Part shown: piece by piece, positions 1 to 64,000 of the stretch
Position numbering within the stretch: the stretch's first letter is position 1
Layout of the letters: each line of letters opens with the position of its first letter
Assembly: GCA_021799035.1 (NCBI GenBank)
Contig: JAJZBG010000005.1
Location: 1 to 64,000 of the forward strand
Direction of reading: 5' to 3'
Source: Actinomycetes bacterium
GTDB taxonomy: Bacteria > Actinomycetota > Acidimicrobiia > Acidimicrobiales > Acidimicrobiaceae
DNA length: 64,000 nt
Position numbers and translations under genes: made by a program
Notes under the pieces: model-generated
What the model saw: only the letters and a program-made list of their open reading frames with translations
Database searches by the model: none
What the model was told of the DNA's origin: nothing

Positions 1-442
1 ACCAGTCGTCCGGATTCTCAAGGAGCTGCCTGCTCCATTCGATTGACCTCATGCGATCAAGCTGCCTTTGGCTAGTGCTGGGCTCAGGAACCATAACTTT
101 GAAGATAACACGAAGTAGCTACATTCGCGCGCCTAAACGAGTTAGCTTCATCGATATCACAAGCGGCAACTTTACAAAGAGAGTACCCTTTGCGCACTTT
201 CAGGTGCGGCCAAATGCCCTGTTCATGCGTCATTACACTCAGTTACGTGCACTGACCTTACCGCACCGGGCCAGTCGGCGCGAAAAGCATACCGATCTGA
301 TCGGACAACTCCTCTCCGCCAATCGATTCCGAGATTTCCGGCAGATGCGAAGCGCTCGATCACGAAAACCGCTACACCCGAAGGGATGCGCAACACATGA
401 GTCCTCGAAACTTGCGACCCTACTGGTCGGGATGCAAGATTT
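1..442. other. left-edge stretch without a convincing gene
   Basis: I see no convincing gene here. One plus-strand frame from the left edge reads PVVRILKELPAPFD and stops near position 46, which could be the last residues of a gene outside the window, but 14 residues are too few to judge. A longer open frame from 51 runs antisense to the GntR gene, is rich in Arg and Ser, and looks like a shadow. No clear rho-independent terminator follows the GntR gene on the minus strand. Confidence 0.4.
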
Positions 443-1183
443 TCAGAATTGGGCCGCAGGCCCAGTCGGCCATTGCGCGACTAGCGAGTATCGGTCGCCT
501 CGGATAAGGCTCTTACGGTACTCAATTGGGGTATCTCCAACGAAGACAAGCCGTTCAGTCGAAAAGGCTGCCACCTTAGGTGGCAGTCGCAACAGCTTTC
601 GTTCGGTGGGGTTTGGAATGACTGGCCTGATTCGTTCCCAGCCGCCTGTGATGCGGAGAGAGCAGTGTAGAGCGAGGGCATCGTAGAGCCCTCCTAGGGA
701 AAGGTCAGCGTCAAGCAATGACACGGTCTGGTCCGCTGGTAACCAAGATCGGTCCCAGGCTATCGGCTCAGATCCGGCGAAGCGGAGCCGCTCGATAAAC
801 ACGACTGTGGCTCCTTCGTATAGGCGAAGCTGCGTGGCAACCTCCGGTGTGACTGGGCACTGCTCAGCCACGAGCACCTCGCTTCGCTCCTCGATTCCTG
901 TGGCTCTAACGGTCGAGGCGAGGCTGTACAGAGAGTGAAGGTGCTGTTCAAGGGCCGGAGGGGTAACAGAGGTGCCGCGCCCGCGCTGGCGGACAACAAG
1001 CCCCTCGGAAATCATGTGGCGTACAGCTTCTCGCGCGGTCTGCCGACTTACTTCGTAGTCTCTAGTCAACTCCTCATCGCTCGGGAAATGATGCTCGAAC
1101 TCTCCATTGAGCAGACGACGACGAAGATCGTCAGTCATCTGTGCCCAAAGCGGAAGCGGACTTGACCTGTCAAGCCTTACCAC
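443..1183 (-). CDS. GntR-family transcriptional regulator with UTRA effector domain
   Basis: A DNA-binding regulator of the GntR/HutC type, 246 aa from the chosen start. The N-terminal winged helix reads through SDEELTRDYEVSRQTAREAV and is followed by the wing motif GLVVRQRGRGTSV. The C-terminal half is a UTRA-type ligand domain with the family pattern ERLRFAGSEPIAWDRSWLP. The open frame extends up to 1225, but GTG at 1183 has GGAG nine bases upstream and lies just after the DUF1634 stop, so it is preferred. It is the last gene of an operon with DUF1634 and TauE and probably senses the exported compound or a related metabolite (inference). A GTATATAC operator-like palindrome lies ahead of the first gene of the operon. 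The effector cannot be told from sequence. Confidence 0.88.
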   Translation of the reverse strand: MVRLDRSSPLPLWAQMTDDLRRRLLNGEFEHHFPSDEELTRDYEVSRQTAREAVRHMISEGLVVRQRGRGTSVTPPALEQHLHSLYSLASTVRATGIEERSEVLVAEQCPVTPEVATQLRLYEGATVVFIERLRFAGSEPIAWDRSWLPADQTVSLLDADLSLGGLYDALALHCSLRITGGWERIRPVIPNPTERKLLRLPPKVAAFSTERLVFVGDTPIEYRKSLIRGDRYSLVAQWPTGPAAQF

Positions 1184-1187
1184 AAGA

Positions 1188-1703
1188 TCACACTCCGGCA
1201 AGGAAGAACGAGCCAATGAGAACAACTAGAACAAAGAGCGTAACAAGTGCCATGGGAATGTCCTCCTCATATAGGAAAGACAATACCCCTACAGCTACTC
1301 GCAAAATAGGTGTAAGGATCAAGATCAGCACGCCGAGAACTACGATGCCTTGTCCTTCCCCGTGACTGATCGATTTTCCCAAGTCTGCAAACGTATGCGG
1401 GAATGGCGTAGATTGTGACGTGAGTTCTCTGTAGGAGAAGCTACCTCGAATCGGCAGATAATCGCTGTGATGGAAAAACATGAGCCCAAGTCCACTGGCG
1501 ATGACGAGCACGCTAACTACAACGCCGATCCGCAGCACCATGCTGATCGCTAGTTCGACCTTGCGGATCTTTTCCTCCATCACAGCCGCCTCTTCGGGGC
1601 TGAGCTCCCGACGGTGGTAACCAGGTCGGCCGATGCCGCTTGGTCCTGGCTCACTGGAACTGTGCACATGGGAATAACCGGTCGGTTTGTTCAGATCGGT
1701 CAT
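1188..1703 (-). CDS. DUF1634 family membrane protein
   Basis: A 171-aa protein with a hydrophilic N-terminus of about 65 residues followed by three hydrophobic segments (about 50-75, 105-130 and 145-170). The pattern RKVELAISMVLRIGVVVSVL fits the DUF1634 family. DUF1634 genes commonly sit next to TauE/SafE permeases, as here, and are thought to be accessory subunits, though the role is not established. The start codon overlaps the TauE stop in an ATGA, so translation is probably coupled. Confidence 0.8.
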   Translation of the reverse strand: MTDLNKPTGYSHVHSSSEPGPSGIGRPGYHRRELSPEEAAVMEEKIRKVELAISMVLRIGVVVSVLVIASGLGLMFFHHSDYLPIRGSFSYRELTSQSTPFPHTFADLGKSISHGEGQGIVVLGVLILILTPILRVAVGVLSFLYEEDIPMALVTLFVLVVLIGSFFLAGV

Positions 1704-2539
1704 GGGAAGATTCCCTTCTGGAGCATCTCGAGAGAGATGATAACAAGGACAATGACGAAGACCAGCCGGACCGTCCTGCTCGTGACCCGGCCCAGGACTC
1801 GGGCGCCTAAGGTGGCGCCAAGGAGCACCCCAGCCGCTACTGGAGCGGCAATTATGGGGTCGATCTGGCCCCGGATGAAGTATACGCCAGCGCTGGCAGC
1901 GGCGGTGACTCCAATCATGAAGTTGCTCGTTGCCGACGATACCTTCATGGGCAAGTGCATGGCGCTATCCATGGCGGGCACTTTCAAGGCGCCTGATCCG
2001 ATGCCGAGGAGTGCGCTGACCAATCCGGCAACGTACATGAGACCCAACCCTGCCTTAGTACCGACAACCTTGTACGAGATCTCCCGCTTCTCGGCGTAGT
2101 CATAGTATGAGCCATGCAAATTGAAGTAGTTGGCGAGCCTATCGTTCGAAACTGTAAGGGGCTGGGCAACATGCCGACGCCGAAATGTCACGAACGACGA
2201 GTAGGCGAGTACGAGCCCAAAGAAGACAAAGAGGAACCGGGTTGGCAAGAGCGTTGTAAGGTATGCGCCGCTCACTGCACCCGTCGTTGTTGCGATCTCC
2301 AGAAACATTCCAGCTCGCAAGTTGGTCATGCGCTCTCGGACATAGGCTGCCGCCGCTCCACTTGAAGTGGCAATTACCGAGACTATGCTTGCACCGATTG
2401 CCAGGCGGATGTCCACGTGATAAAGAAGCGTAAGAACAGGAACAATCACAACCCCGCCACCAAGGCCTATCAGCGACCCGAGCACCCCCGCGGCAACAGA
2501 GATCAGTGCTAAAGAGATTACGAAGTCGAGGGGTGTCAT
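1700..2539 (-). CDS. TauE/SafE family sulfite/anion exporter permease
   Basis: A 279-aa integral membrane protein with about eight hydrophobic helices. The N-terminal LGSLIGLGGGVVIVPVLTLLY and the second-half repeat GLVSALLGIGSGALKVPAMD are the paired glycine-rich signatures of the TauE/SafE (DUF81) family. Members export sulfite, sulfoacetate or other organic anions; the substrate here is unknown. It is the first gene of a three-gene operon with DUF1634 and a GntR regulator. No canonical Shine-Dalgarno precedes the ATG. Confidence 0.88.
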   Translation of the reverse strand: MTPLDFVISLALISVAAGVLGSLIGLGGGVVIVPVLTLLYHVDIRLAIGASIVSVIATSSGAAAAYVRERMTNLRAGMFLEIATTTGAVSGAYLTTLLPTRFLFVFFGLVLAYSSFVTFRRRHVAQPLTVSNDRLANYFNLHGSYYDYAEKREISYKVVGTKAGLGLMYVAGLVSALLGIGSGALKVPAMDSAMHLPMKVSSATSNFMIGVTAAASAGVYFIRGQIDPIIAAPVAAGVLLGATLGARVLGRVTSRTVRLVFVIVLVIISLEMLQKGIFP

Positions 2540-2577
2540 TAGGAAATTGGAATTTCGTCGAGGGGTAGCATGAGAAT

Positions 2578-2586
2578 AGTATATAC
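2578..2586 (-). promoter_or_regulatory. candidate -10 (TATACT) overlapping a GTATATAC palindrome ahead of TauE
   Basis: On the minus strand a TATACT hexamer (2578-2583) overlaps the perfect 8-bp palindrome GTATATAC (2579-2586), about 40 bases before the TauE start. GTATATAC fits the GTnTAnAC core bound by HutC-subfamily GntR regulators, and the last gene of the operon encodes one. No good -35 is visible, and the palindrome does not extend beyond 8 bp. Confidence 0.35.
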
Positions 2587-3165
2587 GTACATTCCATCAT
2601 AAGAACACATTGCCGCTTTTCTCCGATGAAATTGATCCAACAACTCCGTTTCCGCTCGCATCTCAGCGGAAGAGGTAGACGCCCATAACTCTCAGTGGAT
2701 TGCCCAAAAATGAGCCGCAACCAGAGTATCTTGCGGCCAGAAAGGGCCTTCGGTTTTTCGGCTACCCTGGTCTGTTTACCAAATCCTCAACTCTGGTGCT
2801 TCATTTTGAAGTTCGATGGTGAACGCGAACTTTGATGCCTCGCCTCACGCATTCCGGTTGACTTTTACTCGTCACATCACGTGCCATTTTACGTAGCGTC
2901 CCCTATCGTTCACTAGTTGTGGCATAGGTGCCAGTTTTACACACGAGGCGAGATCTGCCTGGCAACAATCTTTCCAACCGCTCCAGGAAACCGAGGCGTT
3001 CCTCGTGTCCTTCATCAGAAATAGTTATGTCCGTAAAAATCCGATATCTTCATTTTGACACGTGCCTTTATCTCTACCACAACAGACACCAAAGGTGCGC
3101 CGAAGCTTCAGATCATTTCCCATCGGTGAGCCAGTTCAGATGGGACCTCCTCCCTGGGGAGATCT
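2587..3165. other. intergenic stretch without a recognised gene
   Basis: About 580 bases between the TauE promoter region and the rnhB stop. Open frames on both strands here have no recognisable motif, no good ribosome site and unnatural composition. I see no tRNA-like or terminator-like structure. Confidence 0.4.
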
Positions 3166-3927
3166 TCAAGCCAACCAAAGAGCTCCGGAAACAGCCATGG
3201 ACCTCGGCAACTGTTTCCTGTCGGCATACCAGGGAAGGTCACCCATGAAGGACCATGACCGTCTATGTATCCGGCAAGGACCCATCGCGTAGAGCGCACT
3301 TACATGCACACGGGAAGGATATCCCTTGTTCTTCTCAAAGCAATACCACGGATACTGATGCGACTCTGACTCCATGAGGGAATCTCTGGCCACCTTGGCC
3401 AGAATTGAAGCGGTTGCTATGGCAAAGCTCTTGGCGTCCCCTTTCGCAACCGTCACAGCATCTCTGTACCGAGAGAAGTTGGTCGTTCCATCAAGCATCA
3501 GCACTGCTGAGTCAAGATAACTCTGCAGTGGCCGGATAGCCCTGTCAAGGCCGAGTGCAAGGCTACTTGTCATGCCGATCTCATCCACCTCGTCGGACTC
3601 CACCATTCCAAGCCCGTAGTCCTTGGCCAACGCGGTGATCGGCTCAACCAATGAGTTCCTAACTCGCGCTGATAGCTTCTTGGAGTCGTCGACCCGCAAG
3701 TAATCGCTCCGGCCGAACTGGCCGATTCTCGCCGCGCCAGCAGGATCTGGCTCTGACATGAACGCCACCAGTTGTTTGAGGTCGTACACCACCGCGCCAA
3801 CACATAGTGGACCAGCCCACGAACCGCGTCCAACTTCATCGACACCAACAACGTATCGGTACTTCTTAGGATCCAGCTGCTTTTCTAAGTGGAGCTGAGC
3901 GGCCAGCGATACAGAGACCTTGGGCAT
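3166..3927 (-). CDS. rnhB: ribonuclease HII
   Basis: A cytoplasmic endonuclease that nicks the RNA strand of RNA-DNA hybrids and starts removal of misincorporated ribonucleotides. The N-terminal VGVDEVGRGSWAGP carries the first two acidic catalytic residues. A later acidic residue lies in LMLDGTT, and VARD with the following KGYPS block closes the active site. Length (253 aa) is slightly above the family norm, with about 30 extra C-terminal residues after the HRRS motif. It lies 48 bases downstream of the cyclase gene on the same strand and is probably co-transcribed. The Shine-Dalgarno is weak. Confidence 0.93.
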   Translation of the reverse strand: MPKVSVSLAAQLHLEKQLDPKKYRYVVGVDEVGRGSWAGPLCVGAVVYDLKQLVAFMSEPDPAGAARIGQFGRSDYLRVDDSKKLSARVRNSLVEPITALAKDYGLGMVESDEVDEIGMTSSLALGLDRAIRPLQSYLDSAVLMLDGTTNFSRYRDAVTVAKGDAKSFAIATASILAKVARDSLMESESHQYPWYCFEKNKGYPSRVHVSALYAMGPCRIHRRSWSFMGDLPWYADRKQLPRSMAVSGALWLA

Positions 3928-3975
3928 TTCCCAATAATAAACGATGACGTGTGAGTCCGCAGAAATAACCGCAGT

Positions 3976-5082
3976 TCAGTCGCTCGGATTTACGACCCAC
4001 AGCTGGACTGAACCAAGATCTTTGAGATACCTGGGGCGGAGCGGGACGAGCCGATGCTTGCTCTTGCCGGAAAGAGCTTGCTGAATGCCATCCGATACGA
4101 GGATAGACCCAGGGTTGGCTATGTTGACGATCCTGGACGCGAGGTTGACAACTGGACCGTAGTAGTCGCCCTCTCTGGCCAACACTGAACCATAAGCCAC
4201 TCCGGCCCGAACCTCGGACAACAACTTCTCCTTCGCGTACTCCTCTTTGAGTTCAAGACCGATCTCGACGGCAGCCTCCGGATCCACCACGACATACATC
4301 ACTTCGTCACCAATCATCTTGACAACTCGTCCGTCTCTCCTGGTCACGGCATCCGATGAGAGTTCTTCAAAACGTGAAACAACTGCTCCGAGTTCCTGGG
4401 TCGTCAACTGCTGAGAAAGGACAGTGAATCCCACAAGGTCGACGAAACCCACAGCCAGAATTCGCTCGGACACGTCGCGAGCACCGCGGTCAAGCGCCAC
4501 CATAGCGTGCCTCCCGGCGTCGTGCAGGTGGCGAATCCAGGCATAGACTAGAAGCTCCGGAACTGCAGGCAATATTGATGCCGAGTATTGCGTGAACCGG
4601 TCAGCCAGATCTACGGTAGTGAAGTCCTTCGAGCCCAGGCCCACACCTTTCAGGCTGTTCGACGCCACAATCTCTGCTGCAGCTATCCTTGCCATCGAAG
4701 ATCCGATCACCCTGGCAAGCTGTATCGCAACGTCCACATCAGTGGTGCGCGTACGCATCAGGCTTGCAAGGGATGTCACAGCCTCGACGTCTATGGAGCT
4801 GAAGATGCGGTCGTCGTCTGCCACGTCGGCGAAGCCGAGCGCGCGCCAGAGCCTCCTCACCGTGGCCACGTCCACCCCGGTCTGCCCGGATAGCTCTTCA
4901 ATGGTAAGCCGGTTCCTAGGCGGACCGAGCATCTGATCGACTGCAAGCAGGTGAAGGGCATCGTTCTGCAGAGCTGTGAGGATTTCCTCGTCAGAGATGT
5001 CCCGCTCTCTGAGCATCTCTAAAAGGCGGATGGGTAAAGACGCCGTCAGAGCTCGACTAACTTGCTCTTCGTCCAAATCCAT
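3976..5082 (-). CDS. class III adenylate cyclase with N-terminal regulatory and HTH-like region
   Basis: Predicted to make cAMP. The C-terminal catalytic domain (about 205-360) has both metal-binding Asp residues (D215 in FVDLVGFT, D259 in GDE), the adenine-specifying pair K255 and D306, and the transition-state residues N313 and R317, so it looks active. The first 200 residues resemble the regulatory region of mycobacterial Rv1264/Rv2212-type cyclases, which in Rv1264 gives pH sensing (established for that protein only). They include a MerR-like helix-turn-helix stretch, IEELSGQTGVDVATVRRLWR. GGAGG directly abuts the ATG; TTG at codon 3 (5076) would have better spacing and may be the real start. 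No membrane segment is visible. Confidence 0.87.
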   Translation of the reverse strand: MDLDEEQVSRALTASLPIRLLEMLRERDISDEEILTALQNDALHLLAVDQMLGPPRNRLTIEELSGQTGVDVATVRRLWRALGFADVADDDRIFSSIDVEAVTSLASLMRTRTTDVDVAIQLARVIGSSMARIAAAEIVASNSLKGVGLGSKDFTTVDLADRFTQYSASILPAVPELLVYAWIRHLHDAGRHAMVALDRGARDVSERILAVGFVDLVGFTVLSQQLTTQELGAVVSRFEELSSDAVTRRDGRVVKMIGDEVMYVVVDPEAAVEIGLELKEEYAKEKLLSEVRAGVAYGSVLAREGDYYGPVVNLASRIVNIANPGSILVSDGIQQALSGKSKHRLVPLRPRYLKDLGSVQLWVVNPSD

Positions 5083-5102
5083 CCTCCACTCGCAACGGTA
5101 AA

Positions 5103-5795
5103 ATGCTGAAACATTCTTTCATGCCTACACTAAAGATAGTGAGCATAAACCGAATTGACCTTCAAAAATCATCGGCCAAGCACGTAATTCTCATTCCCAT
5201 AAGGTCATTTTCCGACAGCAAATCCCGCCTTGCCGCGGTCCTAAGCCCCAGCGAAAGGGCAGACCTGATCGCTTTTTGCTCAAAAAGAGTGCTAAGTGCT
5301 GCCGGGGAGTTACCTAAGATCGTCATATCTTCTGATCCAACAGTTCGAGACTTCGCACAAAATCTTGGCTGTGAAGTGATCCGAGACAACGGCGAGGGGC
5401 TCAGTTCGGCGGTGCAACATGCATACGAGCTAGTGGCTGGCCGTGGCGCAAAACATGTGACGGTAGCCCATGCCGACCTACCTCTGGCCGAGGATCTTAC
5501 CACCTTGATTCGCGAGGGCGCTGTGACGATAGTTCCAGACCGAAATCACGACGGAACCAACGTTATATCTCTGCCGACCGAATCTGGCTTCCGCTTTGCT
5601 TATGGACCCAACTCATTCGAACGCCATCTCCGGGAAGCTGCCCGTCTCAACCTGGGAATCAGCATCAACGAGAACCCCCAGCTTACAATGGATATAGATA
5701 CGCCCGAGGATCTCTTGCGGCTTTTTGGAGAGAGTGACTTTGACTTGGAAGCACGGGGAGTCGACACCCGACTGGATCTTCCGGATAGCATCTAG
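5103..5795 (+). CDS. cofC: CofC/FbiD-type guanylyltransferase of coenzyme F420 synthesis
   Basis: Predicted to activate 2-phospholactate or phosphoenolpyruvate with GTP, giving the precursor of the F420 side chain. The 230-aa protein has the nucleotidyltransferase start ILIPIRSFSDSKSRLA, the central ISSDPTVRDFA, the VAHADLPL acidic motif, VPDRNHDGTNV and the closing TMDIDTPEDL, all typical of CofC. Codons 7 (ATG) and 13 (GTG) are alternative starts; none has a good Shine-Dalgarno. It is divergent from the cyclase, only 20 bases away. F420 use fits an actinobacterial host. Confidence 0.86.
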   Translation: MLKHSFMPTLKIVSINRIDLQKSSAKHVILIPIRSFSDSKSRLAAVLSPSERADLIAFCSKRVLSAAGELPKIVISSDPTVRDFAQNLGCEVIRDNGEGLSSAVQHAYELVAGRGAKHVTVAHADLPLAEDLTTLIREGAVTIVPDRNHDGTNVISLPTESGFRFAYGPNSFERHLREAARLNLGISINENPQLTMDIDTPEDLLRLFGESDFDLEARGVDTRLDLPDSI

Positions 5796-5886
5796 GTGGC
5801 AGTTGAGGCAGGCTCAAAACCTCCAGCGCCTGCTCTACGCCAACACTTGTATTTTGCCATAGTCGATCCACGCTTAGGAGACAGAT

Positions 5887-6648
5887 ATGACGACGACATA
5901 TCTCGCAGGTGAGAAGGCCTCGCCAAGCCATGACCTTGAAGTGCCAGCAAGAGCACTCGCAATCGGGGCCCATCCTGACGACATCGAATTCGGCTGCGGG
6001 GGGACTCTTGCCAAGTGGGCCGCCAAGGCGTGCGAGATATTTCACCTTGTCTGCACAGATGGCTCTAAAGGGACATGGGATCCAAATATCAAGCCAGCCG
6101 ATCTTGCACAACGCCGCCAGAAGGAGCAGACGGATGCAGCTCGGATACTCGGTGGCAATACTCCGGTCACTTTTTTGGGCTGGACCGATGGCGAGCTGGA
6201 ATCTGGAATGATCCAGAGATCACAGGTAGTCGAGACTATAAGGCGCCTAAAACCCGATGTGCTTTTAGCTCATGATCCATGGAAGCGCTACAGGCTCCAT
6301 CCGGACCATAGGCATGCAGGATTCTTGGCAACTGACGGGGTAGTGGCAGCTAGAGATCCGTTGTTCTTTCCCGAGCTCGGTGCACCTCACAGGCCTTCCA
6401 AGATTCTTCTATGGGAAGCCGATCAGCCAGATCATGAGGAGACCATAGAAGAGGAGAACTTCCAGAAGAAGCTTCTTGCACTCAAGGCCCACGCCAGCCA
6501 ATACGAATCTACAATGGGCATTAACCAGCTAGATGACCCGTCACAAATGGCTGCATTCGAGCAAAGGCTCAGGACTCGCCTGCTGGATAATTCACTGAGT
6601 GGCGGCGCAAAGCTATCCGAGGTATTCAAACTCATCGACAAGGTCTGA
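5887..6648 (+). CDS. PIG-L/LmbE family deacetylase
   Basis: A zinc-dependent N-deacetylase-like protein of 253 aa. The metal-binding AHPDDIEFGCGGTL lies at residues 28-41 and the downstream RLHPDHRHAG supplies the further ligand. The family includes MshB and Mca of mycothiol metabolism and sugar deacetylases; the exact substrate is not clear. AGGAG six bases before the ATG supports the start. It lies about 90 bases after cofC on the same strand. Confidence 0.84.
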   Translation: MTTTYLAGEKASPSHDLEVPARALAIGAHPDDIEFGCGGTLAKWAAKACEIFHLVCTDGSKGTWDPNIKPADLAQRRQKEQTDAARILGGNTPVTFLGWTDGELESGMIQRSQVVETIRRLKPDVLLAHDPWKRYRLHPDHRHAGFLATDGVVAARDPLFFPELGAPHRPSKILLWEADQPDHEETIEEENFQKKLLALKAHASQYESTMGINQLDDPSQMAAFEQRLRTRLLDNSLSGGAKLSEVFKLIDKV

Positions 6649-6800
6649 CTCTATTATTCGAAAGAGGGCTATTAACTGTTAGCGTAGTAATGCCATTTAG
6701 TGTGCGAACGTATGTGCTAGTTTTCTTGATGTGAACTTGTCTGAATGGGCGCACAGAGTTGGCATAAACAGTCGACCGTGACGTAAATGCTGCACTGAAT

Positions 6801-7040
6801 CTCCGTGACTGGCCGGAGTCAAATGCCGGTCCTGGACCAGTCGGGTCCAGCGCCCCAGTGGACACTCGGGCCGCCGATATTGGCGGTACAGACCCTGGCC
6901 CCGGCGGCGGGACGACCCGCTGCCGGAGGAGCGACCGTAAGACCCGCCTGAAAGGGAAGGCCAGTCGCGGTGAGGCGAGAAGCAAGACCCCGCAAGGGGA
7001 AGCTGTATGAGCGTGTCACTAGAACACACTCAACGGCAAC
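6801..7040 (+). other. block of consecutive strong hairpins; candidate structured RNA of unknown class
   Basis: Ordered inverted repeats fill this gene-free, locally G+C-rich block. The stems are 6801-6805/6814-6818 (5 bp); 6832-6838/6844-6850 (7 bp, perfect); 6871-6875/6882-6886 (5 bp); 6901-6911/6916-6926 (11 bp with one wobble, ACGA loop); 6988-6991/6996-6999 (CCCC-GCAA-GGGG, a GNRA loop read on the plus strand); and 7002-7006, 7008-7011, 7013-7016 pairing with 7033-7037, 7029-7032, 7024-7027. A GTGCG at 6702 recalls a group II intron 5' end, but no domain V or reverse transcriptase is visible. It is not RNase P RNA, tmRNA or SRP RNA by their conserved motifs. The plus strand is preferred because of the GNRA loop. 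Confidence 0.35.
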
Positions 7041-7491
7041 GGTCCTTTGGTTGACAACGTGCTCGAGACTATTCCAGTAGGCCTCACAAGGCTTGAAATT
7101 TCCAAAACACCCAGTATCTGTCATTGCTGGCGAACCAGGAACTCGATTGCGATGGGACGCTTGCCCCCAGATAGATCGACCTGTCAAGATGTTCAAAGCC
7201 CTTCTTCAGTCAAGCCACCTAAATGATCACGTCTTTTAGTCCGAGATGAAAAGGCACGGACTTAAATTCGGCTGTCGTCGCCAGCATGGAGCCAACCACA
7301 CTCTAAGGCCGCCTTAACCTGTCACAAGCCGCCCGCCAACTTGTCTTCCCATGCAACAGATGCCCCGATCGCCGAAGCACTGCGCAACACTGTAACCCCA
7401 CGCATCAGGCCCCGGTTTGAAATCTCAAGCCAGCGTAGTCGCATTAGCTGTGGTTCCAGGATAAACAGCCGATCTGAACTGACACGATAAC
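7041..7491. other. intergenic stretch without a recognised gene
   Basis: About 450 bases between the hairpin block and the relaxase stop. I see no supported open frame, tRNA or terminator. Confidence 0.35.
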
Positions 7492-9483
7492 CTAGCGATT
7501 ACGCCAAAAGCCATTATCGTTGCTCAAATGTTCCTCCGTCTGACCGCGGAAAAACTCAGCAGCCCCTTGGAGCGCGCGAGGCTCACGGATTCGCGACCTG
7601 AGCATCTGTCGAACACGGCTACTCGAGAAGAGCTCGGCACTCTTCGCGCGGACATTATAACTGGCAAATTCCCCGAGATTGAGATCGATGCAGAAACCCG
7701 ATCTGAACGCCCTCTTTGCATCGCTCACACTCATGACGCTCACAGGTGAGATCATCCTGGAGAGGTCAATGCTTTCAATGGGTATCGATGCGATTGCGCC
7801 ACAGTGCCTGTACCTTATCTCCTGCCTTTCAAGGTCGATCTGACCGTAACGCGAATCTCCCAAATCCTGTCCCTTTGGCAAGTAATGGATCCAAACGGGC
7901 TCCGAATCGTAAAATCCTCCGCCATCGGTTTCCAGTCCTAGAGTCCTGGCAAGCTCCACCCGCGCCAAGTCACGGTCCTTCCTTGTTGGCATCACAAGTT
8001 GCGTTGGCAAGTCCTGACCAAGCTCCCAGCTTTTCAACTGTGCGGCTGCAGCCATGATCGACCTCTTCAGCATTTCAACTGAGGCTGCCGAAATGGCCAG
8101 CTTCTCAGTCCCGCAAGGATCAGTCTGCTCCACATGAAGGCTCCTGAGGCTTTCTGACAGTTCAGCGACAGACATGACTGGCAGGCTCCTGAAAGCATCA
8201 CATTGTCGAATCGACCTTTCCTCGCAGGCAAGAATCAGATCCTGATGGCGATATTCGAACGCAAGCTGAGCGATCTTTGTGAAATCGAGACTTCCCAAGG
8301 CGACCAGCTCTTTAGGATGTGCAGTCGTCTGAATATCGAACTTGTCAAGTTCCGAGCGTTTGACCCCGCTTCGCGTGACAACAGCCACCACCTCGCCAAG
8401 AGAGAAGGTGGCAACCCTCTGATAGATATCGTCTTGAAAGCTGGCGATTCTGAGCCACCCTTCTCCACGCGAAGGCCCAACAGCTCTCTCTCCAAAATGC
8501 TGAGCGGCGTCTACAACGCTTCTTGAACTTCGTGGCTCCGGAAGGCTCTTCAGGTGCAAACGTCGCCGAGGAATTAGGTTCTCCATGTGGCGAACCGTGA
8601 AACCTGCTCGTTCCAACTCGTTCGCCCAGCGCTCTCGCAACTGCTCTGAGCTGAGTAGAACCTTCTTGTCGCGCGTCATTAGCGAGGCTGTTCTGGAAGC
8701 TCCTGGACCGTATGCCCCCCACCGCTCGACGAGTTCGTTGACGGCTGAGGATCGTTTGGAAAACAACCTCGAAACATCAGCGGGAAAACCGGGTATCTCG
8801 GTTGGCCCACCCTCGTCGTCGAGTCCCCTTTCGACCATTACAATGCCCAAACGGGAATAAACCTCCTTTGCAAGTGATCTCCTGTAAAACAGGGACCACT
8901 CCCTCACGTTCCGGTAAATTCCAGCAGAATTTACGGCTCTGAACGAACCGTCTTCAAGTTCTATGCGATTGGCCAGGAGCAGGTGCGTATGCAGATGGGG
9001 GTCCAGAGACCGTGAAGTGCGGTGGACAAAGCCAACTGCCGATAAATTCCCCTTCACGTTGTAGGTCATCGCCTCCTTCATGTGCTTGAGAACACTTGTA
9101 ACGGCGGCGTGGTGAGACTCAGCCAATTGAACAGACAGCTCCGAAGGCAGAGTGCCAAAGAGGATCGATAGCTGCTTCGGAGCAACCCAGCAGAGATCGT
9201 AACCGACATTCTTAACGGGATGGATGAACCTCTCATCCCTGGGAAGGCCGCGCAGCTGCCCAAGAATATCGAGTAATCCAAGTTTCTGGTTCGCCAGCCC
9301 AGACCAGCTGCCAAAGCACGAGACTTCGTCGGCTCCCAGACCCGTGCGGCAATCCTCCTTACCGCTCGAAATTCCCCCAAAATAGTAACCCAGCCGGGAT
9401 GAATCTAGAGAGCTGACAAAAAGACCGGACATCTCAGCACCCAAGAGAGGAGTTGTATCAGGGGTCGCAATCAACTCTTGCAA
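7492..9483 (-). CDS. MobF/TrwC-type relaxase-domain protein without a recognisable helicase
   Basis: An HUH endonuclease of the MobF class, 663 aa. A tyrosine pair sits near the N-terminus (Y33, Y34) and the metal-binding triad is H154 (FVHRTSR) with H165 and H167 in DPHLHTHL, the normal order for TrwC/TraI relaxases. No Walker A motif is present in the remaining 480 residues, so the usual C-terminal helicase is absent or very degenerate. No oriT, coupling protein or type IV secretion gene lies nearby. It follows pafBC by only 25 bases on the same strand, suggesting co-expression with a DNA-damage regulator. It could be a remnant of an integrative element or a domesticated nicking enzyme. Confidence 0.8.
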   Translation of the reverse strand: MQELIATPDTTPLLGAEMSGLFVSSLDSSRLGYYFGGISSGKEDCRTGLGADEVSCFGSWSGLANQKLGLLDILGQLRGLPRDERFIHPVKNVGYDLCWVAPKQLSILFGTLPSELSVQLAESHHAAVTSVLKHMKEAMTYNVKGNLSAVGFVHRTSRSLDPHLHTHLLLANRIELEDGSFRAVNSAGIYRNVREWSLFYRRSLAKEVYSRLGIVMVERGLDDEGGPTEIPGFPADVSRLFSKRSSAVNELVERWGAYGPGASRTASLMTRDKKVLLSSEQLRERWANELERAGFTVRHMENLIPRRRLHLKSLPEPRSSRSVVDAAQHFGERAVGPSRGEGWLRIASFQDDIYQRVATFSLGEVVAVVTRSGVKRSELDKFDIQTTAHPKELVALGSLDFTKIAQLAFEYRHQDLILACEERSIRQCDAFRSLPVMSVAELSESLRSLHVEQTDPCGTEKLAISAASVEMLKRSIMAAAAQLKSWELGQDLPTQLVMPTRKDRDLARVELARTLGLETDGGGFYDSEPVWIHYLPKGQDLGDSRYGQIDLERQEIRYRHCGAIASIPIESIDLSRMISPVSVMSVSDAKRAFRSGFCIDLNLGEFASYNVRAKSAELFSSSRVRQMLRSRIREPRALQGAAEFFRGQTEEHLSNDNGFWRNR

Positions 9484-9508
9484 AGACTGCCGGAACCGTC
9501 AATAGAAT

Positions 9509-11533
9509 TTAGTGGTACATATCCAAAAGAGTCTGTATCGCTGCCCCCTTGAGAGACCGCAGTTGCGTCGGAGCGACAACACACGAATAGGGTGGCAATC
9601 TAACCAGAAGCTTTGAAATCCACGCAACTGAGGACGATCGTAGCTTGTAAAGATCGTATCCGGCTGCACTCACTAGAAACTGCGGGGATTCCGTCAACCT
9701 TTCAACCAGCCAACCTGATCCCTCAGGCACACCGATGAGCACCTGCTCTCCGTCCCCTCCGAAGGCTCGCGGAATATCGCCAGACCTGATTCGCTTCATC
9801 TCTGACAGAGGAAGTTGAAAGGTAGAGCCAGTAGCCTCGCACGAGATTATCCGGCCTAGATGGAAGTGGCGGACCTCACCTGCCAAGTGGCAGAATCCTC
9901 TCATGTACCACCTGCCTGACTCCGTAAATAGCTGGTAGGGATCCACCTCTCTCTTGCTCACACGCTCTGAAGAACTCGAGAAATACGTCAACTCGACTGT
10001 CTTGCGCTCGTTAACGGCAGATCTCAGGCTTCCGAGAAAGTAGGGCTCTTCAATGCCAACATCTACTTCGCTCAATGCAATCTCGAACTTCGAAAGCGAG
10101 ACCTGGAGTTTCTGAAGCGCCGAGGCAAGGTGAGCATCGTCGTCAATTCCAGGAACTTTCAGTGCGGCGGCGGCAATGGTGGCAAGAACTGTGGCCTCCA
10201 AGGTAGTCAACTTCCGCGGTGCGGTGATGATGTCCATGTCCAAGAAGCTCACTACGGTGCCATCGTCCTCGACAATGATTTCGAGCAGTGAATCAGGCGT
10301 GTAGGGAGGCAGCCCACAGCATGCAGCAATCTCCAGAAGCCTGACAACCTCCGGAATGCTCACGCTGAAAGTCTGGGAGATCTCTCCCACGGTGGTGGTT
10401 TTCTTCCTTGCAAGCCAGGGAAGGATCTTCACCAGGGCTGAGTACATTGCAGTTGCACTTCGCAGGTCCCCTGCTGACACGGTCTGGGAGGGACGGCCCT
10501 CTCGCGAAGTTTCGAACGGGGTAGCGCTACAGGCTTCTTGACTAGACCCTGATCCGGCTTGACTACCCACAGAAGCTGCCAAAAGAAGTTCTTGATCCGC
10601 CAAAGTCGGCTCAGCCAGAAGTCGCCTCAAATATTCGACGAACCCAGCAACCATTGAAGCAGGCCCGAGAAGCTTGACCTTGTCAAAATATCCCAAGAGC
10701 CAGTCAAAAAAGGAGCCTGTGTCAATCACTTCAAAGGAAAATCTGCAGTCACCACTGGTTTCGGATCGAACGTAGCCCGCCTCCCCAAGAAGCTCGTAGC
10801 CCAGCAGTGGCGCCACGTCTGGATGTGCAACAACCTCAACCGCAACAGGCTTTCCTTCCCCCACCTCCCAGCGATTCTTAGGAAGGCGGGAGGAAATATT
10901 GAAATCGCCTGGCTTCTCCAAAGCGTCAATGCTAGTTATGAGCACCTCGGAATCAACGCGGTTTACGAGAAAGGTCTTGATTTTCCCAGTTTCACGCTCA
11001 TTTCCGATAACATACCAATTCCCCCATCTGAACGAGATTCCATAGATGTCTATATTCCGCAGCTTCGCACGATAGGAGAAAGTCACCACTTTGCGTGCAC
11101 CCATCGCCTCAAACAGGCGGAACAATGCAGGCTGATCCGGAATGCTCGCTACGGTAGCCTCACCTCCGGAAACCACGCACCCAAGCTTCTGCAAAGCAGA
11201 TTCTCTAGCCCCTCCGCCAAAGCTCACCAAAGCACTCGCGGCAGCGATCGCTGACGCCTCATCGTCGGTGAACCTCAGATCTGGGAGGATCATCTCTGAC
11301 CTCTCGATCTGGTACCCATACTGTTCTTCACCTGGTATCTGATGCGTCGCAATTGGAATTCCGAGTTCGCGAAGCTCCTTCTTCGCCCTTTCAAACGCCT
11401 GGTGCCTGGCGCCGGGCGACTCCGGGAAGCCCCCGATTCGTCGGGCAATCTCGTCCAGTGAAATTGGCTTTTTGGTATCCAGCAGGAGCATCACGAGATT
11501 GAAGAGTCTTGGAAACTTGTCCGACCTAGCCAA
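9509..11533 (-). CDS. pafBC: fused PafB-PafC double WYL-domain transcriptional activator
   Basis: A 674-aa protein with two tandem HTH-WYL units. Unit one has an HTH at about 1-85 (ARSDKFPRLFNLVMLLLDTK) and a WYL region around 150-230 (TFSYRAKLRNIDIYG, then RWGNWYVIGNE). Unit two has an HTH around 365-420 and a WYL region around 525-570 (ELTYFSSSSE, then ESGRWYMRGFC). This layout matches PafBC, which activates the RecA-independent DNA-damage response in actinobacteria. The two proteins are separate in mycobacteria and naturally fused in some other genera. pafA and tatAC, the usual neighbours, are not in the window; a MobF relaxase gene follows by 25 bases instead. Confidence 0.85.
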   Translation of the reverse strand: MARSDKFPRLFNLVMLLLDTKKPISLDEIARRIGGFPESPGARHQAFERAKKELRELGIPIATHQIPGEEQYGYQIERSEMILPDLRFTDDEASAIAAASALVSFGGGARESALQKLGCVVSGGEATVASIPDQPALFRLFEAMGARKVVTFSYRAKLRNIDIYGISFRWGNWYVIGNERETGKIKTFLVNRVDSEVLITSIDALEKPGDFNISSRLPKNRWEVGEGKPVAVEVVAHPDVAPLLGYELLGEAGYVRSETSGDCRFSFEVIDTGSFFDWLLGYFDKVKLLGPASMVAGFVEYLRRLLAEPTLADQELLLAASVGSQAGSGSSQEACSATPFETSREGRPSQTVSAGDLRSATAMYSALVKILPWLARKKTTTVGEISQTFSVSIPEVVRLLEIAACCGLPPYTPDSLLEIIVEDDGTVVSFLDMDIITAPRKLTTLEATVLATIAAAALKVPGIDDDAHLASALQKLQVSLSKFEIALSEVDVGIEEPYFLGSLRSAVNERKTVELTYFSSSSERVSKREVDPYQLFTESGRWYMRGFCHLAGEVRHFHLGRIISCEATGSTFQLPLSEMKRIRSGDIPRAFGGDGEQVLIGVPEGSGWLVERLTESPQFLVSAAGYDLYKLRSSSVAWISKLLVRLPPYSCVVAPTQLRSLKGAAIQTLLDMYH

Positions 11534-11642
11534 CGTGCAATCCTCTCGAATGATTCAGCACTTTTGCATGAGTTGCTTCTCAATGTAGGCCCCAATTCGC
11601 CCCTACCTACCATAATTCACGCACGATAATAAGATTGCGCTC

Positions 11643-12524
11643 ATGGGGGCGCTACCATTCGATCCACATCCATTTGCTATTGCGGTCGCAGTCCTGGCAC
11701 TTGCGGCCTATCCACTGATCTGTTCAGTCGGCACGCGGGCGGAAAGGGTTCAGAGGCTGTCCATCCGCAATCGTTTCGCAGTGGGCCTGAGACAACCCAC
11801 CAAACGTCAAAAGAGGTTTTTTCTTCTTGGAATGCTGGCACTGTTTCTCGCCAGCTACTGGCCTCTCGATGACATCGCCCAGCACTATCTGCTTCTAGCG
11901 AGAATGACACAGCAGCTTCTGATCACGCTCGCCGCAGCGCCGATGCTCATCATGTCGCTGCCCAGAACCTCAGTAGTTGCACTCACCAAGCCACGATTTT
12001 TCGACTACATATTGGCTCGACTGACCAGGCCGGTGCCAGCGGTAATTATTTTCACCACGACGGCAGTCCTGGCAATGACCCCCACGCTTGTCAAGTTCGA
12101 ACTCGGGTCAAGCTGGAATCAGTTTCTCGTGCACCTAGCGCTGCTCACAGCTGGAGTCGTTGCCTGGATTCCAATACTCAGAGTCCTACCAGGGGTTTGG
12201 CAGCTATCAACCGCTGGGAGGCTTGCATACCTATTCGCACTTTCCCTGTTGCCCAACGTACCCGCTTTAGTCCTTATTTTCGCCAGGAGGCCACTCTACC
12301 CCAGCTACGTCCACACTTCGATGGGACTGAGCGCGGTAGCAGACCAGCAGCTTACCGGCGCACTGGCCAAAATTGCCTCCCTTGCCGTATTCTGGGGCGT
12401 CGCCATCTCCATCCTCCTCAAGGCCGATAGGGACGAGGAGCTGGGACTCGATCCGGACCCGGTAACCTGGGACGACGTTCAGCGAGAATTCGACAGGTCT
12501 TCGAGACGGCTACCCAAGGGATAG
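11643..12524 (+). CDS. CtaG/caa3-type cytochrome oxidase assembly factor
   Basis: A 293-aa membrane protein with about seven hydrophobic helices. It fits the CtaG_Bsu (caa3_CtaG) family through DDIAQHYLLLARMTQQLLIT, the helix after it, and the ending around VADQQLTGALAKIASLAVFW. The family helps copper delivery or assembly of aa3/caa3-type terminal oxidases. The tail after about residue 265 is acidic and cytoplasmic. No Shine-Dalgarno precedes the ATG; a GATAAT hexamer at 11625-11630 would give a near-leaderless transcript. It is divergent from pafBC with about 110 bases between. Confidence 0.8.
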   Translation: MGALPFDPHPFAIAVAVLALAAYPLICSVGTRAERVQRLSIRNRFAVGLRQPTKRQKRFFLLGMLALFLASYWPLDDIAQHYLLLARMTQQLLITLAAAPMLIMSLPRTSVVALTKPRFFDYILARLTRPVPAVIIFTTTAVLAMTPTLVKFELGSSWNQFLVHLALLTAGVVAWIPILRVLPGVWQLSTAGRLAYLFALSLLPNVPALVLIFARRPLYPSYVHTSMGLSAVADQQLTGALAKIASLAVFWGVAISILLKADRDEELGLDPDPVTWDDVQREFDRSSRRLPKG

Positions 12525-12626
12525 ACGGTATTCTTCTTCGCTGGCAGTAGATTGACTTATATACCTCTGCGCATTTTTCAACGTCAAATGACTGCGCAGA
12601 CCTAGGTCCCCACATTGGAGTAATAG

Positions 12627-14456
12627 ATGTCATTTCGCCACGATCTAAGAAATGTGGCAATAATAGCTCACGTCGATCATGGAAAAACCACTCTCGTTGA
12701 TACCATGCTCAGAGAGACCGGCGCGTTCCGGGCTAATCAAGAAGTCGTTGACCGAGTCATGGATTCGATGGACCTGGAACGGGAAAAGGGAATCACAATC
12801 CTGGCTAAGCAGACATCTATCAAGTACGACGGGGTGAAGATCAACATCGTCGACACCCCAGGACACGCCGATTTCGGGGGTGAGGTGGAGCGTGGCTTGG
12901 CGATGGTGGACGGCGTTGTGCTTCTTGTGGACGCAGCAGAGGGCCCGCTACCGCAGACAAGATTTGTCCTTCGAAAGGCCCTCGAAGCCGATCTGCCCAT
13001 AATTGTTGTCTTGAATAAGATCGACCGGACCGATGCTCGCCCCAACGAAGTCATAAACGAGATCTACGAGCTTTTCCTAGATCTGGACGCAAAAGAAATC
13101 CAGATTGAATTCCCCATTGTTTACGCGAGCGCCAAACAAGGTTGGGCCAGCCTCGACGCAGAGAAGGTAGGCGACAACCTGCGCCCTCTCTTCGACGCGA
13201 TACTGGAGCATATTCCCGCACCCAAATTTGACGAAGGTCACCCCTTCCAAGCGCTGGTGACAAATATCGATGGAAGCGCTTACCTGGGAAGGCTGGCCAT
13301 TTGCAGAATCGCAAATGGAACTGTTCGCAGGGGACAGAACGTTGCATGGTGTAAGACAGACGGATCGATAGGCCGAGGCAAGGTTGCTGAAATACTCATG
13401 ACAAATGTGCTCTCCAGAGAAGAAACCGACGAGGCAGGACCTGGAGAGATAGTCGCAATAGCCGGTTTCCCCGATATAACGATCGGCGAGACTCTTGCGG
13501 ATGCCAACGATCCCCAGCCGCTGCCTGTGCTGAGAGTTGACGAACCAAGCCTTTCTATGACCTTCGGCGTAAATACGTCACCGCTTGCAGGTCGCGACGG
13601 CACGAGGCTCACGGCCCGGCAGGTCAAATCTAGGCTGGACTCCGAGCTCGTCGGAAACGTCTCGATAAGAGTTCTCGGCACACCCAGGCCAGATACGTGG
13701 GAAGTCCAAGGTCGCGGCGAGCTGGCTCTTGCGGTGCTGATCGAGACCATGCGCCGAGAAGGGTTCGAGCTCACGGTGGGGAAGCCTCAAGTACTGACCA
13801 GAACGATAGACGGCAAGACTCACGAACCTGTCGAACGGCTCGAGATCGACATGCCGGAAGAGTATTTCGGACCTGTCACCCAGATTCTCGCGCAAAGGAA
13901 AGGCTCCCTTGACCAAGTCGTCAATCATGGAACCGGTTGGGTCAGAATGACCTACTTCATTCCTTCAAGAGGCCTGATAGGAATCAGAACGGAACTGCTG
14001 ACTCAGACGAGAGGCACAGCAATCATAAATCATGGCTTTGAACGCTGGGAACCATGGGCTGGCGACATGCGAAATAGGTCAAACGGATCGCTCGTTGCTG
14101 ACAGATCTGGCGTTTCAACTGCATACGCACTTTTGAACCTTCAGGAAAGAGGAATCCTTTTCATTGGTCCCGGAGAGGACCTGTACGAAGGCATGCTCAT
14201 TGGTGAGAATTCGCGTAACGACGACATGGATGTCAACCCGACCAAAGAGAAGAAGCTCACAAACATGCGGTCCTCCACGGCTGAAGAGTTCGTGAGGCTG
14301 ACTCCGCCGCTTCGTATGACGTTGGAAGCAGCTCTCGAATATCTCAACGAAGACGAATGCGTCGAAGTAACACCAAAAGCCGTAAGGCTACGAAAACTTG
14401 TTCTTCAAGCTTCTGAGCGAGCAAAACAGCGAAAAGCGGGAGCGCTAACCAACTGA
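12627..14456 (+). CDS. typA: translational GTPase TypA/BipA
   Basis: A ribosome-associated GTPase of the EF-G superfamily that helps 50S assembly and stress adaptation. G1 is [10 protein letters not shown] (14-23), G2 is in EREKGITI, G3 is [12 protein letters not shown] and G4 is NKID. The C-terminal half has the EF-G-like domains and the BipA-specific tail with [14 protein letters not shown] and [14 protein letters not shown]. Length (609 aa) is standard. GGAG lies six bases before the ATG. The stop overlaps the 3' end of the convergent lipoprotein gene by 12 bases, with no terminator hairpin between them. Confidence 0.96.
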
Positions 14457-14870
14457 CAGGTTTCGCCGAAAGCTGAATGGCAACCTTGCTACCGGCTTGA
14501 TGCCGATCACCTGCTTGGTATTTGGAGATACCACAACCATCGCAAACCGATTCACCGGCAGCGAAGACGACTGCGATGCGCTTGGCTGTAGGCGATACGC
14601 AACCAGGCACAAATACGATTGTCTCGAGGAGACCTCCTTTCCAAGCATCCGAGTGGCGGTCTTGGCGTCGATGACCCTGACACCCATGTACTGCTTTCCG
14701 GCAGCAATTGCACTCTGCGCAATGGGGAGGACCTGAAAACAGGTTCCAGCTCCGGTAGTCAGTGAAACCGTATGGCTGGAACACGAGGACAGAAAGATCC
14801 CTGCGACAGACAGGACTCCGACCTTTATCCAACCGCGGCTGCGACCATTATCCCGCATCGGCCTGCTCAT
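14445..14870 (-). CDS. small predicted lipoprotein, function unknown
   Basis: A 141-aa protein with a basic N-terminus (about 1-16), a hydrophobic stretch and the lipobox LSSC, so it is probably lipidated and exported. The mature part holds conserved-looking Cys residues in GTCFQVLP and SYLCLVA. I do not recognise the family. GGAGGAGGT five bases before the ATG is a strong ribosome site and fixes the start. It overlaps the end of the upstream flippase-like gene by 23 bases, so the two probably form an operon. Its 3' end overlaps typA. Confidence 0.7.
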   Translation of the reverse strand: MSRPMRDNGRSRGWIKVGVLSVAGIFLSSCSSHTVSLTTGAGTCFQVLPIAQSAIAAGKQYMGVRVIDAKTATRMLGKEVSSRQSYLCLVAYRLQPSASQSSSLPVNRFAMVVVSPNTKQVIGIKPVARLPFSFRRNLSVG

Positions 14871-15915
14871 CTGTCACCTCCTCCAGTAGGAGCACCGGTC
14901 CGGTCACCACATGTCTGTCAGTCTTCATGATTCGAAGACCCACATAAGACAGGGCACCTGGAAGCAACCAAATCCAGAAGCTCAACAGACGGTACAAAAG
15001 GACAGCCGCAATCGAAGCTTCCTGGTTTCCACCGTACGCCACCAATGCAATCGAAATGGAGCCTTCAACGACACCGAGCCCGCCCGGCGTTATCGGAAAA
15101 TTTGCGGCAAGTTGGCCTGCGCTATAAGCAAGCAGCAGGCCTTCGAATGGAATTGGAGAGTTAGTTGCAAAATATGCTATGAGCAGTACTGATGCATCAA
15201 ACAGCCAGTTGAACAACCCCCAGCCGAAGGCCCCGGTTAGACGTGATCTCGAAGGTGAGATCATTCTGATCTCCTCTTCCAGCTGGATTACCTTCTTGGT
15301 GGCCTTCCACGTCACTCCAAGCCTGCGCTCCAAGCGCACCAGCAGTATCGAGAACCAGTGCGTCACTAGGTCAGCCTTCGCCACCACGAAGAGCACGGCG
15401 GCGAGTACCGCGCCAACGCTCACGATTGAGTCTGTCAGCGAAATCCCCGAGACGCTACCCTCGGAAACAAATAGGCCCACAAGCGCAAGAAGAAAAAGTG
15501 ACAATGCGGCCAAGACATTGGCTGCCAGGATCGCCCAACCAGAAAGCCCCTCGCTTGCGCCAAAATCTCTGAACCTGCGATAGGAATATACGGTTGAAAA
15601 TGCCGTACCACCAGGTATCACACCGTTGATCGAATTGGAAGCCAGGAATATCGCCAACATCCGCCAGAACCCAGATTTTACCTTCCCTGCGGCCAGGACC
15701 GATCTCTGAAGCTGGGCATAAGCGGCCATCGAAGCACATTCAAGGATGAGTGCGGGAATAAGAAGAGAGAAGTTTAGATGAGAGAAGATCTTGGAGATGC
15801 CTGCGAGTTCCGCTCTCCTGTCGTTGACAACATAAACTGCTACTACCGCAACAACTGCCAGCCAGACAATTCCGAGCACGGTGCGCAATCTGGTTGATAC
15901 GTGCGGCCTAGCCAT
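14848..15915 (-). CDS. lysylphosphatidylglycerol synthase-type (LPG_synthase_TM/UPF0104) membrane protein
   Basis: A 355-aa protein with about eight transmembrane helices and no soluble catalytic domain. The motif around ILECASMAAYAQLQRSVL, then FLASNSINGVIPGGTAFSTV and the C-terminal NFPITPGGLGVVEGSISIAL, are hallmarks of the LPG_synthase_TM (UPF0104) family. Members act as lipid flippases or lipid-linked glycan transporters; the substrate is unknown here. It leads a two-gene operon with the lipoprotein. Confidence 0.83.
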   Translation of the reverse strand: MARPHVSTRLRTVLGIVWLAVVAVVAVYVVNDRRAELAGISKIFSHLNFSLLIPALILECASMAAYAQLQRSVLAAGKVKSGFWRMLAIFLASNSINGVIPGGTAFSTVYSYRRFRDFGASEGLSGWAILAANVLAALSLFLLALVGLFVSEGSVSGISLTDSIVSVGAVLAAVLFVVAKADLVTHWFSILLVRLERRLGVTWKATKKVIQLEEEIRMISPSRSRLTGAFGWGLFNWLFDASVLLIAYFATNSPIPFEGLLLAYSAGQLAANFPITPGGLGVVEGSISIALVAYGGNQEASIAAVLLYRLLSFWIWLLPGALSYVGLRIMKTDRHVVTGPVLLLEEVTDEQADAG

Positions 15916-16162
15916 CTCTGCGTTCCTTTTTCAATCAGCCGAGTTCGACCATTTGGCAACATAAGCCCTTGCACCAAAACATGCGTACTTCCAAAGCCAA
16001 TGCCCACTACAAGAAAGCATAGTTACCGGCTTTTCTTGAAACACCTGGGGCACGCCGCCAGAGGAACTCGTAAGCACTCAGCGCCCGAACCCAAATTGGC
16101 AACATAGGGCCGACTGACGTTGGCCTGCCACTAAGTTACTCTCACACGTTAGAGGTCGGCGA

Positions 16163-17542
16163 GTGGCTACAAACCAGAACAACATATCTTCAAAACCTCA
16201 GGCTTCACCAGGAATTCTCACCAGAGTCCCAGGATCAACAGAGGCATGCGTAACCGAGTTGGGCGGTAGAAGGGTCATTGCAGTGTTTTCCAACCCTGGT
16301 CAACAGCGAGGTGCCTTCAAGGAGGACGACGGTGCAAAGATTGCGCGTGCCGCGAACCTGGCAAATCAGACAAACCTCCCTCTCGTAATGGTGCTTTCGA
16401 CCTCCGGAGCCTCAATTTCCGAAGGGGTTTCGGCGTTGGCAAGCTGGGGACGGGCAGCCCGAGCAATCTCGGATATCTCAGGAAGAGTGCCGATCATAAT
16501 TGGTCTGACTGGCCCGGCAATATCGGGACCAGCACTGCTGTTAGGGATTGCAGACATCGTAATCAGCAGCGTTGACTCTTATGCGTACGTTTCGGGTCCT
16601 GCAATGGTCGAAGAATTCACCGGGGTGAGAACTTCAAATGCCGAGCTAGGAGGTTCACACGTGCTGGCTTCCAGGTCAGGTGTGGCCTGCATTGAGGTGG
16701 CCGACAGCGGCGAGATCTTAGATAGCATCTCCGAGGTCCTTGCCTATCTGCCGGATTCAACCGACTCCCTGCCTGAGAGAACCTCAAGTGAAGACGACCC
16801 TGATCGCAGCTGCGACGATCTTGCTCGAATTATCCCCACGTCGGCAACTGGATCCTATGATGTACGCAAAGTCATCGAACAGCTGGCTGACTATGGCGAT
16901 TATCTGGAACTTCGAGGAAAGTGGGCTCCTCAGCTTGTAACTTGCTTTGCAAGGGTCGGAGGCCGAGCAGTGGGGGTCATCGCCAACCAGCCACAAGCGA
17001 TGGCTGGCACCTTGGACATCCAAGCGTCCCAGAAAGGGGCCCGATTTGTGCGATTTTGCAGTGCCTTCAACCTGCCACTGATCACCCTTGTTGACACGCC
17101 TGGCTTTTTGCCGGGAAAAGACATCGAATGGCGAGGAATGATACGCCATGGTGCCGAACTCGCCTTCTCCTACGCCGCGTGTAGCGTTCCACGGATCTGC
17201 ATCATCATGAGGAAAGCATATGGCGGAGCTTACATCGTCATGGATTCAAAAGGAATGGGGTCCGACATGGTGTTCGCCTGGCCTCAGGCTGAAATCGCTG
17301 TAATGGGAGCTCAAGGCGCGGCTCAGATCCTCATGCGCAGGGCTTCTGATGAAGAAAGGCTGGCCTATCAGGAACGCTATCAGGAAACGTATCTCACTCC
17401 TTGGATAGCCGCTGAACGGGGATTTGTCGATGCTGTGATTGATCCGGCCAGCACCAGAATGGAGATAAACGCAGCCCTGAATGTCCTAATTGGAAAGAGA
17501 GAGCGGGTACGGCCGTCCAAGCATGCCAACTCACCCTTATAG
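16163..17542 (+). CDS. acyl-CoA carboxylase carboxyltransferase (beta) subunit
   Basis: A biotin-dependent carboxyltransferase of the propionyl/acetyl-CoA carboxylase beta family, 459 aa. The C-terminal domain is clear: RVGGRAVGVIANQPQAMAGT, then LPLITLVDTPGFLPGKDIEW, MRKAYGGAYIVMDSKG and the oxyanion-hole-type AVMGAQGAAQILMR. The N-terminal half is shorter and more divergent than in PccB or AccD5, so total length is about 50 residues below the norm. The start is GTG with AGAGG seven bases upstream. No biotin carboxylase gene is near; it must pair with an alpha subunit encoded elsewhere. Confidence 0.85.
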   Translation: MATNQNNISSKPQASPGILTRVPGSTEACVTELGGRRVIAVFSNPGQQRGAFKEDDGAKIARAANLANQTNLPLVMVLSTSGASISEGVSALASWGRAARAISDISGRVPIIIGLTGPAISGPALLLGIADIVISSVDSYAYVSGPAMVEEFTGVRTSNAELGGSHVLASRSGVACIEVADSGEILDSISEVLAYLPDSTDSLPERTSSEDDPDRSCDDLARIIPTSATGSYDVRKVIEQLADYGDYLELRGKWAPQLVTCFARVGGRAVGVIANQPQAMAGTLDIQASQKGARFVRFCSAFNLPLITLVDTPGFLPGKDIEWRGMIRHGAELAFSYAACSVPRICIIMRKAYGGAYIVMDSKGMGSDMVFAWPQAEIAVMGAQGAAQILMRRASDEERLAYQERYQETYLTPWIAAERGFVDAVIDPASTRMEINAALNVLIGKRERVRPSKHANSPL

Positions 17543-17546
17543 AGCT

Positions 17547-18029
17547 TCAAAGGCCGTGCTTGGACAGCATGCCTATTGTCGCTTGAGGGTCCGCTACGTC
17601 AACCACTACATATCGATAACGAAAATTCTCCAGTTCGAACGTGATGGTGTTCTCGCCCCTGAAACAAGCCCAGAACGACGGGCCTTGATCACGAAATCCC
17701 CTGAACGAACCAACCCTGAAAAAAGTGGGAAGGGTGACGCCCCCTAGACGCCTGCTGAAGCTGCCGTTCTTGGAAAAGATGTTAGGTGTCGACTTCACGC
17801 TAATGACAGTATCGAGTGGGAAAGCAACCTTGCCACGCAATGAGAGCAGGCGAGCTGGGCCGAACAAAGAAACGATAACCAAGTCGCGGTCTACTCCGAC
17901 GTCTGTAACCACGCGAGCGGTACGGCCCCAAACAATCGTTCCAACCCAGAACACGATCAACGCTGCAATCACTACGTATCCGACAAAAGGACTGCTAGCA
18001 GTGGCTGCCAAAATCACCGAAGACTCCAA
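17547..18029 (-). CDS. hypothetical single-pass membrane protein
   Basis: A 160-aa protein with one hydrophobic helix near the N-terminus (about 14-34) and a beta-rich remainder ending in TFELENFRYRYVVVDVADPQ. The pattern recalls small actinobacterial proteins with a PH-like fold, but I cannot place it in a named family. It is convergent with the carboxyltransferase gene, 4 bases apart, and lies downstream of the DUF1697 gene on the same strand. Confidence 0.6.
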   Translation of the reverse strand: MESSVILAATASSPFVGYVVIAALIVFWVGTIVWGRTARVVTDVGVDRDLVIVSLFGPARLLSLRGKVAFPLDTVISVKSTPNIFSKNGSFSRRLGGVTLPTFFRVGSFRGFRDQGPSFWACFRGENTITFELENFRYRYVVVDVADPQATIGMLSKHGL

Positions 18030-18075
18030 TCTTGAACCCCTCCTTCCAAGATAGCCTCCCGACGCCTGGCCAGCT

Positions 18076-18639
18076 TCAACCGTCAGCCAAAGCGGCCAGC
18101 TTCACAACGGTGCTCCATCTCCTGGTTGTCGCGCTGCCGCCGCTCACACGTTCCCAGAATGAATTGCCAAGATTTGATAGGTGGTAAGGGCCACGGCAAT
18201 GCACAAACACCTCGCTTCCGACAATGCGATAGTCGTTGTCGCGCGCTCCACGGGCGACATGAGATCCCACCTCATGTGCGTCAATCGGTTTGCTCAAGAA
18301 GGTCACGTAAAGATTGTCCTCCTCTGCTGGTTGGAGTTCGAAGGGTGGAATGGAGACAAGCTTAGAAAACTCTTGTGCAGGCCTCAACGTCACAGCAATC
18401 GCAAGCCTGAAGTGCTCGAAGATCAGCCCTTCCAAAGTCGCTTGGATGTCTTGAGAAGAGCCCTCCCAACCAAAAACCAGATTGCCGCTTTGAAGATGGC
18501 TCTTTGCCCCCGTAAAGCCTTCATCCACCATCACCTTACAGAGCGAAGCCATATGGATACGATTGGCCTTACCCACGTTGACTGCTCTCAGCAAAGCCAC
18601 GTACCGATCCACATCAACGCTCTTCCTTGTTGCCATCAT
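18076..18639 (-). CDS. DUF1697 family protein
   Basis: A cytoplasmic protein of 187 aa from the chosen start. The opening RYVALLRAVNVGKANRIHMA, the motif LQSGNLVF and the late DNDYRIVGSEVFVHC are characteristic of DUF1697. The function of the family is unknown. The frame is open to 18726, but the extra 29 residues are unlike the family, so ATG at 18639 (or the adjacent one at 18636) is preferred. Confidence 0.82.
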   Translation of the reverse strand: MMATRKSVDVDRYVALLRAVNVGKANRIHMASLCKVMVDEGFTGAKSHLQSGNLVFGWEGSSQDIQATLEGLIFEHFRLAIAVTLRPAQEFSKLVSIPPFELQPAEEDNLYVTFLSKPIDAHEVGSHVARGARDNDYRIVGSEVFVHCRGPYHLSNLGNSFWERVSGGSATTRRWSTVVKLAALADG

Positions 18640-18879
18640 CCACACCAAGATAACATCGGAATTGCCGCGAACGTCTGCAGACTGCAGCCCGAAGCGCCAA
18701 AGATATTGCCCATCGTGGTTCCTCACTTGTTTCGCGGTGAAGCTGAGACAACCGGCTCGGCTAGGCTGAGCTTGCCCAGGCGGAGCATGATACCGAGCCA
18801 GATCGGGGACATTCGCATGAACACAGCTAGAGGAATCCTGCCTTGATTCAATGGCCTAGCAGATCATCGGCATGTTGAA

Positions 18880-19824
18880 ATGTTGCTCCAGCTAGTTCTG
18901 ATGGTGGCAGCTCTTGCCATCATTGCTGTCAGTTCGGATAGATTCGTCATGGGTGCCGCAAAGACTGCCGAGCTATTGCGGATATCGCCTCTGGTAGTGG
19001 GCGTGGTGGTAATCGGATTTGGCACAGGGCTGCCGGAACTATTGACTGCACTGGTGGCAAGCATCCACGGCCACACCTCGCTGGGAATTGCGAGCGTCTT
19101 GGGTTCGACCGTCGTCAACTCCACGCTAGTTCTTGGAACTCTGGGAGTCCTAAGCGCACCTAAGATCTCGTCAAAGGTGCTCAAACGTGAAGGGGTGGCC
19201 CAGCTGGCTGCAGTCGCCTCATTTGGAGCGGTGATAGTTTTTCTTCACTCGCGCCCCTTCTACGGTGTCTTGCTCCTACTTCTCGCTCTTTTTGCGACTT
19301 CGACACTTCTCGGCTCAAGACACGCGCGGGATAGCTCTGAAATTGAAGTCGAAGCCAGGAAAGTTGAAGAAGGCTACAATTGGGGGCTCGGAAAATCCAT
19401 CAGCATCACGGTTTTCGGTGGGCTGGCTGTCTTGGGAAGCGCAGAACTGCTGGTATCAGCGGCAACTAAGTTAGCCGTTCAGCTAGGTGTCTCAAAGGCC
19501 GTCATTGGTGTGACACTCGTGGCGCTCGGCACTTCCCTTCCCGAGTTGGTCACAGCCATCGCCGCGGCGCGAAGAGGGCACAGCGACCTGGTGGTCGGAA
19601 ACATCTTTGGGGCTAACCTTTTCAACTCGACTGCAGTGGCGGGGTTGGCAGGCCTGATCTCACCGGGACTGGAAATTCCAAGACTTGATTTCGAGGCCGG
19701 ATTCATGATGGCCGCTTCTGTGGCTGCCTTCTTTTTCCTGTCCTCATCAAGACGCCTAACACAAGGCGAAGGCTGGACCCTTATTGCAATATATCTCCTT
19801 TGGATAGCCTTCGCATTGCGATAG
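18880..19824 (+). CDS. Ca2+/cation antiporter (CaCA, YrbG type)
   Basis: A 314-aa exchanger with two homologous halves of about five helices each. The alpha-1 repeat reads VVIGFGTGLPELLTALVAS followed by GSTVVNSTLVLG, and the alpha-2 repeat reads VALGTSLPELVTAIAAARRG followed by GNIFGANLFNSTA. The acidic residues in both LPEL motifs that coordinate the cation are present. It probably exchanges Ca2+ for Na+ or H+ across the membrane. No clear Shine-Dalgarno is seen. Confidence 0.88.
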   Translation: MLLQLVLMVAALAIIAVSSDRFVMGAAKTAELLRISPLVVGVVVIGFGTGLPELLTALVASIHGHTSLGIASVLGSTVVNSTLVLGTLGVLSAPKISSKVLKREGVAQLAAVASFGAVIVFLHSRPFYGVLLLLLALFATSTLLGSRHARDSSEIEVEARKVEEGYNWGLGKSISITVFGGLAVLGSAELLVSAATKLAVQLGVSKAVIGVTLVALGTSLPELVTAIAAARRGHSDLVVGNIFGANLFNSTAVAGLAGLISPGLEIPRLDFEAGFMMAASVAAFFFLSSSRRLTQGEGWTLIAIYLLWIAFALR

Positions 19825-19826
19825 GG

Positions 19827-20591
19827 CTAGCTGTCGGATGGCATAAAGGCCTTGCCACCAAAACGGTCAACGAATGTGAACTCTTCGACACTTCGCCTCG
19901 TCAATTTTGTGAAGAACTTTTTCGGGGTGCCAATGGTTATCAGTCCTGCTACGGCAAACTCCTCTGGTATTTCCAGGAGCAACTTCATCTGCGGTTCCCG
20001 CCGGCAAACAACAGTAGTCATGACTCCGCCAAGCCCTTTGGACCGCGCCGCGAGGAGTATGTTATGACCGAACGGATAGACCGACCCGCCACCCACGATG
20101 CTTTGACGATCCAGGCCATTGTCAAGGCACGCAAGATCTGAAAGTCTCGCCAGAAGAACCAGTAGAATCGGCGATTCATCCAGGGTCAGTGCATATTGAT
20201 TGGAAAATGTCATTCCAGCTGCCTCGTCAAGATCTACCGCCGGACCGCTCCACTTGCCTCCATCGATTGGCGCAAACGGCACAAGACCCTTCTTCACGTG
20301 CGCCATGTACTCTTTCCAACCCTCGGAATAAAGTTCACGCACCCTTCGCCTCACTGCGGCATCCTTGATCACCAAGACTCTCCACGGCTGACGGTTTCCC
20401 CCACTCGGAGCGAACCTGGCATTGTCAAGAATTTCGTAAAGCACCTCGTCCGAGTTGGCGACATCTGAGTACTCTCTAATGGCGCCAGCTGTCCTCATCA
20501 CCTCAAATATCTCCAAAGCTTGTCCTCCCATGTCAGCCATACGAGATCTCATGATCTTCAGCATGAAAGCTAGCTGGATTGCAGAATCCAC
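19827..20591 (-). CDS. nitroreductase-family flavoprotein
   Basis: An FMN-dependent NAD(P)H oxidoreductase of about 230-254 aa. The signature FAPSGGNRQPWRVLVIKD lies in the N-terminal third and the later FGHNILLAARSKGLGGVMTT matches the second FMN-binding region. The GTG at 20591 gives 20 N-terminal residues unlike the family; ATG at 20552, 20540 or 20531 are alternatives, none with a good ribosome site. It is convergent with the exchanger (2 bases apart) and divergent from the CoA-binding gene. Confidence 0.82.
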   Translation of the reverse strand: MDSAIQLAFMLKIMRSRMADMGGQALEIFEVMRTAGAIREYSDVANSDEVLYEILDNARFAPSGGNRQPWRVLVIKDAAVRRRVRELYSEGWKEYMAHVKKGLVPFAPIDGGKWSGPAVDLDEAAGMTFSNQYALTLDESPILLVLLARLSDLACLDNGLDRQSIVGGGSVYPFGHNILLAARSKGLGGVMTTVVCRREPQMKLLLEIPEEFAVAGLITIGTPKKFFTKLTRRSVEEFTFVDRFGGKAFMPSDS

Positions 20592-20606
20592 AATAGAGTA
20601 AGTCTT

Positions 20607-21044
20607 GTGGAGTTCCTAGACCCCGTCGTAATCGAATACGTGCTGACGAATTTCCGAACCTGGGCAATCGTCGGTGCATCAAACAATCCCTCCCGACCGA
20701 GCAATGACGTCATGAGCTTTCTGCACGATCTCGGATACACAGTGGTACCGGTCAATCCCAACGAAACCAGCGTGCTTTCAAAAAAGTGCTACCCATCCCT
20801 GACCGCTGCTAGCACAGACTGGGACATAGAAGTAGTCGACGTATTCCGCAGGCCAAGCGAGGTTGTAGAGGTTGCCCAAGAGGCCATTTCAATAAATGCT
20901 CGCGCAATCTGGTTCCAACTTGGCGTGACAAATTTCGAAGCTGCCTCACTGGCAGTTGAAGCAGGCCTGATGGTGGTCATGGACACCTGTCCGAAGATCG
21001 AGATTCCCAGACTCGACATCGCCTCGAGACTGTGGGCTACCTGA
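20607..21044 (+). CDS. CoA-binding (YccU-like) Rossmann protein
   Basis: A 145-aa single-domain protein with WAIVGASNNPSRPSNDVMSF, GYTVVPVNPNE, DIEVVDVFRRPSEV and the ending MDTCPKIE, which is the CoA_binding_2 family pattern. The biochemical role of these small proteins is not known. The start is GTG; transcription diverges from the nitroreductase gene. Confidence 0.84.
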   Translation: MEFLDPVVIEYVLTNFRTWAIVGASNNPSRPSNDVMSFLHDLGYTVVPVNPNETSVLSKKCYPSLTAASTDWDIEVVDVFRRPSEVVEVAQEAISINARAIWFQLGVTNFEAASLAVEAGLMVVMDTCPKIEIPRLDIASRLWAT

Positions 21045-21170
21045 ACCCCATCTCTGCAGTCAATCACCGGTAATTGGAACCGCTTGCCTGCAGTTGTTGA
21101 CTGTCCTCACTCTGCTCAATCTGCTTCAGTTGTGAAACAGATAGATGCGTGAAATCTGATCCTTCTGCCA

Positions 21171-21199
21171 CTCACAAAACATGGCTTTTGGGCCGTAAT
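21171..21199 (+). promoter_or_regulatory. flagellar-type promoter CTCACA-N15-GCCGTAAT ahead of the 1040-aa glycosyltransferase
   Basis: The -35-like CTCACA (21171-21176) and -10-like GCCGTAAT (21192-21199) are separated by exactly 15 bases. The arrangement matches six other sites ahead of flagellar units in this window. It differs from the best -35 form by C for A at the fifth base. The predicted transcript starts near 21206. Confidence 0.55.
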
Positions 21200-21246
21200 A
21201 GAGGTGGCCAGATTGATGCCAAATGGATTTCGAAACCTGGAGCGCC

Positions 21247-24200
21247 ATGAGGATTGTAGTAGAGGGCAACCTGTCGCAAGCAGCAAGCTATGGCATCGTA
21301 AACTTCCGGCTTGGACAGGCACTTGCCGAGCTAGGCCATAAGGTATCTTTCGTTAGCTTGGACGTGCCACAGGACGACATTGCTTCACTCCTGAATTCAC
21401 ACAACCAAGCTAGCCTAGAGATGAGCGCAGGCGAACCCGAATATGCCGACGTGAGAATTCGACAGATTTGGCCGCCAATCTGGGTCCGACGTAAGCCAGA
21501 TGAACTTCTCATAGTCATTCAGCCTTGGGAGTTTGGGTCAATACCTCTCGAGTGGATCGATGGAATAAAAAATGTCGATGCCATCTGGGTCCCGAGCGAG
21601 TACACGAAACGAGGCTACATCCAATCCGGCATTGACTCCGCCAAGGTGTGGGTTGTGCCGAACGGAGCCGACTTCGAAGGCGTCGAACGCAGACGGGACA
21701 TCAACCGAGAAAGGAAAAGACTGGTCTATGTAGGCGGGGCCATCTACCGTAAAGGGATCGACATCCTCGTTGACGCGCTTGACATTCTCGATGACAACAC
21801 ACTGAACAGTCTCAGCCTGATCGTCAAAGAGTCGGGACGGGACACCTTCTACCAGGGTCAGTCATTGATCGACACTTCGTTGGAATCGCACCCAAGGGTA
21901 CAAGCCATAACCAAATTGAAAAGCGAACATATGGACAGAAGAGGCTTGCTCGAACTGATGGCAGATTGTGACGCGTTGGTTCACCCCTACAGAGCCGAAG
22001 GTTTCGGGTTGCCAGTCCTTGAGGCAATGACAATCGGTACTCCGATCATCCACACTCAGGGAGGGGCAACGAACGAATTCTGCGGACCAGGTGAGTCTCT
22101 GCTTATTCCTTCCTCGCTCAGGGTCGCCGACCTTCCCAAGGTGGGAAATTCCATGTTGGCAGACAAGTGCTACTGGATGGAGCCTTCGACAGAGCAATTA
22201 GGCCAGCTCATTGCTACTTTTGTACAAGGAGGCGCAAACCTCGAAACCCTTGCTGACGCGGCAAAGATCAGAGCACAAGACTTCTCTTGGGCTAACGTTG
22301 GCAAAATCGCACACGAGGCCATAACCAGACTTGCCGACGGTAAAACACCTCAAGATTCTCTCGCTTCTCTTGAAAAAGACATCTCCGATGCACTAGAAAG
22401 AAGCGGCTCAAGACCTGCGCCGATTCTCTCGCGATTGGTGGCCGTGGGAGATGTGAGTACCGCGTTCAACCTTGCCTCCTATTTCGAGGGACAGATCGAT
22501 CCCAGGGAAAGCACTGACATCGGATCGGTACGTGAAAGGCTTGCCTCGATCTCTTCCAACGCTCCCGACGTATGGTCAGGGGGCCCATATCGAATGATAG
22601 TGACGGCAGCTCAGTTCCAAAGTGAAGGCCACTTTGGATACGTTCACGACTTCGAAGGAGGTGACCAGGCAACCTACGCGATTGCTCTTCAGCTCTCGGG
22701 ATACCTACAGAACTGCAGTTCCGTGCTCGATCTTGCCTGCGGCCAAGGCTCGATGCTCAGAGTTCTTCGCAACCAAGGAAAGAAAACTCAAGGCCTCGAA
22801 GCAGATCCGTCGCTCGTCAGAAAGCTCATTGCCGACGGATTCACGATCCATGAAGGATACATTCCCTCAGACTTAGACAAGTTTGATTTCGAAGATTTCG
22901 ATGGCGTCTTCCTTGGGCATATTGTCGAGCATCTTCAGCCCAACGAATTCGAGACACTGCTCCAGTGGATTTATGAAAATATAGCTGACAAAGGCACCGT
23001 AGTTATCCAGACGCCGGACTTTGCCAACTCTGCGGTGGGGCTCCAGAATTTCTGGCTGGACTCATCACACGTGCGACCATATCCGATACCGCTTTTGAAA
23101 TCAATCCTCTCCAAGAGCGGCTTCGTGCCGGTGGATGGTGCATGCAGAAAGATACCTGAGATTGCGCCGCTCGACATCGTTGCCGTGGCACGTCGCATAC
23201 CTCGGAACAGAACCAACTATTCGCCCCAAAGTCCAAAAGCGACTAGAAGGATTCAGGTCGGCCATTATGCGCTGTTTAGTGGGGAGTCAGGATTCTCCCA
23301 AGCTTCGAGGGGCCTTCTCGACCAGGCTGGCCTTGGCAACGAAGGAATCGATACGATTCGCATCTCAGTCGATCAAAACGGTCCCAGCCAGCCTAATCCA
23401 GGCCAGGCTATACCCCTTAGCCTTTCTGACCGCATCGAACATGACGTCGCAATCGTAGATGTGCCTGCGGGTTGGTTGGCTGGTATAAACCCGGCGGCAA
23501 GGGCTCGCCACCGCATTGCACGCACAACTTTTGAGGCCACTCCCCTACCTTTACAGCTTCAGAATACCGTCGGATCCTTTGACGAAGTCTGGTGCTTCTC
23601 GCACTACGATGCGGAAATCCTCATCCAATCTGGAGTGGAATCAGGAGCAGTTTTCATAATTCCCCCCGGGATAGCGATACCGCACCCTGAGACGATCCTC
23701 GGGCTAAGAAAAAGTATTTCACGAGAAACGTTCCGATTCCTATCGGTCTTCAATTTCGAGCCGAGGAAGAACCCGGAAGCACTGATCAAAGCATTTAGCT
23801 CCGTCGCGTCAGAGATCTCTGGTGTCGAGCTCATCCTGAAATTAGGAGGAATCAACGCGGAGATGTTTGAAACGTGGCTCACAAACGTACTTGAACCCAC
23901 ACGGCTCTCTCAGATACGGAACCGCATCCACGTGATTGCCGGCACCCTACCACGGGAAAACCTGCTTGCCCTCTACCTTCAGAGCGATGCTTTTGTTCTT
24001 CCCACTCGGGGTGAAGGCTACGGCCTGCCCTTCCTCGAAGCGCTGGCTTATGGGCTCCCTACAATCTGTCCCGACATTGGAGGCCACCGCGAGTTCTGCA
24101 ACGAAAGCAATTCGCTACTTGTGAGTTCTTACGAAGCACCTGCACTCGCAAGCGCAGGTGCCGAAGTGTTTCGCGAGTCTTTTTGGCGTGAAGTCGACGT

Positions 24201-24369
24201 AGCTGACCTTGCAAAAGAGATGTGCGAGGCGGCCACGCACCCCGATCGCCTTGACGAACTTGGCAAACAAGGAATGGCTGCGGCTGCAAAATTCACGGAA
24301 ACAGCCTGCCAGGAGGCCTCACTGAAGCGTTTGTTGGAGATCACTGGCAGCAAAAAGGCCAAGCTCTGA
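21247..24369 (+). CDS. multidomain glycosyltransferase: GT4 - methyltransferase - GT4
   Basis: A predicted cytoplasmic fusion protein of 1040 aa. The N-terminal GT4 domain (about 1-370) has the donor motif HPYRAEGFGLPVLEAM. A class I SAM-dependent methyltransferase follows (motif I VLDLACGQGS near residue 493). The C-terminal GT4 domain (about 670-1035) has LPTRGEGYGLPFLEALAYG. ATG at 21247 has GGAG four bases upstream and begins at the family-typical MRIVVEGNLS; ATG at 21223 lacks a ribosome site. It abuts the flagellar cluster and carries the flagellar-type promoter, so flagellin glycosylation with a methylated sugar is a plausible role (inference). A cell-surface polysaccharide is the alternative. 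Confidence 0.85.
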   Translation: MRIVVEGNLSQAASYGIVNFRLGQALAELGHKVSFVSLDVPQDDIASLLNSHNQASLEMSAGEPEYADVRIRQIWPPIWVRRKPDELLIVIQPWEFGSIPLEWIDGIKNVDAIWVPSEYTKRGYIQSGIDSAKVWVVPNGADFEGVERRRDINRERKRLVYVGGAIYRKGIDILVDALDILDDNTLNSLSLIVKESGRDTFYQGQSLIDTSLESHPRVQAITKLKSEHMDRRGLLELMADCDALVHPYRAEGFGLPVLEAMTIGTPIIHTQGGATNEFCGPGESLLIPSSLRVADLPKVGNSMLADKCYWMEPSTEQLGQLIATFVQGGANLETLADAAKIRAQDFSWANVGKIAHEAITRLADGKTPQDSLASLEKDISDALERSGSRPAPILSRLVAVGDVSTAFNLASYFEGQIDPRESTDIGSVRERLASISSNAPDVWSGGPYRMIVTAAQFQSEGHFGYVHDFEGGDQATYAIALQLSGYLQNCSSVLDLACGQGSMLRVLRNQGKKTQGLEADPSLVRKLIADGFTIHEGYIPSDLDKFDFEDFDGVFLGHIVEHLQPNEFETLLQWIYENIADKGTVVIQTPDFANSAVGLQNFWLDSSHVRPYPIPLLKSILSKSGFVPVDGACRKIPEIAPLDIVAVARRIPRNRTNYSPQSPKATRRIQVGHYALFSGESGFSQASRGLLDQAGLGNEGIDTIRISVDQNGPSQPNPGQAIPLSLSDRIEHDVAIVDVPAGWLAGINPAARARHRIARTTFEATPLPLQLQNTVGSFDEVWCFSHYDAEILIQSGVESGAVFIIPPGIAIPHPETILGLRKSISRETFRFLSVFNFEPRKNPEALIKAFSSVASEISGVELILKLGGINAEMFETWLTNVLEPTRLSQIRNRIHVIAGTLPRENLLALYLQSDAFVLPTRGEGYGLPFLEALAYGLPTICPDIGGHREFCNESNSLLVSSYEAPALASAGAEVFRESFWREVDVADLAKEMCEAATHPDRLDELGKQGMAAAAKFTETACQEASLKRLLEITGSKKAKL

Positions 24370-24399
24370 GCTGAAATAGCTGCTCAAAAAGCTTGGCCT
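24356..24399. terminator. bidirectional terminator between convergent glycosyltransferase and flgE units
   Basis: A perfect 10-bp inverted repeat, AGGCCAAGCT (24356-24365) and AGCTTGGCCT (24390-24399), encloses a smaller stem (24367-24371/24382-24386). It overlaps the glycosyltransferase stop and lies 22 bases beyond the flgE stop. No long U tract follows on either strand. Confidence 0.65.
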
Positions 24400-24420
24400 C
24401 TCTAAGTATTTAGACCAGTG

Positions 24421-25695
24421 CTACGGCATCGCCATAAGTGAAGCCATGGCCGTAGCGGTTGTGGTAATGACCTTTGTGTCAGCCTGATATGCAGTCTGAG
24501 CTTCGATCAACTTGGTGAGCTGAGAAGCCAGATCGACGTTGGATCCCTCGACTGCTCCTCCCTGAACTGTCCCAAGACCGTTACTTCCCGGCTGACCGAG
24601 TTGAGCATTTCCCGATGCGACAGTTGCACTGAAGTACGTTCCTCCCACGTCAAGCAGTCCTTGTGGGTTGGCGAACTGAGCCAAGGCTATAGTTCCGAGG
24701 GTCGCGCTATCTCCGTTCGAGTAAGTGCCTGTAATTACCCCGTTTGCGCCAATAGAGTACGACTCCAAAGTACCTGATGAATAACCATCCTGAGAAGTCA
24801 CAACAAGTGTTTGGTTACCGGAAAATTGCGTGACTGCCTGCTGAGACCCAACCGCTGGAAAATCGAAAGCTGGCATCGTTTTGCCAGTCCAGGTGTAATT
24901 GCTAGGTTCATTGTCTATTGCCAGACTCGTTTGCCCGGTTCCGACTGCTTTTCCGTTCACGGTGGAAAGCTGGCCGTTGCTTCCAAAAACGAGCGTTGGT
25001 GGAGTGTTCCACAGATTCTGCGAAGCACCTTGGACGGTTCCTTGCAAAGACCACGAAGTCGCGGTGCCGTTTGAGCCGATGGTTGGAGTAAACGTCAAGG
25101 TCACAGGAACCTGATTGCCCAAAGAGTCGTACATCGTGGTGGTCACGGTAACCGGACCTGTAGCATTGGCCGGGAGGTTGCCGGCAAGTATGGCATTCTG
25201 GGTTTGTGAAGGCCCACCGCTCGAACCAACAACGATGCTGATTGGCGTCGGTGGAGCCGTCGTTGGCTGGCCAGGCGCCCAGCCCTGCACAAGCCCCCCA
25301 CTTGCAGTCGAAAGATGTCCGTTGGCGTCTATCTGAAGATTCCCGTCCCTCGTGTAGTAGGCGTTGCCTCCCTGGTTCACGACCAAGAAGCCGTTGCCCT
25401 CTATGGCAACGTCGCTGTTCACTCCCGTCTGCTGAACGGCCCCTTGCGAGAAGTTTGTCTCGATCCCCGCGATTTGGACCCCAGAGCCGATAGCCGACGG
25501 GTTCGTGCTTGCTTGAGTCTGCCCAACCGCACCTGTTGCTGGCTGAAGCTGCTGGGTCAGCAAATCGGAAAACTCCGCGGTCTGCGAAGTGAAACCGTCT
25601 GTTTCAGAGTTGGCTATGTTGTTTCCGATTGTGTCAAGAGCTGTCTGCATCGTAACAATTCCTGATGCAGCCGCCCCAAGAGAACGAATTGGCAT
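24421..25695 (-). CDS. flgE: flagellar hook protein FlgE
   Basis: The hook subunit, exported by the flagellar secretion system, 424 aa. The N-terminal rod/hook signature MQTALDTIGNNIANSETDGFT-like stretch lies at about residues 17-37, with the hook-specific block GVNSDVAIEGNGFLVVNQGG after it. The C-terminal helix ends LASQLTKLIEAQTAYQADTK. AGGAG six bases before the ATG supports the start. It is the last gene of the flgB operon, about 100 bases after flgD; nothing is seen in that gap. Confidence 0.94.
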   Translation of the reverse strand: MPIRSLGAAASGIVTMQTALDTIGNNIANSETDGFTSQTAEFSDLLTQQLQPATGAVGQTQASTNPSAIGSGVQIAGIETNFSQGAVQQTGVNSDVAIEGNGFLVVNQGGNAYYTRDGNLQIDANGHLSTASGGLVQGWAPGQPTTAPPTPISIVVGSSGGPSQTQNAILAGNLPANATGPVTVTTTMYDSLGNQVPVTLTFTPTIGSNGTATSWSLQGTVQGASQNLWNTPPTLVFGSNGQLSTVNGKAVGTGQTSLAIDNEPSNYTWTGKTMPAFDFPAVGSQQAVTQFSGNQTLVVTSQDGYSSGTLESYSIGANGVITGTYSNGDSATLGTIALAQFANPQGLLDVGGTYFSATVASGNAQLGQPGSNGLGTVQGGAVEGSNVDLASQLTKLIEAQTAYQADTKVITTTATAMASLMAMP

Positions 25696-25798
25696 TCTTG
25701 TCTCCTATCTCAGTGGATGGAACACCCACTCCTTGCTTTTCAGTTCGTTGCTTTTCTTCGGTCCATGAGCAGTGTCGACCCCCTCGGCCTCGAATCAC

Positions 25799-26209
25799 TC
25801 ATGAGATCTTGGTTACGGATGAAAGATCTATTGACGTCCCGTTTACCTCCAATGTTGGACCACTAGTCCCGTTGGTTACACCCGACACAGTGCCTGAAAT
25901 CGACTTGCCACTTGCATCCGTCCCCGTGACAGACTTTCCGATGAGAGAAGCAGCTTCACTCATCTGCATCGAAGTAGACACTGTGTTGAGCTGTTCAACT
26001 TGAGACAGCTGCGCGAGCTGAGCCATGAAGTTCGACGAGCTCGTCGGATTCAGCGGATCTTGATATTTGATCTCGTCCACCAGCATGGTAAGAAAAGTGG
26101 TCGGCTGCACCAAGCTCGCCATGCCAGTGGAGCCCGATCCGTTAGATCCTGCTGTTGTAGAAGCTGCTGGAACCAGTGTGTTACTAATAGAGCTGATAGG
26201 CGCAGTCAT
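25799..26209 (-). CDS. flgD: flagellar hook assembly (capping) protein FlgD
   Basis: A 136-aa scaffold needed for hook polymerisation. The conserved N-terminal core is present: TTFLTMLVDEIKYQDPLNPT, then FMAQLAQLSQVEQLNTV. The C-terminal part, after ASLIGKSVTG, is short, so the Ig-like and tudor-like domains of enterobacterial FlgD (about 230 aa) are reduced. It lies between fliK and flgE. Confidence 0.9.
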   Translation of the reverse strand: MTAPISSISNTLVPAASTTAGSNGSGSTGMASLVQPTTFLTMLVDEIKYQDPLNPTSSSNFMAQLAQLSQVEQLNTVSTSMQMSEAASLIGKSVTGTDASGKSISGTVSGVTNGTSGPTLEVNGTSIDLSSVTKIS

Positions 26210-26226
26210 TATCTAGTCCCTTTCTC

Positions 26227-27588
26227 TCACAGAACAAGGTGTATCTTTCCACTAGTTGATGAAACGACATCAGCGGCTCTTCCTGAACCAGGCGAAGCCT
26301 CGACTTCTTGTGTCGGCTGAAATGATTGAGGATTGGAATAGCTTCCAGGTTGAGAGCCAGGATGCCGCAACGTCACGTTGACGCTCATGCCGCCTTGGGA
26401 AAGCTGATTTCTAAGAGCCGCAAGAGACCCGGACAAAGCGCTGTGTCCCGCATCGGTTTGCGGCGTCAACGAAACCTGCAACCCACCATGGCTAAGCGCC
26501 ACCACAGCCTCTACATGCCCCAACTCTGCTGGATGCATTGCAACAAGTAAGGCATGATTGCCGTAGCCGGCTGAAACTTGACGAAGGACAGCGCCGGAAA
26601 GTGTACCCACATCAAGCGGCAGCGGATCACGATATGCAGCTACGTCTGACGTCGCCGATGGAACCTCAACTTTCGCGAGCGTCGATGGCTTCAGTGATAT
26701 CGAGGCCAAGATCTGAGAACCCTCTTCACCTCGATTTGACTCCTTAGTTACGGCGATCCGTCTCTGCGGCTCGGCAGCAACAGGCTCAGCAACCAGACCG
26801 CCACTGGCTGGCCTAGCCTGCGTACCGACCCGAGCCGGCAGAGACAATTCCGAAGGAGATATTTTTTTCAGAGGTGACTCTGCAGCGCCTGAAGCAAGAG
26901 ACGCCGTTGAACCCCCATATTGGGCAGCCCGCTTAGCTGAATTGGCAAAACTCCCCTCCGTTTCGACCATTGGAGACGTTTTTGAAGTTGCGCTGGAGGG
27001 TGCTTTCCCCTTTCTGGAAGACTGCGAACCACTCTGTGACTGCGACGTGGTGATCTCTCTTTCTCGGCCACTCAATCCATGTGCAGGCAACAATCCTTGA
27101 CCAGCTACTCCCTTTGTAACCGCGCTCTTCCCGTTAGCTGGCACTAAGAGCATGCGACCTGTTTTGACACGGTCGGTGCCGCTAAGTCCTCTTCCCATGG
27201 TCCCAGATGGAGGTGAAATTGCAGATGAGGAGGAGCCTTCACCACTAAACACTTTCGCCTGAGGAGAGTTCGATTTCTGCTCATTTCCCACCACGCCGAG
27301 AGGCTCAAACGGAGCCACCTCAGTCACTAGCGATGTTCCGTGCTCGGCCGGCCTTTTTCTAGAACTTGACTTGTGAGACTGGCGTGGCTGCCTTCCAACA
27401 TGGGCAGCGAGCGTGCTCGCGCCACCAGCATTGCTCTCAAGCCCTTTTGCCCGCTCCGAAAGGACTTCGGAAAACGGCTGATCAGCGATATCTATGCTGG
27501 GAGCCTCGCTTCGGCCGTTTCTGCTAGACAAGCGAGAATCGGAAGATGGCCCCGAAGATTTCAGGAGTCCCACGATAGGTGCGTTCAT
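26227..27588 (-). CDS. fliK: flagellar hook-length control protein FliK
   Basis: A 453-aa secreted ruler. Most of the protein is low-complexity, Ser/Gly/Lys rich and presumably disordered. Only the C-terminal domain (about 340-425) shows the Flg_hook pattern, with LLVAMHPAELGHVEAVVALS, then LRNQLSQGGMSVNVTLRHPG. The start overlaps the end of the peptidoglycan hydrolase gene by 4 bases. Identity rests on the C-terminal domain and position before flgD. Confidence 0.85.
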   Translation of the reverse strand: MNAPIVGLLKSSGPSSDSRLSSRNGRSEAPSIDIADQPFSEVLSERAKGLESNAGGASTLAAHVGRQPRQSHKSSSRKRPAEHGTSLVTEVAPFEPLGVVGNEQKSNSPQAKVFSGEGSSSSAISPPSGTMGRGLSGTDRVKTGRMLLVPANGKSAVTKGVAGQGLLPAHGLSGREREITTSQSQSGSQSSRKGKAPSSATSKTSPMVETEGSFANSAKRAAQYGGSTASLASGAAESPLKKISPSELSLPARVGTQARPASGGLVAEPVAAEPQRRIAVTKESNRGEEGSQILASISLKPSTLAKVEVPSATSDVAAYRDPLPLDVGTLSGAVLRQVSAGYGNHALLVAMHPAELGHVEAVVALSHGGLQVSLTPQTDAGHSALSGSLAALRNQLSQGGMSVNVTLRHPGSQPGSYSNPQSFQPTQEVEASPGSGRAADVVSSTSGKIHLVL

Positions 27589-28736
27589 GCCGTTACCCCC
27601 TTGGGCGGTATGCCCGCCATTGAAAGAATGTTTGAAACGTATGCCTGGGTCTCGGGGTATGGTGGCACTCCTGAATACTTGGCAACCGCAGCAGGACCCG
27701 CATTATATGCAGCGAGCGCATTTGCATAAGACCCGAAGCTTGCGATGTAGGATGCGATGAGCTTGGCTGCAGCATTAATGGATTGAGTGGGATCGGCAGT
27801 GTCGATGCCCAAACCAGCTGCGGTAGACGGCATGAACTGGGCTATTCCGCGCGCTCCAGCCTCACTCACAGCCGATGGATTGAACCCGCTTTCCTGGGCA
27901 ATAAGGGCGGCTAGGAGTGACGAGGGTATTCCGTTGGCTGAAGCCGCATGCTCGATCGTCGACGCATATTGCGCTGGAACCTTAACGTTCCCGACGAGCA
28001 CATCCAAATAAGAGGAGGAATTGGGCAGTATCCTTCGAATCGCCACCACCGACCCAGCGCTCGAAACCGGCTGAACCTGAACGGTGGTACCGGAGTACGG
28101 GGCATCAATCATCTCTCCATTGCCGACATATATGCCTACGTGTCCAGGCGATGCAGGAGTACCGTCCGACCCCGCAAAGAACAGCAGATCGCCAGGTTGG
28201 GCATTTGCCAGATTCGGGACAGCCGTGCCCACCTTTGCCTGTGCCTCGCTTGTCCTAGGAATGCTGATACCCAACTCTCCATACACGTATTGCGTGAACC
28301 CTGAACAGTCAAAACCACGTGGGTTAGTACCACCCCAGACATAGGGGGTGCCCGCTAGCTGAACAGCCTTGGCGACCACATCCTGTCCGGCCGGAACGCT
28401 GACTTGGGTCGGAGTACCGCCAGCAGGCGCTGTGCCCAGCCCCTGCTGTGCCGACAGAATCATCGATAGTAAATTCATCACGTTCTGCTGGCCACTGATT
28501 CCAGACGATCCATTGTTTACTGAGTCCAGGGCACTCTGACTCTGAGTGCTCGCTGCCGAAAGAGTATCCAAGGCCATCTGCTCGCTCGTGATCTTTGCCA
28601 GAGTGGCAGCAAATGATTGACCAGCACTGGATGTAGGGCTTTCCCCAACTTCGGGCCCCTTGCTGGCATTGCTTCCGGCCAGCAGTGCAGGAGCAAACTG
28701 GTTTTGCGGCACTTGCTGGACCCCCCCAACGGTCAT
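27585..28736 (-). CDS. bifunctional peptidoglycan hydrolase: NlpC/P60 endopeptidase plus SLT lytic transglycosylase
   Basis: A 383-aa protein in the flagellar operon with two cell-wall hydrolase domains. The NlpC/P60 domain (about 118-240) has catalytic C144 in FDCSGF and H199 in GHVGIYVG. The SLT domain (about 255-375) has catalytic E282 in AQESGFNP and the motif GIAQFMPSTAAGLG. The first 100 residues are Ser/Gln rich, with a stretch like the non-catalytic N-termini of flagellar proteins and no signal peptide, so export through the flagellar system is likely (inference). It sits between fliJ and fliK and probably replaces FlgJ in opening the wall for the rod. Start and stop overlap its neighbours by 4 bases. 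Confidence 0.85.
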   Translation of the reverse strand: MTVGGVQQVPQNQFAPALLAGSNASKGPEVGESPTSSAGQSFAATLAKITSEQMALDTLSAASTQSQSALDSVNNGSSGISGQQNVMNLLSMILSAQQGLGTAPAGGTPTQVSVPAGQDVVAKAVQLAGTPYVWGGTNPRGFDCSGFTQYVYGELGISIPRTSEAQAKVGTAVPNLANAQPGDLLFFAGSDGTPASPGHVGIYVGNGEMIDAPYSGTTVQVQPVSSAGSVVAIRRILPNSSSYLDVLVGNVKVPAQYASTIEHAASANGIPSSLLAALIAQESGFNPSAVSEAGARGIAQFMPSTAAGLGIDTADPTQSINAAAKLIASYIASFGSYANALAAYNAGPAAVAKYSGVPPYPETQAYVSNILSMAGIPPKGVTA

Positions 28737-29167
28737 GGGAGGACTCCAAGCACGTGACGAGCGTTGCTCATGTCATCCATCTCCATCACTTCTTCGTGCA
28801 GCTCCTCGTCTCTCCATTTCAAAAGCGCTTGTGCCTCGAGCTTCTCAAGAACCTGCGACTTCTTGCTGGCATCGCTCCAGGCTTGGCGCCGCTCTGCAAA
28901 GACCGAAGCAGCCTCATCCACCGCTTCCCTGCAATGTCGGATGGCGTCAGAAAGTCGCGACGCCTGATCGAAGCTCCACAGAAACTCTGCCATTGTGACC
29001 AAACCCGTTGGAGCCTGCATTTCTGCGAGCGCAGCTTCGGCCGATCGCTGCATCTGCTCAGCTGCGCGGAGCTCTCTCAAAGCGATCATGAGCTTGTCTT
29101 TAGAGGCCTTCTCCTCAATAGCTCTGATCCTGGCAACGCCGGCGAGCCTGAAAGTGTAGCGTTTCAT
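28733..29167 (-). CDS. fliJ: flagellar export chaperone FliJ
   Basis: A 144-aa, highly charged, mostly helical protein that couples the FliI ATPase ring to FlhA. The opening KRYTFRLAGVARIRAIEEKA and the closing WRDEELHEEVMEMDDM region fit the FliJ coiled coil. Sequence conservation in this family is low, but position directly after fliI with 4-base overlaps on both sides makes the call firm. Confidence 0.87.
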   Translation of the reverse strand: MKRYTFRLAGVARIRAIEEKASKDKLMIALRELRAAEQMQRSAEAALAEMQAPTGLVTMAEFLWSFDQASRLSDAIRHCREAVDEAASVFAERRQAWSDASKKSQVLEKLEAQALLKWRDEELHEEVMEMDDMSNARHVLGVLP

Positions 29168-30486
29168 TGACCTGCCTCCCCAGGCAAGACAAGCGCAGCC
29201 AGAGCGTCCTTCGTCACCTCTATGTTGCTGATCTCAGCAATTCCCTGCTTGCAAAACGCATCTATCCTTGGCTTCAACCTCACAGCATGATCAACAACGG
29301 GGTTAGTTCCAGCAACATAGGCATCGATCTCAATGAGGTCCTTCGCATCGCGCCAGGCAGCCAGAAGCTCGCGAACCACCCCTCCAGCGTCAAGTTGTTC
29401 TTTCGAAGCAACCGCTGGAGCGACTCTTGAGATCGATCCAAGAACATCGACTGCTGGGTAGTGGTTCGACTCCGCAAGAGCTCGTGACAGCTGGATATGG
29501 CCGTCGAGAATGGACCTGGCAGTGTCTGCGATCGGCTCATTCATATCATCACCCTCGACCAGCACTGTATAGAGTCCAGTTATTGAGCCTGTCTCAGCCA
29601 TGCCTGCACGCTCTAGCAACCTCGGCAGTAGGCCAAAGACGCTAGGTGGGTAGCCGCGGGTGGCAGGTGGTTCGCCCGCAGCGAGACCGACCTCTCTCTG
29701 AGCCATGGCAAAACGGGTTAATGAGTCCATCATCAGCAATACGTCATTTCCCTGATCACGAAACCACTCGGCAATTCTCGTTGCGGTAAACGCTGCACGA
29801 ATGCGCATTACCGCGGGTGCATCAGAAGTAGCCACGACCACAATCGACCGCTTCAGGCCCTTTTCCCCCAGGTCTCGCTCTATGAACTCTGCAACTTCCC
29901 TACCTCGCTCGCCAATGAGCGCGACAACGGTGACATCTGCGGAAGTCCCCCTGGCGATCATCGACATCAGCGAGGACTTGCCTACACCTGAGCCAGCAAA
30001 GATTCCAAGCCTCTGACCTTTGCCACATGGAATAAGACCGTCAATTACTCTCACCCCCAACGGCAGCTGCTCATTCACGATTCCCCTTCTAAGTGGGTGG
30101 GGCGGAACACCAGCGACAGAGACATCGAACCCCTGTACCAAAGGACCGTCATCTATTGGCCTTCCGAACCCGTCAAGGATTCGTCCCATCAATCGCTGAC
30201 CGACCCGAACAGGCAGTGGTCCTCCCAAAGCAATGACTCTCGTTCCAACACGAATGCCCACCGGATTGCCGAACGCCAGGCAAACCACGCGGTCGGCACG
30301 AATTGCCACCACTTCAGCGTGAAGCTGATCCTCTCCGGCAAGGAGGAGCAAACCATCGCCGATTGCTGCTGGAATTCCGGCAACCTCTATCGACATCCCC
30401 ACCATCTGAGTCACACGGCCAAAACGCTGCGGCCTTGCAACGGCCAGTGCCTCCTCGGCTAAAGCATCCAGAAGCTCGGTCATCAT
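29164..30486 (-). CDS. fliI: flagellum-specific ATPase FliI
   Basis: The cytoplasmic ATPase of the flagellar export gate, 440 aa. The P-loop GIFAGSGVGKSSLM lies near residue 165 and the Walker B region reads DVLLMMDSLTRFAMAQREV. The AGEPPATRGYPPSVF motif is typical of FliI and type III secretion ATPases. It overlaps fliH and fliJ by 4 bases each. Confidence 0.96.
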   Translation of the reverse strand: MMTELLDALAEEALAVARPQRFGRVTQMVGMSIEVAGIPAAIGDGLLLLAGEDQLHAEVVAIRADRVVCLAFGNPVGIRVGTRVIALGGPLPVRVGQRLMGRILDGFGRPIDDGPLVQGFDVSVAGVPPHPLRRGIVNEQLPLGVRVIDGLIPCGKGQRLGIFAGSGVGKSSLMSMIARGTSADVTVVALIGERGREVAEFIERDLGEKGLKRSIVVVATSDAPAVMRIRAAFTATRIAEWFRDQGNDVLLMMDSLTRFAMAQREVGLAAGEPPATRGYPPSVFGLLPRLLERAGMAETGSITGLYTVLVEGDDMNEPIADTARSILDGHIQLSRALAESNHYPAVDVLGSISRVAPAVASKEQLDAGGVVRELLAAWRDAKDLIEIDAYVAGTNPVVDHAVRLKPRIDAFCKQGIAEISNIEVTKDALAALVLPGEAGQ

Positions 30487-31133
30487 AGCCCCGGATTTTT
30501 TGATCCAGTAAGGACGCTCTCGACTCGCTTGAGCGCTTCACCCAGCTGGGCATCTACTGTAGCCCCCTCTATCTCTACAAGAGCTCCAGCTGGCTCAACA
30601 GCCAGATCACCAACTATGGTCAACTCTCGCCCACCGCTCAAGTCGGTGATATCCCCCAGTGTGTCCAGATCTTTGGGATTCAGTCTGATAATAGCGGGAC
30701 CTGTTCCACTGTCTAGGGTTAGCGCCCTCGCGATTGCATCGCGCCCGGGGTCAACCGCCAACTCCAGCTCCCTGCACAAGAGCCGCTCTAAAAGGGTGAA
30801 CACAAGCTTTGGAACCGCAGTGCCAACCTCAGTCTTCAGCTGAGCATTGGCCTCCTCTAGCGCTCCAATGGCGCTGGACAGACTCGCAAGAGCTGACTGA
30901 GCCCTCTGACATTCTTCCGCCCTTCTAGCCGCCGCTTCTGCGGCAGCTCTCGCCAGCCCTTCGGCATATCCATCCTCGTACCCTTGGCGGCCTGCTTCGG
31001 AGCTCTCCTCATCAGCAACCTCAATCTCAGCGACCCTGCTTAGGTAGCTGGTCTTGACCACCGCAGAATGATTTAGCCTACGGAGCGGCCGAACCGACCT
31101 GGCGGGCGGATCCGAACAACCAAACATGCTCAT
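30483..31133 (-). CDS. fliH: flagellar assembly protein FliH
   Basis: A 216-aa regulator of FliI that links it to FliN. The middle has the glycine-spaced run GRQGYEDGYAEGLARA followed by an Ala/Glu-rich coiled coil, typical of FliH. The C-terminal half matches the family end, with LVFTLLERLLCRELE and GALVEIEGATVDAQLGEAL. ATG codons 1 and 3 are both possible. It is coupled to fliG by an ATGA overlap. Confidence 0.9.
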   Translation of the reverse strand: MSMFGCSDPPARSVRPLRRLNHSAVVKTSYLSRVAEIEVADEESSEAGRQGYEDGYAEGLARAAAEAAARRAEECQRAQSALASLSSAIGALEEANAQLKTEVGTAVPKLVFTLLERLLCRELELAVDPGRDAIARALTLDSGTGPAIIRLNPKDLDTLGDITDLSGGRELTIVGDLAVEPAGALVEIEGATVDAQLGEALKRVESVLTGSKNPGL

Positions 31134-32212
31134 ACGACAACCTCATCATCTCTTGCTATGACGATGACGCCTTCGGCGTCAAGCTGACGTGCTGTGCGAA
31201 CTACGGTCGCCTGTGCTGCGTGAATCTGCGAGTTACGCACTGTGCCCATTACTTCCATCTCCTCGTCGACCATGGCGGTGACCCGCTCAGAAAGATTGCT
31301 CCGAATCCTGGAAAGGATCTCTGGCGAAAGACTCGGCTCCTTCATTGCCAAAGCCAAGGTGGGCGCATCCACCTTCCGGAAGATCTGCTGTAGCGCCTTG
31401 TCTTCAAGTTTCATGACATCTTCGAAGGTGAACAGCTTGGACCTTATCTGTTCCGCCAGACTCTTGTCCTCCTTTTCGATCTCGCTTAGAACCTGCTGCT
31501 CAATGGTGCGATCAGAATGGTTAAGTATCTCTGCCATCGCGGTAGTGCCACCTGCGATGGTCGTCGATGCCGCCGCTTGAGCATTTCTGAGCTTCCCCAC
31601 TAAAAGTGTTGTCGCCTGGCGAACTGCGGCGGGATCTACCCGGGTCAGCTGAGCTATCCTCTTCGCCACCTTCACCCGGAACCCAGGGTCGAGAGAACTT
31701 AGGAGTGTCGCTGCATCGGCAGGAGGTAGATAAGCCAAAACCACTGCGACAACCTGAGGCTGCTGAGCACTAAGAACAGTAAGCGCCTGCTGCGGATTTA
31801 CCATGAGAAGCTTCGACAAAGGACCCGTTGCTTCGTGGCCCTCGTACTGCTCCATGATCTCTTGGGCTCTGGCCTGCCCGAGCCTTTCGACAAGGAGTTC
31901 TCGAGCCATGATTGGTCCTCCCTGACCAATCATGCCCGACTCACCCATGCGTTCCATGAATTCGGCGAACACCTCGACTACCGTTTGATTGGAAAGCTTT
32001 GGAAGCGCAATTATCTCTTTGATCAGACTGACGGCCTCATCGTCACTCAGCTCTTTGAGAATTGGCGATGCCTTCCTTGTGCCCAGCTGAGCCAGGAAGA
32101 CAGCCACTTTCTGCCTGTTGGTAAGCTTTTCTGCAGATTTGCTGCCCGGCATTGGGATCCTTGTAGAAAGCTCAAGCCCGGTGTCAATATTTTCTTGTGG
32201 AATCTGTTCCAT
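31130..32212 (-). CDS. fliG: flagellar motor switch protein FliG
   Basis: The rotor subunit that couples stator torque to the MS ring, 360 aa. The N-domain starts KLTNRQKVAVFLAQLGTRKA, the middle domain has QQALTVLSAQQPQVVAVVLA, and the C-domain has FEDVMKLEDKALQQIFRKVD, which carries the charged torque helix. The first 27 residues are an extra N-terminal extension. It lies 29 bases after fliF. Confidence 0.95.
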   Translation of the reverse strand: MEQIPQENIDTGLELSTRIPMPGSKSAEKLTNRQKVAVFLAQLGTRKASPILKELSDDEAVSLIKEIIALPKLSNQTVVEVFAEFMERMGESGMIGQGGPIMARELLVERLGQARAQEIMEQYEGHEATGPLSKLLMVNPQQALTVLSAQQPQVVAVVLAYLPPADAATLLSSLDPGFRVKVAKRIAQLTRVDPAAVRQATTLLVGKLRNAQAAASTTIAGGTTAMAEILNHSDRTIEQQVLSEIEKEDKSLAEQIRSKLFTFEDVMKLEDKALQQIFRKVDAPTLALAMKEPSLSPEILSRIRSNLSERVTAMVDEEMEVMGTVRNSQIHAAQATVVRTARQLDAEGVIVIARDDEVVV

Positions 32213-32241
32213 CTATCTATCGCCCCACTTCCCGCCAGAAC

Positions 32242-33825
32242 CTAACTCTCATCTTCCGCCCATGACCTGAGCAAGCGTGCAACTTCCACCGGGTGCTTGC
32301 CAATCTGCGCATTAACTTGAGCAATCACAGCGTCAGGGGCGCCTTCCAACGCCGCAACTGGCGGAACCAACGATTGAGAAGTTGCCTGCTCTTGGTCTAA
32401 AGCGAGCAACCTCGAAGCCTGTGGCGTCAATTCAGACACATCAATCTCCTGGTATATCGGATTTCGAGCTGCCTTGAGTGCGAGGAAAAGCATTGCACCG
32501 ATCAACAAGAGGACGCCGAGGCCTTCGGCTGCATGCTCTTCAAGCTGGCGTCGTGCTGCTGCGCTGGCTAATGCAGATGCCTTAGAAGTGCTGACCTTTG
32601 CGAAAGGCAGTTGACTCACCACGAGCTGGTCACCGGCTTTCGTGTTCAACCCGGCTGCCGCGGTGATCAGCGATGTTATTTGCGCCTGATTCGGCTTTGG
32701 ACTCGTGTTCGAGTTCAATATCACTGCCACAGAGGTCTGTACTACCTGCCCGGGAGCCTGCTTGATCGTCTGGGTCACCTGGCCGACTGCATTTGTCACC
32801 TGGCTGCTGGTCGATGTTGAACTGTAATTTCCATTTGTAGTTGCAGGAGGCTGGCCGGCACCAATGACTCCCGAAGGCGGAGCGCCGGTTCCCGTGTAGG
32901 TCTGCTTGGTGGTGCTCTGACTAGTGTTTGCTGTGATCGGCTGACCCTTTGCGTTCACCTGCAACCCTGTAGTGGTTGTGCTTTGCTGATTGAAGTTGAG
33001 CACTGCATGGACCTGGACTGCAGAGTTTCCGACTCCCAGCACCCTGTTCAAGAGCTGCTCGATGGAACTTGCGAGCTGGTTGTCATAAGCCGTTGTCTCT
33101 TGGCTCTGAGTACTGGCGTCACCAAGTGAGGACCCACCAGGAGTTGATAGTACGTTCCCGTGGTTATCTACCAGAGTTACGTTCGACGGTGTCAGATTCG
33201 GAGTCGCAGAAGCAGTTAGATGGACTATGGCCTGCACCTGTCCTGATGTAAGCGTGACCCCGGGTGCAAGATTGACAAGAATTGAAGCAGTCGTAGGAGG
33301 CTGATTGCCGATTGCGAATGCACTCTGAGATGGGACCACAAGATTTACTTGCGCCGATTGCACACCCTGGATCGACTCGATAGTCTGCGCCAACTGCCCC
33401 TCGAGAGCTTGCTGATACTCGACTTGCTGGACGAACTGCGATGTCGTGAATCCACTCTTCTCAAGATTCGAGAATCCTACTGTCCCTGTGCTGGGAAGAC
33501 CTTGTTCAGCAAGGACGACTCGCTCCTGATCGACCTCACTTGCAGGCACAAGAATCGTCGATCCTCCATTTGTCAGCTGGTAGGGGACTTTGGCTGCATT
33601 CAGCTGAGCCACAACAGCCCCCGAGTCGGCTGGCTGCAAATTGGTGAAAAGCGGCTGGTAATTCGGCTTTGACTCGTAACTGGTGAAAAGAACAGCGGCC
33701 CCCACTAGACCGAGTAATGCCAGTACCGACACGATCTTCTGGCCCAGCGTAAAGCCAGAAAGCGCCGAAGCTGCCCGGCTCCTAGCCGAGTTGAGTGCCT
33801 CAATATTTATAGGTAGTAGGGCCAT
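32242..33825 (-). CDS. fliF: flagellar MS-ring protein FliF
   Basis: Forms the MS ring in the membrane, 527 aa. One transmembrane helix lies near residue 30 (IVSVLALLGLVGAAVLF) and another near 440 (AEGLGVLLLIGAMLFLALKA). The periplasmic ring motifs YQPLFTNLQPADSGAVVAQL and TTSQFVQQVEYQQALEGQLA are clear. The extreme C-terminus, LLRSWAEDES, is the FliG-binding tail. The open frame begins with GTG at 33834, but ATG at 33825 has GGTG six bases upstream and is preferred. Confidence 0.95.
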   Translation of the reverse strand: MALLPINIEALNSARSRAASALSGFTLGQKIVSVLALLGLVGAAVLFTSYESKPNYQPLFTNLQPADSGAVVAQLNAAKVPYQLTNGGSTILVPASEVDQERVVLAEQGLPSTGTVGFSNLEKSGFTTSQFVQQVEYQQALEGQLAQTIESIQGVQSAQVNLVVPSQSAFAIGNQPPTTASILVNLAPGVTLTSGQVQAIVHLTASATPNLTPSNVTLVDNHGNVLSTPGGSSLGDASTQSQETTAYDNQLASSIEQLLNRVLGVGNSAVQVHAVLNFNQQSTTTTGLQVNAKGQPITANTSQSTTKQTYTGTGAPPSGVIGAGQPPATTNGNYSSTSTSSQVTNAVGQVTQTIKQAPGQVVQTSVAVILNSNTSPKPNQAQITSLITAAAGLNTKAGDQLVVSQLPFAKVSTSKASALASAAARRQLEEHAAEGLGVLLLIGAMLFLALKAARNPIYQEIDVSELTPQASRLLALDQEQATSQSLVPPVAALEGAPDAVIAQVNAQIGKHPVEVARLLRSWAEDES

Positions 33826-33834
33826 CTCACCCAC

Positions 33835-34182
33835 CTAGACCGGCATGTTCATGATCGTGTTCAATGATGTAACCGCCTTGCTGGTGACGGCACTTGCAAG
33901 CTGAGTCGCAAGCTCCGCCTCTGTTGTCGCAACGGTTGCATCGACGGCGCTCGCTGTCCCTGCAGCAGCGTCGAGAGAGGTATTTGTCGCAGCGTTTGTG
34001 ACACTGTTGAGGGAGTCAATCGCCTGGCCCAGAAGATTCTGAAAGGAGTTCGCGGAAGAGGCGGAACCTGTTGTTCCAACCGAACCGCCAGCAGCTGCTC
34101 CACCAAGCGCAGAGCCGCCCTGCACTGCGCCAAGCGACTCCATGGCGCCTATGGAAGGGATGGGGGGAATTGCCGGAATCAT
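33835..34182 (-). CDS. fliE: flagellar hook-basal body complex protein FliE
   Basis: Joins the MS ring to the rod, 115 aa. The C-terminal two thirds carry the FliE pattern NSFQNLLGQAIDSLNSVTNA, then ATTEAELATQLASAVTSKAV. The first 40 residues are a Gly/Ala-rich extension. It lies 2 bases after flgC. Confidence 0.92.
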   Translation of the reverse strand: MIPAIPPIPSIGAMESLGAVQGGSALGGAAAGGSVGTTGSASSANSFQNLLGQAIDSLNSVTNAATNTSLDAAAGTASAVDATVATTEAELATQLASAVTSKAVTSLNTIMNMPV

Positions 34183-34184
34183 CT

Positions 34185-34607
34185 TCAGGCCTTGATATTT
34201 AGTATCGAGGAGTAGGCGCTCTTCGCGTGCGACATTACTTGTGCGTTTGCCTGGTAGGAAAGCTGAGCTTGCGCAAGATCAGTCATTTCGGTCCCAAGAT
34301 TCACAACAGGATAAACAACGTTCCCTTGGGCATTGGCCAGCGGATTCCCAGGATCATGCACCAACTCTCCAGCTGCTGAACCTAAATCGATGGCATTTAC
34401 CTGTACACCCTCAGCGACACCTGCAGATCCCGCCGACCCGGGCACAACGCGCTCTCCCGCCACGACGTACTGGGCCTGGTAAACAGGGCTTCCAGGAGTG
34501 ACGGCATCATTCATATTCGCGACGTTGCTGCCGATGGTGTCTAACCATGTTTGATCGACGGAGGTGCCTGTGCCTGAAATGTCAATTGCGCTCCAGATCG
34601 AACTCAC
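34185..34607 (-). CDS. flgC: flagellar proximal rod protein FlgC
   Basis: A rod subunit of 140 aa. The N-terminus has DISGTGTSVDQTWLDTIGSN, and the block GVQVNAIDLGSA and the closing helix MTDLAQAQLSYQANAQVM are FlgC features. The start is GTG with AGGAG five bases upstream. Confidence 0.93.
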   Translation of the reverse strand: MSSIWSAIDISGTGTSVDQTWLDTIGSNVANMNDAVTPGSPVYQAQYVVAGERVVPGSAGSAGVAEGVQVNAIDLGSAAGELVHDPGNPLANAQGNVVYPVVNLGTEMTDLAQAQLSYQANAQVMSHAKSAYSSILNIKA

Positions 34608-34615
34608 TTTAGCTC

Positions 34616-34954
34616 CTAGGCGTTAAGGGCATCCGAGAATATTGTGAACTGCCCGCTGATTGCGTTGTCCAAGGTCTGGTTTTCTAGATTGTTCTTCATC
34701 ATCAAGGTTGTTTCAGTAGGCAACGAAACGTTGTTGCCATTCGTCCCAGAGGCCAAACCCTCCGGCAAGGTTTCGATACGAGCGACGCCGCCGGATTTCA
34801 AAGCCTGAGAAAGCGATGACTCGAAGCTCACCTTGTCTGCCTGATAGTTCGGGGTGTTCAGGTTGGAGATGTTGTTGGCGATTACCTGCTGCTGAGTAAC
34901 CGTGGCGTTGAGAGCGAACTGCAGGATGCCGATTGATTCGGTAACGTTAGCCAC
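34616..34954 (-). CDS. flgB: flagellar proximal rod protein FlgB
   Basis: A rod subunit of 112 aa and the first gene of the flgB-flgE operon. The motif QQQVIANNISNLNTPNYQAD is the rod-protein signature. The frame extends to 34969, but GTG at 34954 has AGAGG seven bases upstream and gives the usual length. The flagellar-type promoter lies at 35030-35058. Confidence 0.93.
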   Translation of the reverse strand: MANVTESIGILQFALNATVTQQQVIANNISNLNTPNYQADKVSFESSLSQALKSGGVARIETLPEGLASGTNGNNVSLPTETTLMMKNNLENQTLDNAISGQFTIFSDALNA

Positions 34955-35029
34955 GATAGTACCTCTCACGAATAATATGGGGTATTAGCCGTCGTGGCCC
35001 AACTTTCGAGCGTTCCTTGCTCGTCGATA

Positions 35030-35058
35030 TATACGGCCCACCCCTTCAGATAGTTGAG
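35030..35058 (-). promoter_or_regulatory. flagellar-type promoter CTCAAC-N15-GCCGTATA ahead of flgB
   Basis: Minus-strand CTCAAC (35053-35058) and GCCGTATA (35030-35037) are separated by 15 bases. They lie about 75 bases before the flgB start. The -35 and the first six -10 bases are identical to those ahead of flagellin. The spacer holds half of a short inverted repeat (35040-35061). Confidence 0.7.
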
Positions 35059-35188
35059 GGGTAGACTAAAATTTTTATGTCAACCAATGACTCGATGTCG
35101 AATCGACCTGGACAAGACTGATTTGCACGCCCAAAACTCGACCGATTGTGCCCAACGTCTGAAAAGCAGATCCGAGGCTTCCATCTGC

Positions 35189-35473
35189 TCAGCCGCTCAG
35201 ATCCACATAGCTGGCTGGAACGTTCTGATGCGGGCTTCGCAAAGCAACGGGCAACCTTTGATCGATGCCGGCGAGCCGCTCCTTAACCTCCAATGCCAAC
35301 TGTGCAAAGGCGACTGCAAAGCGATCTACCTCATCCTTACAATCCAGGGGAAGCTCGCTGCACGGAGCCTCAGGCGCTGTAGGCAGGTCGGACCCTAACT
35401 GAATAGATTTGCTCATCGATTCCAGGTACTTTTCCAGCTGGGCGAGGTACTCAATCCATGTAGGGGCTGACAT
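35189..35473 (-). CDS. small protein downstream of fliS, possible FliT-like chaperone
   Basis: A 94-aa, probably helical protein with SAPTWIEYLAQLEKYLESMS at its N-terminus and a run of Leu/Glu heptads in FAVAFAQLALEVKERLAGID. I do not recognise the family by sequence. Position right after fliD-fliS, small size and acidic helical character fit a FliT-type export chaperone (inference). ATG at 35473 has GAGGAG four bases upstream and overlaps the fliS end by 23 bases. The region from here to the flgB promoter has no other gene. Confidence 0.6.
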   Translation of the reverse strand: MSAPTWIEYLAQLEKYLESMSKSIQLGSDLPTAPEAPCSELPLDCKDEVDRFAVAFAQLALEVKERLAGIDQRLPVALRSPHQNVPASYVDLSG

Positions 35474-35852
35474 CACTCTCCTCGTGGGCACTAACCGCAA
35501 TTCGCCATGCCTCGTGAATCGGACGAAACACATCTGTGCATTCCCTCACCAGTGTCGGATCTTTTTCAAGGTTGGCCTTTACTAGATGCCGCTCGAGGAA
35601 GGCGTAGATCGCGAGAAGCTCCCGCCCCCCTTTGAAGCCATCGGGATCCAGCGAGCTTTCCAGCATTCGTACAATTCTCTGTGCATGTTGAAGGTTGCTG
35701 TTGGCAGCCTCAAAATCGTTCATCTCAATTGCCAGCTCGGCGCGAGCCATATCTGCCGCCATGCGATCGCACAACATGACTAGGAGCTGAGGACCATTTG
35801 CAGTATTGACTGCCTGGCTTTTATATGCGGCAGCAGGATTGCGGTTTGTCAT
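35451..35852 (-). CDS. fliS: flagellin export chaperone FliS
   Basis: A cytoplasmic chaperone that binds the flagellin C-terminus, 133 aa. The opening NPAAAYKSQAVNTANGPQLL followed by VMLCDRMAADMARAE is the FliS signature. AAGGAG lies just before the ATG. In other bacteria FliS also acts with CsrA and FliW in flagellin homeostasis; both are encoded in this cluster. Confidence 0.93.
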   Translation of the reverse strand: MTNRNPAAAYKSQAVNTANGPQLLVMLCDRMAADMARAELAIEMNDFEAANSNLQHAQRIVRMLESSLDPDGFKGGRELLAIYAFLERHLVKANLEKDPTLVRECTDVFRPIHEAWRIAVSAHEESDVSPYMD

Positions 35853-35861
35853 GATGACTCC

Positions 35862-38402
35862 TTACCCCCCGCCAGTCGATGTCGAGCTGCTGCTTGACAG
35901 TGATGAGGTAGGTGACGATGAGGTAGATGACGAAGATGCGAACGAGGACGACTCTGATAAGAACTTGCTTATCGAATTGAGCTGAGCCAAAGCTTCTTCC
36001 ATTTTCGTGAACTCCTGTGTCAGCATCTTCTTTTGCGTGTTGACAAGCTGTTGCTGAACAGCAATCTCTCCGGCTACTCCATTGAGCGTGTTATTGAGTC
36101 CGGTGATCGTGGATGAAATCATCCCTCCCGGACTCAGCGTTGCCTGCTCTGAGAGATTGGCGAGGCTTTGTGCAAACCCAGGGCTGTAACCAACGGAGCC
36201 AAGCGTCGTTGCCGAAGTGATACCTGGGGTGGTGACCTGGAGGACTAGACCGTCTGCTGGATTACCCGAGCTGTCGAGGGTTAGGGTCTGTCCTATCCCT
36301 GTAGCCGCCACCCCGTTTATCGTTCCTACAACATCCTTGCCACTATAGGTGCTGCCTCCGGTTGTTAACCCGAGCTGATCCGTGCCCGACGCGCCGACAC
36401 TAAACGTGGCGGCAGAGCCATAGTCTGCTGAGCTGAGCTGAACATTGTAAGCCCCAGAGGTCCCCACTAGAGAAGCTGAGACACCAATTCCGGCAGCGGC
36501 CATGGAAGCGTTGATCCCACTTATAACGTTGGAGATGCTTTCTCCTGCCGACGCCGCATATGTAGCAGAAGCAGACCCAGAAGTGATCGTGTAGCTCTCA
36601 GCCGAGGCCAGCGTCGAACTTGCGGAGCTGAATGAGACCGAGCCTGTATCGATTGCTTGAGAGGCAGACTGGCTTATCGAGACGGCATATGTTCCAGGGG
36701 TTGTGGTATTACTGGCCCCCGCAACAGTCACCTGCCCTGAATAGCTTGAGCTCGCGGGTGAAAAGGACCCTCCCTCTGTGAACATGGCTTGAACCGCGGA
36801 TGGATTTGCATCATATGCAGTCACAAAAGCGTTCTGATCAAAGGTGATAGCACCCTTAGACGTTATTGCCAGACCGGCTGACGAGCCAGCGGCGCCATCC
36901 CAACCTGCGGCAGAGTTGCCAATCACGTTTCCTACCAACGAAAGCACCTTTTGTGCAAGTTCGGTAAGCGCCGTCTGGCCATTAAGGGGACCTGCAGTGT
37001 TAGTAGAGGGGTCATAGGCGGTGTAGGTCGATATATCAGACAGCAGCTTGTTTGCTGCTTTCACCAGAGCGGAAACCTGCCCGGCCACTTGCGTACCGTC
37101 AGGCGATACCGTGAGGGTAACAGGTGAAGCACTCACCTGGCTCAAATTCACCGTAACCCCTGGAAGTAGGCCTGTCACTGCATTTGTCGAGGAGGTCACC
37201 TGATAACCACCTGTGCCACCAACCGCCACGATCGCGTTCTGAGCGGCTGTCGTTGTCTGCATAGCACCAAGTGAAGAACCTGTAAAAGCCTGTGTATCGA
37301 TCGTTGCCGCTCCAACAAGGCCGGTTTTGTTTGAGGTTATCTCCAAGGCATAGGCATTCGTCCCCACTTGGAGCGCAGTGGCAGTGACTCCGGCGTTGGC
37401 ACTATTGATAGCGCTTACCACGGATGCCAGAGAACCATTGCCAACCGAAACATTTTGCGCAGTCATCGTCCCCACGCTCAGACCACCCGACAGATTGGCG
37501 GTTATCGTGCCCCCAGTGCCGGAGTTGAGAGTGACCTGAGTTGTGCCGGATCCGGAAATACTGCTGACGGTATTGGAGGTGCCATCGACATTTATGATTC
37601 CATCGGTCCCGTACACAATGGAACTGGTCGAAAGACCTAGAGTTGAAAGTGAAGTGCCGCCCGTGATCTGGAGAGATGCGCTGGAACCCTGTTGAGCGGT
37701 CGCAATTGAGATGACTCCACTGGCGTTAACCGAAGCATCCAGCGTGCCTCCTGATGCTTGGGAAATAGCCTGAGCTAGCTGGCTTTGCGTATAAGTCCCA
37801 GAGGCAATGGTGAGTGTCGTTGAAGTTCCATCGATGTTTGCGGTGATCGTATTGTTTGACGAGCCTATAGTAATCGATGAACCAACAGCCGAGGTCGCGC
37901 TTACATTAGCTCCCGCGGAAGCCTGAGTAACGCTTATTGCATGGGAACCTGCGGCAAGGCCAGATGTGCCACTAAAGGAGCCGATACCAATGGCGGCACC
38001 TCCGGCACCGAATAGGTAGTTGCCTGAAGCTACTACATCGTTGGTAGCCGAAACGGTCCCAGCCGATATCTGGGTCGAGCCTGTCGCTAGTTGATCTACC
38101 GCAAGGGTAATCGATCCTGCACTCGAGCCTGATGAGATGGAGCCGGTAGCGACAGAAGGGTTGGAAGAACTTGCTGAAAATGCCTGATCGAATGCAAGGG
38201 GGCTCGCAAGCGCGTCTCCTGCCTGTTGCAAAGAGAGGAGATCCGAATTGAGAGTCTGATAGTCAGAGATCTGAGTGTTGAGATTGGTCTGCTCAGTCTG
38301 CAGGTTCTGCAAAGGCTGATCGAAGCTCATCATCTCGGCATTGATTATTGCAGTGGTATTGAGACCTGACTCTATTCCGCTAAAACTGATTGGCGCAGTC
38401 AT
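35862..38402 (-). CDS. fliD: flagellar filament cap / hook-associated protein 2 FliD (long form)
   Basis: Caps the growing filament and folds flagellin. The N-terminal FliD_N domain is clear (ISFSGIESGLNTTAIINAEM, then QTEQTNLNTQISDYQTLNSD), and the C-terminal coiled-coil region reads GEIAVQQQLVNTQKKMLTQE. Between them the protein is greatly enlarged by Ser/Thr/Gly-rich beta segments resembling hook-IN repeats. At 846 aa it is much longer than usual (about 450-600) and three times its own flagellin. The Ser-rich tail ends STSTGGG. It lies downstream of the flagellin terminator; no flagellar-type promoter was found ahead of it. Confidence 0.93.
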   Translation of the reverse strand: MTAPISFSGIESGLNTTAIINAEMMSFDQPLQNLQTEQTNLNTQISDYQTLNSDLLSLQQAGDALASPLAFDQAFSASSSNPSVATGSISSGSSAGSITLAVDQLATGSTQISAGTVSATNDVVASGNYLFGAGGAAIGIGSFSGTSGLAAGSHAISVTQASAGANVSATSAVGSSITIGSSNNTITANIDGTSTTLTIASGTYTQSQLAQAISQASGGTLDASVNASGVISIATAQQGSSASLQITGGTSLSTLGLSTSSIVYGTDGIINVDGTSNTVSSISGSGTTQVTLNSGTGGTITANLSGGLSVGTMTAQNVSVGNGSLASVVSAINSANAGVTATALQVGTNAYALEITSNKTGLVGAATIDTQAFTGSSLGAMQTTTAAQNAIVAVGGTGGYQVTSSTNAVTGLLPGVTVNLSQVSASPVTLTVSPDGTQVAGQVSALVKAANKLLSDISTYTAYDPSTNTAGPLNGQTALTELAQKVLSLVGNVIGNSAAGWDGAAGSSAGLAITSKGAITFDQNAFVTAYDANPSAVQAMFTEGGSFSPASSSYSGQVTVAGASNTTTPGTYAVSISQSASQAIDTGSVSFSSASSTLASAESYTITSGSASATYAASAGESISNVISGINASMAAAGIGVSASLVGTSGAYNVQLSSADYGSAATFSVGASGTDQLGLTTGGSTYSGKDVVGTINGVAATGIGQTLTLDSSGNPADGLVLQVTTPGITSATTLGSVGYSPGFAQSLANLSEQATLSPGGMISSTITGLNNTLNGVAGEIAVQQQLVNTQKKMLTQEFTKMEEALAQLNSISKFLSESSSFASSSSTSSSPTSSLSSSSSTSTGGG

Positions 38403-38438
38403 TTTCTTACCTTCAGCTTCTGGGCCAGTGGATGAGAT

Positions 38439-38474
38439 ACATCACTCCCAGGAATCCGATCCTGGGAGTGATGT
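38439..38474 (-). terminator. strong hairpin after the flagellin gene
   Basis: A perfect 15-bp inverted repeat, 38439-38453 and 38460-38474, with a 6-base loop, begins 8 bases beyond the flagellin stop. No U tract follows, so termination may be partial, which would let some transcripts reach fliD. It may also stabilise the flagellin mRNA 3' end. Confidence 0.75.
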
Positions 38475-38482
38475 CGGGACAG

Positions 38483-39316
38483 TTACAACAGTTTTGTTGC
38501 CAGACTCGGTAGCTGTTGAGCCTGAGACAACACTGCCACACCACCTTGTTCCAAGATCTGCAACTGCGTGAACTGAGTGGTCGCCTGAGCTACGTTGACA
38601 TCGACCAGATTGGCGTGCGCAGACTGGATATTCTCTTGCGCCGTCGTAAGGTTCGCGGACAACGCTGTGAGCTGGTTCTGAGTAGCGCCGATCCCAGCCG
38701 CCATCGTAGCGACCATACTGATTGCCGCCTGCACCGCAGTCATAGCCGCCTCGGCAGCTGTGACTGTCCCGATCGACACTGCTGACGTGTTCACGCTCAA
38801 GGCACTGGAGTCAGCCGCGCTGATGGTTATCGATATCTGATCGCTTGACTGATTGTACGGACCCACCTGGAAGGTCTGGTTCGCGTAGCTTCCGTTCAGA
38901 AGAGAAGTGCCACCGAAGTTTGTGCTTGAAGCGATCTGATCGAGCTCATTCTGAAGAGATGCGAACTCACTTTGGTTGGCTGCCAGGGTGCTCGAACTCT
39001 GAGTACCTCCGTTTGCCGCTTGCGTAGCTAGGGTGTTCATCGTTTGGAGAATAGATGACTCCTGGCCCAGAGCCCCTTGTGCCGTCTGGAGCACCGACAC
39101 TGCGTCCTGAGCATTGCTTATAGCCTGAGTATAGCCATTGGCTTCCTCCTGAAGGTACTGACCAATGACGTATCCTGCTGGGTTGTCGGCAGCTGATTGG
39201 ATCTGAAGACCCGAAGAAAGCTGACCGACGATCTGCGTTAATGCACTGTTTGTTTGGTCCAATGCGTTGTAAGAGTTTACAGCCGCTTGGTTGTAGTTGA
39301 TGAGAAGTCCCGACAT
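38483..39316 (-). CDS. fliC: flagellin
   Basis: The filament subunit, 277 aa. The N-terminal D0/D1 helices (SALTQIVGQLSSGLQIQSAA, then DNPAGYVIGQYLQEE) and the C-terminal D1/D0 helices (AQATTQFTQLQILEQGGVAV, then LSQAQQLPSLATKLL) are canonical. The middle is short, so the outer D2/D3 domains are absent. Ser and Thr residues are frequent in the central part and could be glycosylated (inference). AGGAGGA eight bases before the ATG is a strong ribosome site. It has its own flagellar-type promoter and a structured leader. Confidence 0.96.
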   Translation of the reverse strand: MSGLLINYNQAAVNSYNALDQTNSALTQIVGQLSSGLQIQSAADNPAGYVIGQYLQEEANGYTQAISNAQDAVSVLQTAQGALGQESSILQTMNTLATQAANGGTQSSSTLAANQSEFASLQNELDQIASSTNFGGTSLLNGSYANQTFQVGPYNQSSDQISITISAADSSALSVNTSAVSIGTVTAAEAAMTAVQAAISMVATMAAGIGATQNQLTALSANLTTAQENIQSAHANLVDVNVAQATTQFTQLQILEQGGVAVLSQAQQLPSLATKLL

Positions 39317-39378
39317 GGGATTTGTCCTCCTGCTGACATAAATGCTTCCCTAAAGAAGTTGAAGCTTCCTTGCTCCGA
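39317..39378 (-). promoter_or_regulatory. flagellin mRNA leader with candidate CsrA-binding sites
   Basis: The predicted 60-base leader holds five GGA triplets, the core of CsrA sites. The Shine-Dalgarno AGGAGGA (39325-39331) is partly in the loop of a small hairpin: TGTC (39335-39338) pairs with GACA (39323-39326) around the loop AGCAGGAG. An upstream palindromic pair at 39361-39368/39377-39384 partly overlaps the predicted start site. CsrA control of flagellin leaders, with FliW as antagonist, is established in Bacillus subtilis. Confidence 0.5.
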
Positions 39379-39383
39379 AGCTT

Positions 39384-39412
39384 CTTACGGCCCAGTGTCC
39401 ACCAAAGTTGAG
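39384..39412 (-). promoter_or_regulatory. flagellar-type promoter CTCAAC-N15-GCCGTAAG ahead of flagellin
   Basis: Minus-strand CTCAAC (39407-39412) and GCCGTAAG (39384-39391) with a 15-base spacer. The site lies between the end of the upstream glycosyltransferase gene and the flagellin leader and predicts a start near 39377. Confidence 0.7.
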
Positions 39413-39427
39413 GGTCATTTCAATTTT

Positions 39428-42400
39428 CTAGCCTCGTGCCCGCGCTCGACCTACCCTGAGGTCACGTTGGTTCCCGTAACGTTTGAGATCTATGGCCGCC
39501 AACCTTTCCTTTGTTCCTTTAGCTACCTTCCCAGGCGACATTTGGCGTGCCCTTTCTTTGGCCTGCTGGACCTTGCTTGAAGCAACCTTGGGCCTTTCGA
39601 CCACCATCCTCATTGCCTTCGCAGCCTTGTCCAGATCAGGTTCCGCCCACTTCCCGCCAGGGAGGCACCGTAGCTCGTCTTCTGGAATCGGTACTGGTGA
39701 GAATGGGATCTGGAAGCTGTCCTGAGGACTTTGGAACTCGCGACTGAAACCTTGGGCGGTGACTATCGTAGGAATGGACCGGGCCATAGAACGCGCAATC
39801 ATCAAACCAGTTCCTTCGCTTCGATGCAACGACACGAAGCACGCCCTAGTTCCTATCTTGCCAAAGACTCTCCCTGAGCTTCTTCCATAGTTGTCCACAA
39901 CAATGATGTCAGATCGCCCTGCCACGGCCTCCAAAAGCGTCTTGTGTTCCGAGATATGGCGATCGGCATGGCAAGCCTCGATTACCAAGCCTGGCCCCGC
40001 TCCGGGTCTGAATGCTGTAGTGAAGGCCTTCACAATTCCCAAGGGGTTCTGACGCTCAAAGCCGGTGATGTAGTCAACTCCGGCAAGAAATGTAAAAGTA
40101 AAGTTACTCGATTCATCAATTTTGCAAGACTTGTCAACCGGCCAGTATGTGGTAACTGGAATTGGCATCCTAATCACTGCTCGATGAGTTATCGATGCCA
40201 CGGCGCTTTCAGCAAAGCGAGAAGGTACCCAGACCTCATGGAGTGCCAGCGACGCAACTGACATTGCTTTTGATGGCTGGTCAAAGTCCCATGGCCAGAC
40301 CCCTATGTTATAGCGTCCTTCAAAGGGAGCTGATCCGTTATCCATGACGAAGTCGCCGATGTCCTCGGGTGTAAGAACGATTAGAGTCGTGTCGTACGGT
40401 AGATCTCCCTCGTCACGATGAGTCCATTGAACTGGTCCAGTTCTTCCATCTGAGTAATAGGAACTGGTAGATACTGAAAGCCCGTGGCTACTGAGACTGT
40501 TGGCTAAGGCACGTGCGATGTAGCCTTCGACGGTCGTGCTCTCGAACGGGCCCACAATGTTTATGCCATGTCGATGAACTAACGAAGAAACCTTCAGTAG
40601 GTTCATCCGTCGAACCTGGCTTTTTCGTTCAAGAATGGCCGATGGGCTAGACGATCTATTTTCGCCAACAGGAATGGGTTCTTCGTGGGATGCCTCGAGC
40701 AGGCCCGGTGCTATACGGCTTATCTCGTTGGTCGACTCTACTAGCGCTTGCGGGTCGAGCATGCTTCGAGCCTCGTGCACTGCGTTGACCACCGACCGGT
40801 CCGCAAAACTCCCATAAGCTGCTGCAGCTGCAAGAATCCGCAATCTTGGCTCTCGCTGTTCATCTTTTGCAATCGCCACTAAAGGGCAGGCACTTGCAAG
40901 GCCAACATTCCGGAGCCTAGAAGACCAGACAAGCGCACGCGCAACTGGCAGGTTTGGAGCAAGTCGTCCTGCAGCAGCAAGGGGTTCAAGGCGATTCGGA
41001 AAGCGCGTCCAAATCGCTTCGAGAATTGCATCTGCAAACACGTGAGGCAGGCGTACCACTCGTCCCAGCACGGGCATCAAGTCATCCAGACTGGTGGCTT
41101 GAGCAATTTCAGACAGACTTCTCCCAGCTTTGATGAGCCAGAAGCACAGTTCTGCCAGGTCAGCCTCGAGAACTCCATCGCGACGAACTGCTTCAAGAAC
41201 TACATCGGCTGCCTCTCCATAACGCCCAAGCGACGCCAACGCTTCACCCCGGACAGCCGCAAGCATATGAGCGGCGTATTCCATTCCGTCGTCATCGCGT
41301 CCTAGTAATGGAACGCGCGCGAGCAAAGCGAGTCCGTCTTCAGTGTCACCCATCGCTATCCTCGTGCGACCTTCGGCGATATCAGCAGCGATCTGGCTGA
41401 TCGAAATACGCCTAAGTTCCCCCACCTGTTCTAAGGCTTCCTCGAAACGGCCGAGATGCGCCAAAACATAGATAAGGTTGCTCCTGGCAAGCCTTTGGGT
41501 CGACGGCATGTCAGAAGCCTTGGCCGCTTCCACGAGAGCATCTACCGCCTCCTCGCTTCTGCCTGCTGTCTCAAGCGCGCGACCGTAATTCATTAGAGCG
41601 TAGGGTCTGCTGAGTTCGCCGTCGTCAAGAGCCGCCTTCGCCAAGGCAAGGTTTCGCTCTGCCTTGTTGCGGGAGCTGAAAACCTCTGCTGAGTAACCGT
41701 GATGGATGATCCGGACGCCACTGAAATACCCAGCTTCTAGAGGGCGGTCGGGATCATCTGCAGCTACGACCTGTTCATGAAGCCTATGCCTCCAAGCACA
41801 CTGCTGTCGCCGAAACAGCCTGATCGCTGTGTGTACCGAACGGCTCCTGCCAGCCCCATAGATGTTCTCTATAGCCAATAAATAGGCCTCGAGGTTCGAG
41901 CGGCGATCCGCGAGTTGCGAACGAAATAATGCTGGATCGGCAAGAAGACTCTCATCTGCATCCAAAGAAAGGACCCACTCTCCGGTGGCATGTTCAAGCG
42001 CAGCATTCCGGGCTCTGGCAAAAGAATCATCCCAATAACCCTCTATTACCCTGGCACCAAAGGAACGGGCGATTTCAACCGTCCCGTCAGTCGACCCGGT
42101 ATCGTATACAACGACTTCGTCGGCTACCCCAGAAACCGAATCAAGACATGACTTGAGAACGCTCTCCTCATTCTTCACGATCATGCAGACTGAAAGCAGA
42201 ATCAGAGGAGTTACGGCGTCTGCATTCCATTGTTCCTGGAACCTCTCTTTGTTCCGACGCTCTTCGTCATGCGAAAGCACATTGTCTTGACTTTTCAGAC
42301 TCGGATAGCAGTGCACGTAACATCCATGGGCAATGAGAAGCTTCCGGCCAGCGGTTCTAAACTTCATTGACAGGTCATCGTCTCTGAACCTGGCGATGCT

Positions 42401-42952
42401 GTAGTCCTCGTCAAACCCTCCAACAGAATGGAATAATCTGGCTGGCACAGCAAGACAAAGACCGTCCAGTCTGGAAGATTCGGTGGTCTGACCTAGATGC
42501 GCCCTTCGCCAAGCTTGGGATGACTCTTCAATGGAACCCGACCATTTTCGGTCCGCCGTGAATCCCAGAAGCCACTGTTCGCCAGACGCTCCGTTGGAAC
42601 GCGGACCTACAGCACCAATCGTGTTGTCGGCAAACGGGGCCAAAAGCTCCTCAAGCCAACCCTCAAAAACGATGCAATCGTCACTTAGGAAGATCAAGAA
42701 CTCACCGTTGGCCAATTGAGCTGCCTCGTTCAGAGCAGCAGCAGCAGCAGGACCACGGTGCCTATTGTCCAAAATCGTTATCCAGGGATATCTAGCCCGT
42801 TCCTCCTGGTTTAATCCCCCTAAACCCTCGTTTACCACGATTACTTGGTCACGCGGTCCCAGCGTTGGCTTCAAAGATTCCAAACATTGCCTACCAAAAC
42901 GCCATGGATTCCCTGCCAAGATTATGATCGATGTCGAGTAACCAGTCCTCAC
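39428..42952 (-). CDS. multidomain glycosyltransferase: GT2 - GT2 - TPR-like repeats - GT4
   Basis: A very large predicted cytoplasmic enzyme, 1174 aa. The first GT2 domain (about 1-240) has NGEFLIFLSDDCIVFEGWLE with the metal-binding acidic motif. The second GT2 domain (about 250-400) starts LSVCMIVKNEESVLKSCLDS and has LSLDADES. A helical TPR-like part (about 410-600) follows, and a GT4-like domain (about 795-1110) has LHRSEGTGLMIARSMARSIP. The start is GTG, placed only 7 bases after a flagellar-type -10, so the mRNA is probably leaderless. It lies directly upstream of flagellin on the same strand. Flagellin glycosylation is the best guess (inference). Confidence 0.85.
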   Translation of the reverse strand: MRTGYSTSIIILAGNPWRFGRQCLESLKPTLGPRDQVIVVNEGLGGLNQEERARYPWITILDNRHRGPAAAAALNEAAQLANGEFLIFLSDDCIVFEGWLEELLAPFADNTIGAVGPRSNGASGEQWLLGFTADRKWSGSIEESSQAWRRAHLGQTTESSRLDGLCLAVPARLFHSVGGFDEDYSIARFRDDDLSMKFRTAGRKLLIAHGCYVHCYPSLKSQDNVLSHDEERRNKERFQEQWNADAVTPLILLSVCMIVKNEESVLKSCLDSVSGVADEVVVYDTGSTDGTVEIARSFGARVIEGYWDDSFARARNAALEHATGEWVLSLDADESLLADPALFRSQLADRRSNLEAYLLAIENIYGAGRSRSVHTAIRLFRRQQCAWRHRLHEQVVAADDPDRPLEAGYFSGVRIIHHGYSAEVFSSRNKAERNLALAKAALDDGELSRPYALMNYGRALETAGRSEEAVDALVEAAKASDMPSTQRLARSNLIYVLAHLGRFEEALEQVGELRRISISQIAADIAEGRTRIAMGDTEDGLALLARVPLLGRDDDGMEYAAHMLAAVRGEALASLGRYGEAADVVLEAVRRDGVLEADLAELCFWLIKAGRSLSEIAQATSLDDLMPVLGRVVRLPHVFADAILEAIWTRFPNRLEPLAAAGRLAPNLPVARALVWSSRLRNVGLASACPLVAIAKDEQREPRLRILAAAAAYGSFADRSVVNAVHEARSMLDPQALVESTNEISRIAPGLLEASHEEPIPVGENRSSSPSAILERKSQVRRMNLLKVSSLVHRHGINIVGPFESTTVEGYIARALANSLSSHGLSVSTSSYYSDGRTGPVQWTHRDEGDLPYDTTLIVLTPEDIGDFVMDNGSAPFEGRYNIGVWPWDFDQPSKAMSVASLALHEVWVPSRFAESAVASITHRAVIRMPIPVTTYWPVDKSCKIDESSNFTFTFLAGVDYITGFERQNPLGIVKAFTTAFRPGAGPGLVIEACHADRHISEHKTLLEAVAGRSDIIVVDNYGRSSGRVFGKIGTRACFVSLHRSEGTGLMIARSMARSIPTIVTAQGFSREFQSPQDSFQIPFSPVPIPEDELRCLPGGKWAEPDLDKAAKAMRMVVERPKVASSKVQQAKERARQMSPGKVAKGTKERLAAIDLKRYGNQRDLRVGRARARG

Positions 42953-42959
42953 ACTAGCT

Positions 42960-42988
42960 TCTACGTCCCAGACACCGACCGAATTGAC
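42960..42988 (-). promoter_or_regulatory. flagellar-type promoter GTCAAT-N15-GACGTAGA ahead of the 1174-aa glycosyltransferase
   Basis: Minus-strand GTCAAT (42983-42988) and GACGTAGA (42960-42967), spacer 15. It is closest to the flhA site, which has CTCAAT and GACGTAAA. The predicted start is at or next to the GTG codon at 42952. Confidence 0.5.
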
Positions 42989-43281
42989 CCCGTCCTAACA
43001 TGCTGCCCATGTCCATGAACTCGGCTCACCGTAAAGGGTGTATGGACTGCACACTTCCGCGCCAGGAAATACGCAACAGCGACAAATGCGGACTCAGTAT
43101 TCCTTTCAGCTAACTTCAGTCAGCCGGCCGGTCAAGGCTTGATTGGGAACGCGGACAGGTGTCACGAATGACACTTAAAAGAATCCGAAAGGTAATGTGG
43201 CCGTACCAGAATTCAGCCTGCTACTCTGAGGATCATACCCGAAATGGTTTTCGGGGTGACGCATTTCACTCGGGGCTTAGA
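42989..43281. other. intergenic stretch with one small hairpin
   Basis: About 290 bases between the divergent glycosyltransferase and the following plus-strand gene. A 7-bp stem, CCCGAAA (43238-43244) and TTTCGGG (43249-43255) with a 4-base loop, lies in the presumed leader of the plus-strand gene. GCCGTACC at 43200-43207 resembles the flagellar -10, but no matching -35 is present. No gene is supported here. Confidence 0.4.
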
Positions 43282-43815
43282 ATGGCATACACGTTGGAGG
43301 AATTCGACTCGGTACTCAGTCGCGCTCATCCCGTTAACGTAGAAACCCCTGCTGCGACGCTCAGAAAGTGGCGCACTGAACTCGTACGTGCCTCCGTGTT
43401 CATCTCCTACGCCATAGGGGTGCTTTCTCTGGATCTGGAGATCCTGAATCGAAGCCTAAAAACAAAGAGTGAAAATGCTCTCCAAGAACTTGTTGATGAG
43501 TTGCCCGGCCTTTTAACCTCTGGATGGCTTGGCGGAGGCTGGTCCTTGTCTCCAGATGCCTCGGCTTCTGTGGGCGCCGCGGCAGAGCTAGCTTCTGATC
43601 AGGCGAAAGACCTTCTCGGTTTGCACGCCGAATTGGCACAAAGCGATCTCACAGACAAATCCAAAACGGGGGATTTGCTGCGCCGGGTTGAAGGGCAGCG
43701 CGAAGCCCTCATCGAGCGTCGAGAAAAACTCGAGGAGAAGATCCGCAAGATTCAGGAATCTATACGTTCACAGTACGCCTCAGGAGCTGCTTCAGTCGAC
43801 GACTGGCTCAAATAG
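43282..43815 (+). CDS. hypothetical helical protein upstream of the flagellar sigma gene
   Basis: A 177-aa protein from the preferred ATG. It has a moderately hydrophobic helix (VRASVFISYAIGVLSLDLEI, about 30-50), a Gly/Trp-rich turn (SGWLGGGWSLSP) and a strongly charged coiled coil (about 125-160, with EKLEEKIRKIQESIRS). I do not recognise a family. The frame is open to 43159, but the 41 extra residues are Cys/His-rich and unlikely. It lies in the flagellar cluster, ahead of and on the same strand as the sigma gene, so a motility link is possible. Confidence 0.6.
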   Translation: MAYTLEEFDSVLSRAHPVNVETPAATLRKWRTELVRASVFISYAIGVLSLDLEILNRSLKTKSENALQELVDELPGLLTSGWLGGGWSLSPDASASVGAAAELASDQAKDLLGLHAELAQSDLTDKSKTGDLLRRVEGQREALIERREKLEEKIRKIQESIRSQYASGAASVDDWLK

Positions 43816-44071
43816 CCCACTCACGCGAACGCTTGACCACTCCCGGTCAGCATAGGAATATTTCAGATAAAGTGCTCCTACATGCGAGTACGCTGTTTCT
43901 GGCAGAACTGCCGCATCGGTCTTACCACTGAGCGACGATTTTCTCGGTGACAACGTTGAAATTCCTCTTGCGTCACTCCCACTAAATGTGATAGCTTGGC
44001 CACGAAAAGTCGCTATCTATTGCTTCTGTGGCGGGAGCAGCTTCTATGTTGGAGGCAAGAGGGGCGGTGCC

Positions 44072-44863
44072 GTGTTTATACAAGATGAGTTGACCGACCG
44101 CGCGTCGAGCAAGGAAGGTCAAGCGGACCAGTTGTGGTCCCGCTATTTTGAGACTCGGTCGATCGATGACAGAAATCGACTGGTAATTTTCTATGCCCCC
44201 TTGGTGAGGCTTGTTGCCAACCGCGTTGCAAGGGGAATGCGCTCCTTCCAGTCTTTGGAGGAGATTTGCTCAAGCGGCCAGCTAGGGCTAATCAACGCGG
44301 TAGAGCGATTCAATCCCTCGGAAGGATTCCTGTTTTCAACTTATGCAACCATCAGAATCCAGGGCGCAATCATCGATGAGATGCGCAAAGATGACATCCT
44401 TCCAAAGAGGATGAGGGCACGGGTACGCACGTACCAAGTTGCGAAAGAGTCGCTAGAAGCTGATCTTCATCGAACGCCAACGCTCCGTGAACTCGCAGAA
44501 CATCTCGAGACAACCATCGCAGAAATCATGGAAATTGACGACATGGCAGTACTGTCGAGCTATCTGGTTCCATTATCGATGGTGAATGATGATGCAGCAG
44601 GGCTATCCAACGGATCGGTGCTTCAGCCGAGTGAGGCAGCTGATCTTGCCGCTATGCGTGAGATGGTCAAATCCGCTCTTTTGAAGATCACTGAACGTCA
44701 GCGCCAAGTGCTCGTCCTTCACTACCTCGAAGGATTCCACAAGAGCGAGATAGCCGATACCCTGGGTATCGACCGATCGAGAGTGACTCAGCTCATACAG
44801 CAGGGGCTTCGAAACCTTCGACTTCAGCTTGAAAAGAACCAAGAGTCTGAGCTGAACCGCTAG
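44072..44863 (+). CDS. fliA: FliA/WhiG-type (sigma-28) RNA polymerase sigma factor
   Basis: Directs transcription of flagellar genes, 263 aa. Region 2 runs through YAPLVRLVANRVARGMRSFQ and YATIRIQGAIIDEMRKDDIL, region 3 through RVRTYQVAKESLEADLHRTP, and region 4 through HYLEGFHKSEIADTLGIDRS. GTG at 44072 has GAGGGG about seven bases upstream and gives the usual family length; an upstream ATG at 43988 would add a Cys/Gly-rich segment unlike the family. It is the obvious candidate to read the CTCAA-N15-GCCGT promoters of this window (inference). No anti-sigma FlgM gene is visible nearby. Confidence 0.92.
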   Translation: MFIQDELTDRASSKEGQADQLWSRYFETRSIDDRNRLVIFYAPLVRLVANRVARGMRSFQSLEEICSSGQLGLINAVERFNPSEGFLFSTYATIRIQGAIIDEMRKDDILPKRMRARVRTYQVAKESLEADLHRTPTLRELAEHLETTIAEIMEIDDMAVLSSYLVPLSMVNDDAAGLSNGSVLQPSEAADLAAMREMVKSALLKITERQRQVLVLHYLEGFHKSEIADTLGIDRSRVTQLIQQGLRNLRLQLEKNQESELNR

Positions 44864-44950
44864 GAGTCCTTTTCCAAAAAGAATCCACGACTGGGGTCTT
44901 GTGCCAGTGAGTCCCAATGTACCCGATGGCACAGTACATCTGCCTGAGGC

Positions 44951-45232
44951 CTACGCGTTCTGAGTGCTTTCCTTTGAAGGGCTTGCTTTCGCCCGCCTAG
45001 CACCGTATAGCGCCCAAGCAGCTGCATCAACAGTCGTGGTAGGGGCAGCATTTGCCGCTTCCATATTCGACTGACGAATACGATCAAGCACTTCTTGGCG
45101 ATCTATTCGAACATGCCTTGGCGCTTCAATGCCAAGCCTCACCCGTCCATTCGGTGACACCGAGAGAACAGTGACAACGATGTCATCCCCTATGAGGATC
45201 TTCTGACCAATCTCACGAGTAAGAGCAAGCAT
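44951..45232 (-). CDS. csrA: translational regulator CsrA
   Basis: An RNA-binding dimer that blocks or stabilises GGA-containing mRNAs, 93 aa. The N-terminal core MLALTREIGQKILIGDDIVV, then PNGRVRLGIEAPRHVRIDRQ and EVLDRI, is complete. It carries about 30 extra C-terminal residues rich in Ala and Thr beyond the usual 60-75 aa. ATG at 45232 has AGGAG seven bases upstream; the longer frame to 45295 overlaps fliW and is rejected. It follows fliW by 4 bases. Confidence 0.95.
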   Translation of the reverse strand: MLALTREIGQKILIGDDIVVTVLSVSPNGRVRLGIEAPRHVRIDRQEVLDRIRQSNMEAANAAPTTTVDAAAWALYGARRAKASPSKESTQNA

Positions 45233-45236
45233 TCTG

Positions 45237-45704
45237 CTACTCCTGCCCTTGTTTAGGAAAAGGAGTTCTGACGCTCCAGCCGATCTCCCGCTCACTTAGT
45301 GCTGGCACAAGTTGGTCGGCCACACCCGTGACACGATTGACCACTATCGGAGAGTATAGGTTTGCAGTTGAGTTGGAAAGTGGATCCATAGGATGCACGA
45401 TAGCTAGGAGCAAGACCTCTTCAACCCTTGAAAGGCCCAACTGTTCAACGGTAACCTCGTCGATCTGGACTTCGTAGTTAGGCCATAGAACCCCTGGCGC
45501 CATTACGAGCAACGTCAGGTTCTCCAAAACCTGATCCCTGTGAGTTTTAACCTGGTCTGTGCAGCGCATGCGCGCAAACACGCCTTCGGAGTCCTCCCCT
45601 AGCGGCTCCAGCGCAAAATGCTGGGCTCCGTTGAAACCAGGCAGATCACGCACGAAGTTCAACTCCATCTTCGTGATAAGCACGGTGTCAGTTGCCGTAT
45701 TCAT
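45237..45704 (-). CDS. fliW: flagellar assembly factor FliW
   Basis: Binds flagellin and antagonises CsrA, 155 aa from the chosen ATG. The family pattern is seen in NFVRDLPGFNGAQHFALEPL, then NLTLLVMAPGVLWPNYEVQI and SNSTANLYSPIVVN. The frame is open to 45731, but ATG at 45704 has GGGAG eight bases upstream. It lies about 78 bases after flgL and just before csrA, the usual fliW-csrA order. Confidence 0.92.
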   Translation of the reverse strand: MNTATDTVLITKMELNFVRDLPGFNGAQHFALEPLGEDSEGVFARMRCTDQVKTHRDQVLENLTLLVMAPGVLWPNYEVQIDEVTVEQLGLSRVEEVLLLAIVHPMDPLSNSTANLYSPIVVNRVTGVADQLVPALSEREIGWSVRTPFPKQGQE

Positions 45705-45782
45705 GAAACCCTCTCCCTTAAATTCCGTCATGGTTACTATACGCCCCCCAGCTTGCCTTGAAAAAGATGGTTATCGGTCAGA

Positions 45783-46682
45783 CTAGGGAATGAACTGTTG
45801 GAGGGTCTCAGGAATGGCTTTCGAAGCCGCCCAAAGGGCTGCTTGGTAGTTCGTCATGTCCTCATTCAGCTGAGTTGTGGCTGTCGTCACGTTGAGATCC
45901 TGCAAGTTGGCTTGATTGGCCTGAATGCTTGTGATCTGCGCAGTCAAAGCCGATGACACGCTGTTGACCGTCAAAGCAGACGTGCCCAGGATGGCACTTG
46001 CCTGCTCTGCCGTAGAGATGTTCGATTTGATGCCGTTAAGTGCTGATGATATCTGCGAAGAGGTGGGCGTTCCCGAGAGCAGAGCATTTGCCACAGTTGT
46101 CAAGACGTTGAACACGTTAGATGTGCCCACTCCAAAAAGAGAGGTCCCAGGCACCGACAGGCCCACGGTCTGTCCCGAGCCCTGCCCCGGCCCTATTACA
46201 ACGGTCGGCACATCATTGTTGCCAAGGAAGTTACCACTGGAATCGTAAGCCTGCATAGAGGCAGATGTGCCGGCAAACATCGCTCTTCCGTCAAACTGGG
46301 TATTCGAGAGATCCACAAGATTGGCTACGATGCCTTGGAGTTGCTTGCCCATTGCCTGGTAGGAGGAAGGATTCTGAACACCCTGGTTGGCAGCCTGAAG
46401 CAGCAGCGTCTCGGCAGATTGCATTGCCTGGATGACATCATTTGAAGTACTGCTTACTGCGTTCAGCCAAGAGGTTGCCATGGACAAGTTCGACTGCCAG
46501 CTCATCATCTGGCTCGCCTGACTAGAGAGAGCCATGACCTGAGTAACTGCGGTTGGGTTATCCGAAGGACGATTCAGCTGCTTGCCTGTTGCGATCTGAG
46601 TCTGAAGCTGCGACAGGTTGTTTTCCTGGTTGGAAAGCTGGTTTGCTAGCATCTGGGTCAGAGCATCAGTAGTAATCGACAT
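45783..46682 (-). CDS. flgL: flagellar hook-associated protein FlgL (HAP3)
   Basis: Joins hook and filament, 299 aa. The flagellin-like N-terminus reads LTQMLANQLSNQENNLSQLQ, then TGKQLNRPSDNPTAV, and the C-terminus has NLQDLNVTTATTQLNEDMTN. The middle includes the FDGRAMFAGTS motif common in FlgL. It starts 1 base after the flgK stop. Confidence 0.94.
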   Translation of the reverse strand: MSITTDALTQMLANQLSNQENNLSQLQTQIATGKQLNRPSDNPTAVTQVMALSSQASQMMSWQSNLSMATSWLNAVSSTSNDVIQAMQSAETLLLQAANQGVQNPSSYQAMGKQLQGIVANLVDLSNTQFDGRAMFAGTSASMQAYDSSGNFLGNNDVPTVVIGPGQGSGQTVGLSVPGTSLFGVGTSNVFNVLTTVANALLSGTPTSSQISSALNGIKSNISTAEQASAILGTSALTVNSVSSALTAQITSIQANQANLQDLNVTTATTQLNEDMTNYQAALWAASKAIPETLQQFIP

Positions 46683-46683
46683 C

Positions 46684-48141
46684 TCACACCGCCTGCATCA
46701 GTGATTGGAGGCTAGTTGTTATCGCGGTGACCACCTTGGCAATGGCTTGAAAATCGTTCTGCGCAGCAAGAACTTTTAGCTCCTCATTGTTCATGTTCAC
46801 GCCTGAGATCACAGAGAGGTTGCTAGACGCAGTCATCGCCAGATTTGAGGCAGCCGAAGAGACAGCGGCAGCTCTGGCTGACTGGGTGCCCAGCGCTCCA
46901 ATCATGGTTTGGAATAGAGAATTTGGACCCGAAGAAGATGAAGCAAGCGCAGCCATTTCCTGAGCATTAGTGCCATCAAGCGTAGGGGTCCCAATCGCAT
47001 TAGAATTTGTTGGACCTGGAGCTGAGGCTGTAGCCATAAGGCTTGAATTGGCGACGAGCGCTGGCGAGACGGCTATAGTGGCGGCCGAATTGAAGGAAGC
47101 TGAACTTGTTGTGTAGGTAGTTGCAGACCCATTGTTGACGAAGATATTTGGCAATATGGTTCCTGAATATCCGCCCGCGATTGCAGATCCGGGATCTCCG
47201 TTAGCGGCCATGCCATTAGCCTGCAGTGAGTTGAGACTCGTTGCCAAGGAATCTGCCACTGCATTGAGCTTGGATTCGTAGCTCGGGATAGTGGTGTTGA
47301 CCGCCGTAATGTTGGCGCCTATCGAACCGCCTGCATCGACAGTGACACCGTTGGATGCGGTCAAGCCAAGGTCTTTTGTTACCGCTGATCCTTTCGCTGA
47401 CAAAGTCTGGGCTGCATTGCCAGCCACAAGTTGAATGCCGTTGAGATATACGGACACTGAGCCGTTGGCTGCTGTGGTAGCTGTTACACCGAGAAGGCTG
47501 GCAAGCTTGTTGACGGCGGCAGTACTCTGATCGATCAAGGAATTGACATCCTGGCCACCACTTGAACCTGCGATAATTCCAGCGTTCAGCTGCGCTACCT
47601 GCGAAAGCAATGAATTCGCCTGAGCAAGCCATCCACCATCGTTGGAACCCGAACCAATCTGGCTCTGCAAAGAAGAGCCAAGCTGGCTCAGCTGAGAGAA
47701 ACTCCCACTGATTGTGGCTGCCACTGTCTGAGCGGCTCCCACAACAGCCTGCTGAGCTCCAGACTGACTTGGGTTGGCTGCAAGAGTGGAGATGTCCGAC
47801 CAGAGGGTAGAAAGCTGTGAGTTGAGCCCTGTGCTTGATGGCTCCGGAAAGATTGACTCTACTGACTTCATCACGGTATTCGTCTGACTCGCCGCACCTT
47901 GAACACCTTGAGCCGCTACATTCGCAGCCACATATACTGCGTCCGTAAGCCTTGTAACTGACCCGACTAGAACACCCTGACCCACGCCCAAGGGGCCGTA
48001 AGCCGCTTCAGGCGAAAGATTCACCTGTTCAGCAGCATATCCGGGCGTGTTGATGTTCGACAGGTTGTTCGAAGCCGTATTGAGCTCGGCTGTGTCTGCA
48101 TTGATTCCGCTTGCCGCAATTGAAAGTCCCATGTCGCTCAT
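46684..48141 (-). CDS. flgK: flagellar hook-associated protein FlgK (HAP1)
   Basis: The first hook-filament junction protein, 485 aa. The rod/hook signature ELNTASNNLSNINTPGYAAE lies at about 19-38, with the FlgK-specific NSLIDQSTAAVNKLASLLGV and the C-terminal VNMNNEELKVLAAQNDFQAI. Its start overlaps the flgN stop in an ATGA. Confidence 0.95.
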   Translation of the reverse strand: MSDMGLSIAASGINADTAELNTASNNLSNINTPGYAAEQVNLSPEAAYGPLGVGQGVLVGSVTRLTDAVYVAANVAAQGVQGAASQTNTVMKSVESIFPEPSSTGLNSQLSTLWSDISTLAANPSQSGAQQAVVGAAQTVAATISGSFSQLSQLGSSLQSQIGSGSNDGGWLAQANSLLSQVAQLNAGIIAGSSGGQDVNSLIDQSTAAVNKLASLLGVTATTAANGSVSVYLNGIQLVAGNAAQTLSAKGSAVTKDLGLTASNGVTVDAGGSIGANITAVNTTIPSYESKLNAVADSLATSLNSLQANGMAANGDPGSAIAGGYSGTILPNIFVNNGSATTYTTSSASFNSAATIAVSPALVANSSLMATASAPGPTNSNAIGTPTLDGTNAQEMAALASSSSGPNSLFQTMIGALGTQSARAAAVSSAASNLAMTASSNLSVISGVNMNNEELKVLAAQNDFQAIAKVVTAITTSLQSLMQAV

Positions 48142-48620
48142 ATAGCACCCTCCACAAGAACGCCAGCACGGCTAGTCGGACGGCCATAAGACGCGTGACC
48201 TTCGCCGTGCAAGAACCTGAGAGCCTCCTCGGTGAGTGCGGCGCGACGACCCACGGTCTCTGTAATCGAGCTCGCCAGACCTTGAATCTCTCTTACGGCT
48301 TCAATCAGGGCCTGGCGCTTTTCAGTCAGGATCTCCCTCCAACCGCCGCTCGCGTTCGCAACGAGTTCTTCCATTCGAGGCGTGCCGTCAAGATTGAATT
48401 CATCGGCGAGACGAACAGTGACTGAAGCACGGACAAGCTCTGAAAGCCGAAGCGCCTCAAATGCTATTTCTGCCTCGTGCACAGCCGTCGGGATGGATTG
48501 GCCATAGTCGCATTTAGCCAGAGCGCCAAGAACCACCAGCCGGTAGCGGACTGTCGACAGCAACTCGAGCTCTCGATCGAGTGTCTCGACGAATTGAACA
48601 AGTAGGTCGTCAATATTCAC
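48138..48620 (-). CDS. flgN: FlgN-type flagellar export chaperone
   Basis: A 160-aa, mostly helical protein that would escort FlgK and FlgL to the export gate. The opening VQFVETLDRELELLSTVRYR and the run REILTEKRQALIEAVREIQG fit the FlgN fold, though the family is weakly conserved. The GTG start lies 8 bases after a flagellar-type -10, so the mRNA appears near-leaderless. It is the first gene of flgN-flgK-flgL-fliW-csrA. Confidence 0.82.
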   Translation of the reverse strand: MNIDDLLVQFVETLDRELELLSTVRYRLVVLGALAKCDYGQSIPTAVHEAEIAFEALRLSELVRASVTVRLADEFNLDGTPRMEELVANASGGWREILTEKRQALIEAVREIQGLASSITETVGRRAALTEEALRFLHGEGHASYGRPTSRAGVLVEGAI

Positions 48621-48628
48621 TGGCTGAA

Positions 48629-48657
48629 TTAACGACCTTCAACTGCCGATAATTGAG
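48629..48657 (-). promoter_or_regulatory. flagellar-type promoter CTCAAT-N15-GTCGTTAA ahead of flgN
   Basis: Minus-strand CTCAAT (48652-48657) and GTCGTTAA (48629-48636), spacer 15. It lies in the only gap between the flhA and flgN units. The predicted start is within 2-3 bases of the flgN GTG. Confidence 0.6.
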
Positions 48658-48672
48658 GGGCGCTGACACAGA

Positions 48673-48945
48673 TCACGAGTCCAACTCCCCTTGGCGATCG
48701 TTCACGATCTCCGTCCTGGCTTGGATTCTGGCATAGCGAAGCAACACGGAAGAAACCAGCCACACGAGGATGCTAATGGCAAACATCGCCTCAGCAAACC
48801 GAAACAGAACGATCAGCACCGATAAGCCTTGTCCGAACATCTCGTTAAGTGACGGTAATATGACTATCACAGACAGCACCACGACTATCAAAGGCCGGTA
48901 CCGATACAGGTCCGCAATGAAAGCATTGTATTGATGACTCCTCAC
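48673..48945 (-). CDS. small two-helix membrane protein coupled to the flhF-like gene
   Basis: A 90-aa protein with two hydrophobic helices, about 18-34 (LIVVVLSVIVILPSL) and about 42-68 (LSVLIVLFRFAEAMFAISIL, then VWLVSSVLL), and a charged tail ending RQGELDS. I do not recognise the family. GTG at 48945 has GGGAGG five bases upstream and overlaps the flhF-like stop as GTGA, which strongly supports it as a real gene. It ends the flhA operon; a role in the export gate or flagellar placement is only a guess. Confidence 0.7.
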   Translation of the reverse strand: MRSHQYNAFIADLYRYRPLIVVVLSVIVILPSLNEMFGQGLSVLIVLFRFAEAMFAISILVWLVSSVLLRYARIQARTEIVNDRQGELDS

Positions 48946-50042
48946 TGCCGCCTCCCTACAATAGCCTCGAGTAGAGCAGAGATCCAGCGAAGCGGAGATG
49001 CCGTCATTCCATTGAGATAAGCAACCGGTGTAGCTCCCATTAGCTCCCCAGGAGTTGCGGTATCTGAAAGACCCGAGATTGCCAAAGAATCCACTCCACC
49101 AATTCGATCGCACCATCTGAGAACATCCGATCGCTTTGCAGTCGCTGCAACCGCCCCCAGCACATAGTCCGGGTTGAGCTGCCTTATCCAGTCGGCAGCC
49201 TCCCCACAGACACGTGGTTTCAGAGGAACATCCACAACAACAACGCTGATCTTCTTCGCACACTGACGAAAAACGATCTGCAACCTACCCGACTCGCTTT
49301 GATCCAATAAGAGCGGCTTTGCTGACTCAAGCCCAAGGCTTGACAGGACGCCCCTCGCAGCTTCCTCAGCTTCGGACTGCCTACCCACGACCACGATTGT
49401 CGAGCCCGGAACCTCAGGAACGTGCTTCGGCTCGGGAAGTTTAGACACTGAACGAAAGAGCCCGTCTAGGGTTGCCTCGGATTCTGAAGGGCGATACTGA
49501 GGGGGCACGCCAATTTCGGCCAAGCTCTCCAAGAATCCATCGATAAGATCCGGCTTGGATGGAACGCTGTAGGTGGCCTCCATCGGATATGGCATCAACG
49601 ATCCATCAACAACTGTACGAGTCTTTGACAGTGCTGCTTCCGCTTCGGTCAGAACGTCGCTGAAAATGCTCTCGGGCACATGGTCTGAGCAAAGGGTCAC
49701 TTCGTCGCTGGTCTCCTCTATCAACCGGGATAGCGTGGTCCGTTCCGCGTACTTGAGAAGCTGTGCAGACCAGTCGTCGTCAGCATCGGTAGATCCATCC
49801 GCCAAGTCAAGCTCGGATCTCAAAGCACCGCTTGCCGCGGATTTCACGAGATTTTGCGGCGGTGTGACGCCAGCTACAAAGGTCTCCTTGGCGAAGAAGC
49901 CGAAGACTCCTCCTCGCCGGACTCTCCAGCAGTGAAGCGCCGTCTCATTCCCCAGCGCCTTGCGCGCACGTGCTATGGCCTGCTCACAAGTTCTGCCTTC
50001 GAACTCCTGCTTACCCGTCTCAGACAGTCGCAACAACTTCAC
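48942..50042 (-). CDS. FlhF-like protein with degenerate GTPase domain
   Basis: A homologue of the SRP-type GTPase FlhF, which sets flagellum position and number. The N-terminal domain is FlhF-like (EGRTCEQAIARARKALGNET, then WRVRRGGVFGFFAKE) and the C-terminal NG-like domain keeps the layout. The P-loop position reads VVVGRQSEAEEAA with no GKT/S, and the TKLDE-type motif is replaced by AISGLSDT, so GTP binding is unlikely. It follows flhA, as flhF normally does. GTG at 50042 with AGGGAG eight bases upstream is preferred over GTG at 50051; both overlap the flhA end. Confidence 0.75.
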   Translation of the reverse strand: MKLLRLSETGKQEFEGRTCEQAIARARKALGNETALHCWRVRRGGVFGFFAKETFVAGVTPPQNLVKSAASGALRSELDLADGSTDADDDWSAQLLKYAERTTLSRLIEETSDEVTLCSDHVPESIFSDVLTEAEAALSKTRTVVDGSLMPYPMEATYSVPSKPDLIDGFLESLAEIGVPPQYRPSESEATLDGLFRSVSKLPEPKHVPEVPGSTIVVVGRQSEAEEAARGVLSSLGLESAKPLLLDQSESGRLQIVFRQCAKKISVVVVDVPLKPRVCGEAADWIRQLNPDYVLGAVAATAKRSDVLRWCDRIGGVDSLAISGLSDTATPGELMGATPVAYLNGMTASPLRWISALLEAIVGRRQ

Positions 50043-52128
50043 GATCCACACTCCCTACAACTGAGATCTTCATTGCGGAACTTATCTCGCCCACAGCTAG
50101 GACACCGAGCCGGGGGAGGCTTGGGGTGACCAAGCGACGAAGAGCCGGACGAAGCCTGTTAGCGCAAATCAAGACCGGGCTGTTACCCTGCGATTCGGCG
50201 TCGCGCAAGAGGCGCCCGATCTCGCGTACGATTGCTTCGGCTTCGTTGGCAGCTATGGCAACATTTCTCCTGCCACGCTCACCAGTTCTGAGCAAAGTGA
50301 GAAGCCCCTGCTCCAGAGCCGGGGCAAACGTGATCGCCCAAATAGTGTCGTCCTTCTCGTACATAGACGTAATAGTGGCAGCGATTGCAAGTCTGGCCGC
50401 CTCGACCAAAGAGTCGGTGTCTTTCTGCTGGGTTCTGGCCTGCTCCGTGAGAGCTTCGACGATCCGCACCAGGTCTCGAACCGGGATACCCTCATCAAGC
50501 AGATCTCTTAGAACTCCCTGGATGTCGCCGAGCGTAAGATTGGCCGCGGTGATCTCCTCCAGCACGACTGGATTGCTTCCTCTTAGGACGTCGAGAAGCA
50601 GCTTGGTGTCCTGGCGGGAAACCAGGCTCCCGGCATGCTCGCGAACAATCTCTGCAAGATGGGTTGTAACAACTGCCGAACGATCGACCACCGTGACACC
50701 TGCCACGGCAGCCTGATGGCTAAGACCGATGGGAATCCACTTCGCCCTACCTCCGAAGGCAGGATCGCGAGTATCAATTCCACTGAGATGGTCCAGATTC
50801 TCTCCGATTGCCAAAAGCTTCCCTCGGGGGGCTTGTCCCCGCGCTACTTCGACGCCGTGGACTTTTATGGCATAGTCGACATTGGGGAGATCGAGGTTAT
50901 CCCTTGTATGGACCTTCGGCATGACTATTCCCAACTCGTTCGCGATGTTGCGTCTTAGAAGCTTGACCCGGTCCAGCAGATCTCCCCCCCTGTCAGCTTG
51001 AACCAAATCGATGAGCTCAAGACCTAGCTCCAGACTCAAAGGCTCGACAGCCATTGCCGCAGCCAAAGTCTCTGGCGACTCATCTGGCACTTCAATCGGA
51101 TTGGGTTCGGCTTGGGCTCCATCTGGCGTCACATCACTGGGCAAGCGCCTACCAAAAAAGAAAACTGCGCCTCCAATGATCAAGAATGGGAGCTTTGGCA
51201 AACCAGGTACCAGTGCGAGTATCGCCATTATCAGCCCCGCAGTCCGCACCACCCGCCTGAAACGAGAAAGCTGCTGCACCACGCTGTGACCGAGGTCGTG
51301 CTCTCCGGCCGCCCGGGTCACGATGATTCCTGTTGAAAGCGAGAGCAGAAGAGCCGGTATCTGTGATACGAGTCCGTCGCCAACAGACAAAAGGCTGTAG
51401 GTGTCAACAGCTTGAGTGATAGCTAGGTGACGCTGAACGATTCCTATGGTGAGTCCCCCAATTAGGTTCACCATGGTGATCACGATCGCTGCTATGGCGT
51501 CACCGCGAACGAACTTGGACGATCCATCCATCGCGCCATAGAAGTCTGCTTCGTCCGCGATCTCCTGCCTCCGGCGGCGTGCCTCCTGCTCGTCAATTGC
51601 ACCCGAAGCCCGATCGGCATCGATGGCCATCTGCTTTCCAGGCATTGCATCGAGAGTAAAGCGTGCGGCTACCTCGGCTACGCGTCCTGATCCGGAGGTT
51701 ATGACGACGAATTGGATGATTATCAAGATGAAGAACACCACTAAGCCAACAACTATGGACCCACCTATGACAAAGTGCCCGAAGCTTTCGACGACGACCC
51801 CGGCATAGCCATGGAGCAGTACCTGACGGGTCACAGCCACATTAAGTGCCAGACGGAACATTGTGGCTATCAATACGAGCGTTGGAAAGACCGAGAAGTC
51901 CAGCGGGCGCTTTACCTGCATCGCAGTCAAGAGCACCAGCACAGAAGCGGTTATGTTAGCCGTTATCAAAAGATCGATAAGAAAAGTGGGAAGCGGGATT
52001 ACGAGCACCACGACCACTGCTACTACCGATAGGGGAACAGCCATATGGGAGAATTGAGACCATCTGCCCCCAGTTGTGACAGGTGCCTTAGGCATGTTGT
52101 AATCCGGCAAAGTCAAGCTGCATAGCAC
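50020..52128 (-). CDS. flhA: flagellar export gate protein FlhA
   Basis: The main membrane component of the export gate, 702 aa (691 from the internal ATG at 52095, which looks more family-like). About eight N-terminal helices begin VVVVLVIPLPTFLIDLLITA; the FHIPEP-region motif RLALNVAVTR and the loop FTLDAMPGKQMAIDADRASG are present. The C-terminal cytoplasmic domain starts near residue 340 and binds chaperone-substrate complexes. The flagellar-type promoter lies at 52195-52223, so flhA can be expressed apart from the flbD operon. Confidence 0.96.
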   Translation of the reverse strand: MLCSLTLPDYNMPKAPVTTGGRWSQFSHMAVPLSVVAVVVVLVIPLPTFLIDLLITANITASVLVLLTAMQVKRPLDFSVFPTLVLIATMFRLALNVAVTRQVLLHGYAGVVVESFGHFVIGGSIVVGLVVFFILIIIQFVVITSGSGRVAEVAARFTLDAMPGKQMAIDADRASGAIDEQEARRRRQEIADEADFYGAMDGSSKFVRGDAIAAIVITMVNLIGGLTIGIVQRHLAITQAVDTYSLLSVGDGLVSQIPALLLSLSTGIIVTRAAGEHDLGHSVVQQLSRFRRVVRTAGLIMAILALVPGLPKLPFLIIGGAVFFFGRRLPSDVTPDGAQAEPNPIEVPDESPETLAAAMAVEPLSLELGLELIDLVQADRGGDLLDRVKLLRRNIANELGIVMPKVHTRDNLDLPNVDYAIKVHGVEVARGQAPRGKLLAIGENLDHLSGIDTRDPAFGGRAKWIPIGLSHQAAVAGVTVVDRSAVVTTHLAEIVREHAGSLVSRQDTKLLLDVLRGSNPVVLEEITAANLTLGDIQGVLRDLLDEGIPVRDLVRIVEALTEQARTQQKDTDSLVEAARLAIAATITSMYEKDDTIWAITFAPALEQGLLTLLRTGERGRRNVAIAANEAEAIVREIGRLLRDAESQGNSPVLICANRLRPALRRLVTPSLPRLGVLAVGEISSAMKISVVGSVDREVVATV

Positions 52129-52194
52129 GCTCCAGGACGATATTCACCCTTCCCGTCCGTCCCTGGACATGGCTCGGCTTTCCTGCCAGATAGA

Positions 52195-52223
52195 TTTACG
52201 TCCCTACCTGAGTCAAAATTGAG
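52195..52223 (-). promoter_or_regulatory. flagellar-type promoter CTCAAT-N15-GACGTAAA ahead of flhA
   Basis: Minus-strand CTCAAT (52218-52223) and GACGTAAA (52195-52202), spacer 15, in the 120-base gap between flhB and flhA. Confidence 0.6.
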
Positions 52224-52248
52224 AGAGCATATCTAAGTCCCCCAAATT

Positions 52249-53334
52249 TCAGCTTGACATCCTGTGAACATCGTTCAGCACTTTAGCTGTGGAAGATAGA
52301 GAGTACACGAATGCCAGAAGCTGGGCGACAGCAGCATAGAGTTCAGGAGGGATTACGTCGTCAACCTCACATGAGGCGTGAAGCGTTCTCGCAAGAGGAG
52401 GATTCTCAACTATCGCGACTCCGCAGCTACGTGCCTTCTCGCGAATCGCAGCGGCATTGAAATCCGCCCCTTTCGCCACAACTTTCGGCGCACGATCCTT
52501 GTGGCGGTCGTATGCTATGGCCACCGCATAGTGTGTTGGGTTCGTGACAACAACGTCTGACCGGGCAACGGCAGCCATGATCTGCTGCCGTGACAGGGCG
52601 CGTGCTTTGCTCTTTTGAGCTCTGCGCATTTCAGGAGATCCCTCATTTTCCCGAAACTCCCGTTTGACCTCTTCCTTTGTCATTTTCAGATCCTGCTGAT
52701 GCTTTCGCCTTTCAAAGTAATAGTCAGCACCGGCAATGGCCAGCGCCAAGGCCCCTATGACACGCATGAGCTTGACAAGAGTCGATGAGGCAAGAAGCAG
52801 GGTCTGCTGCAAAGGGAGAGTTCCACCCCCTAGTACGCCACCCACAAGCTGATGAATGATGAAATATCCGACGAGCGCAAGAACGATGAGCTTGAGAAAT
52901 GTCTTGCCGAGTGTCCAAGCTCCCTGACTGGAGTAGATCCTACTGAATCCTGACTTCGGCGATATCCTAGAAAACTTCATCCTCATCGCCTTTGGCGTGA
53001 AGACCAGTCCAACCTGGGCAACCGCAACAGCTACGGCGAGCACCCCGGCGAACATCAATATCGGCACTGCCGCTTCCGCTGCGGTTGCAAGGCCATTGCC
53101 GACCAGGCCGGCCGCCTTCCCCATATCGGGATGCGCCATAGCATCGGCGGTCTCTTGCATGAAACTGGTTACACGTCCGGCAACGGTTCCTCCAAGCTGC
53201 GGCAAGAACGAAGCTACCAGCAGAACTGCGGCCCACCCACCCAGTTCAGCCGATCTGGCTACGTTGCCTTCTTCACGCATCTCCTTGCGGCGCTTCGGCG
53301 TGGGTTTTTCAGTTCGCTGGGACTTGTCTGCCAC
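52249..53334 (-). CDS. flhB: flagellar export switch protein FlhB
   Basis: Export-gate protein controlling the switch from hook to filament substrates, 361 aa. Four membrane helices occupy about 30-210. The self-cleavage motif NPTH is at residues 265-268 in VVTNPTHYAVAIAY. The N-terminus KSQRTEKPTPKRRKEMREEG is typical. The GTG start shares a base with the fliR stop. Confidence 0.96.
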   Translation of the reverse strand: MADKSQRTEKPTPKRRKEMREEGNVARSAELGGWAAVLLVASFLPQLGGTVAGRVTSFMQETADAMAHPDMGKAAGLVGNGLATAAEAAVPILMFAGVLAVAVAVAQVGLVFTPKAMRMKFSRISPKSGFSRIYSSQGAWTLGKTFLKLIVLALVGYFIIHQLVGGVLGGGTLPLQQTLLLASSTLVKLMRVIGALALAIAGADYYFERRKHQQDLKMTKEEVKREFRENEGSPEMRRAQKSKARALSRQQIMAAVARSDVVVTNPTHYAVAIAYDRHKDRAPKVVAKGADFNAAAIREKARSCGVAIVENPPLARTLHASCEVDDVIPPELYAAVAQLLAFVYSLSSTAKVLNDVHRMSS

Positions 53335-54095
53335 TAGAATCCCCCGAAAAGCTGGGCGAATGCCTTGCCAACCATGTTGGTCACATCAGCGGGCAGCGCG
53401 ACCAGAGCGACGCTCACTCCAACCAGCGCAACAGTGACCTGAAGCGGCATTCCGAAGACGAAAACGTTGATCTGAGGAACCGCCTTTGCCAGCAACGCAA
53501 GAAGTATTTGAGTGCCGAAAAGCACAACTATGACAGGGGCCGCAATCTCCACCGCCGCAGCGAAGAAGGTGACGACGTCCCCAGTGACGGTCTGGGCCAG
53601 CACTCCAAGAGAAACAGGTGGGAGGCTAGTCCCAACTGCTTGAAAGGATCTTACGAAACCTGCCACTATGACCACGACAGAGCCGGTCGTAAACAGGAGC
53701 GCCGTCAATACCAGATTGTAGAATTGCCCAAAAATTGGCGTCTGCTGCTGAGAAAGCGGGTCTATCGCTTGCGGAAGGTTCAATCCTGAAAACAGGTCTA
53801 TCAGACTTCCGGCACCAACTACAACGTTCACAAAGAGTGAGACGATGTACCCCAGCACCACCCCGACGACAGCCTGAATCACGATCTGCACCATTATTCC
53901 GGCATCACTTTGGGGCAAAGCGTCATGCTGCAAGCTCCCTGCTGCAAGAAATGCTATGGCCCCAGCCAGGCCAATCTTAACCTTTGAAGGTATCGAGACA
54001 TTGGAAAAAGGTGGACAGACAACCACCCACGCAACGGATCGGGCAAATGCCAGAACCAGTGCGATTATAAAGCTGGGAGAAAGGCTTACGGTCAT
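53334..54095 (-). CDS. fliR: flagellar export gate protein FliR
   Basis: A 253-aa membrane protein of the export channel. Six hydrophobic segments are seen, starting SPSFIIALVLAFARSVAWVV, with the family block GLNLPQAIDPLSQQQTPIFG and the ending AVPQINVFVFGMPLQVTVAL. The frame is open to 54170, but ATG at 54095 overlaps the fliQ stop as ATGA and begins at the family start. Confidence 0.95.
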   Translation of the reverse strand: MTVSLSPSFIIALVLAFARSVAWVVVCPPFSNVSIPSKVKIGLAGAIAFLAAGSLQHDALPQSDAGIMVQIVIQAVVGVVLGYIVSLFVNVVVGAGSLIDLFSGLNLPQAIDPLSQQQTPIFGQFYNLVLTALLFTTGSVVVIVAGFVRSFQAVGTSLPPVSLGVLAQTVTGDVVTFFAAAVEIAAPVIVVLFGTQILLALLAKAVPQINVFVFGMPLQVTVALVGVSVALVALPADVTNMVGKAFAQLFGGF

Positions 54096-54370
54096 CCCTG
54101 TCCTGTAATCATCTGCGGGATTGAATTGTAAAGATGCTCGGTATACACAACGATGTTTCCTAACATCCAATGGCCCAAAAAGAGCAGCACCACAGCGATA
54201 GCCGCCACCTTTGGCAAAAACGTAAGGGTGAACTCTTGAATAGAGGTGACAGCTTGAAATACAGCAATGACGAATCCCACCGCCAGGCTTGCCACAAGCA
54301 CTGGGCCGGCGAGTTCAGTTATCAGGACTAGCGCCTGAGAAGCCAGGTTCAAAACGGCGGTATCACTCAT
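54092..54370 (-). CDS. fliQ: flagellar export gate protein FliQ
   Basis: A 92-aa protein with two membrane helices. The motif GPVLVASLAVGFVIAVFQAV followed by TSIQEFTLTFLPKVAAI is the FliQ signature. It lies 4 bases after fliP and overlaps fliR. Confidence 0.95.
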   Translation of the reverse strand: MSDTAVLNLASQALVLITELAGPVLVASLAVGFVIAVFQAVTSIQEFTLTFLPKVAAIAVVLLFLGHWMLGNIVVYTEHLYNSIPQMITGQG

Positions 54371-54374
54371 GGCA

Positions 54375-55064
54375 TCAGTGGTTAAAGGAGATAAGGAGGG
54401 AGTGGACTACAAGCGTCCATCCATCAACCAGTACGAATAGGAGTATCTTGAATGGAAGCGAGATCAAAGTGGGCGGCAGCATGTACATGCCCATTGACAT
54501 CATTACAGCAGAGACCACCAGATCGATGATCATGAATGGGATGAAGATCATGAATCCTATCAAAAACGCTGACTCTATCTCGGACAGCACGAATGCTGGA
54601 ATTACTGTGGTCATCGGAAGTGAAGCAGGTTTGCTTGCATCCTCATGGCTGTAAGAGGCGAACATGTCGAGTTCCTGCTGTTTCGTCTGCTTCAACATCC
54701 ACTCTTTAAGCGGCACCTCACCGTTGTCGATTGCTTGTGTAGCACTAATCGTTCCGTGTTCGTACGGCTGGATTGCCACATGATTGATGTTCGAAATCAC
54801 AGGTGCCATTATGAAGAGCGAAAGTATCAACGCCAATCCAGCCAGAACCTGGTTAGGTGGTACCGTTTGCGTCCCCATGGCATTCCGCGTGAGTGCAAGC
54901 ACGATGAACACTCGTGGAAAGGCCGTCATCAACATGAGCACAGAAGGGGCAACGGCGAGCAATGTCAATACCACGATTATCAGCACAGAAGTGGACGGGC
55001 TTCTGAGTCCGCTGATATTCACATTGACACTCGAGCTTGCAGCTAAGAGCTCAAGATACATCAT
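54375..55064 (-). CDS. fliP: flagellar export gate protein FliP
   Basis: A 229-aa membrane protein of the export channel. The family motifs FPRVFIVLALTRNAMGTQTV, then PPNQVLAGLALILSLFIMAP and FMIFIPFMIIDLVVSAVMMS are clear. It starts 76 bases after fliO; nothing is recognised in that gap. Confidence 0.96.
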   Translation of the reverse strand: MMYLELLAASSSVNVNISGLRSPSTSVLIIVVLTLLAVAPSVLMLMTAFPRVFIVLALTRNAMGTQTVPPNQVLAGLALILSLFIMAPVISNINHVAIQPYEHGTISATQAIDNGEVPLKEWMLKQTKQQELDMFASYSHEDASKPASLPMTTVIPAFVLSEIESAFLIGFMIFIPFMIIDLVVSAVMMSMGMYMLPPTLISLPFKILLFVLVDGWTLVVHSLLISFNH

Positions 55065-55140
55065 CAGCCCCCAAAGGGCCCTGATGCTTGTGTTTCCAAA
55101 GCATGAGTACTCCCATAGGAGGGAGCGCCAGGCACAAATA

Positions 55141-55563
55141 CTAGTGCCGGACAGTCATCTCCCTTAGACGGTCTATGAAGGCATCCCATGCCCCTGGGCA
55201 ATTGATCCCAGAGCCCAACGCCGTCCTTGGCGCCAGGATTTGTTTGACGTCACTGTCTAAAGCCGTGCCAACCGAACCTTCGTGGCCATCTTGGCCATCC
55301 GCTAATTCTGCCAACATGGTCATCTGCTGCGTGCTCTGACCAACCAAGAATGTTCGTCCAGCAACACGTATTACCAGTAAAGAGACATGCTGGCCAAGTG
55401 AGCGGCGTGAAAGCACTTCAATCTGCCCAAACGGTACTCCTCCAAACCGGCCGCTACCTACCAACTGGCGTTTTTTGGCAACTCTGGACAACAGATAGAG
55501 GCCGCCTACAATCAAGCCAAGTACGAGGATCATACGGCCAAATGCCAGAAGTGAGGCACCCAT
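55141..55563 (-). CDS. fliO: flagellar biosynthesis protein FliO
   Basis: A small membrane protein that helps FliP assembly, 140 aa. One helix (about 8-26, FGRMILVLGLIVGGLYLLSR) is followed by the FliO cytoplasmic pattern IEVLSRRSLGQHVSLLVIRV and AGRTFLVGQSTQQMTML. It directly follows fliN. Confidence 0.88.
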   Translation of the reverse strand: MGASLLAFGRMILVLGLIVGGLYLLSRVAKKRQLVGSGRFGGVPFGQIEVLSRRSLGQHVSLLVIRVAGRTFLVGQSTQQMTMLAELADGQDGHEGSVGTALDSDVKQILAPRTALGSGINCPGAWDAFIDRLREMTVRH

Positions 55564-55881
55564 TCACAACGCCTCGTCGGTGACGATCTCAGTTATTCGA
55601 ATTCCGTACTCGTCTCCTACTTCTACCACTTCGCCACGGGCAAGCACGACCTCACGATTGAGGACGATTTCGATTGGTGCACCGACAGGCTGGTCAAGTT
55701 CGATGACCCGGCCGGGACGCAGATCGCTCAACTCCCCAAAAGTGAGTTTCGTTTTTCCTATCCAGGCCGAAACCTCGACCGATACGTTTCTGAACTGCGC
55801 TTGACGAACATGCACCCTTTCTGCCTCAAGATGTTCTGATGCAAGAGAAACGCGATCGACTCCCTCTTCGACGGCCGTCAC
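55564..55881 (-). CDS. fliN: flagellar motor switch protein FliN
   Basis: The C-ring subunit, 105 aa. It is a single SpoA domain with VSVEVSAWIGKTKLTFGELS, then LRPGRVIELDQPVGAPIEIV and ARGEVVEVGDEYGIRITEIV. There is no CheY-phosphatase (FliY) extension. It is coupled to fliM by an ATGA overlap. Confidence 0.95.
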   Translation of the reverse strand: MTAVEEGVDRVSLASEHLEAERVHVRQAQFRNVSVEVSAWIGKTKLTFGELSDLRPGRVIELDQPVGAPIEIVLNREVVLARGEVVEVGDEYGIRITEIVTDEAL

Positions 55882-56762
55882 CTTGTTACCTCCTCCTTGA
55901 TTTCACAGGCCTTGTGCACACCGGAACTACATATATCCGCTAAAGCCACAAGAATCCCTTCCGCCCGAACCTCCAATGGGCGGCCCTTCGGGTGACCCAG
56001 ACCCAAACTGTCTCCCACCCGAAGGGTGAGCAGCTCTGCTGGAGTCGTCAAAATGCTCGGAAATTGAAACACGACATCCATCGGAACGTCCATCAGGCGC
56101 CGGTGAGTATCAAGCAAAGACTCCTTTCGCCCCTTTTCGACGAGGGCTGTCTTAGCCTTGAGGAAGTCGATAAAGGTCCTAACCATCTCGAACGGCAGGC
56201 AAATGAGGGCTTCCCTAGGAGGTCTATCAGCCACGAAAAAAGACAGCCTTATGACCATGCACATCTCCGAAGGCGAGCCGACTGAAACGAAAAGGATATT
56301 TGCTTCTTGTGCCTCGAGTGTCGGAGAGGTATTTTGAATCCTTGCAAATGCGTTGCCCAACTCCCCGATGAAATCCTCGAAAATAGGAGTCAGAAAGGCC
56401 TGGTCGATTTCACTCGGAATTCGACCGGAGTAGTCATCGTCGCCCGATCCAGCCAACCTAAGATCGACTATCGCCAATACCTCCTCAGTCGGGATGGCTA
56501 GCACTGCGCGCCCTTCAATGGGCGGTAGCGAAAATGTGAAAAAATACATGCCGGTCTCAAACTCTTCTACAAGGTCTGACCAGGCGAGTTGATCAAACCC
56601 CTCGAATTCGAACATGCATGGCTGATGCAGGGTGGAGGTGAACTTCTGCGTAGCAGAACGGGCGAAGTTCTCCAGGAGTTTCTGCATAGCCTGAAGATTT
56701 GCTCGTTCTATCACATCTCCTCGGCTGAAATCGTGACTCTTGATACTTTTGTCCGCAATCAT
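55878..56762 (-). CDS. fliM: flagellar motor switch protein FliM
   Basis: The C-ring subunit that receives the CheY signal, 294 aa. The middle CheC-like domain and the C-terminal SpoA domain (about 215-285, PMDVVFQFPSILTTPAELLT) are present. The N-terminus is SHDFSRGDVIERANLQAMQK; the usual N-terminal CheY-binding motif LSQxEIDALL is not seen, so switching may differ. The start is 31 bases after motB; no fliL lies between them. Confidence 0.92.
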   Translation of the reverse strand: MIADKSIKSHDFSRGDVIERANLQAMQKLLENFARSATQKFTSTLHQPCMFEFEGFDQLAWSDLVEEFETGMYFFTFSLPPIEGRAVLAIPTEEVLAIVDLRLAGSGDDDYSGRIPSEIDQAFLTPIFEDFIGELGNAFARIQNTSPTLEAQEANILFVSVGSPSEMCMVIRLSFFVADRPPREALICLPFEMVRTFIDFLKAKTALVEKGRKESLLDTHRRLMDVPMDVVFQFPSILTTPAELLTLRVGDSLGLGHPKGRPLEVRAEGILVALADICSSGVHKACEIKEEVTR

Positions 56763-56793
56763 GGCACTCCAACTCCCACGTGGTCACAACTCC

Positions 56794-57546
56794 TCATGAC
56801 GTGAAGCTGGCGGTCGGGCTGACAACGATATTGACTCTCCGATTCTCTGCCTGGCCCGATGGAGAGCTGTTCGAAACCAGCGGGTGATATTTGCCGTAGC
56901 CTATTAGAGCCACCCGGCTCGGATCGACCCCGTCTGTCTTGGTCATGCGCACAACTACAGTTGTTGCCCGTGCTGCCGACAGTGCCCAGTTGCTCGCGTA
57001 AGGTCCACCAGTTATTGGTTCGTTGTCCGTATAACCTGCCACCTGGATGGCATTCGGAAATTTCTTCACGACTGACGAAGCGGTGTCGACTATCTGCTTG
57101 CCGATCTGGGTGAGATCGGCCGAGTCGGTGCCGAAGAAGGTCGAGTCTGTCACCAGGCCAACCACTAATCCCGCGGACTGCATGGAAATCTTGACATCCC
57201 CCAAAAGGCCCTGCGAACTCAGGGCGCTTTCCAGTTGCTGCTGAATTTTTGCAAGCTGGCTTGCCTGGGTAGAAGAGTTTGTCTGGCTTGCCTCGGGCAA
57301 TGTCGTTGTAACGAGATTCGTTGTACCGTGAGGGACGTGCGAGAGAACAGCCTTTGATATTGACTGTTTGAACTCCTGATACTTCGCCTGGTTTACCGTT
57401 GAGATGGCGAACAGCACTATGAACAGCACCAGTAAGAGGGTGATCATGTCCGCGTAAGTCAGAAGCCACCGCTCTCCACTTGGCTCTCCGTGACCGCCTT
57501 CCCCTCCGTGTGAACCCTTCGAACGTCTTAAACTTGTGCCATTCAT
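56794..57546 (-). CDS. motB: flagellar stator protein MotB
   Basis: The peptidoglycan-anchored stator subunit, 250 aa. The single helix follows RWLLTYADMITLLLVLFIVL, with the proton-binding Asp at D33. The C-terminal OmpA-like domain has VAGYTDNEPITGG, then NWALSAARATTVVVRM and the ending GQAENRRVNIVV. The 304-aa open frame over the same region is a shadow. Confidence 0.95.
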   Translation of the reverse strand: MNGTSLRRSKGSHGGEGGHGEPSGERWLLTYADMITLLLVLFIVLFAISTVNQAKYQEFKQSISKAVLSHVPHGTTNLVTTTLPEASQTNSSTQASQLAKIQQQLESALSSQGLLGDVKISMQSAGLVVGLVTDSTFFGTDSADLTQIGKQIVDTASSVVKKFPNAIQVAGYTDNEPITGGPYASNWALSAARATTVVVRMTKTDGVDPSRVALIGYGKYHPLVSNSSPSGQAENRRVNIVVSPTASFTS

Positions 57547-57560
57547 GACTATTCCTAAAC

Positions 57561-58349
57561 CTAAGCGGCTTCATCTGGAGCCTCTCCAATCGAACCTCTT
57601 CCAGTTGCCTGGTCACGCTCAGATGGAGGGAGATACGCGTACAGGCGGTCTTTGAGTTCAGTAGTAGAAGCATTGAGCTGCATTGTCAACAGGCCTTCGA
57701 CCACCATTTCACGGAAGGCCACTTCCTCGCCTGAAAGACGTCGCAGCTTATTCGAGATTGGCAACCAAACAGCATTGGCTAATAGGACTCCCCACAAGGT
57801 GGCGGTGAACGCGGATGCGATTGCTGGGCCGAGCTTTCCAGGCGAACTCAACTGTCCAAGCACACCAATGAGCCCGACCACTGTACCGAGGATGCCGAAG
57901 GTAGGAGAGAAGCCGGCGATGTCCGAAAAGAACTTTGCGGCTGTTTCATGGCGCATCCTGAGGCTTTCGATTTCCGAAGCCATCAATTCGCTTACCCTCT
58001 CTGGCTCAGAGGTGGAGATTATGAGTTGGATTCCCTTTTTCAGAAAGATGTCCTCTGTTTCAAACTCTTCAAGAACCAGCGGATTACTGCGAGCCTCCTT
58101 TGCTATGGCAATTAGGGCTTCAATCGTCGCACGAGTATCAGGCCCTTTATTTGGCTTCAACGCTTTGATGAATGCCTTGGGGACGGCCTTGAGGCGCCGG
58201 CCTTCAAAGCCAGCCATAGTAGCGCCCACACTCCCGCCTACAACGAGAAGCAGTGAGGACACCTTGATTAAAGATGCAAGGTTCTCATGGTCCATTGTCA
58301 TGGCGCCAATAAGCGCCACCAACGCCAGTACTATTCCAATCGGGGTCAT
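57561..58349 (-). CDS. motA: flagellar stator protein MotA
   Basis: The proton-channel subunit, 262 aa, with four helices. The motif SPTFGILGTVVGLIGVLGQL and the following SAFTATLWGVLLANAVWLPI are typical, and the cytoplasmic loop between helices 2 and 3 is basic and acidic as expected. The ending LYAYLPPSERDQ is also common in MotA. It overlaps flbD by 4 bases. Confidence 0.95.
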   Translation of the reverse strand: MTPIGIVLALVALIGAMTMDHENLASLIKVSSLLLVVGGSVGATMAGFEGRRLKAVPKAFIKALKPNKGPDTRATIEALIAIAKEARSNPLVLEEFETEDIFLKKGIQLIISTSEPERVSELMASEIESLRMRHETAAKFFSDIAGFSPTFGILGTVVGLIGVLGQLSSPGKLGPAIASAFTATLWGVLLANAVWLPISNKLRRLSGEEVAFREMVVEGLLTMQLNASTTELKDRLYAYLPPSERDQATGRGSIGEAPDEAA

Positions 58350-58633
58350 TGATCTCTCACCTGCGAAAGAAGCGTCATTTCCGGCACTGCCGAGCGCAGA
58401 GTTGGTGAGGGCGCGGATGCATGGTCTTGCGACACTTGCCTGACCCTACGCAGCAAGGTCGCCTTTTCCGTGCGAATCTTATCGACAACGCTCGCAGAAT
58501 CGTTGGCAACCACCACATGACCACCATTAATCATGTACACCGCAGACTGACCGTCGACCCCATCTTCAACTCGCTCTATGAGGTCTTCATTCAGATACAT
58601 CGTCGATCCATCAAGCTTTTTAAGTGTAATCAC
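58346..58633 (-). CDS. flbD: FlbD/SwrD-family flagellar protein
   Basis: A 95-aa protein whose first 65 residues are the FlbD domain (ITLKKLDGSTMYLNEDLIER, then VYMINGGHVVVANDSASVV). In Bacillus the homologue SwrD raises motor torque. GTG at 58633 with GGTG upstream is preferred over the longer frame to 58693, which would run into the promoter. It opens the flbD-motAB-fliMNOPQR-flhB operon. Confidence 0.9.
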   Translation of the reverse strand: MITLKKLDGSTMYLNEDLIERVEDGVDGQSAVYMINGGHVVVANDSASVVDKIRTEKATLLRRVRQVSQDHASAPSPTLRSAVPEMTLLSQVRDQ

Positions 58634-58671
58634 TTGCTCACCACCCCTACAAGAGGGAACTCCTGGATCTT

Positions 58672-58700
58672 CTAACGGCCGGAGCAGACACAAAATTGAG
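58672..58700 (-). promoter_or_regulatory. flagellar-type promoter CTCAAT-N15-GCCGTTAG ahead of flbD
   Basis: Minus-strand CTCAAT (58695-58700) and GCCGTTAG (58672-58679), spacer 15, about 40 bases before the flbD GTG. Confidence 0.65.
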
Positions 58701-58920
58701 AGGGAGCACCTTTATTGGAGCACTGAGTCTGGCAGCTGCCTGCGCTCAACTAAGAAATTGCACATGCGCCAAGTGGCAAAGAAGAGAATTTCGGCAGCAA
58801 TTGAAAAATAAGCTCTCATGAGGACTTTGTGAAAGGATCGATGCAAGTTCGAAACGCTAGATAAGCGTAAGCAGAGAGGACTGAAACAGAACTGTCAAAT
58901 TTGCAGACGGCTGAAGCCGG

Positions 58921-58934
58921 TTTTATCGATAAAA
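58921..58934. promoter_or_regulatory. perfect palindrome TTTTATCGATAAAA ahead of marR
   Basis: A 14-bp perfect inverted repeat in A+T-rich sequence, 45 bases before the marR ATG. MarR regulators usually bind such repeats in their own promoter, so this is a candidate operator. The rest of the 58701-58978 gap shows no gene. Confidence 0.45.
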
Positions 58935-58978
58935 TAGTGTTCGAAATAAAATGATTTGCGTTTTAGGCGGACTGTTTT

Positions 58979-59464
58979 ATGTCTCAGGACAATGATGCGG
59001 ACAGGCTGGAGACCTCTGAACTTGCTCGAAAGGTTCTGATGAGCTTGTTCACAATCTTTCGTCATCTCAGACCCTCTGGCATAAAGGGCTTTGCTTTCCA
59101 TGGCGAACCACCCGCGCCACGGCACATAATGGCGCTCCTCCATCTGGCGGCAAATGGCCCAATGTCAGTCAGTGAACTGGCGGCAAACCTGGGGGTTACT
59201 CTTACAACGGCAAGCCTTTCCGTGACCCAAATGGCTGGGTCGGGTCTTGTGGGCAGAGAGGAAGACCCTTCCGACCACAGGAGAACCATCGTTTCAATTG
59301 CGCCCCAAGTAGAACCTATAGTCAGAGAGTTGATGACCACGAAAGTCCAAGCTCTGGAGAAGGGCCTGGCAGTGCTCGGACCGGATCGGACAGAGCAATT
59401 CCTTCGCGACCTTGAACTTCTCCTAAGTGCGATCGAATCGCAAAGTCAGAGTGAAGCTGACTAG
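58979..59464 (+). CDS. MarR-family transcriptional regulator
   Basis: A 161-aa winged-helix repressor-type protein. The HTH runs through GPMSVSELAANLGVTLTTAS, followed by the wing with REEDPSDHRRTIVSIAP, which is the standard MarR DxRxxR-type motif. The MMPL exporter gene starts about 90 bases downstream on the same strand and is the likely target. AGGCGG lies about eight bases before the ATG. Confidence 0.9.
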   Translation: MSQDNDADRLETSELARKVLMSLFTIFRHLRPSGIKGFAFHGEPPAPRHIMALLHLAANGPMSVSELAANLGVTLTTASLSVTQMAGSGLVGREEDPSDHRRTIVSIAPQVEPIVRELMTTKVQALEKGLAVLGPDRTEQFLRDLELLLSAIESQSQSEAD

Positions 59465-59557
59465 AAGGAGATCCGCAAGATAGCTGCCGAAGAGCCAACG
59501 TAGATAACACCAACACCATCCCCACCGCGACAGACCCCCATCCAAGAGGTTATTTCA

Positions 59558-61864
59558 TTGAACAAGACATTTGCAAAGATAGGACGGTTCTCCGTTCAGT
59601 TCAGATGGCTCGTCGTCATCGTTTGGATCATAGGATCATTTGCAGCGATCAAGTATCTTCCGTCGATCTCGAGCGTTGTCAAGTCTAACAACCAGGCATT
59701 CCTTCCCCAGAACTCACCCAGCATCAAGGCGGCAGAGCTAGCCAAACCTCTTCAAAATTACAATGACTCGCTTATCATCATGGTTGGAGCCAATAACTCA
59801 GGCAAGCTAACCCCGGCCGATTTGTCAACCATCTCTGCAATCAATGCAAGGGTGGCAAAAGTGCCTACGGTGCTCAGCGCTAAGGTTGCAGGAATTTCTC
59901 CTGATGGCAAAGCAATCCAAACCGAGATCATATCGAGCACATCTCAGTTCGACAACACCAAGATCACAACCGTAGTATCAAACATTCGCGCAGCAATGGC
60001 TCAAGTACACGCGCCCCCAGGCTTTAGCGTGCATCTGGCTGGCCAGACAGCAACTGTGGTTGACTCCGCATCAAAAAATGGAGCCCAGTCGAGTGCAACC
60101 CAGAACTACTCGGTGCTAATAATCATCGTAATTTTGGCTCTTGTCTTCCGCGCCGTTCTTGCACCTATTGTCACACTCTTGCCTGCACTGATGGTGGCTC
60201 TCGTTGCTGGTCCAATCATTGCCGAAGCTTCTCATCTTGGATTCCAGGTCTCCCTCATTACTCAGCTCTTACTAATCGTGCTGGTTCTAGGAGCCGGAAC
60301 TGACTACGGCCTTTTCCTGGTTTTCAGGGTTAGAGAGGAGCTCAAACGGGGGAACACGCCAAAAGAAGCGGTATCGCGTGCCCTCTCGAAAGTCGGCGAA
60401 TCAATCACTTTCTCGGCAGCCACAGTCATCGCAGCACTGCTGTCGCTTGCAACCGCACAGTTCGGACTTTATCGCGGACTCGGATATCCCCTAGCCATTG
60501 GAATAGCCCTGATGCTGTTGGCTGGGCTGACGCTGCTCCCAGCCCTCCTCGCCATTCTCGGAAAAGCAGTCTTCTGGCCAAGCAATGTCAAGGCTGGAAC
60601 CTATAAAGTTGGCACCTGGGGCAAGATAGCAGGCAGAATTGTAAAGAAGCCTGTTCTGACTCTCGTCGTTGGCCTGATATTTTTCAGCTCTCTCGCCGCG
60701 ATGTCTTTGGGCAATCACCCATCGGGATTCGTCTCGGCTTCCTCGTCTCCCAAGGGGACCGACAGCTACTATGGCAATGCCATCCTAAAAGCACACTTCC
60801 CGACTTCGAACTTTAATCCGACTCAGGTTATCTACACCTTCAGTGAACCCGTATGGAACAATCTGACGAACCTTTACGGCCTCGAAAATGCACTTGCCCA
60901 CTCTTCGCAATTCAAATCAGTATCGGGACCTTTCAACACTATTGGCGCCGGATTGACTCCTGCTGAGCTGGGCGCGCTGCACTCACAATTCGGAGACCCC
61001 AAACTTCTCCCAACGGTGCAGTCAGCAACTGGAAGCGGGGCTGTCAGTCCGGTTCTTTACAACTCTTATCGTGCCGAGTTTCAGTACATTTCTCCCGATG
61101 GCAAGACTGTGTTGTTTGAAACGACACTTACCGCTGGCGATCCCGCTTCGACTGCAGCCCTCAATGCCGTGCCATCCATCAGAGCAGAAGTGGCGGGTAT
61201 TGGACATCAATATGGAGCAGTGAACAATGGCGTGGCGGGCCAGGCCCCAGCTAGCTATGATATCTCCTCTGCATCCAATTCGGATCTCTTCCGAATCGTG
61301 CCAATAGTTGTCATAATCATCGGTTTCCTCCTCGCAATTGTTCTCCGATCCGCAGTGGCACCTCTTTACCTGGTCATATCAGTAGTGCTCTCATATCTGG
61401 CCGCGTTGGGACTGGACGTACTGGTATTCGTGCATATTCTGGGTCACAAGGGGCTTTCATTCGTCTTGCCATTCCTCCTGTTCCTCTTCCTGCTTGCCCT
61501 GGGAGAGGACTACAACATTTTGGTAATGACGCGAATTCGAGAAGAAGCTCATGAGCTCAACCTCAGAGAAGCGGTTACTGCAGCCCTTAATGCCACAGGC
61601 TCAACAGTGACCTCCGCGGGCCTTGTGCTCGCAGGGACATTTGCAGTTCTCGGCTTCTCCTCTGCTGGCAGCGCACAGGTCCAGGAGATTGGCTTCGGGC
61701 TTGCACTCGGAATTCTCATGGACACCTTCTTGGTGAGGACTCTCCTGGTTCCCTCTATCGTCGTCTTGCTCGGAAAGCACAACTGGTGGCCCTCCAAGCT
61801 AATGAAGACTCAGGAGAATTTGGCCGACGGCCCATACGAGCGGAAAGAGCTTGTTCACGACTGA
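59558..61864 (+). CDS. MMPL-family RND transporter
   Basis: A 768-aa inner-membrane exporter with about twelve helices in two halves. Each half has one large extracytoplasmic loop (about 45-185 and 400-590). The MMPL signature GAGTDYGLFLVFRVREEL is in the first half and LGEDYNILVMTRIREEAHEL in the second; the Asp-Tyr pairs that carry the proton relay are intact in both. The start is TTG with AGAGG eight bases upstream. Substrate is probably a lipid or hydrophobic toxic compound; paired with MarR it may act in resistance (inference). Confidence 0.9.
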   Translation: MNKTFAKIGRFSVQFRWLVVIVWIIGSFAAIKYLPSISSVVKSNNQAFLPQNSPSIKAAELAKPLQNYNDSLIIMVGANNSGKLTPADLSTISAINARVAKVPTVLSAKVAGISPDGKAIQTEIISSTSQFDNTKITTVVSNIRAAMAQVHAPPGFSVHLAGQTATVVDSASKNGAQSSATQNYSVLIIIVILALVFRAVLAPIVTLLPALMVALVAGPIIAEASHLGFQVSLITQLLLIVLVLGAGTDYGLFLVFRVREELKRGNTPKEAVSRALSKVGESITFSAATVIAALLSLATAQFGLYRGLGYPLAIGIALMLLAGLTLLPALLAILGKAVFWPSNVKAGTYKVGTWGKIAGRIVKKPVLTLVVGLIFFSSLAAMSLGNHPSGFVSASSSPKGTDSYYGNAILKAHFPTSNFNPTQVIYTFSEPVWNNLTNLYGLENALAHSSQFKSVSGPFNTIGAGLTPAELGALHSQFGDPKLLPTVQSATGSGAVSPVLYNSYRAEFQYISPDGKTVLFETTLTAGDPASTAALNAVPSIRAEVAGIGHQYGAVNNGVAGQAPASYDISSASNSDLFRIVPIVVIIIGFLLAIVLRSAVAPLYLVISVVLSYLAALGLDVLVFVHILGHKGLSFVLPFLLFLFLLALGEDYNILVMTRIREEAHELNLREAVTAALNATGSTVTSAGLVLAGTFAVLGFSSAGSAQVQEIGFGLALGILMDTFLVRTLLVPSIVVLLGKHNWWPSKLMKTQENLADGPYERKELVHD

Positions 61865-62497
61865 AACAAGGCCTTGCGCTAAAATACAGCAAACTTGAGA
61901 TCAACCAGGCATTGAAATCCTCGAAAACTTTTGCCAAGAGCTAGAAAAGATAATATTGTCTACATAAATGTATGCAATTTCAACTGTTCTGGCGGAGGTT
62001 TTGATCCATTTCCGTGATTGCGTGAATCGCGGAAGCATCAAAATGCATAGACCTCTTTTGCACAGAGGTTGCCTGGCCTTCTCTGCCATGACAACAAAAG
62101 GAAATGCTCGATGATCGGACTGGATTGTAAAAATGCCGGGCTAGAGGAGATCTGGACAGACATAGGAGAGTGCCGAGGGAGTTTATGCAGTCCTCACTCA
62201 CCTGAATGTATGAGAAGCTGCAGGTCCGAAGCAGACAGCTTTTACAAAGACGGGCCCAGACTAAACCGCCCGAAATGCCTCACGATCCCACCAATTCCAA
62301 GTAGGTCAACGTCGACATTTCCGTTCTTCAAGCAAATGAATATGTTCCAGGCTCATTGATTTGCTCAAAAATGCTCTAGTTTCTTATCTCGAAAGCGAAA
62401 TAGTTGTGGCCATTTCAAAACGTCAGTTGCAACACCGCATGAGAACCCCAGAGGTCATCATCGAATTAGCGTTAGACCTGGCCGATGCGAGGAATCT
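61865..62497. other. 630-base intergenic stretch; one imperfect palindrome
   Basis: No gene is supported. An imperfect 24-bp palindrome, ATTGTCTACAT-AA-ATGTATGCAAT (61955-61978, 9 of 11 positions matching), is of the size and type bound by GntR regulators, and one is encoded 520 bases downstream. A 96-aa Cys-rich open frame at 62069-62359 has no ribosome site and no recognisable motif. Confidence 0.35.
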
Positions 62498-63193
62498 ATG
62501 TCAGACAACGTCATGATCGATCAGATCCGAGATCTGATCTTGCGGAGGGTGTTGGTACCAGGCCAACCTGTGCGTCAAGCCGAAGTGGCTCAAATGCTCA
62601 ACGTCTCAAGAAGCCCTATACGCGAGGCTCTTCAGGGTCTTGAAGCGGAAGGGCTGGTCACGTACCAACGCAACCGGGGATACGTGGTAACCAGGTTGAG
62701 CTCCGGACTACTGCAGCAGGCATACCGCATGCGTGAGCTACTAGAGACAGAACTCCTTCAAAGTATCTCCTGGCCCGACAAAGAGACCATAGGCCAGCTC
62801 AGATCACTGGAGTCGGAACTCGCGCAGTCGAAAGACAGCGTCAACAACCTGGTGCGCCTCAACAGGGAATTCCACTTCGCCATCTTCGCCCTTGCCGAAA
62901 TGAGCCTTTTCGAAGAAGAGGTAGGACGGCTATGGCGCCTCACCGAACCATATCGTGCGGTTTACTTGGTGAGTGAGGCCACACGCGAAGAAATAATCCG
63001 CGAACACCAAATGATTCTAGAGTGCCTGAGTCAGCGTGACAGAGACCTTCTCCTCATCTTGACAGCCCAACACAGGAAAAAGTCTGAGGTGTACTTAACC
63101 AAGTTCCTCGAAGAGGAAAGCCTGTCCGGTTTCCACATGGGACACCCAAACGGAAACGAAGCCGACAGCAACCTTTCCGCACTCAAGGGCTGA
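62498..63193 (+). CDS. GntR-family transcriptional regulator, FCD (FadR) subfamily
   Basis: A 231-aa regulator. The N-terminal winged helix has RQAEVAQMLNVSRSPIREAL followed by GLEAEGLVTYQRNRGYVV, and the all-helical FCD ligand domain starts with LLQQAYRMRELLETELLQS. Its metal-binding residues would be in LNREFHFAIFALA and REHQMILECLSQRD. GAGGA just upstream supports the ATG. The convergent enoyl-CoA hydratase gene hints at control of acyl-CoA metabolism, but this is a guess. Confidence 0.87.
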   Translation: MSDNVMIDQIRDLILRRVLVPGQPVRQAEVAQMLNVSRSPIREALQGLEAEGLVTYQRNRGYVVTRLSSGLLQQAYRMRELLETELLQSISWPDKETIGQLRSLESELAQSKDSVNNLVRLNREFHFAIFALAEMSLFEEEVGRLWRLTEPYRAVYLVSEATREEIIREHQMILECLSQRDRDLLLILTAQHRKKSEVYLTKFLEEESLSGFHMGHPNGNEADSNLSALKG

Positions 63194-63317
63194 CTGCATT
63201 TAAGAATTAAAGATCCCCTTCCGCAGTCGCCTCACGGGCGCACTCAGCCAGGAATGACCTGCCCGCCGACCTTATTCCAAAAAGGACGTTCAGCAGATAG
63301 CAAAGAAGGAATCGCGG

Positions 63318-64000
63318 CTATGATTTACGCTTATCCAGAAGTGCCTTGAGCCGCTCCCGATGATCCTCCGTCTTGAAGCACGCGACCTGAGCATCGGCTT
63401 CGCCGTCGAGCAAATCTTCCAACGTCATAGTCGGAAGGTTGTTAAGCAGCTGCTTCGAAAGGCGTAGGACCTCGCGAGGCCTCTGGGAAAGGTTCTGAGC
63501 AAATTCCAGCGTCTCAGAAACCAGCTTCTCCGGCTCACAAATTTGATGCACGATCCCGATGTGTTTGGCTTCCTGGGCGTCAATGGGCTCACCCATCCAG
63601 AGCAGGATCTTTGCCTCGTTCATTCCAACCACTCTAGGAAGGAAGAAGTGTGCACCCATGTCTGGAATAAGTCCGATGTCCCCATGAACCATCGCGAGTT
63701 TTGCGTCCGAAGCTGCGAATGCCATGTCGCTCGCAAGCACCAAGCCAAAACCCCCTCCATAGGCGAGACCGTTGATCGCCGAGATTATGACGGCATCGTG
63801 GTTTGAAATTGCCCTGACAAGCCGGTTCATGCGACGCATGTAGTCGGCGCCAGCTTCGCCACGAGCCATACGCTTTATGTCGCCCCCAGCACAGTACGCT
63901 CTGCCCTTTCCTGTCATCACCACTACAGGAGTGAACTCGGCATTGACGGATTCCAGTATCTCTACGATCTCCTCAGCCATCACGACATCGAGGGCATTGA
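63318..64000 (-). CDS. enoyl-CoA hydratase/isomerase family protein, 5' end outside window
   Basis: A crotonase-fold enzyme, at least 227 residues, running off the right edge. The frame continues past ATG 63983 with NALDVVMAEEI, the usual N-terminal block, so the real start is beyond 64000. The oxyanion-hole regions CAGGDIKRM and GLAYGGGFGLVLASD are present. The catalytic positions read HGDIGLIPDMGAHFFLPRVV; one of the two acidic residues of true hydratases appears to be replaced, so it may act on another acyl-CoA substrate. It is convergent with the FCD regulator. Confidence 0.87.
   Translation of the reverse strand, partial: NALDVVMAEEIVEILESVNAEFTPVVVMTGKGRAYCAGGDIKRMARGEAGADYMRRMNRLVRAISNHDAVIISAINGLAYGGGFGLVLASDMAFAASDAKLAMVHGDIGLIPDMGAHFFLPRVVGMNEAKILLWMGEPIDAQEAKHIGIVHQICEPEKLVSETLEFAQNLSQRPREVLRLSKQLLNNLPTMTLEDLLDGEADAQVACFKTEDHRERLKALLDKRKS

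Follow-up and report, generated by a model that had tools for sequence, protein, structure and literature searches.

The flagellar cluster of an Actinomycetes bacterium (GCA_021799035.1) raises the question of whether its operons share one type of promoter and, if so, which sigma factor reads it. The window, i.e. the whole stretch of DNA analysed, comprised positions 1–64,000 of contig JAJZBG010000005.1 (forward strand). An original prediction had placed seven promoters with the pattern CTCAAY-N15-GNCGTWA in this window, and all seven sequences were found at their coordinates and on their strands. Only four of the seven (39384, 48629, 52195 and 58672) matched the pattern exactly as written, with a chance expectation of 0.01 per window. 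The sites at 35030 (GCCGTAT) and 42960 (GTCAAT/GACGTAG) were one to two letters off, and both fit a better consensus, STCAAYT-N13-GGNCGTW, which describes six sites. The remaining site is treated below.

Predicted promoters and transcription units

All six sites matched the better consensus exactly, and sites and units lay on the reverse strand. The site at 35030..35058 (CTCAAC-N15-GCCGTATA) is the predicted promoter of the flgB operon (24421..34969), which comprises flgB, flgC, fliE, fliF, fliG, fliH, fliI, fliJ, an NlpC/P60-transglycosylase gene, a fliK-like gene, flgD and flgE. A second predicted promoter at 39384..39412 (CTCAAC-N15-GCCGTAAG) precedes fliC, fliD and fliS (35451..39316). It had been proposed that fliD forms a unit of its own without a promoter; here, the units were probably miscounted. 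As fliD follows fliC by ~80 bp on the same strand and no good site was found between the two genes in relatives either, the separate unit was rejected, and a single fliC-fliD-fliS operon is the best reading.

The third putative promoter, at 42960..42988 (GTCAAT-N15-GACGTAGA), belongs to a large glycosyltransferase gene (39428..42952), a unit also conserved in the G006 and G386 clusters. The GTG start of this gene at 42952 is only 8 bases past the site, which means that the message is leaderless or that the real start lies further in. For flgN, flgK, flgL and fliW (45237..48620), the predicted promoter is at 48629..48657 (CTCAAT-N15-GTCGTTAA). The one for flhA and the following genes without a Pfam match (48673..52128) is located between flhB and flhA at 52195..52223 (CTCAAT-N15-GACGTAAA). 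The last predicted promoter, at 58672..58700 (CTCAAT-N15-GCCGTTAG), heads an operon of flbD, motA, motB (56794-57546), fliM, fliN, fliO, fliP, fliQ (54092-54370), fliR and flhB (52249..58693). With a promoter at this position, the start of flbD would be an internal GTG near 58633.

Uniqueness of the motif in the genome

The genome scan that had been suggested for the bipartite pattern found STCAAYT-N13-GGNCGTW exactly six times in 2.47 Mb, each time at the head of a flagellar operon of the cluster and nowhere else. This supports the claim of one promoter type ahead of every flagellar operon. Matches with one mismatch numbered 15 genome-wide, compared with 27 for a reversed control pattern likewise counted with ≤1 mismatch, and nearly all of those inspected were inside ORFs.

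An independent scoring matrix was derived from the relatives only, without the sites of the window. The six sites ranked 1–6 of ~128,000 window positions (18.6–30.3 bits), and the next-best site reached 12.6 bits. The mean maximum in random 64-kb sequences was 12.2 bits, and the highest value of 200 was 20.3 bits. The seventh proposed site, at 21171..21199 on the forward strand (CTCACA-N15-GCCGTAAT) ahead of a glycosyltransferase gene (21223-24369), was rejected as a member: it ranked 36th with 2.5 bits in the same matrix and 22nd in a leave-one-out test. The exact consensus, the relatives and the matrix ranks therefore uphold six of the seven proposed sites, but not this one.

Conservation in relatives

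The sites were found at the same places and with the same spacing in relatives: six in G006, three of the three available in G005 and five clear ones in G386. The sites ahead of the flgB and fliC operons were present in G006 and G386, those ahead of flgN, flhA and flbD in G005, G006 and G386, and the glycosyltransferase site in G006 in the same form. The G386 counterpart of the last-named site was weaker (L083:3413).

Could the resemblance be due to chance or to shared descent of functionless spacer DNA? Close relatives are similar in sequence, and a lenient site-score cut also lets 26% of in-gene windows pass. However, one motif is common to six paralogous sites whose spacers are mutually unrelated, there are just six matches in 2.47 Mb and the scores are far above those of random sequence. 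Moreover, the sites are kept in G386, which belongs to another family, although the spacer sequences differ. We consider this explanation highly improbable.

A-to-T change in the −10 box

The pattern CTCAAS-N15-GCCGATA was found in 187 of the 397 genomes of the order, with ~21 matches in total for the reversed control; there was none in G000 or G386. The flhA site at 52195 aligns with this pattern. Judged from these sequences, flagellar promoters of the order (presumably class Acidimicrobiia) commonly have the −35 CTCAA with a spacer of 15, and the derived half is the −10 box, with GNCGTWA in place of GCCGATA. The two halves had previously been assigned the other way round, as a related −10 with a −35 of its own; CTCAA and its spacer are common in the order together with the canonical GCCGATA.

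This alignment also bears on the idea that the boxes are operator sites of a flagellar activator or repressor over ordinary promoters. Two conserved parts at a fixed distance would be compatible with an operator, but the element is neither an inverted nor a direct repeat, and it corresponds position by position, with an equal spacer, to the sigma-28-type CTCAAS-N15-GCCGATA of sister clusters. Its distance to the genes fits a promoter, and sigma-70-like promoters in the flagellar region showed no excess over chance. An operator is thus a very unlikely reading of these boxes.

For the survey of sites across genomes, position 5 of the −10 was left unscored. It was T in 36 of 38 sites in nine related clusters and A in 35 of 39 sites in other genomes, with a lenient site-score cut that 31 of 118 in-gene windows (26%) passed too, without an excess of T. 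The nine T-type genomes formed a single FlhA clade (support 100/99), so one A-to-T switch suffices; the T-type status of G399 is based on one good site (fliC). Scanning named genomes with FlhA yielded general relatives outside the window's own clade. At the −35, the f32 sub-lineage has GGCAAR or GGAAAA, and G109 and G326 have CTAAAG without a shift of register. One genome (G257) has both sigma types. Its flagellar operons have GNCGT boxes, and none of its five GCCGATA sites is on the flagellar contig. By position, the A replaced by T aligns with the base captured by the sigma-28 polymerase for DNA opening. A search of the literature accessible without subscription returned no report of a GNCGTWA −10 variant.

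Sigma factor of the cluster

A FliA/WhiG-like sigma factor with sigma-70 regions 2, 3 and 4 (Pfam) is encoded at 43988..44863 on the forward strand. Its best NCBIfam models were FliA_WhiG and WhiG, both under the curated cut-offs (159.5 bits vs 189.6 for TIGR02479 and 159.8 vs 343 for PRK06288), and WhiG and FliA were among its best PDB matches. The ORF upstream of the sigma gene (43159..43815, forward strand) is conserved in G005, G006 and G386. It was rejected as a known anti-sigma factor, having neither a Pfam match nor an NCBIfam match above cut-off. No RsiG-type partner was recognised by the family searches run. Chemotaxis genes had been considered as additional targets, but no chemoreceptor (MCP) domain match was found in the genome.

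The orthologous sigma factors in G005, G006 and G386 were 74–88% identical, and such orthologues were found only alongside the GNCGTWA-type motif. The cluster-type sigma was present in just two of the order's 397 genomes, G000 and G386, and these were also the only ones with motif matches clustered in a flagellar locus. In eight of the nine T-type genomes, the sigma gene shared the flagellar contig with the cluster genes and lay close to them; the best-matching sigma was near flhA in 0 of 21 other genomes. In G326, the assigned sigma was on a different contig. As motif and orthologous sigma co-occur in G000, G005, G006 and G386, the cluster sigma, already named as the likely reader in the original prediction, appears to be the best candidate.

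The cluster sigmas depart from the near-invariant type of the order in regions 2.3–2.4/3.0 and 4.2. Compared with E. coli FliA, whose D81, R84 and R91 we take to be −10 contacts, D81 and R84 are kept in the cluster sigma, R91 is replaced by K and W88 by I. W88 was lost in the window clade and in G399 and retained in the f32 group. Because the changes vary by sub-lineage, no single residue accounts for the switch. In the sigma tree, eight of the nine T-type sigmas grouped together (82/83), and G399 was unplaced. These proteins evolve too fast for the tree to be decisive, and it was discarded as proof of a single origin of the T-type readers.

Another conceivable reader is a sigma of the ECF type whose gene lies elsewhere, with CGTW as the −10 and AAY ~17 bp away as the −35. 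ECF promoters have a −35 of the GGAAC type. The GGCAAR or GGAAAA of the f32 sub-lineage is near to this, whereas the window clade has CTCAAY. The CGTA or CGTT core of the six sites fits the ECF −10 motif X-G-T-Y, in which X is C/G and Y is A/T/C (PMC10575876). Against this, the FliA-type promoters of the order have the same CTCAA and the same 15-base spacer at these genes as the window clade. Eight of the nine genomes encode a FliA-like sigma in or beside the cluster, and the linked sigma in the window has regions 2, 3 and 4 of such a sigma. None of the cluster genes was recognised as encoding an ECF sigma. Overall, an ECF reader seems unlikely.

Comparison with known promoters

The sigma-28/FliA promoter of E. 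coli and Salmonella is TAAAGTTT-n11-GCCGATAA (PMC2859248). The six sites share with it the almost equal spacing of the two boxes, the association with flagellar genes, a FliA-family sigma and a −10 with G-N-C-G. TCAA-N16-GNCG, present at all six, is within the sigma-28/WhiG spacing of 14–16 (TAAA to GCCG). Unlike in the sigma-28/FliA promoter, the −35 is TCAA, with TAAA absent from all six, and the spacing is one base longer. T replaces the A of the essential CGA of GCCGATAA at six of six sites, and the second base of the −10 is free (C, A or T). Moreover, the export, hook, motor and filament operons are here under one signal.

In Streptomyces and Rubrobacter, WhiG-type promoters read TAAA / GCCGATAA (PMC8325347). 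By profile, the cluster sigma belongs to the same clade, and the CTCAAS-N15-GCCGATA sites of the order are of the WhiG kind. Position 5 of the −10 differs, and the targets are flagella here vs sporulation or type IV pili there. The flagellar promoters of Actinoplanes missouriensis reportedly are CTCA-N15-17-GCCGAA, in work attributed to Jang et al. in 2016. They share the −35 CTCA and a similar spacer with our sites, but GCCGAA retains the A after CG, unlike GNCGTWA.

Proposed explanation

The six sites are probably the promoters of all six flagellar units, read by the cluster sigma, and this pair would derive from the ordinary pair of the order. Region 4.2 of the cluster sigma would read CTCAAYT, and regions 2.4/3.0 would read GNCGTWA. 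The ancestral pair would have consisted of a WhiG/FliA-type sigma encoded elsewhere and CTCAAS-N15-GCCGATA. In the lineage with the cluster-borne sigma, the fifth base of the −10 would then have changed from A to T throughout the flagellar boxes, along with changes in the promoter-reading parts of the sigma; we infer that the two changes were coupled. The likely effect would be insulation, meaning that the flagellar operons would obey the cluster sigma alone, in a single tier, and that the cluster could move between genomes together with its own regulator.

More tentatively, the FliA-type sigma of this clade may open flagellar promoters without the otherwise universal −11 adenine, promoters and cluster sigma having switched once and together; we give this somewhat less than an even chance. 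The sigma would then capture T instead, or melting would begin one base further on, as in ECF promoters. The clade would then have an orthogonal sigma/promoter pair of natural origin in addition to the ancestral WhiG-type one, and G257 has retained the two.

Flagellar sigma factors are a textbook case of strict, conserved promoter recognition. To our knowledge, the A at the replaced position is described as the universal base captured by the polymerase when DNA opening starts. The analysis corrects the promoter prediction for this group and points to a candidate orthogonal sigma/promoter pair. With this A missing throughout the flagellar promoters of a clade, relatives that still show either state and both sigma types retained in G257, exchanging a few bases and residues would be enough to test how sigma specificity evolves.

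Six putative promoter sites in the flagellar cluster

The original prediction placed one promoter signature, CTCAAY-N15-GNCGTWA, ahead of seven transcription units. All seven elements were found where it had quoted them, one on the (+) strand (21171-21199) and six on the (-) strand (35030-35058, 39384-39412, 42960-42988, 48629-48657, 52195-52223 and 58672-58700). Taken strictly, the pattern fitted four of the seven, and the other three had no strict match. A better-fitting pattern, STCAAYT-N13-GGNCGTW, was exact at the six (-) strand sites, which were also its only exact matches genome-wide (2.47 Mb, 97 contigs, about 95% complete). With one mismatch allowed, there were 15 matches, compared to 27 for the reversed control. 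Almost all near matches that were inspected lay within ORFs, and none headed a gene convincingly. The check named with the prediction, whether genes contain as many matches as the regions upstream of flagellar units, thus did not refute it.

The flagellar clusters of G005 and G006 (same genus) and of G386 (another family) had a largely similar gene order, and their sigma genes were orthologous to that of the window (74–88% identity). Sites with a spacer of 15 were present at six of six orthologous places in G006 and at five, clearly, in G386; in G005, all three sites covered by the available contig were present, again with a spacer of 15. A weight matrix trained on the relatives' sites only was run over the window and ranked the six sites first to sixth (18.6–30.3 bits; next site: 12.6 bits). 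Random sequences gave a mean of 12.2 bits and a maximum of 20.3 bits in 200 trials. The six-site signal is real, clearly above chance and conserved. The element at 21171 was not supported as part of it: it failed to match the better-fitting pattern and was ranked 36th by the matrix, at 2.5 bits.

The six predicted promoters account for all flagellar transcription units: flbD-motA-motB-fliMNOPQR-flhB, flhA with the following genes, flgN-flgK-flgL-fliW, a large glycosyltransferase, fliC-fliD-fliS, and flgB through flgE. One signal preceded the genes for export gate, hook, filament and motor alike, and nothing suggested that early and late genes have promoter classes of their own. The sigma gene (43988-44863, +) lacked the signature, as had been claimed.

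The ORF at 56794-57546 (-), with MotB_plug and OmpA domains, was taken as the real motB; a longer ORF overlapping it in another frame (56759-57673, -) was rejected. The cluster and its immediate surroundings encode two very large glycosyltransferases with several domains each (39428-42952, -; 21223-24369, +), and the former may serve flagellin glycosylation. Inside the flagellar operon, 27585-28736 (-) encodes a fusion of an NlpC/P60 endopeptidase with a lytic transglycosylase domain, perhaps the rod's wall-opening enzyme. No MCP signalling domain was found genome-wide (about 95% complete), and motility therefore seems to run without ordinary chemoreceptors.

The derived half of the predicted promoter

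The -10 had been described as related to the sigma-28 consensus and the -35 as the cluster's own. The opposite holds, because the CTCAA -35 is widespread elsewhere in the order together with the canonical GCCGATA. Flagellated members carry CTCAAS-N15-GCCGATA upstream of flhA: -35 and spacer are as in the window, whereas the -10 is of the canonical sigma-28 type, from which that of the window differs. Of the order's 397 genomes, searched in full, 187 carried this pattern (reversed control: ~21 matches in total); the window genome and G386 had none. A CTCA-type -35 with GCCGAT also occurs in Nocardioides, Aeromicrobium, Geodermatophilus and Patulibacter, with a spacer of 14 in some. The -10 core of the window clade has no invariant A: position 5 is T (A in GCCGATA), position 6 is A or T and position 7 is usually A.

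For each operon head, the best site was taken with position 5 left unscored. Position 5 was T at 36 of 38 sites in nine genomes (the window genome G000, G005, G006, G386, G326, G257, G167, G137 and G399, the last thinly supported by a single good site) and A at 35 of 39 sites in the remaining genomes (Fisher's p ~1e-18, with sites related by descent). Hence, the 77 sites amount to a single evolutionary contrast and do not count as independent observations. The compared genomes were mostly fragmented. The site cut was lenient, being passed by 31 of 118 in-gene windows as well, and these had no T excess. The nine T-type genomes formed a single clade in the FlhA tree (100/99 support), for which one A-to-T switch would suffice and inside which the -35 varied further: CTCAAY in the window clade, CTAAAG or CTCAAC in G326, and GGCAAR in G257, G167 and G137.

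The CGA within the E. coli sigma-28 -10 shows high conservation, and sigma-28-dependent activity was abolished when its three bases were all changed (PMC2859248). The non-template -11 adenine has been termed universal, and its capture by sigma-28 was described as the step nucleating melting (PMC12781870). By alignment, position 5 would correspond to this -11 base. The window-clade sigma might capture T instead of A; alternatively, the melting register might be shifted by one base, comparable to ECF promoters, whose -10 is X-G-T-Y (PMC10575876).

The cluster sigma factor as candidate reader

The proposal that the FliA/WhiG-type sigma factor of the cluster reads these promoters is likely right. 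A FliA-like sigma gene lies in or near the flagellar cluster in eight of the nine T-type genomes (all but G326), and the best-matching sigma was near flhA in 0 of the 21 other flagellated genomes. In the order's ordinary sigma, the -10-reading helix and the recognition helix (GVTESRVCQIHTKAVLQLR) are almost invariant; the window sigma has FSTYATIRIQGAIIDEMRKDDILPKRMRARVR as -10-reading helix and GIDRSRVTQLIQQGLRNLR as recognition helix. Relative to E. coli FliA, it carries Q73 to I, R76 to Q, W88 to I, R91 to K and S92 to R. D81, R84 and R91 of E. coli FliA are implicated in -10 recognition; the window sigma keeps the first two and has K for R91. At the second -10 position, where the canonical box has C, the window-clade sites are unconstrained, and the correspondence of this with the R91 to K change is suggestive. 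The sigmas of the sub-lineage with a GGCAAR-type -35 (f32) retain W88 and R91 and are changed at other places, so the switch is not attributable to any one residue. The sigma tree was weak.

An ORF with a charged, helical-looking C-terminus and no Pfam match (43159-43815, +) separates the sigma gene from the glycosyltransferase and is conserved in the G005, G006 and G386 clusters (57–74% identity). The annotated genes included no recognisable FlgM, and this ORF could be the missing anti-sigma factor.

G257 has two such sigmas, one of the ordinary WhiG/FliA type (contig C83) and one linked to its flagellar cluster (C142). All five of its GCCGATA sites were on contigs other than the flagellar C142, and the flagellar operons on C142 had GNCGTWA-like boxes. 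This genome would be a natural internal control, arranged as expected of an insulated sigma/promoter pair. On its contig C119, an ordinary CTCAAG-N15-GCCGATA site (locus L263) lies upstream of a PilM-like gene (type IV pilus; likeness by eye), hinting that this order's WhiG-type sigma may drive type IV pili. In Rubrobacter, a WhiG-type sigma has been proposed to control these pili (PMC8325347).

Origin of the cluster

The window FlhA had 78% identity to that of G386, from another family, but only 51–55% to its own family, and it grouped with G386 and not with its own family in the FlhA tree. The family's usual WhiG/FliA-like sigma type was not found in the window genome. The cluster sigma is also missing from several members of the genus. 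The simplest reading would be that the flagellar cluster (24421-58693) was acquired horizontally together with its sigma. The A-to-T switch offers an unusually clean comparison of the promoter state before and after.
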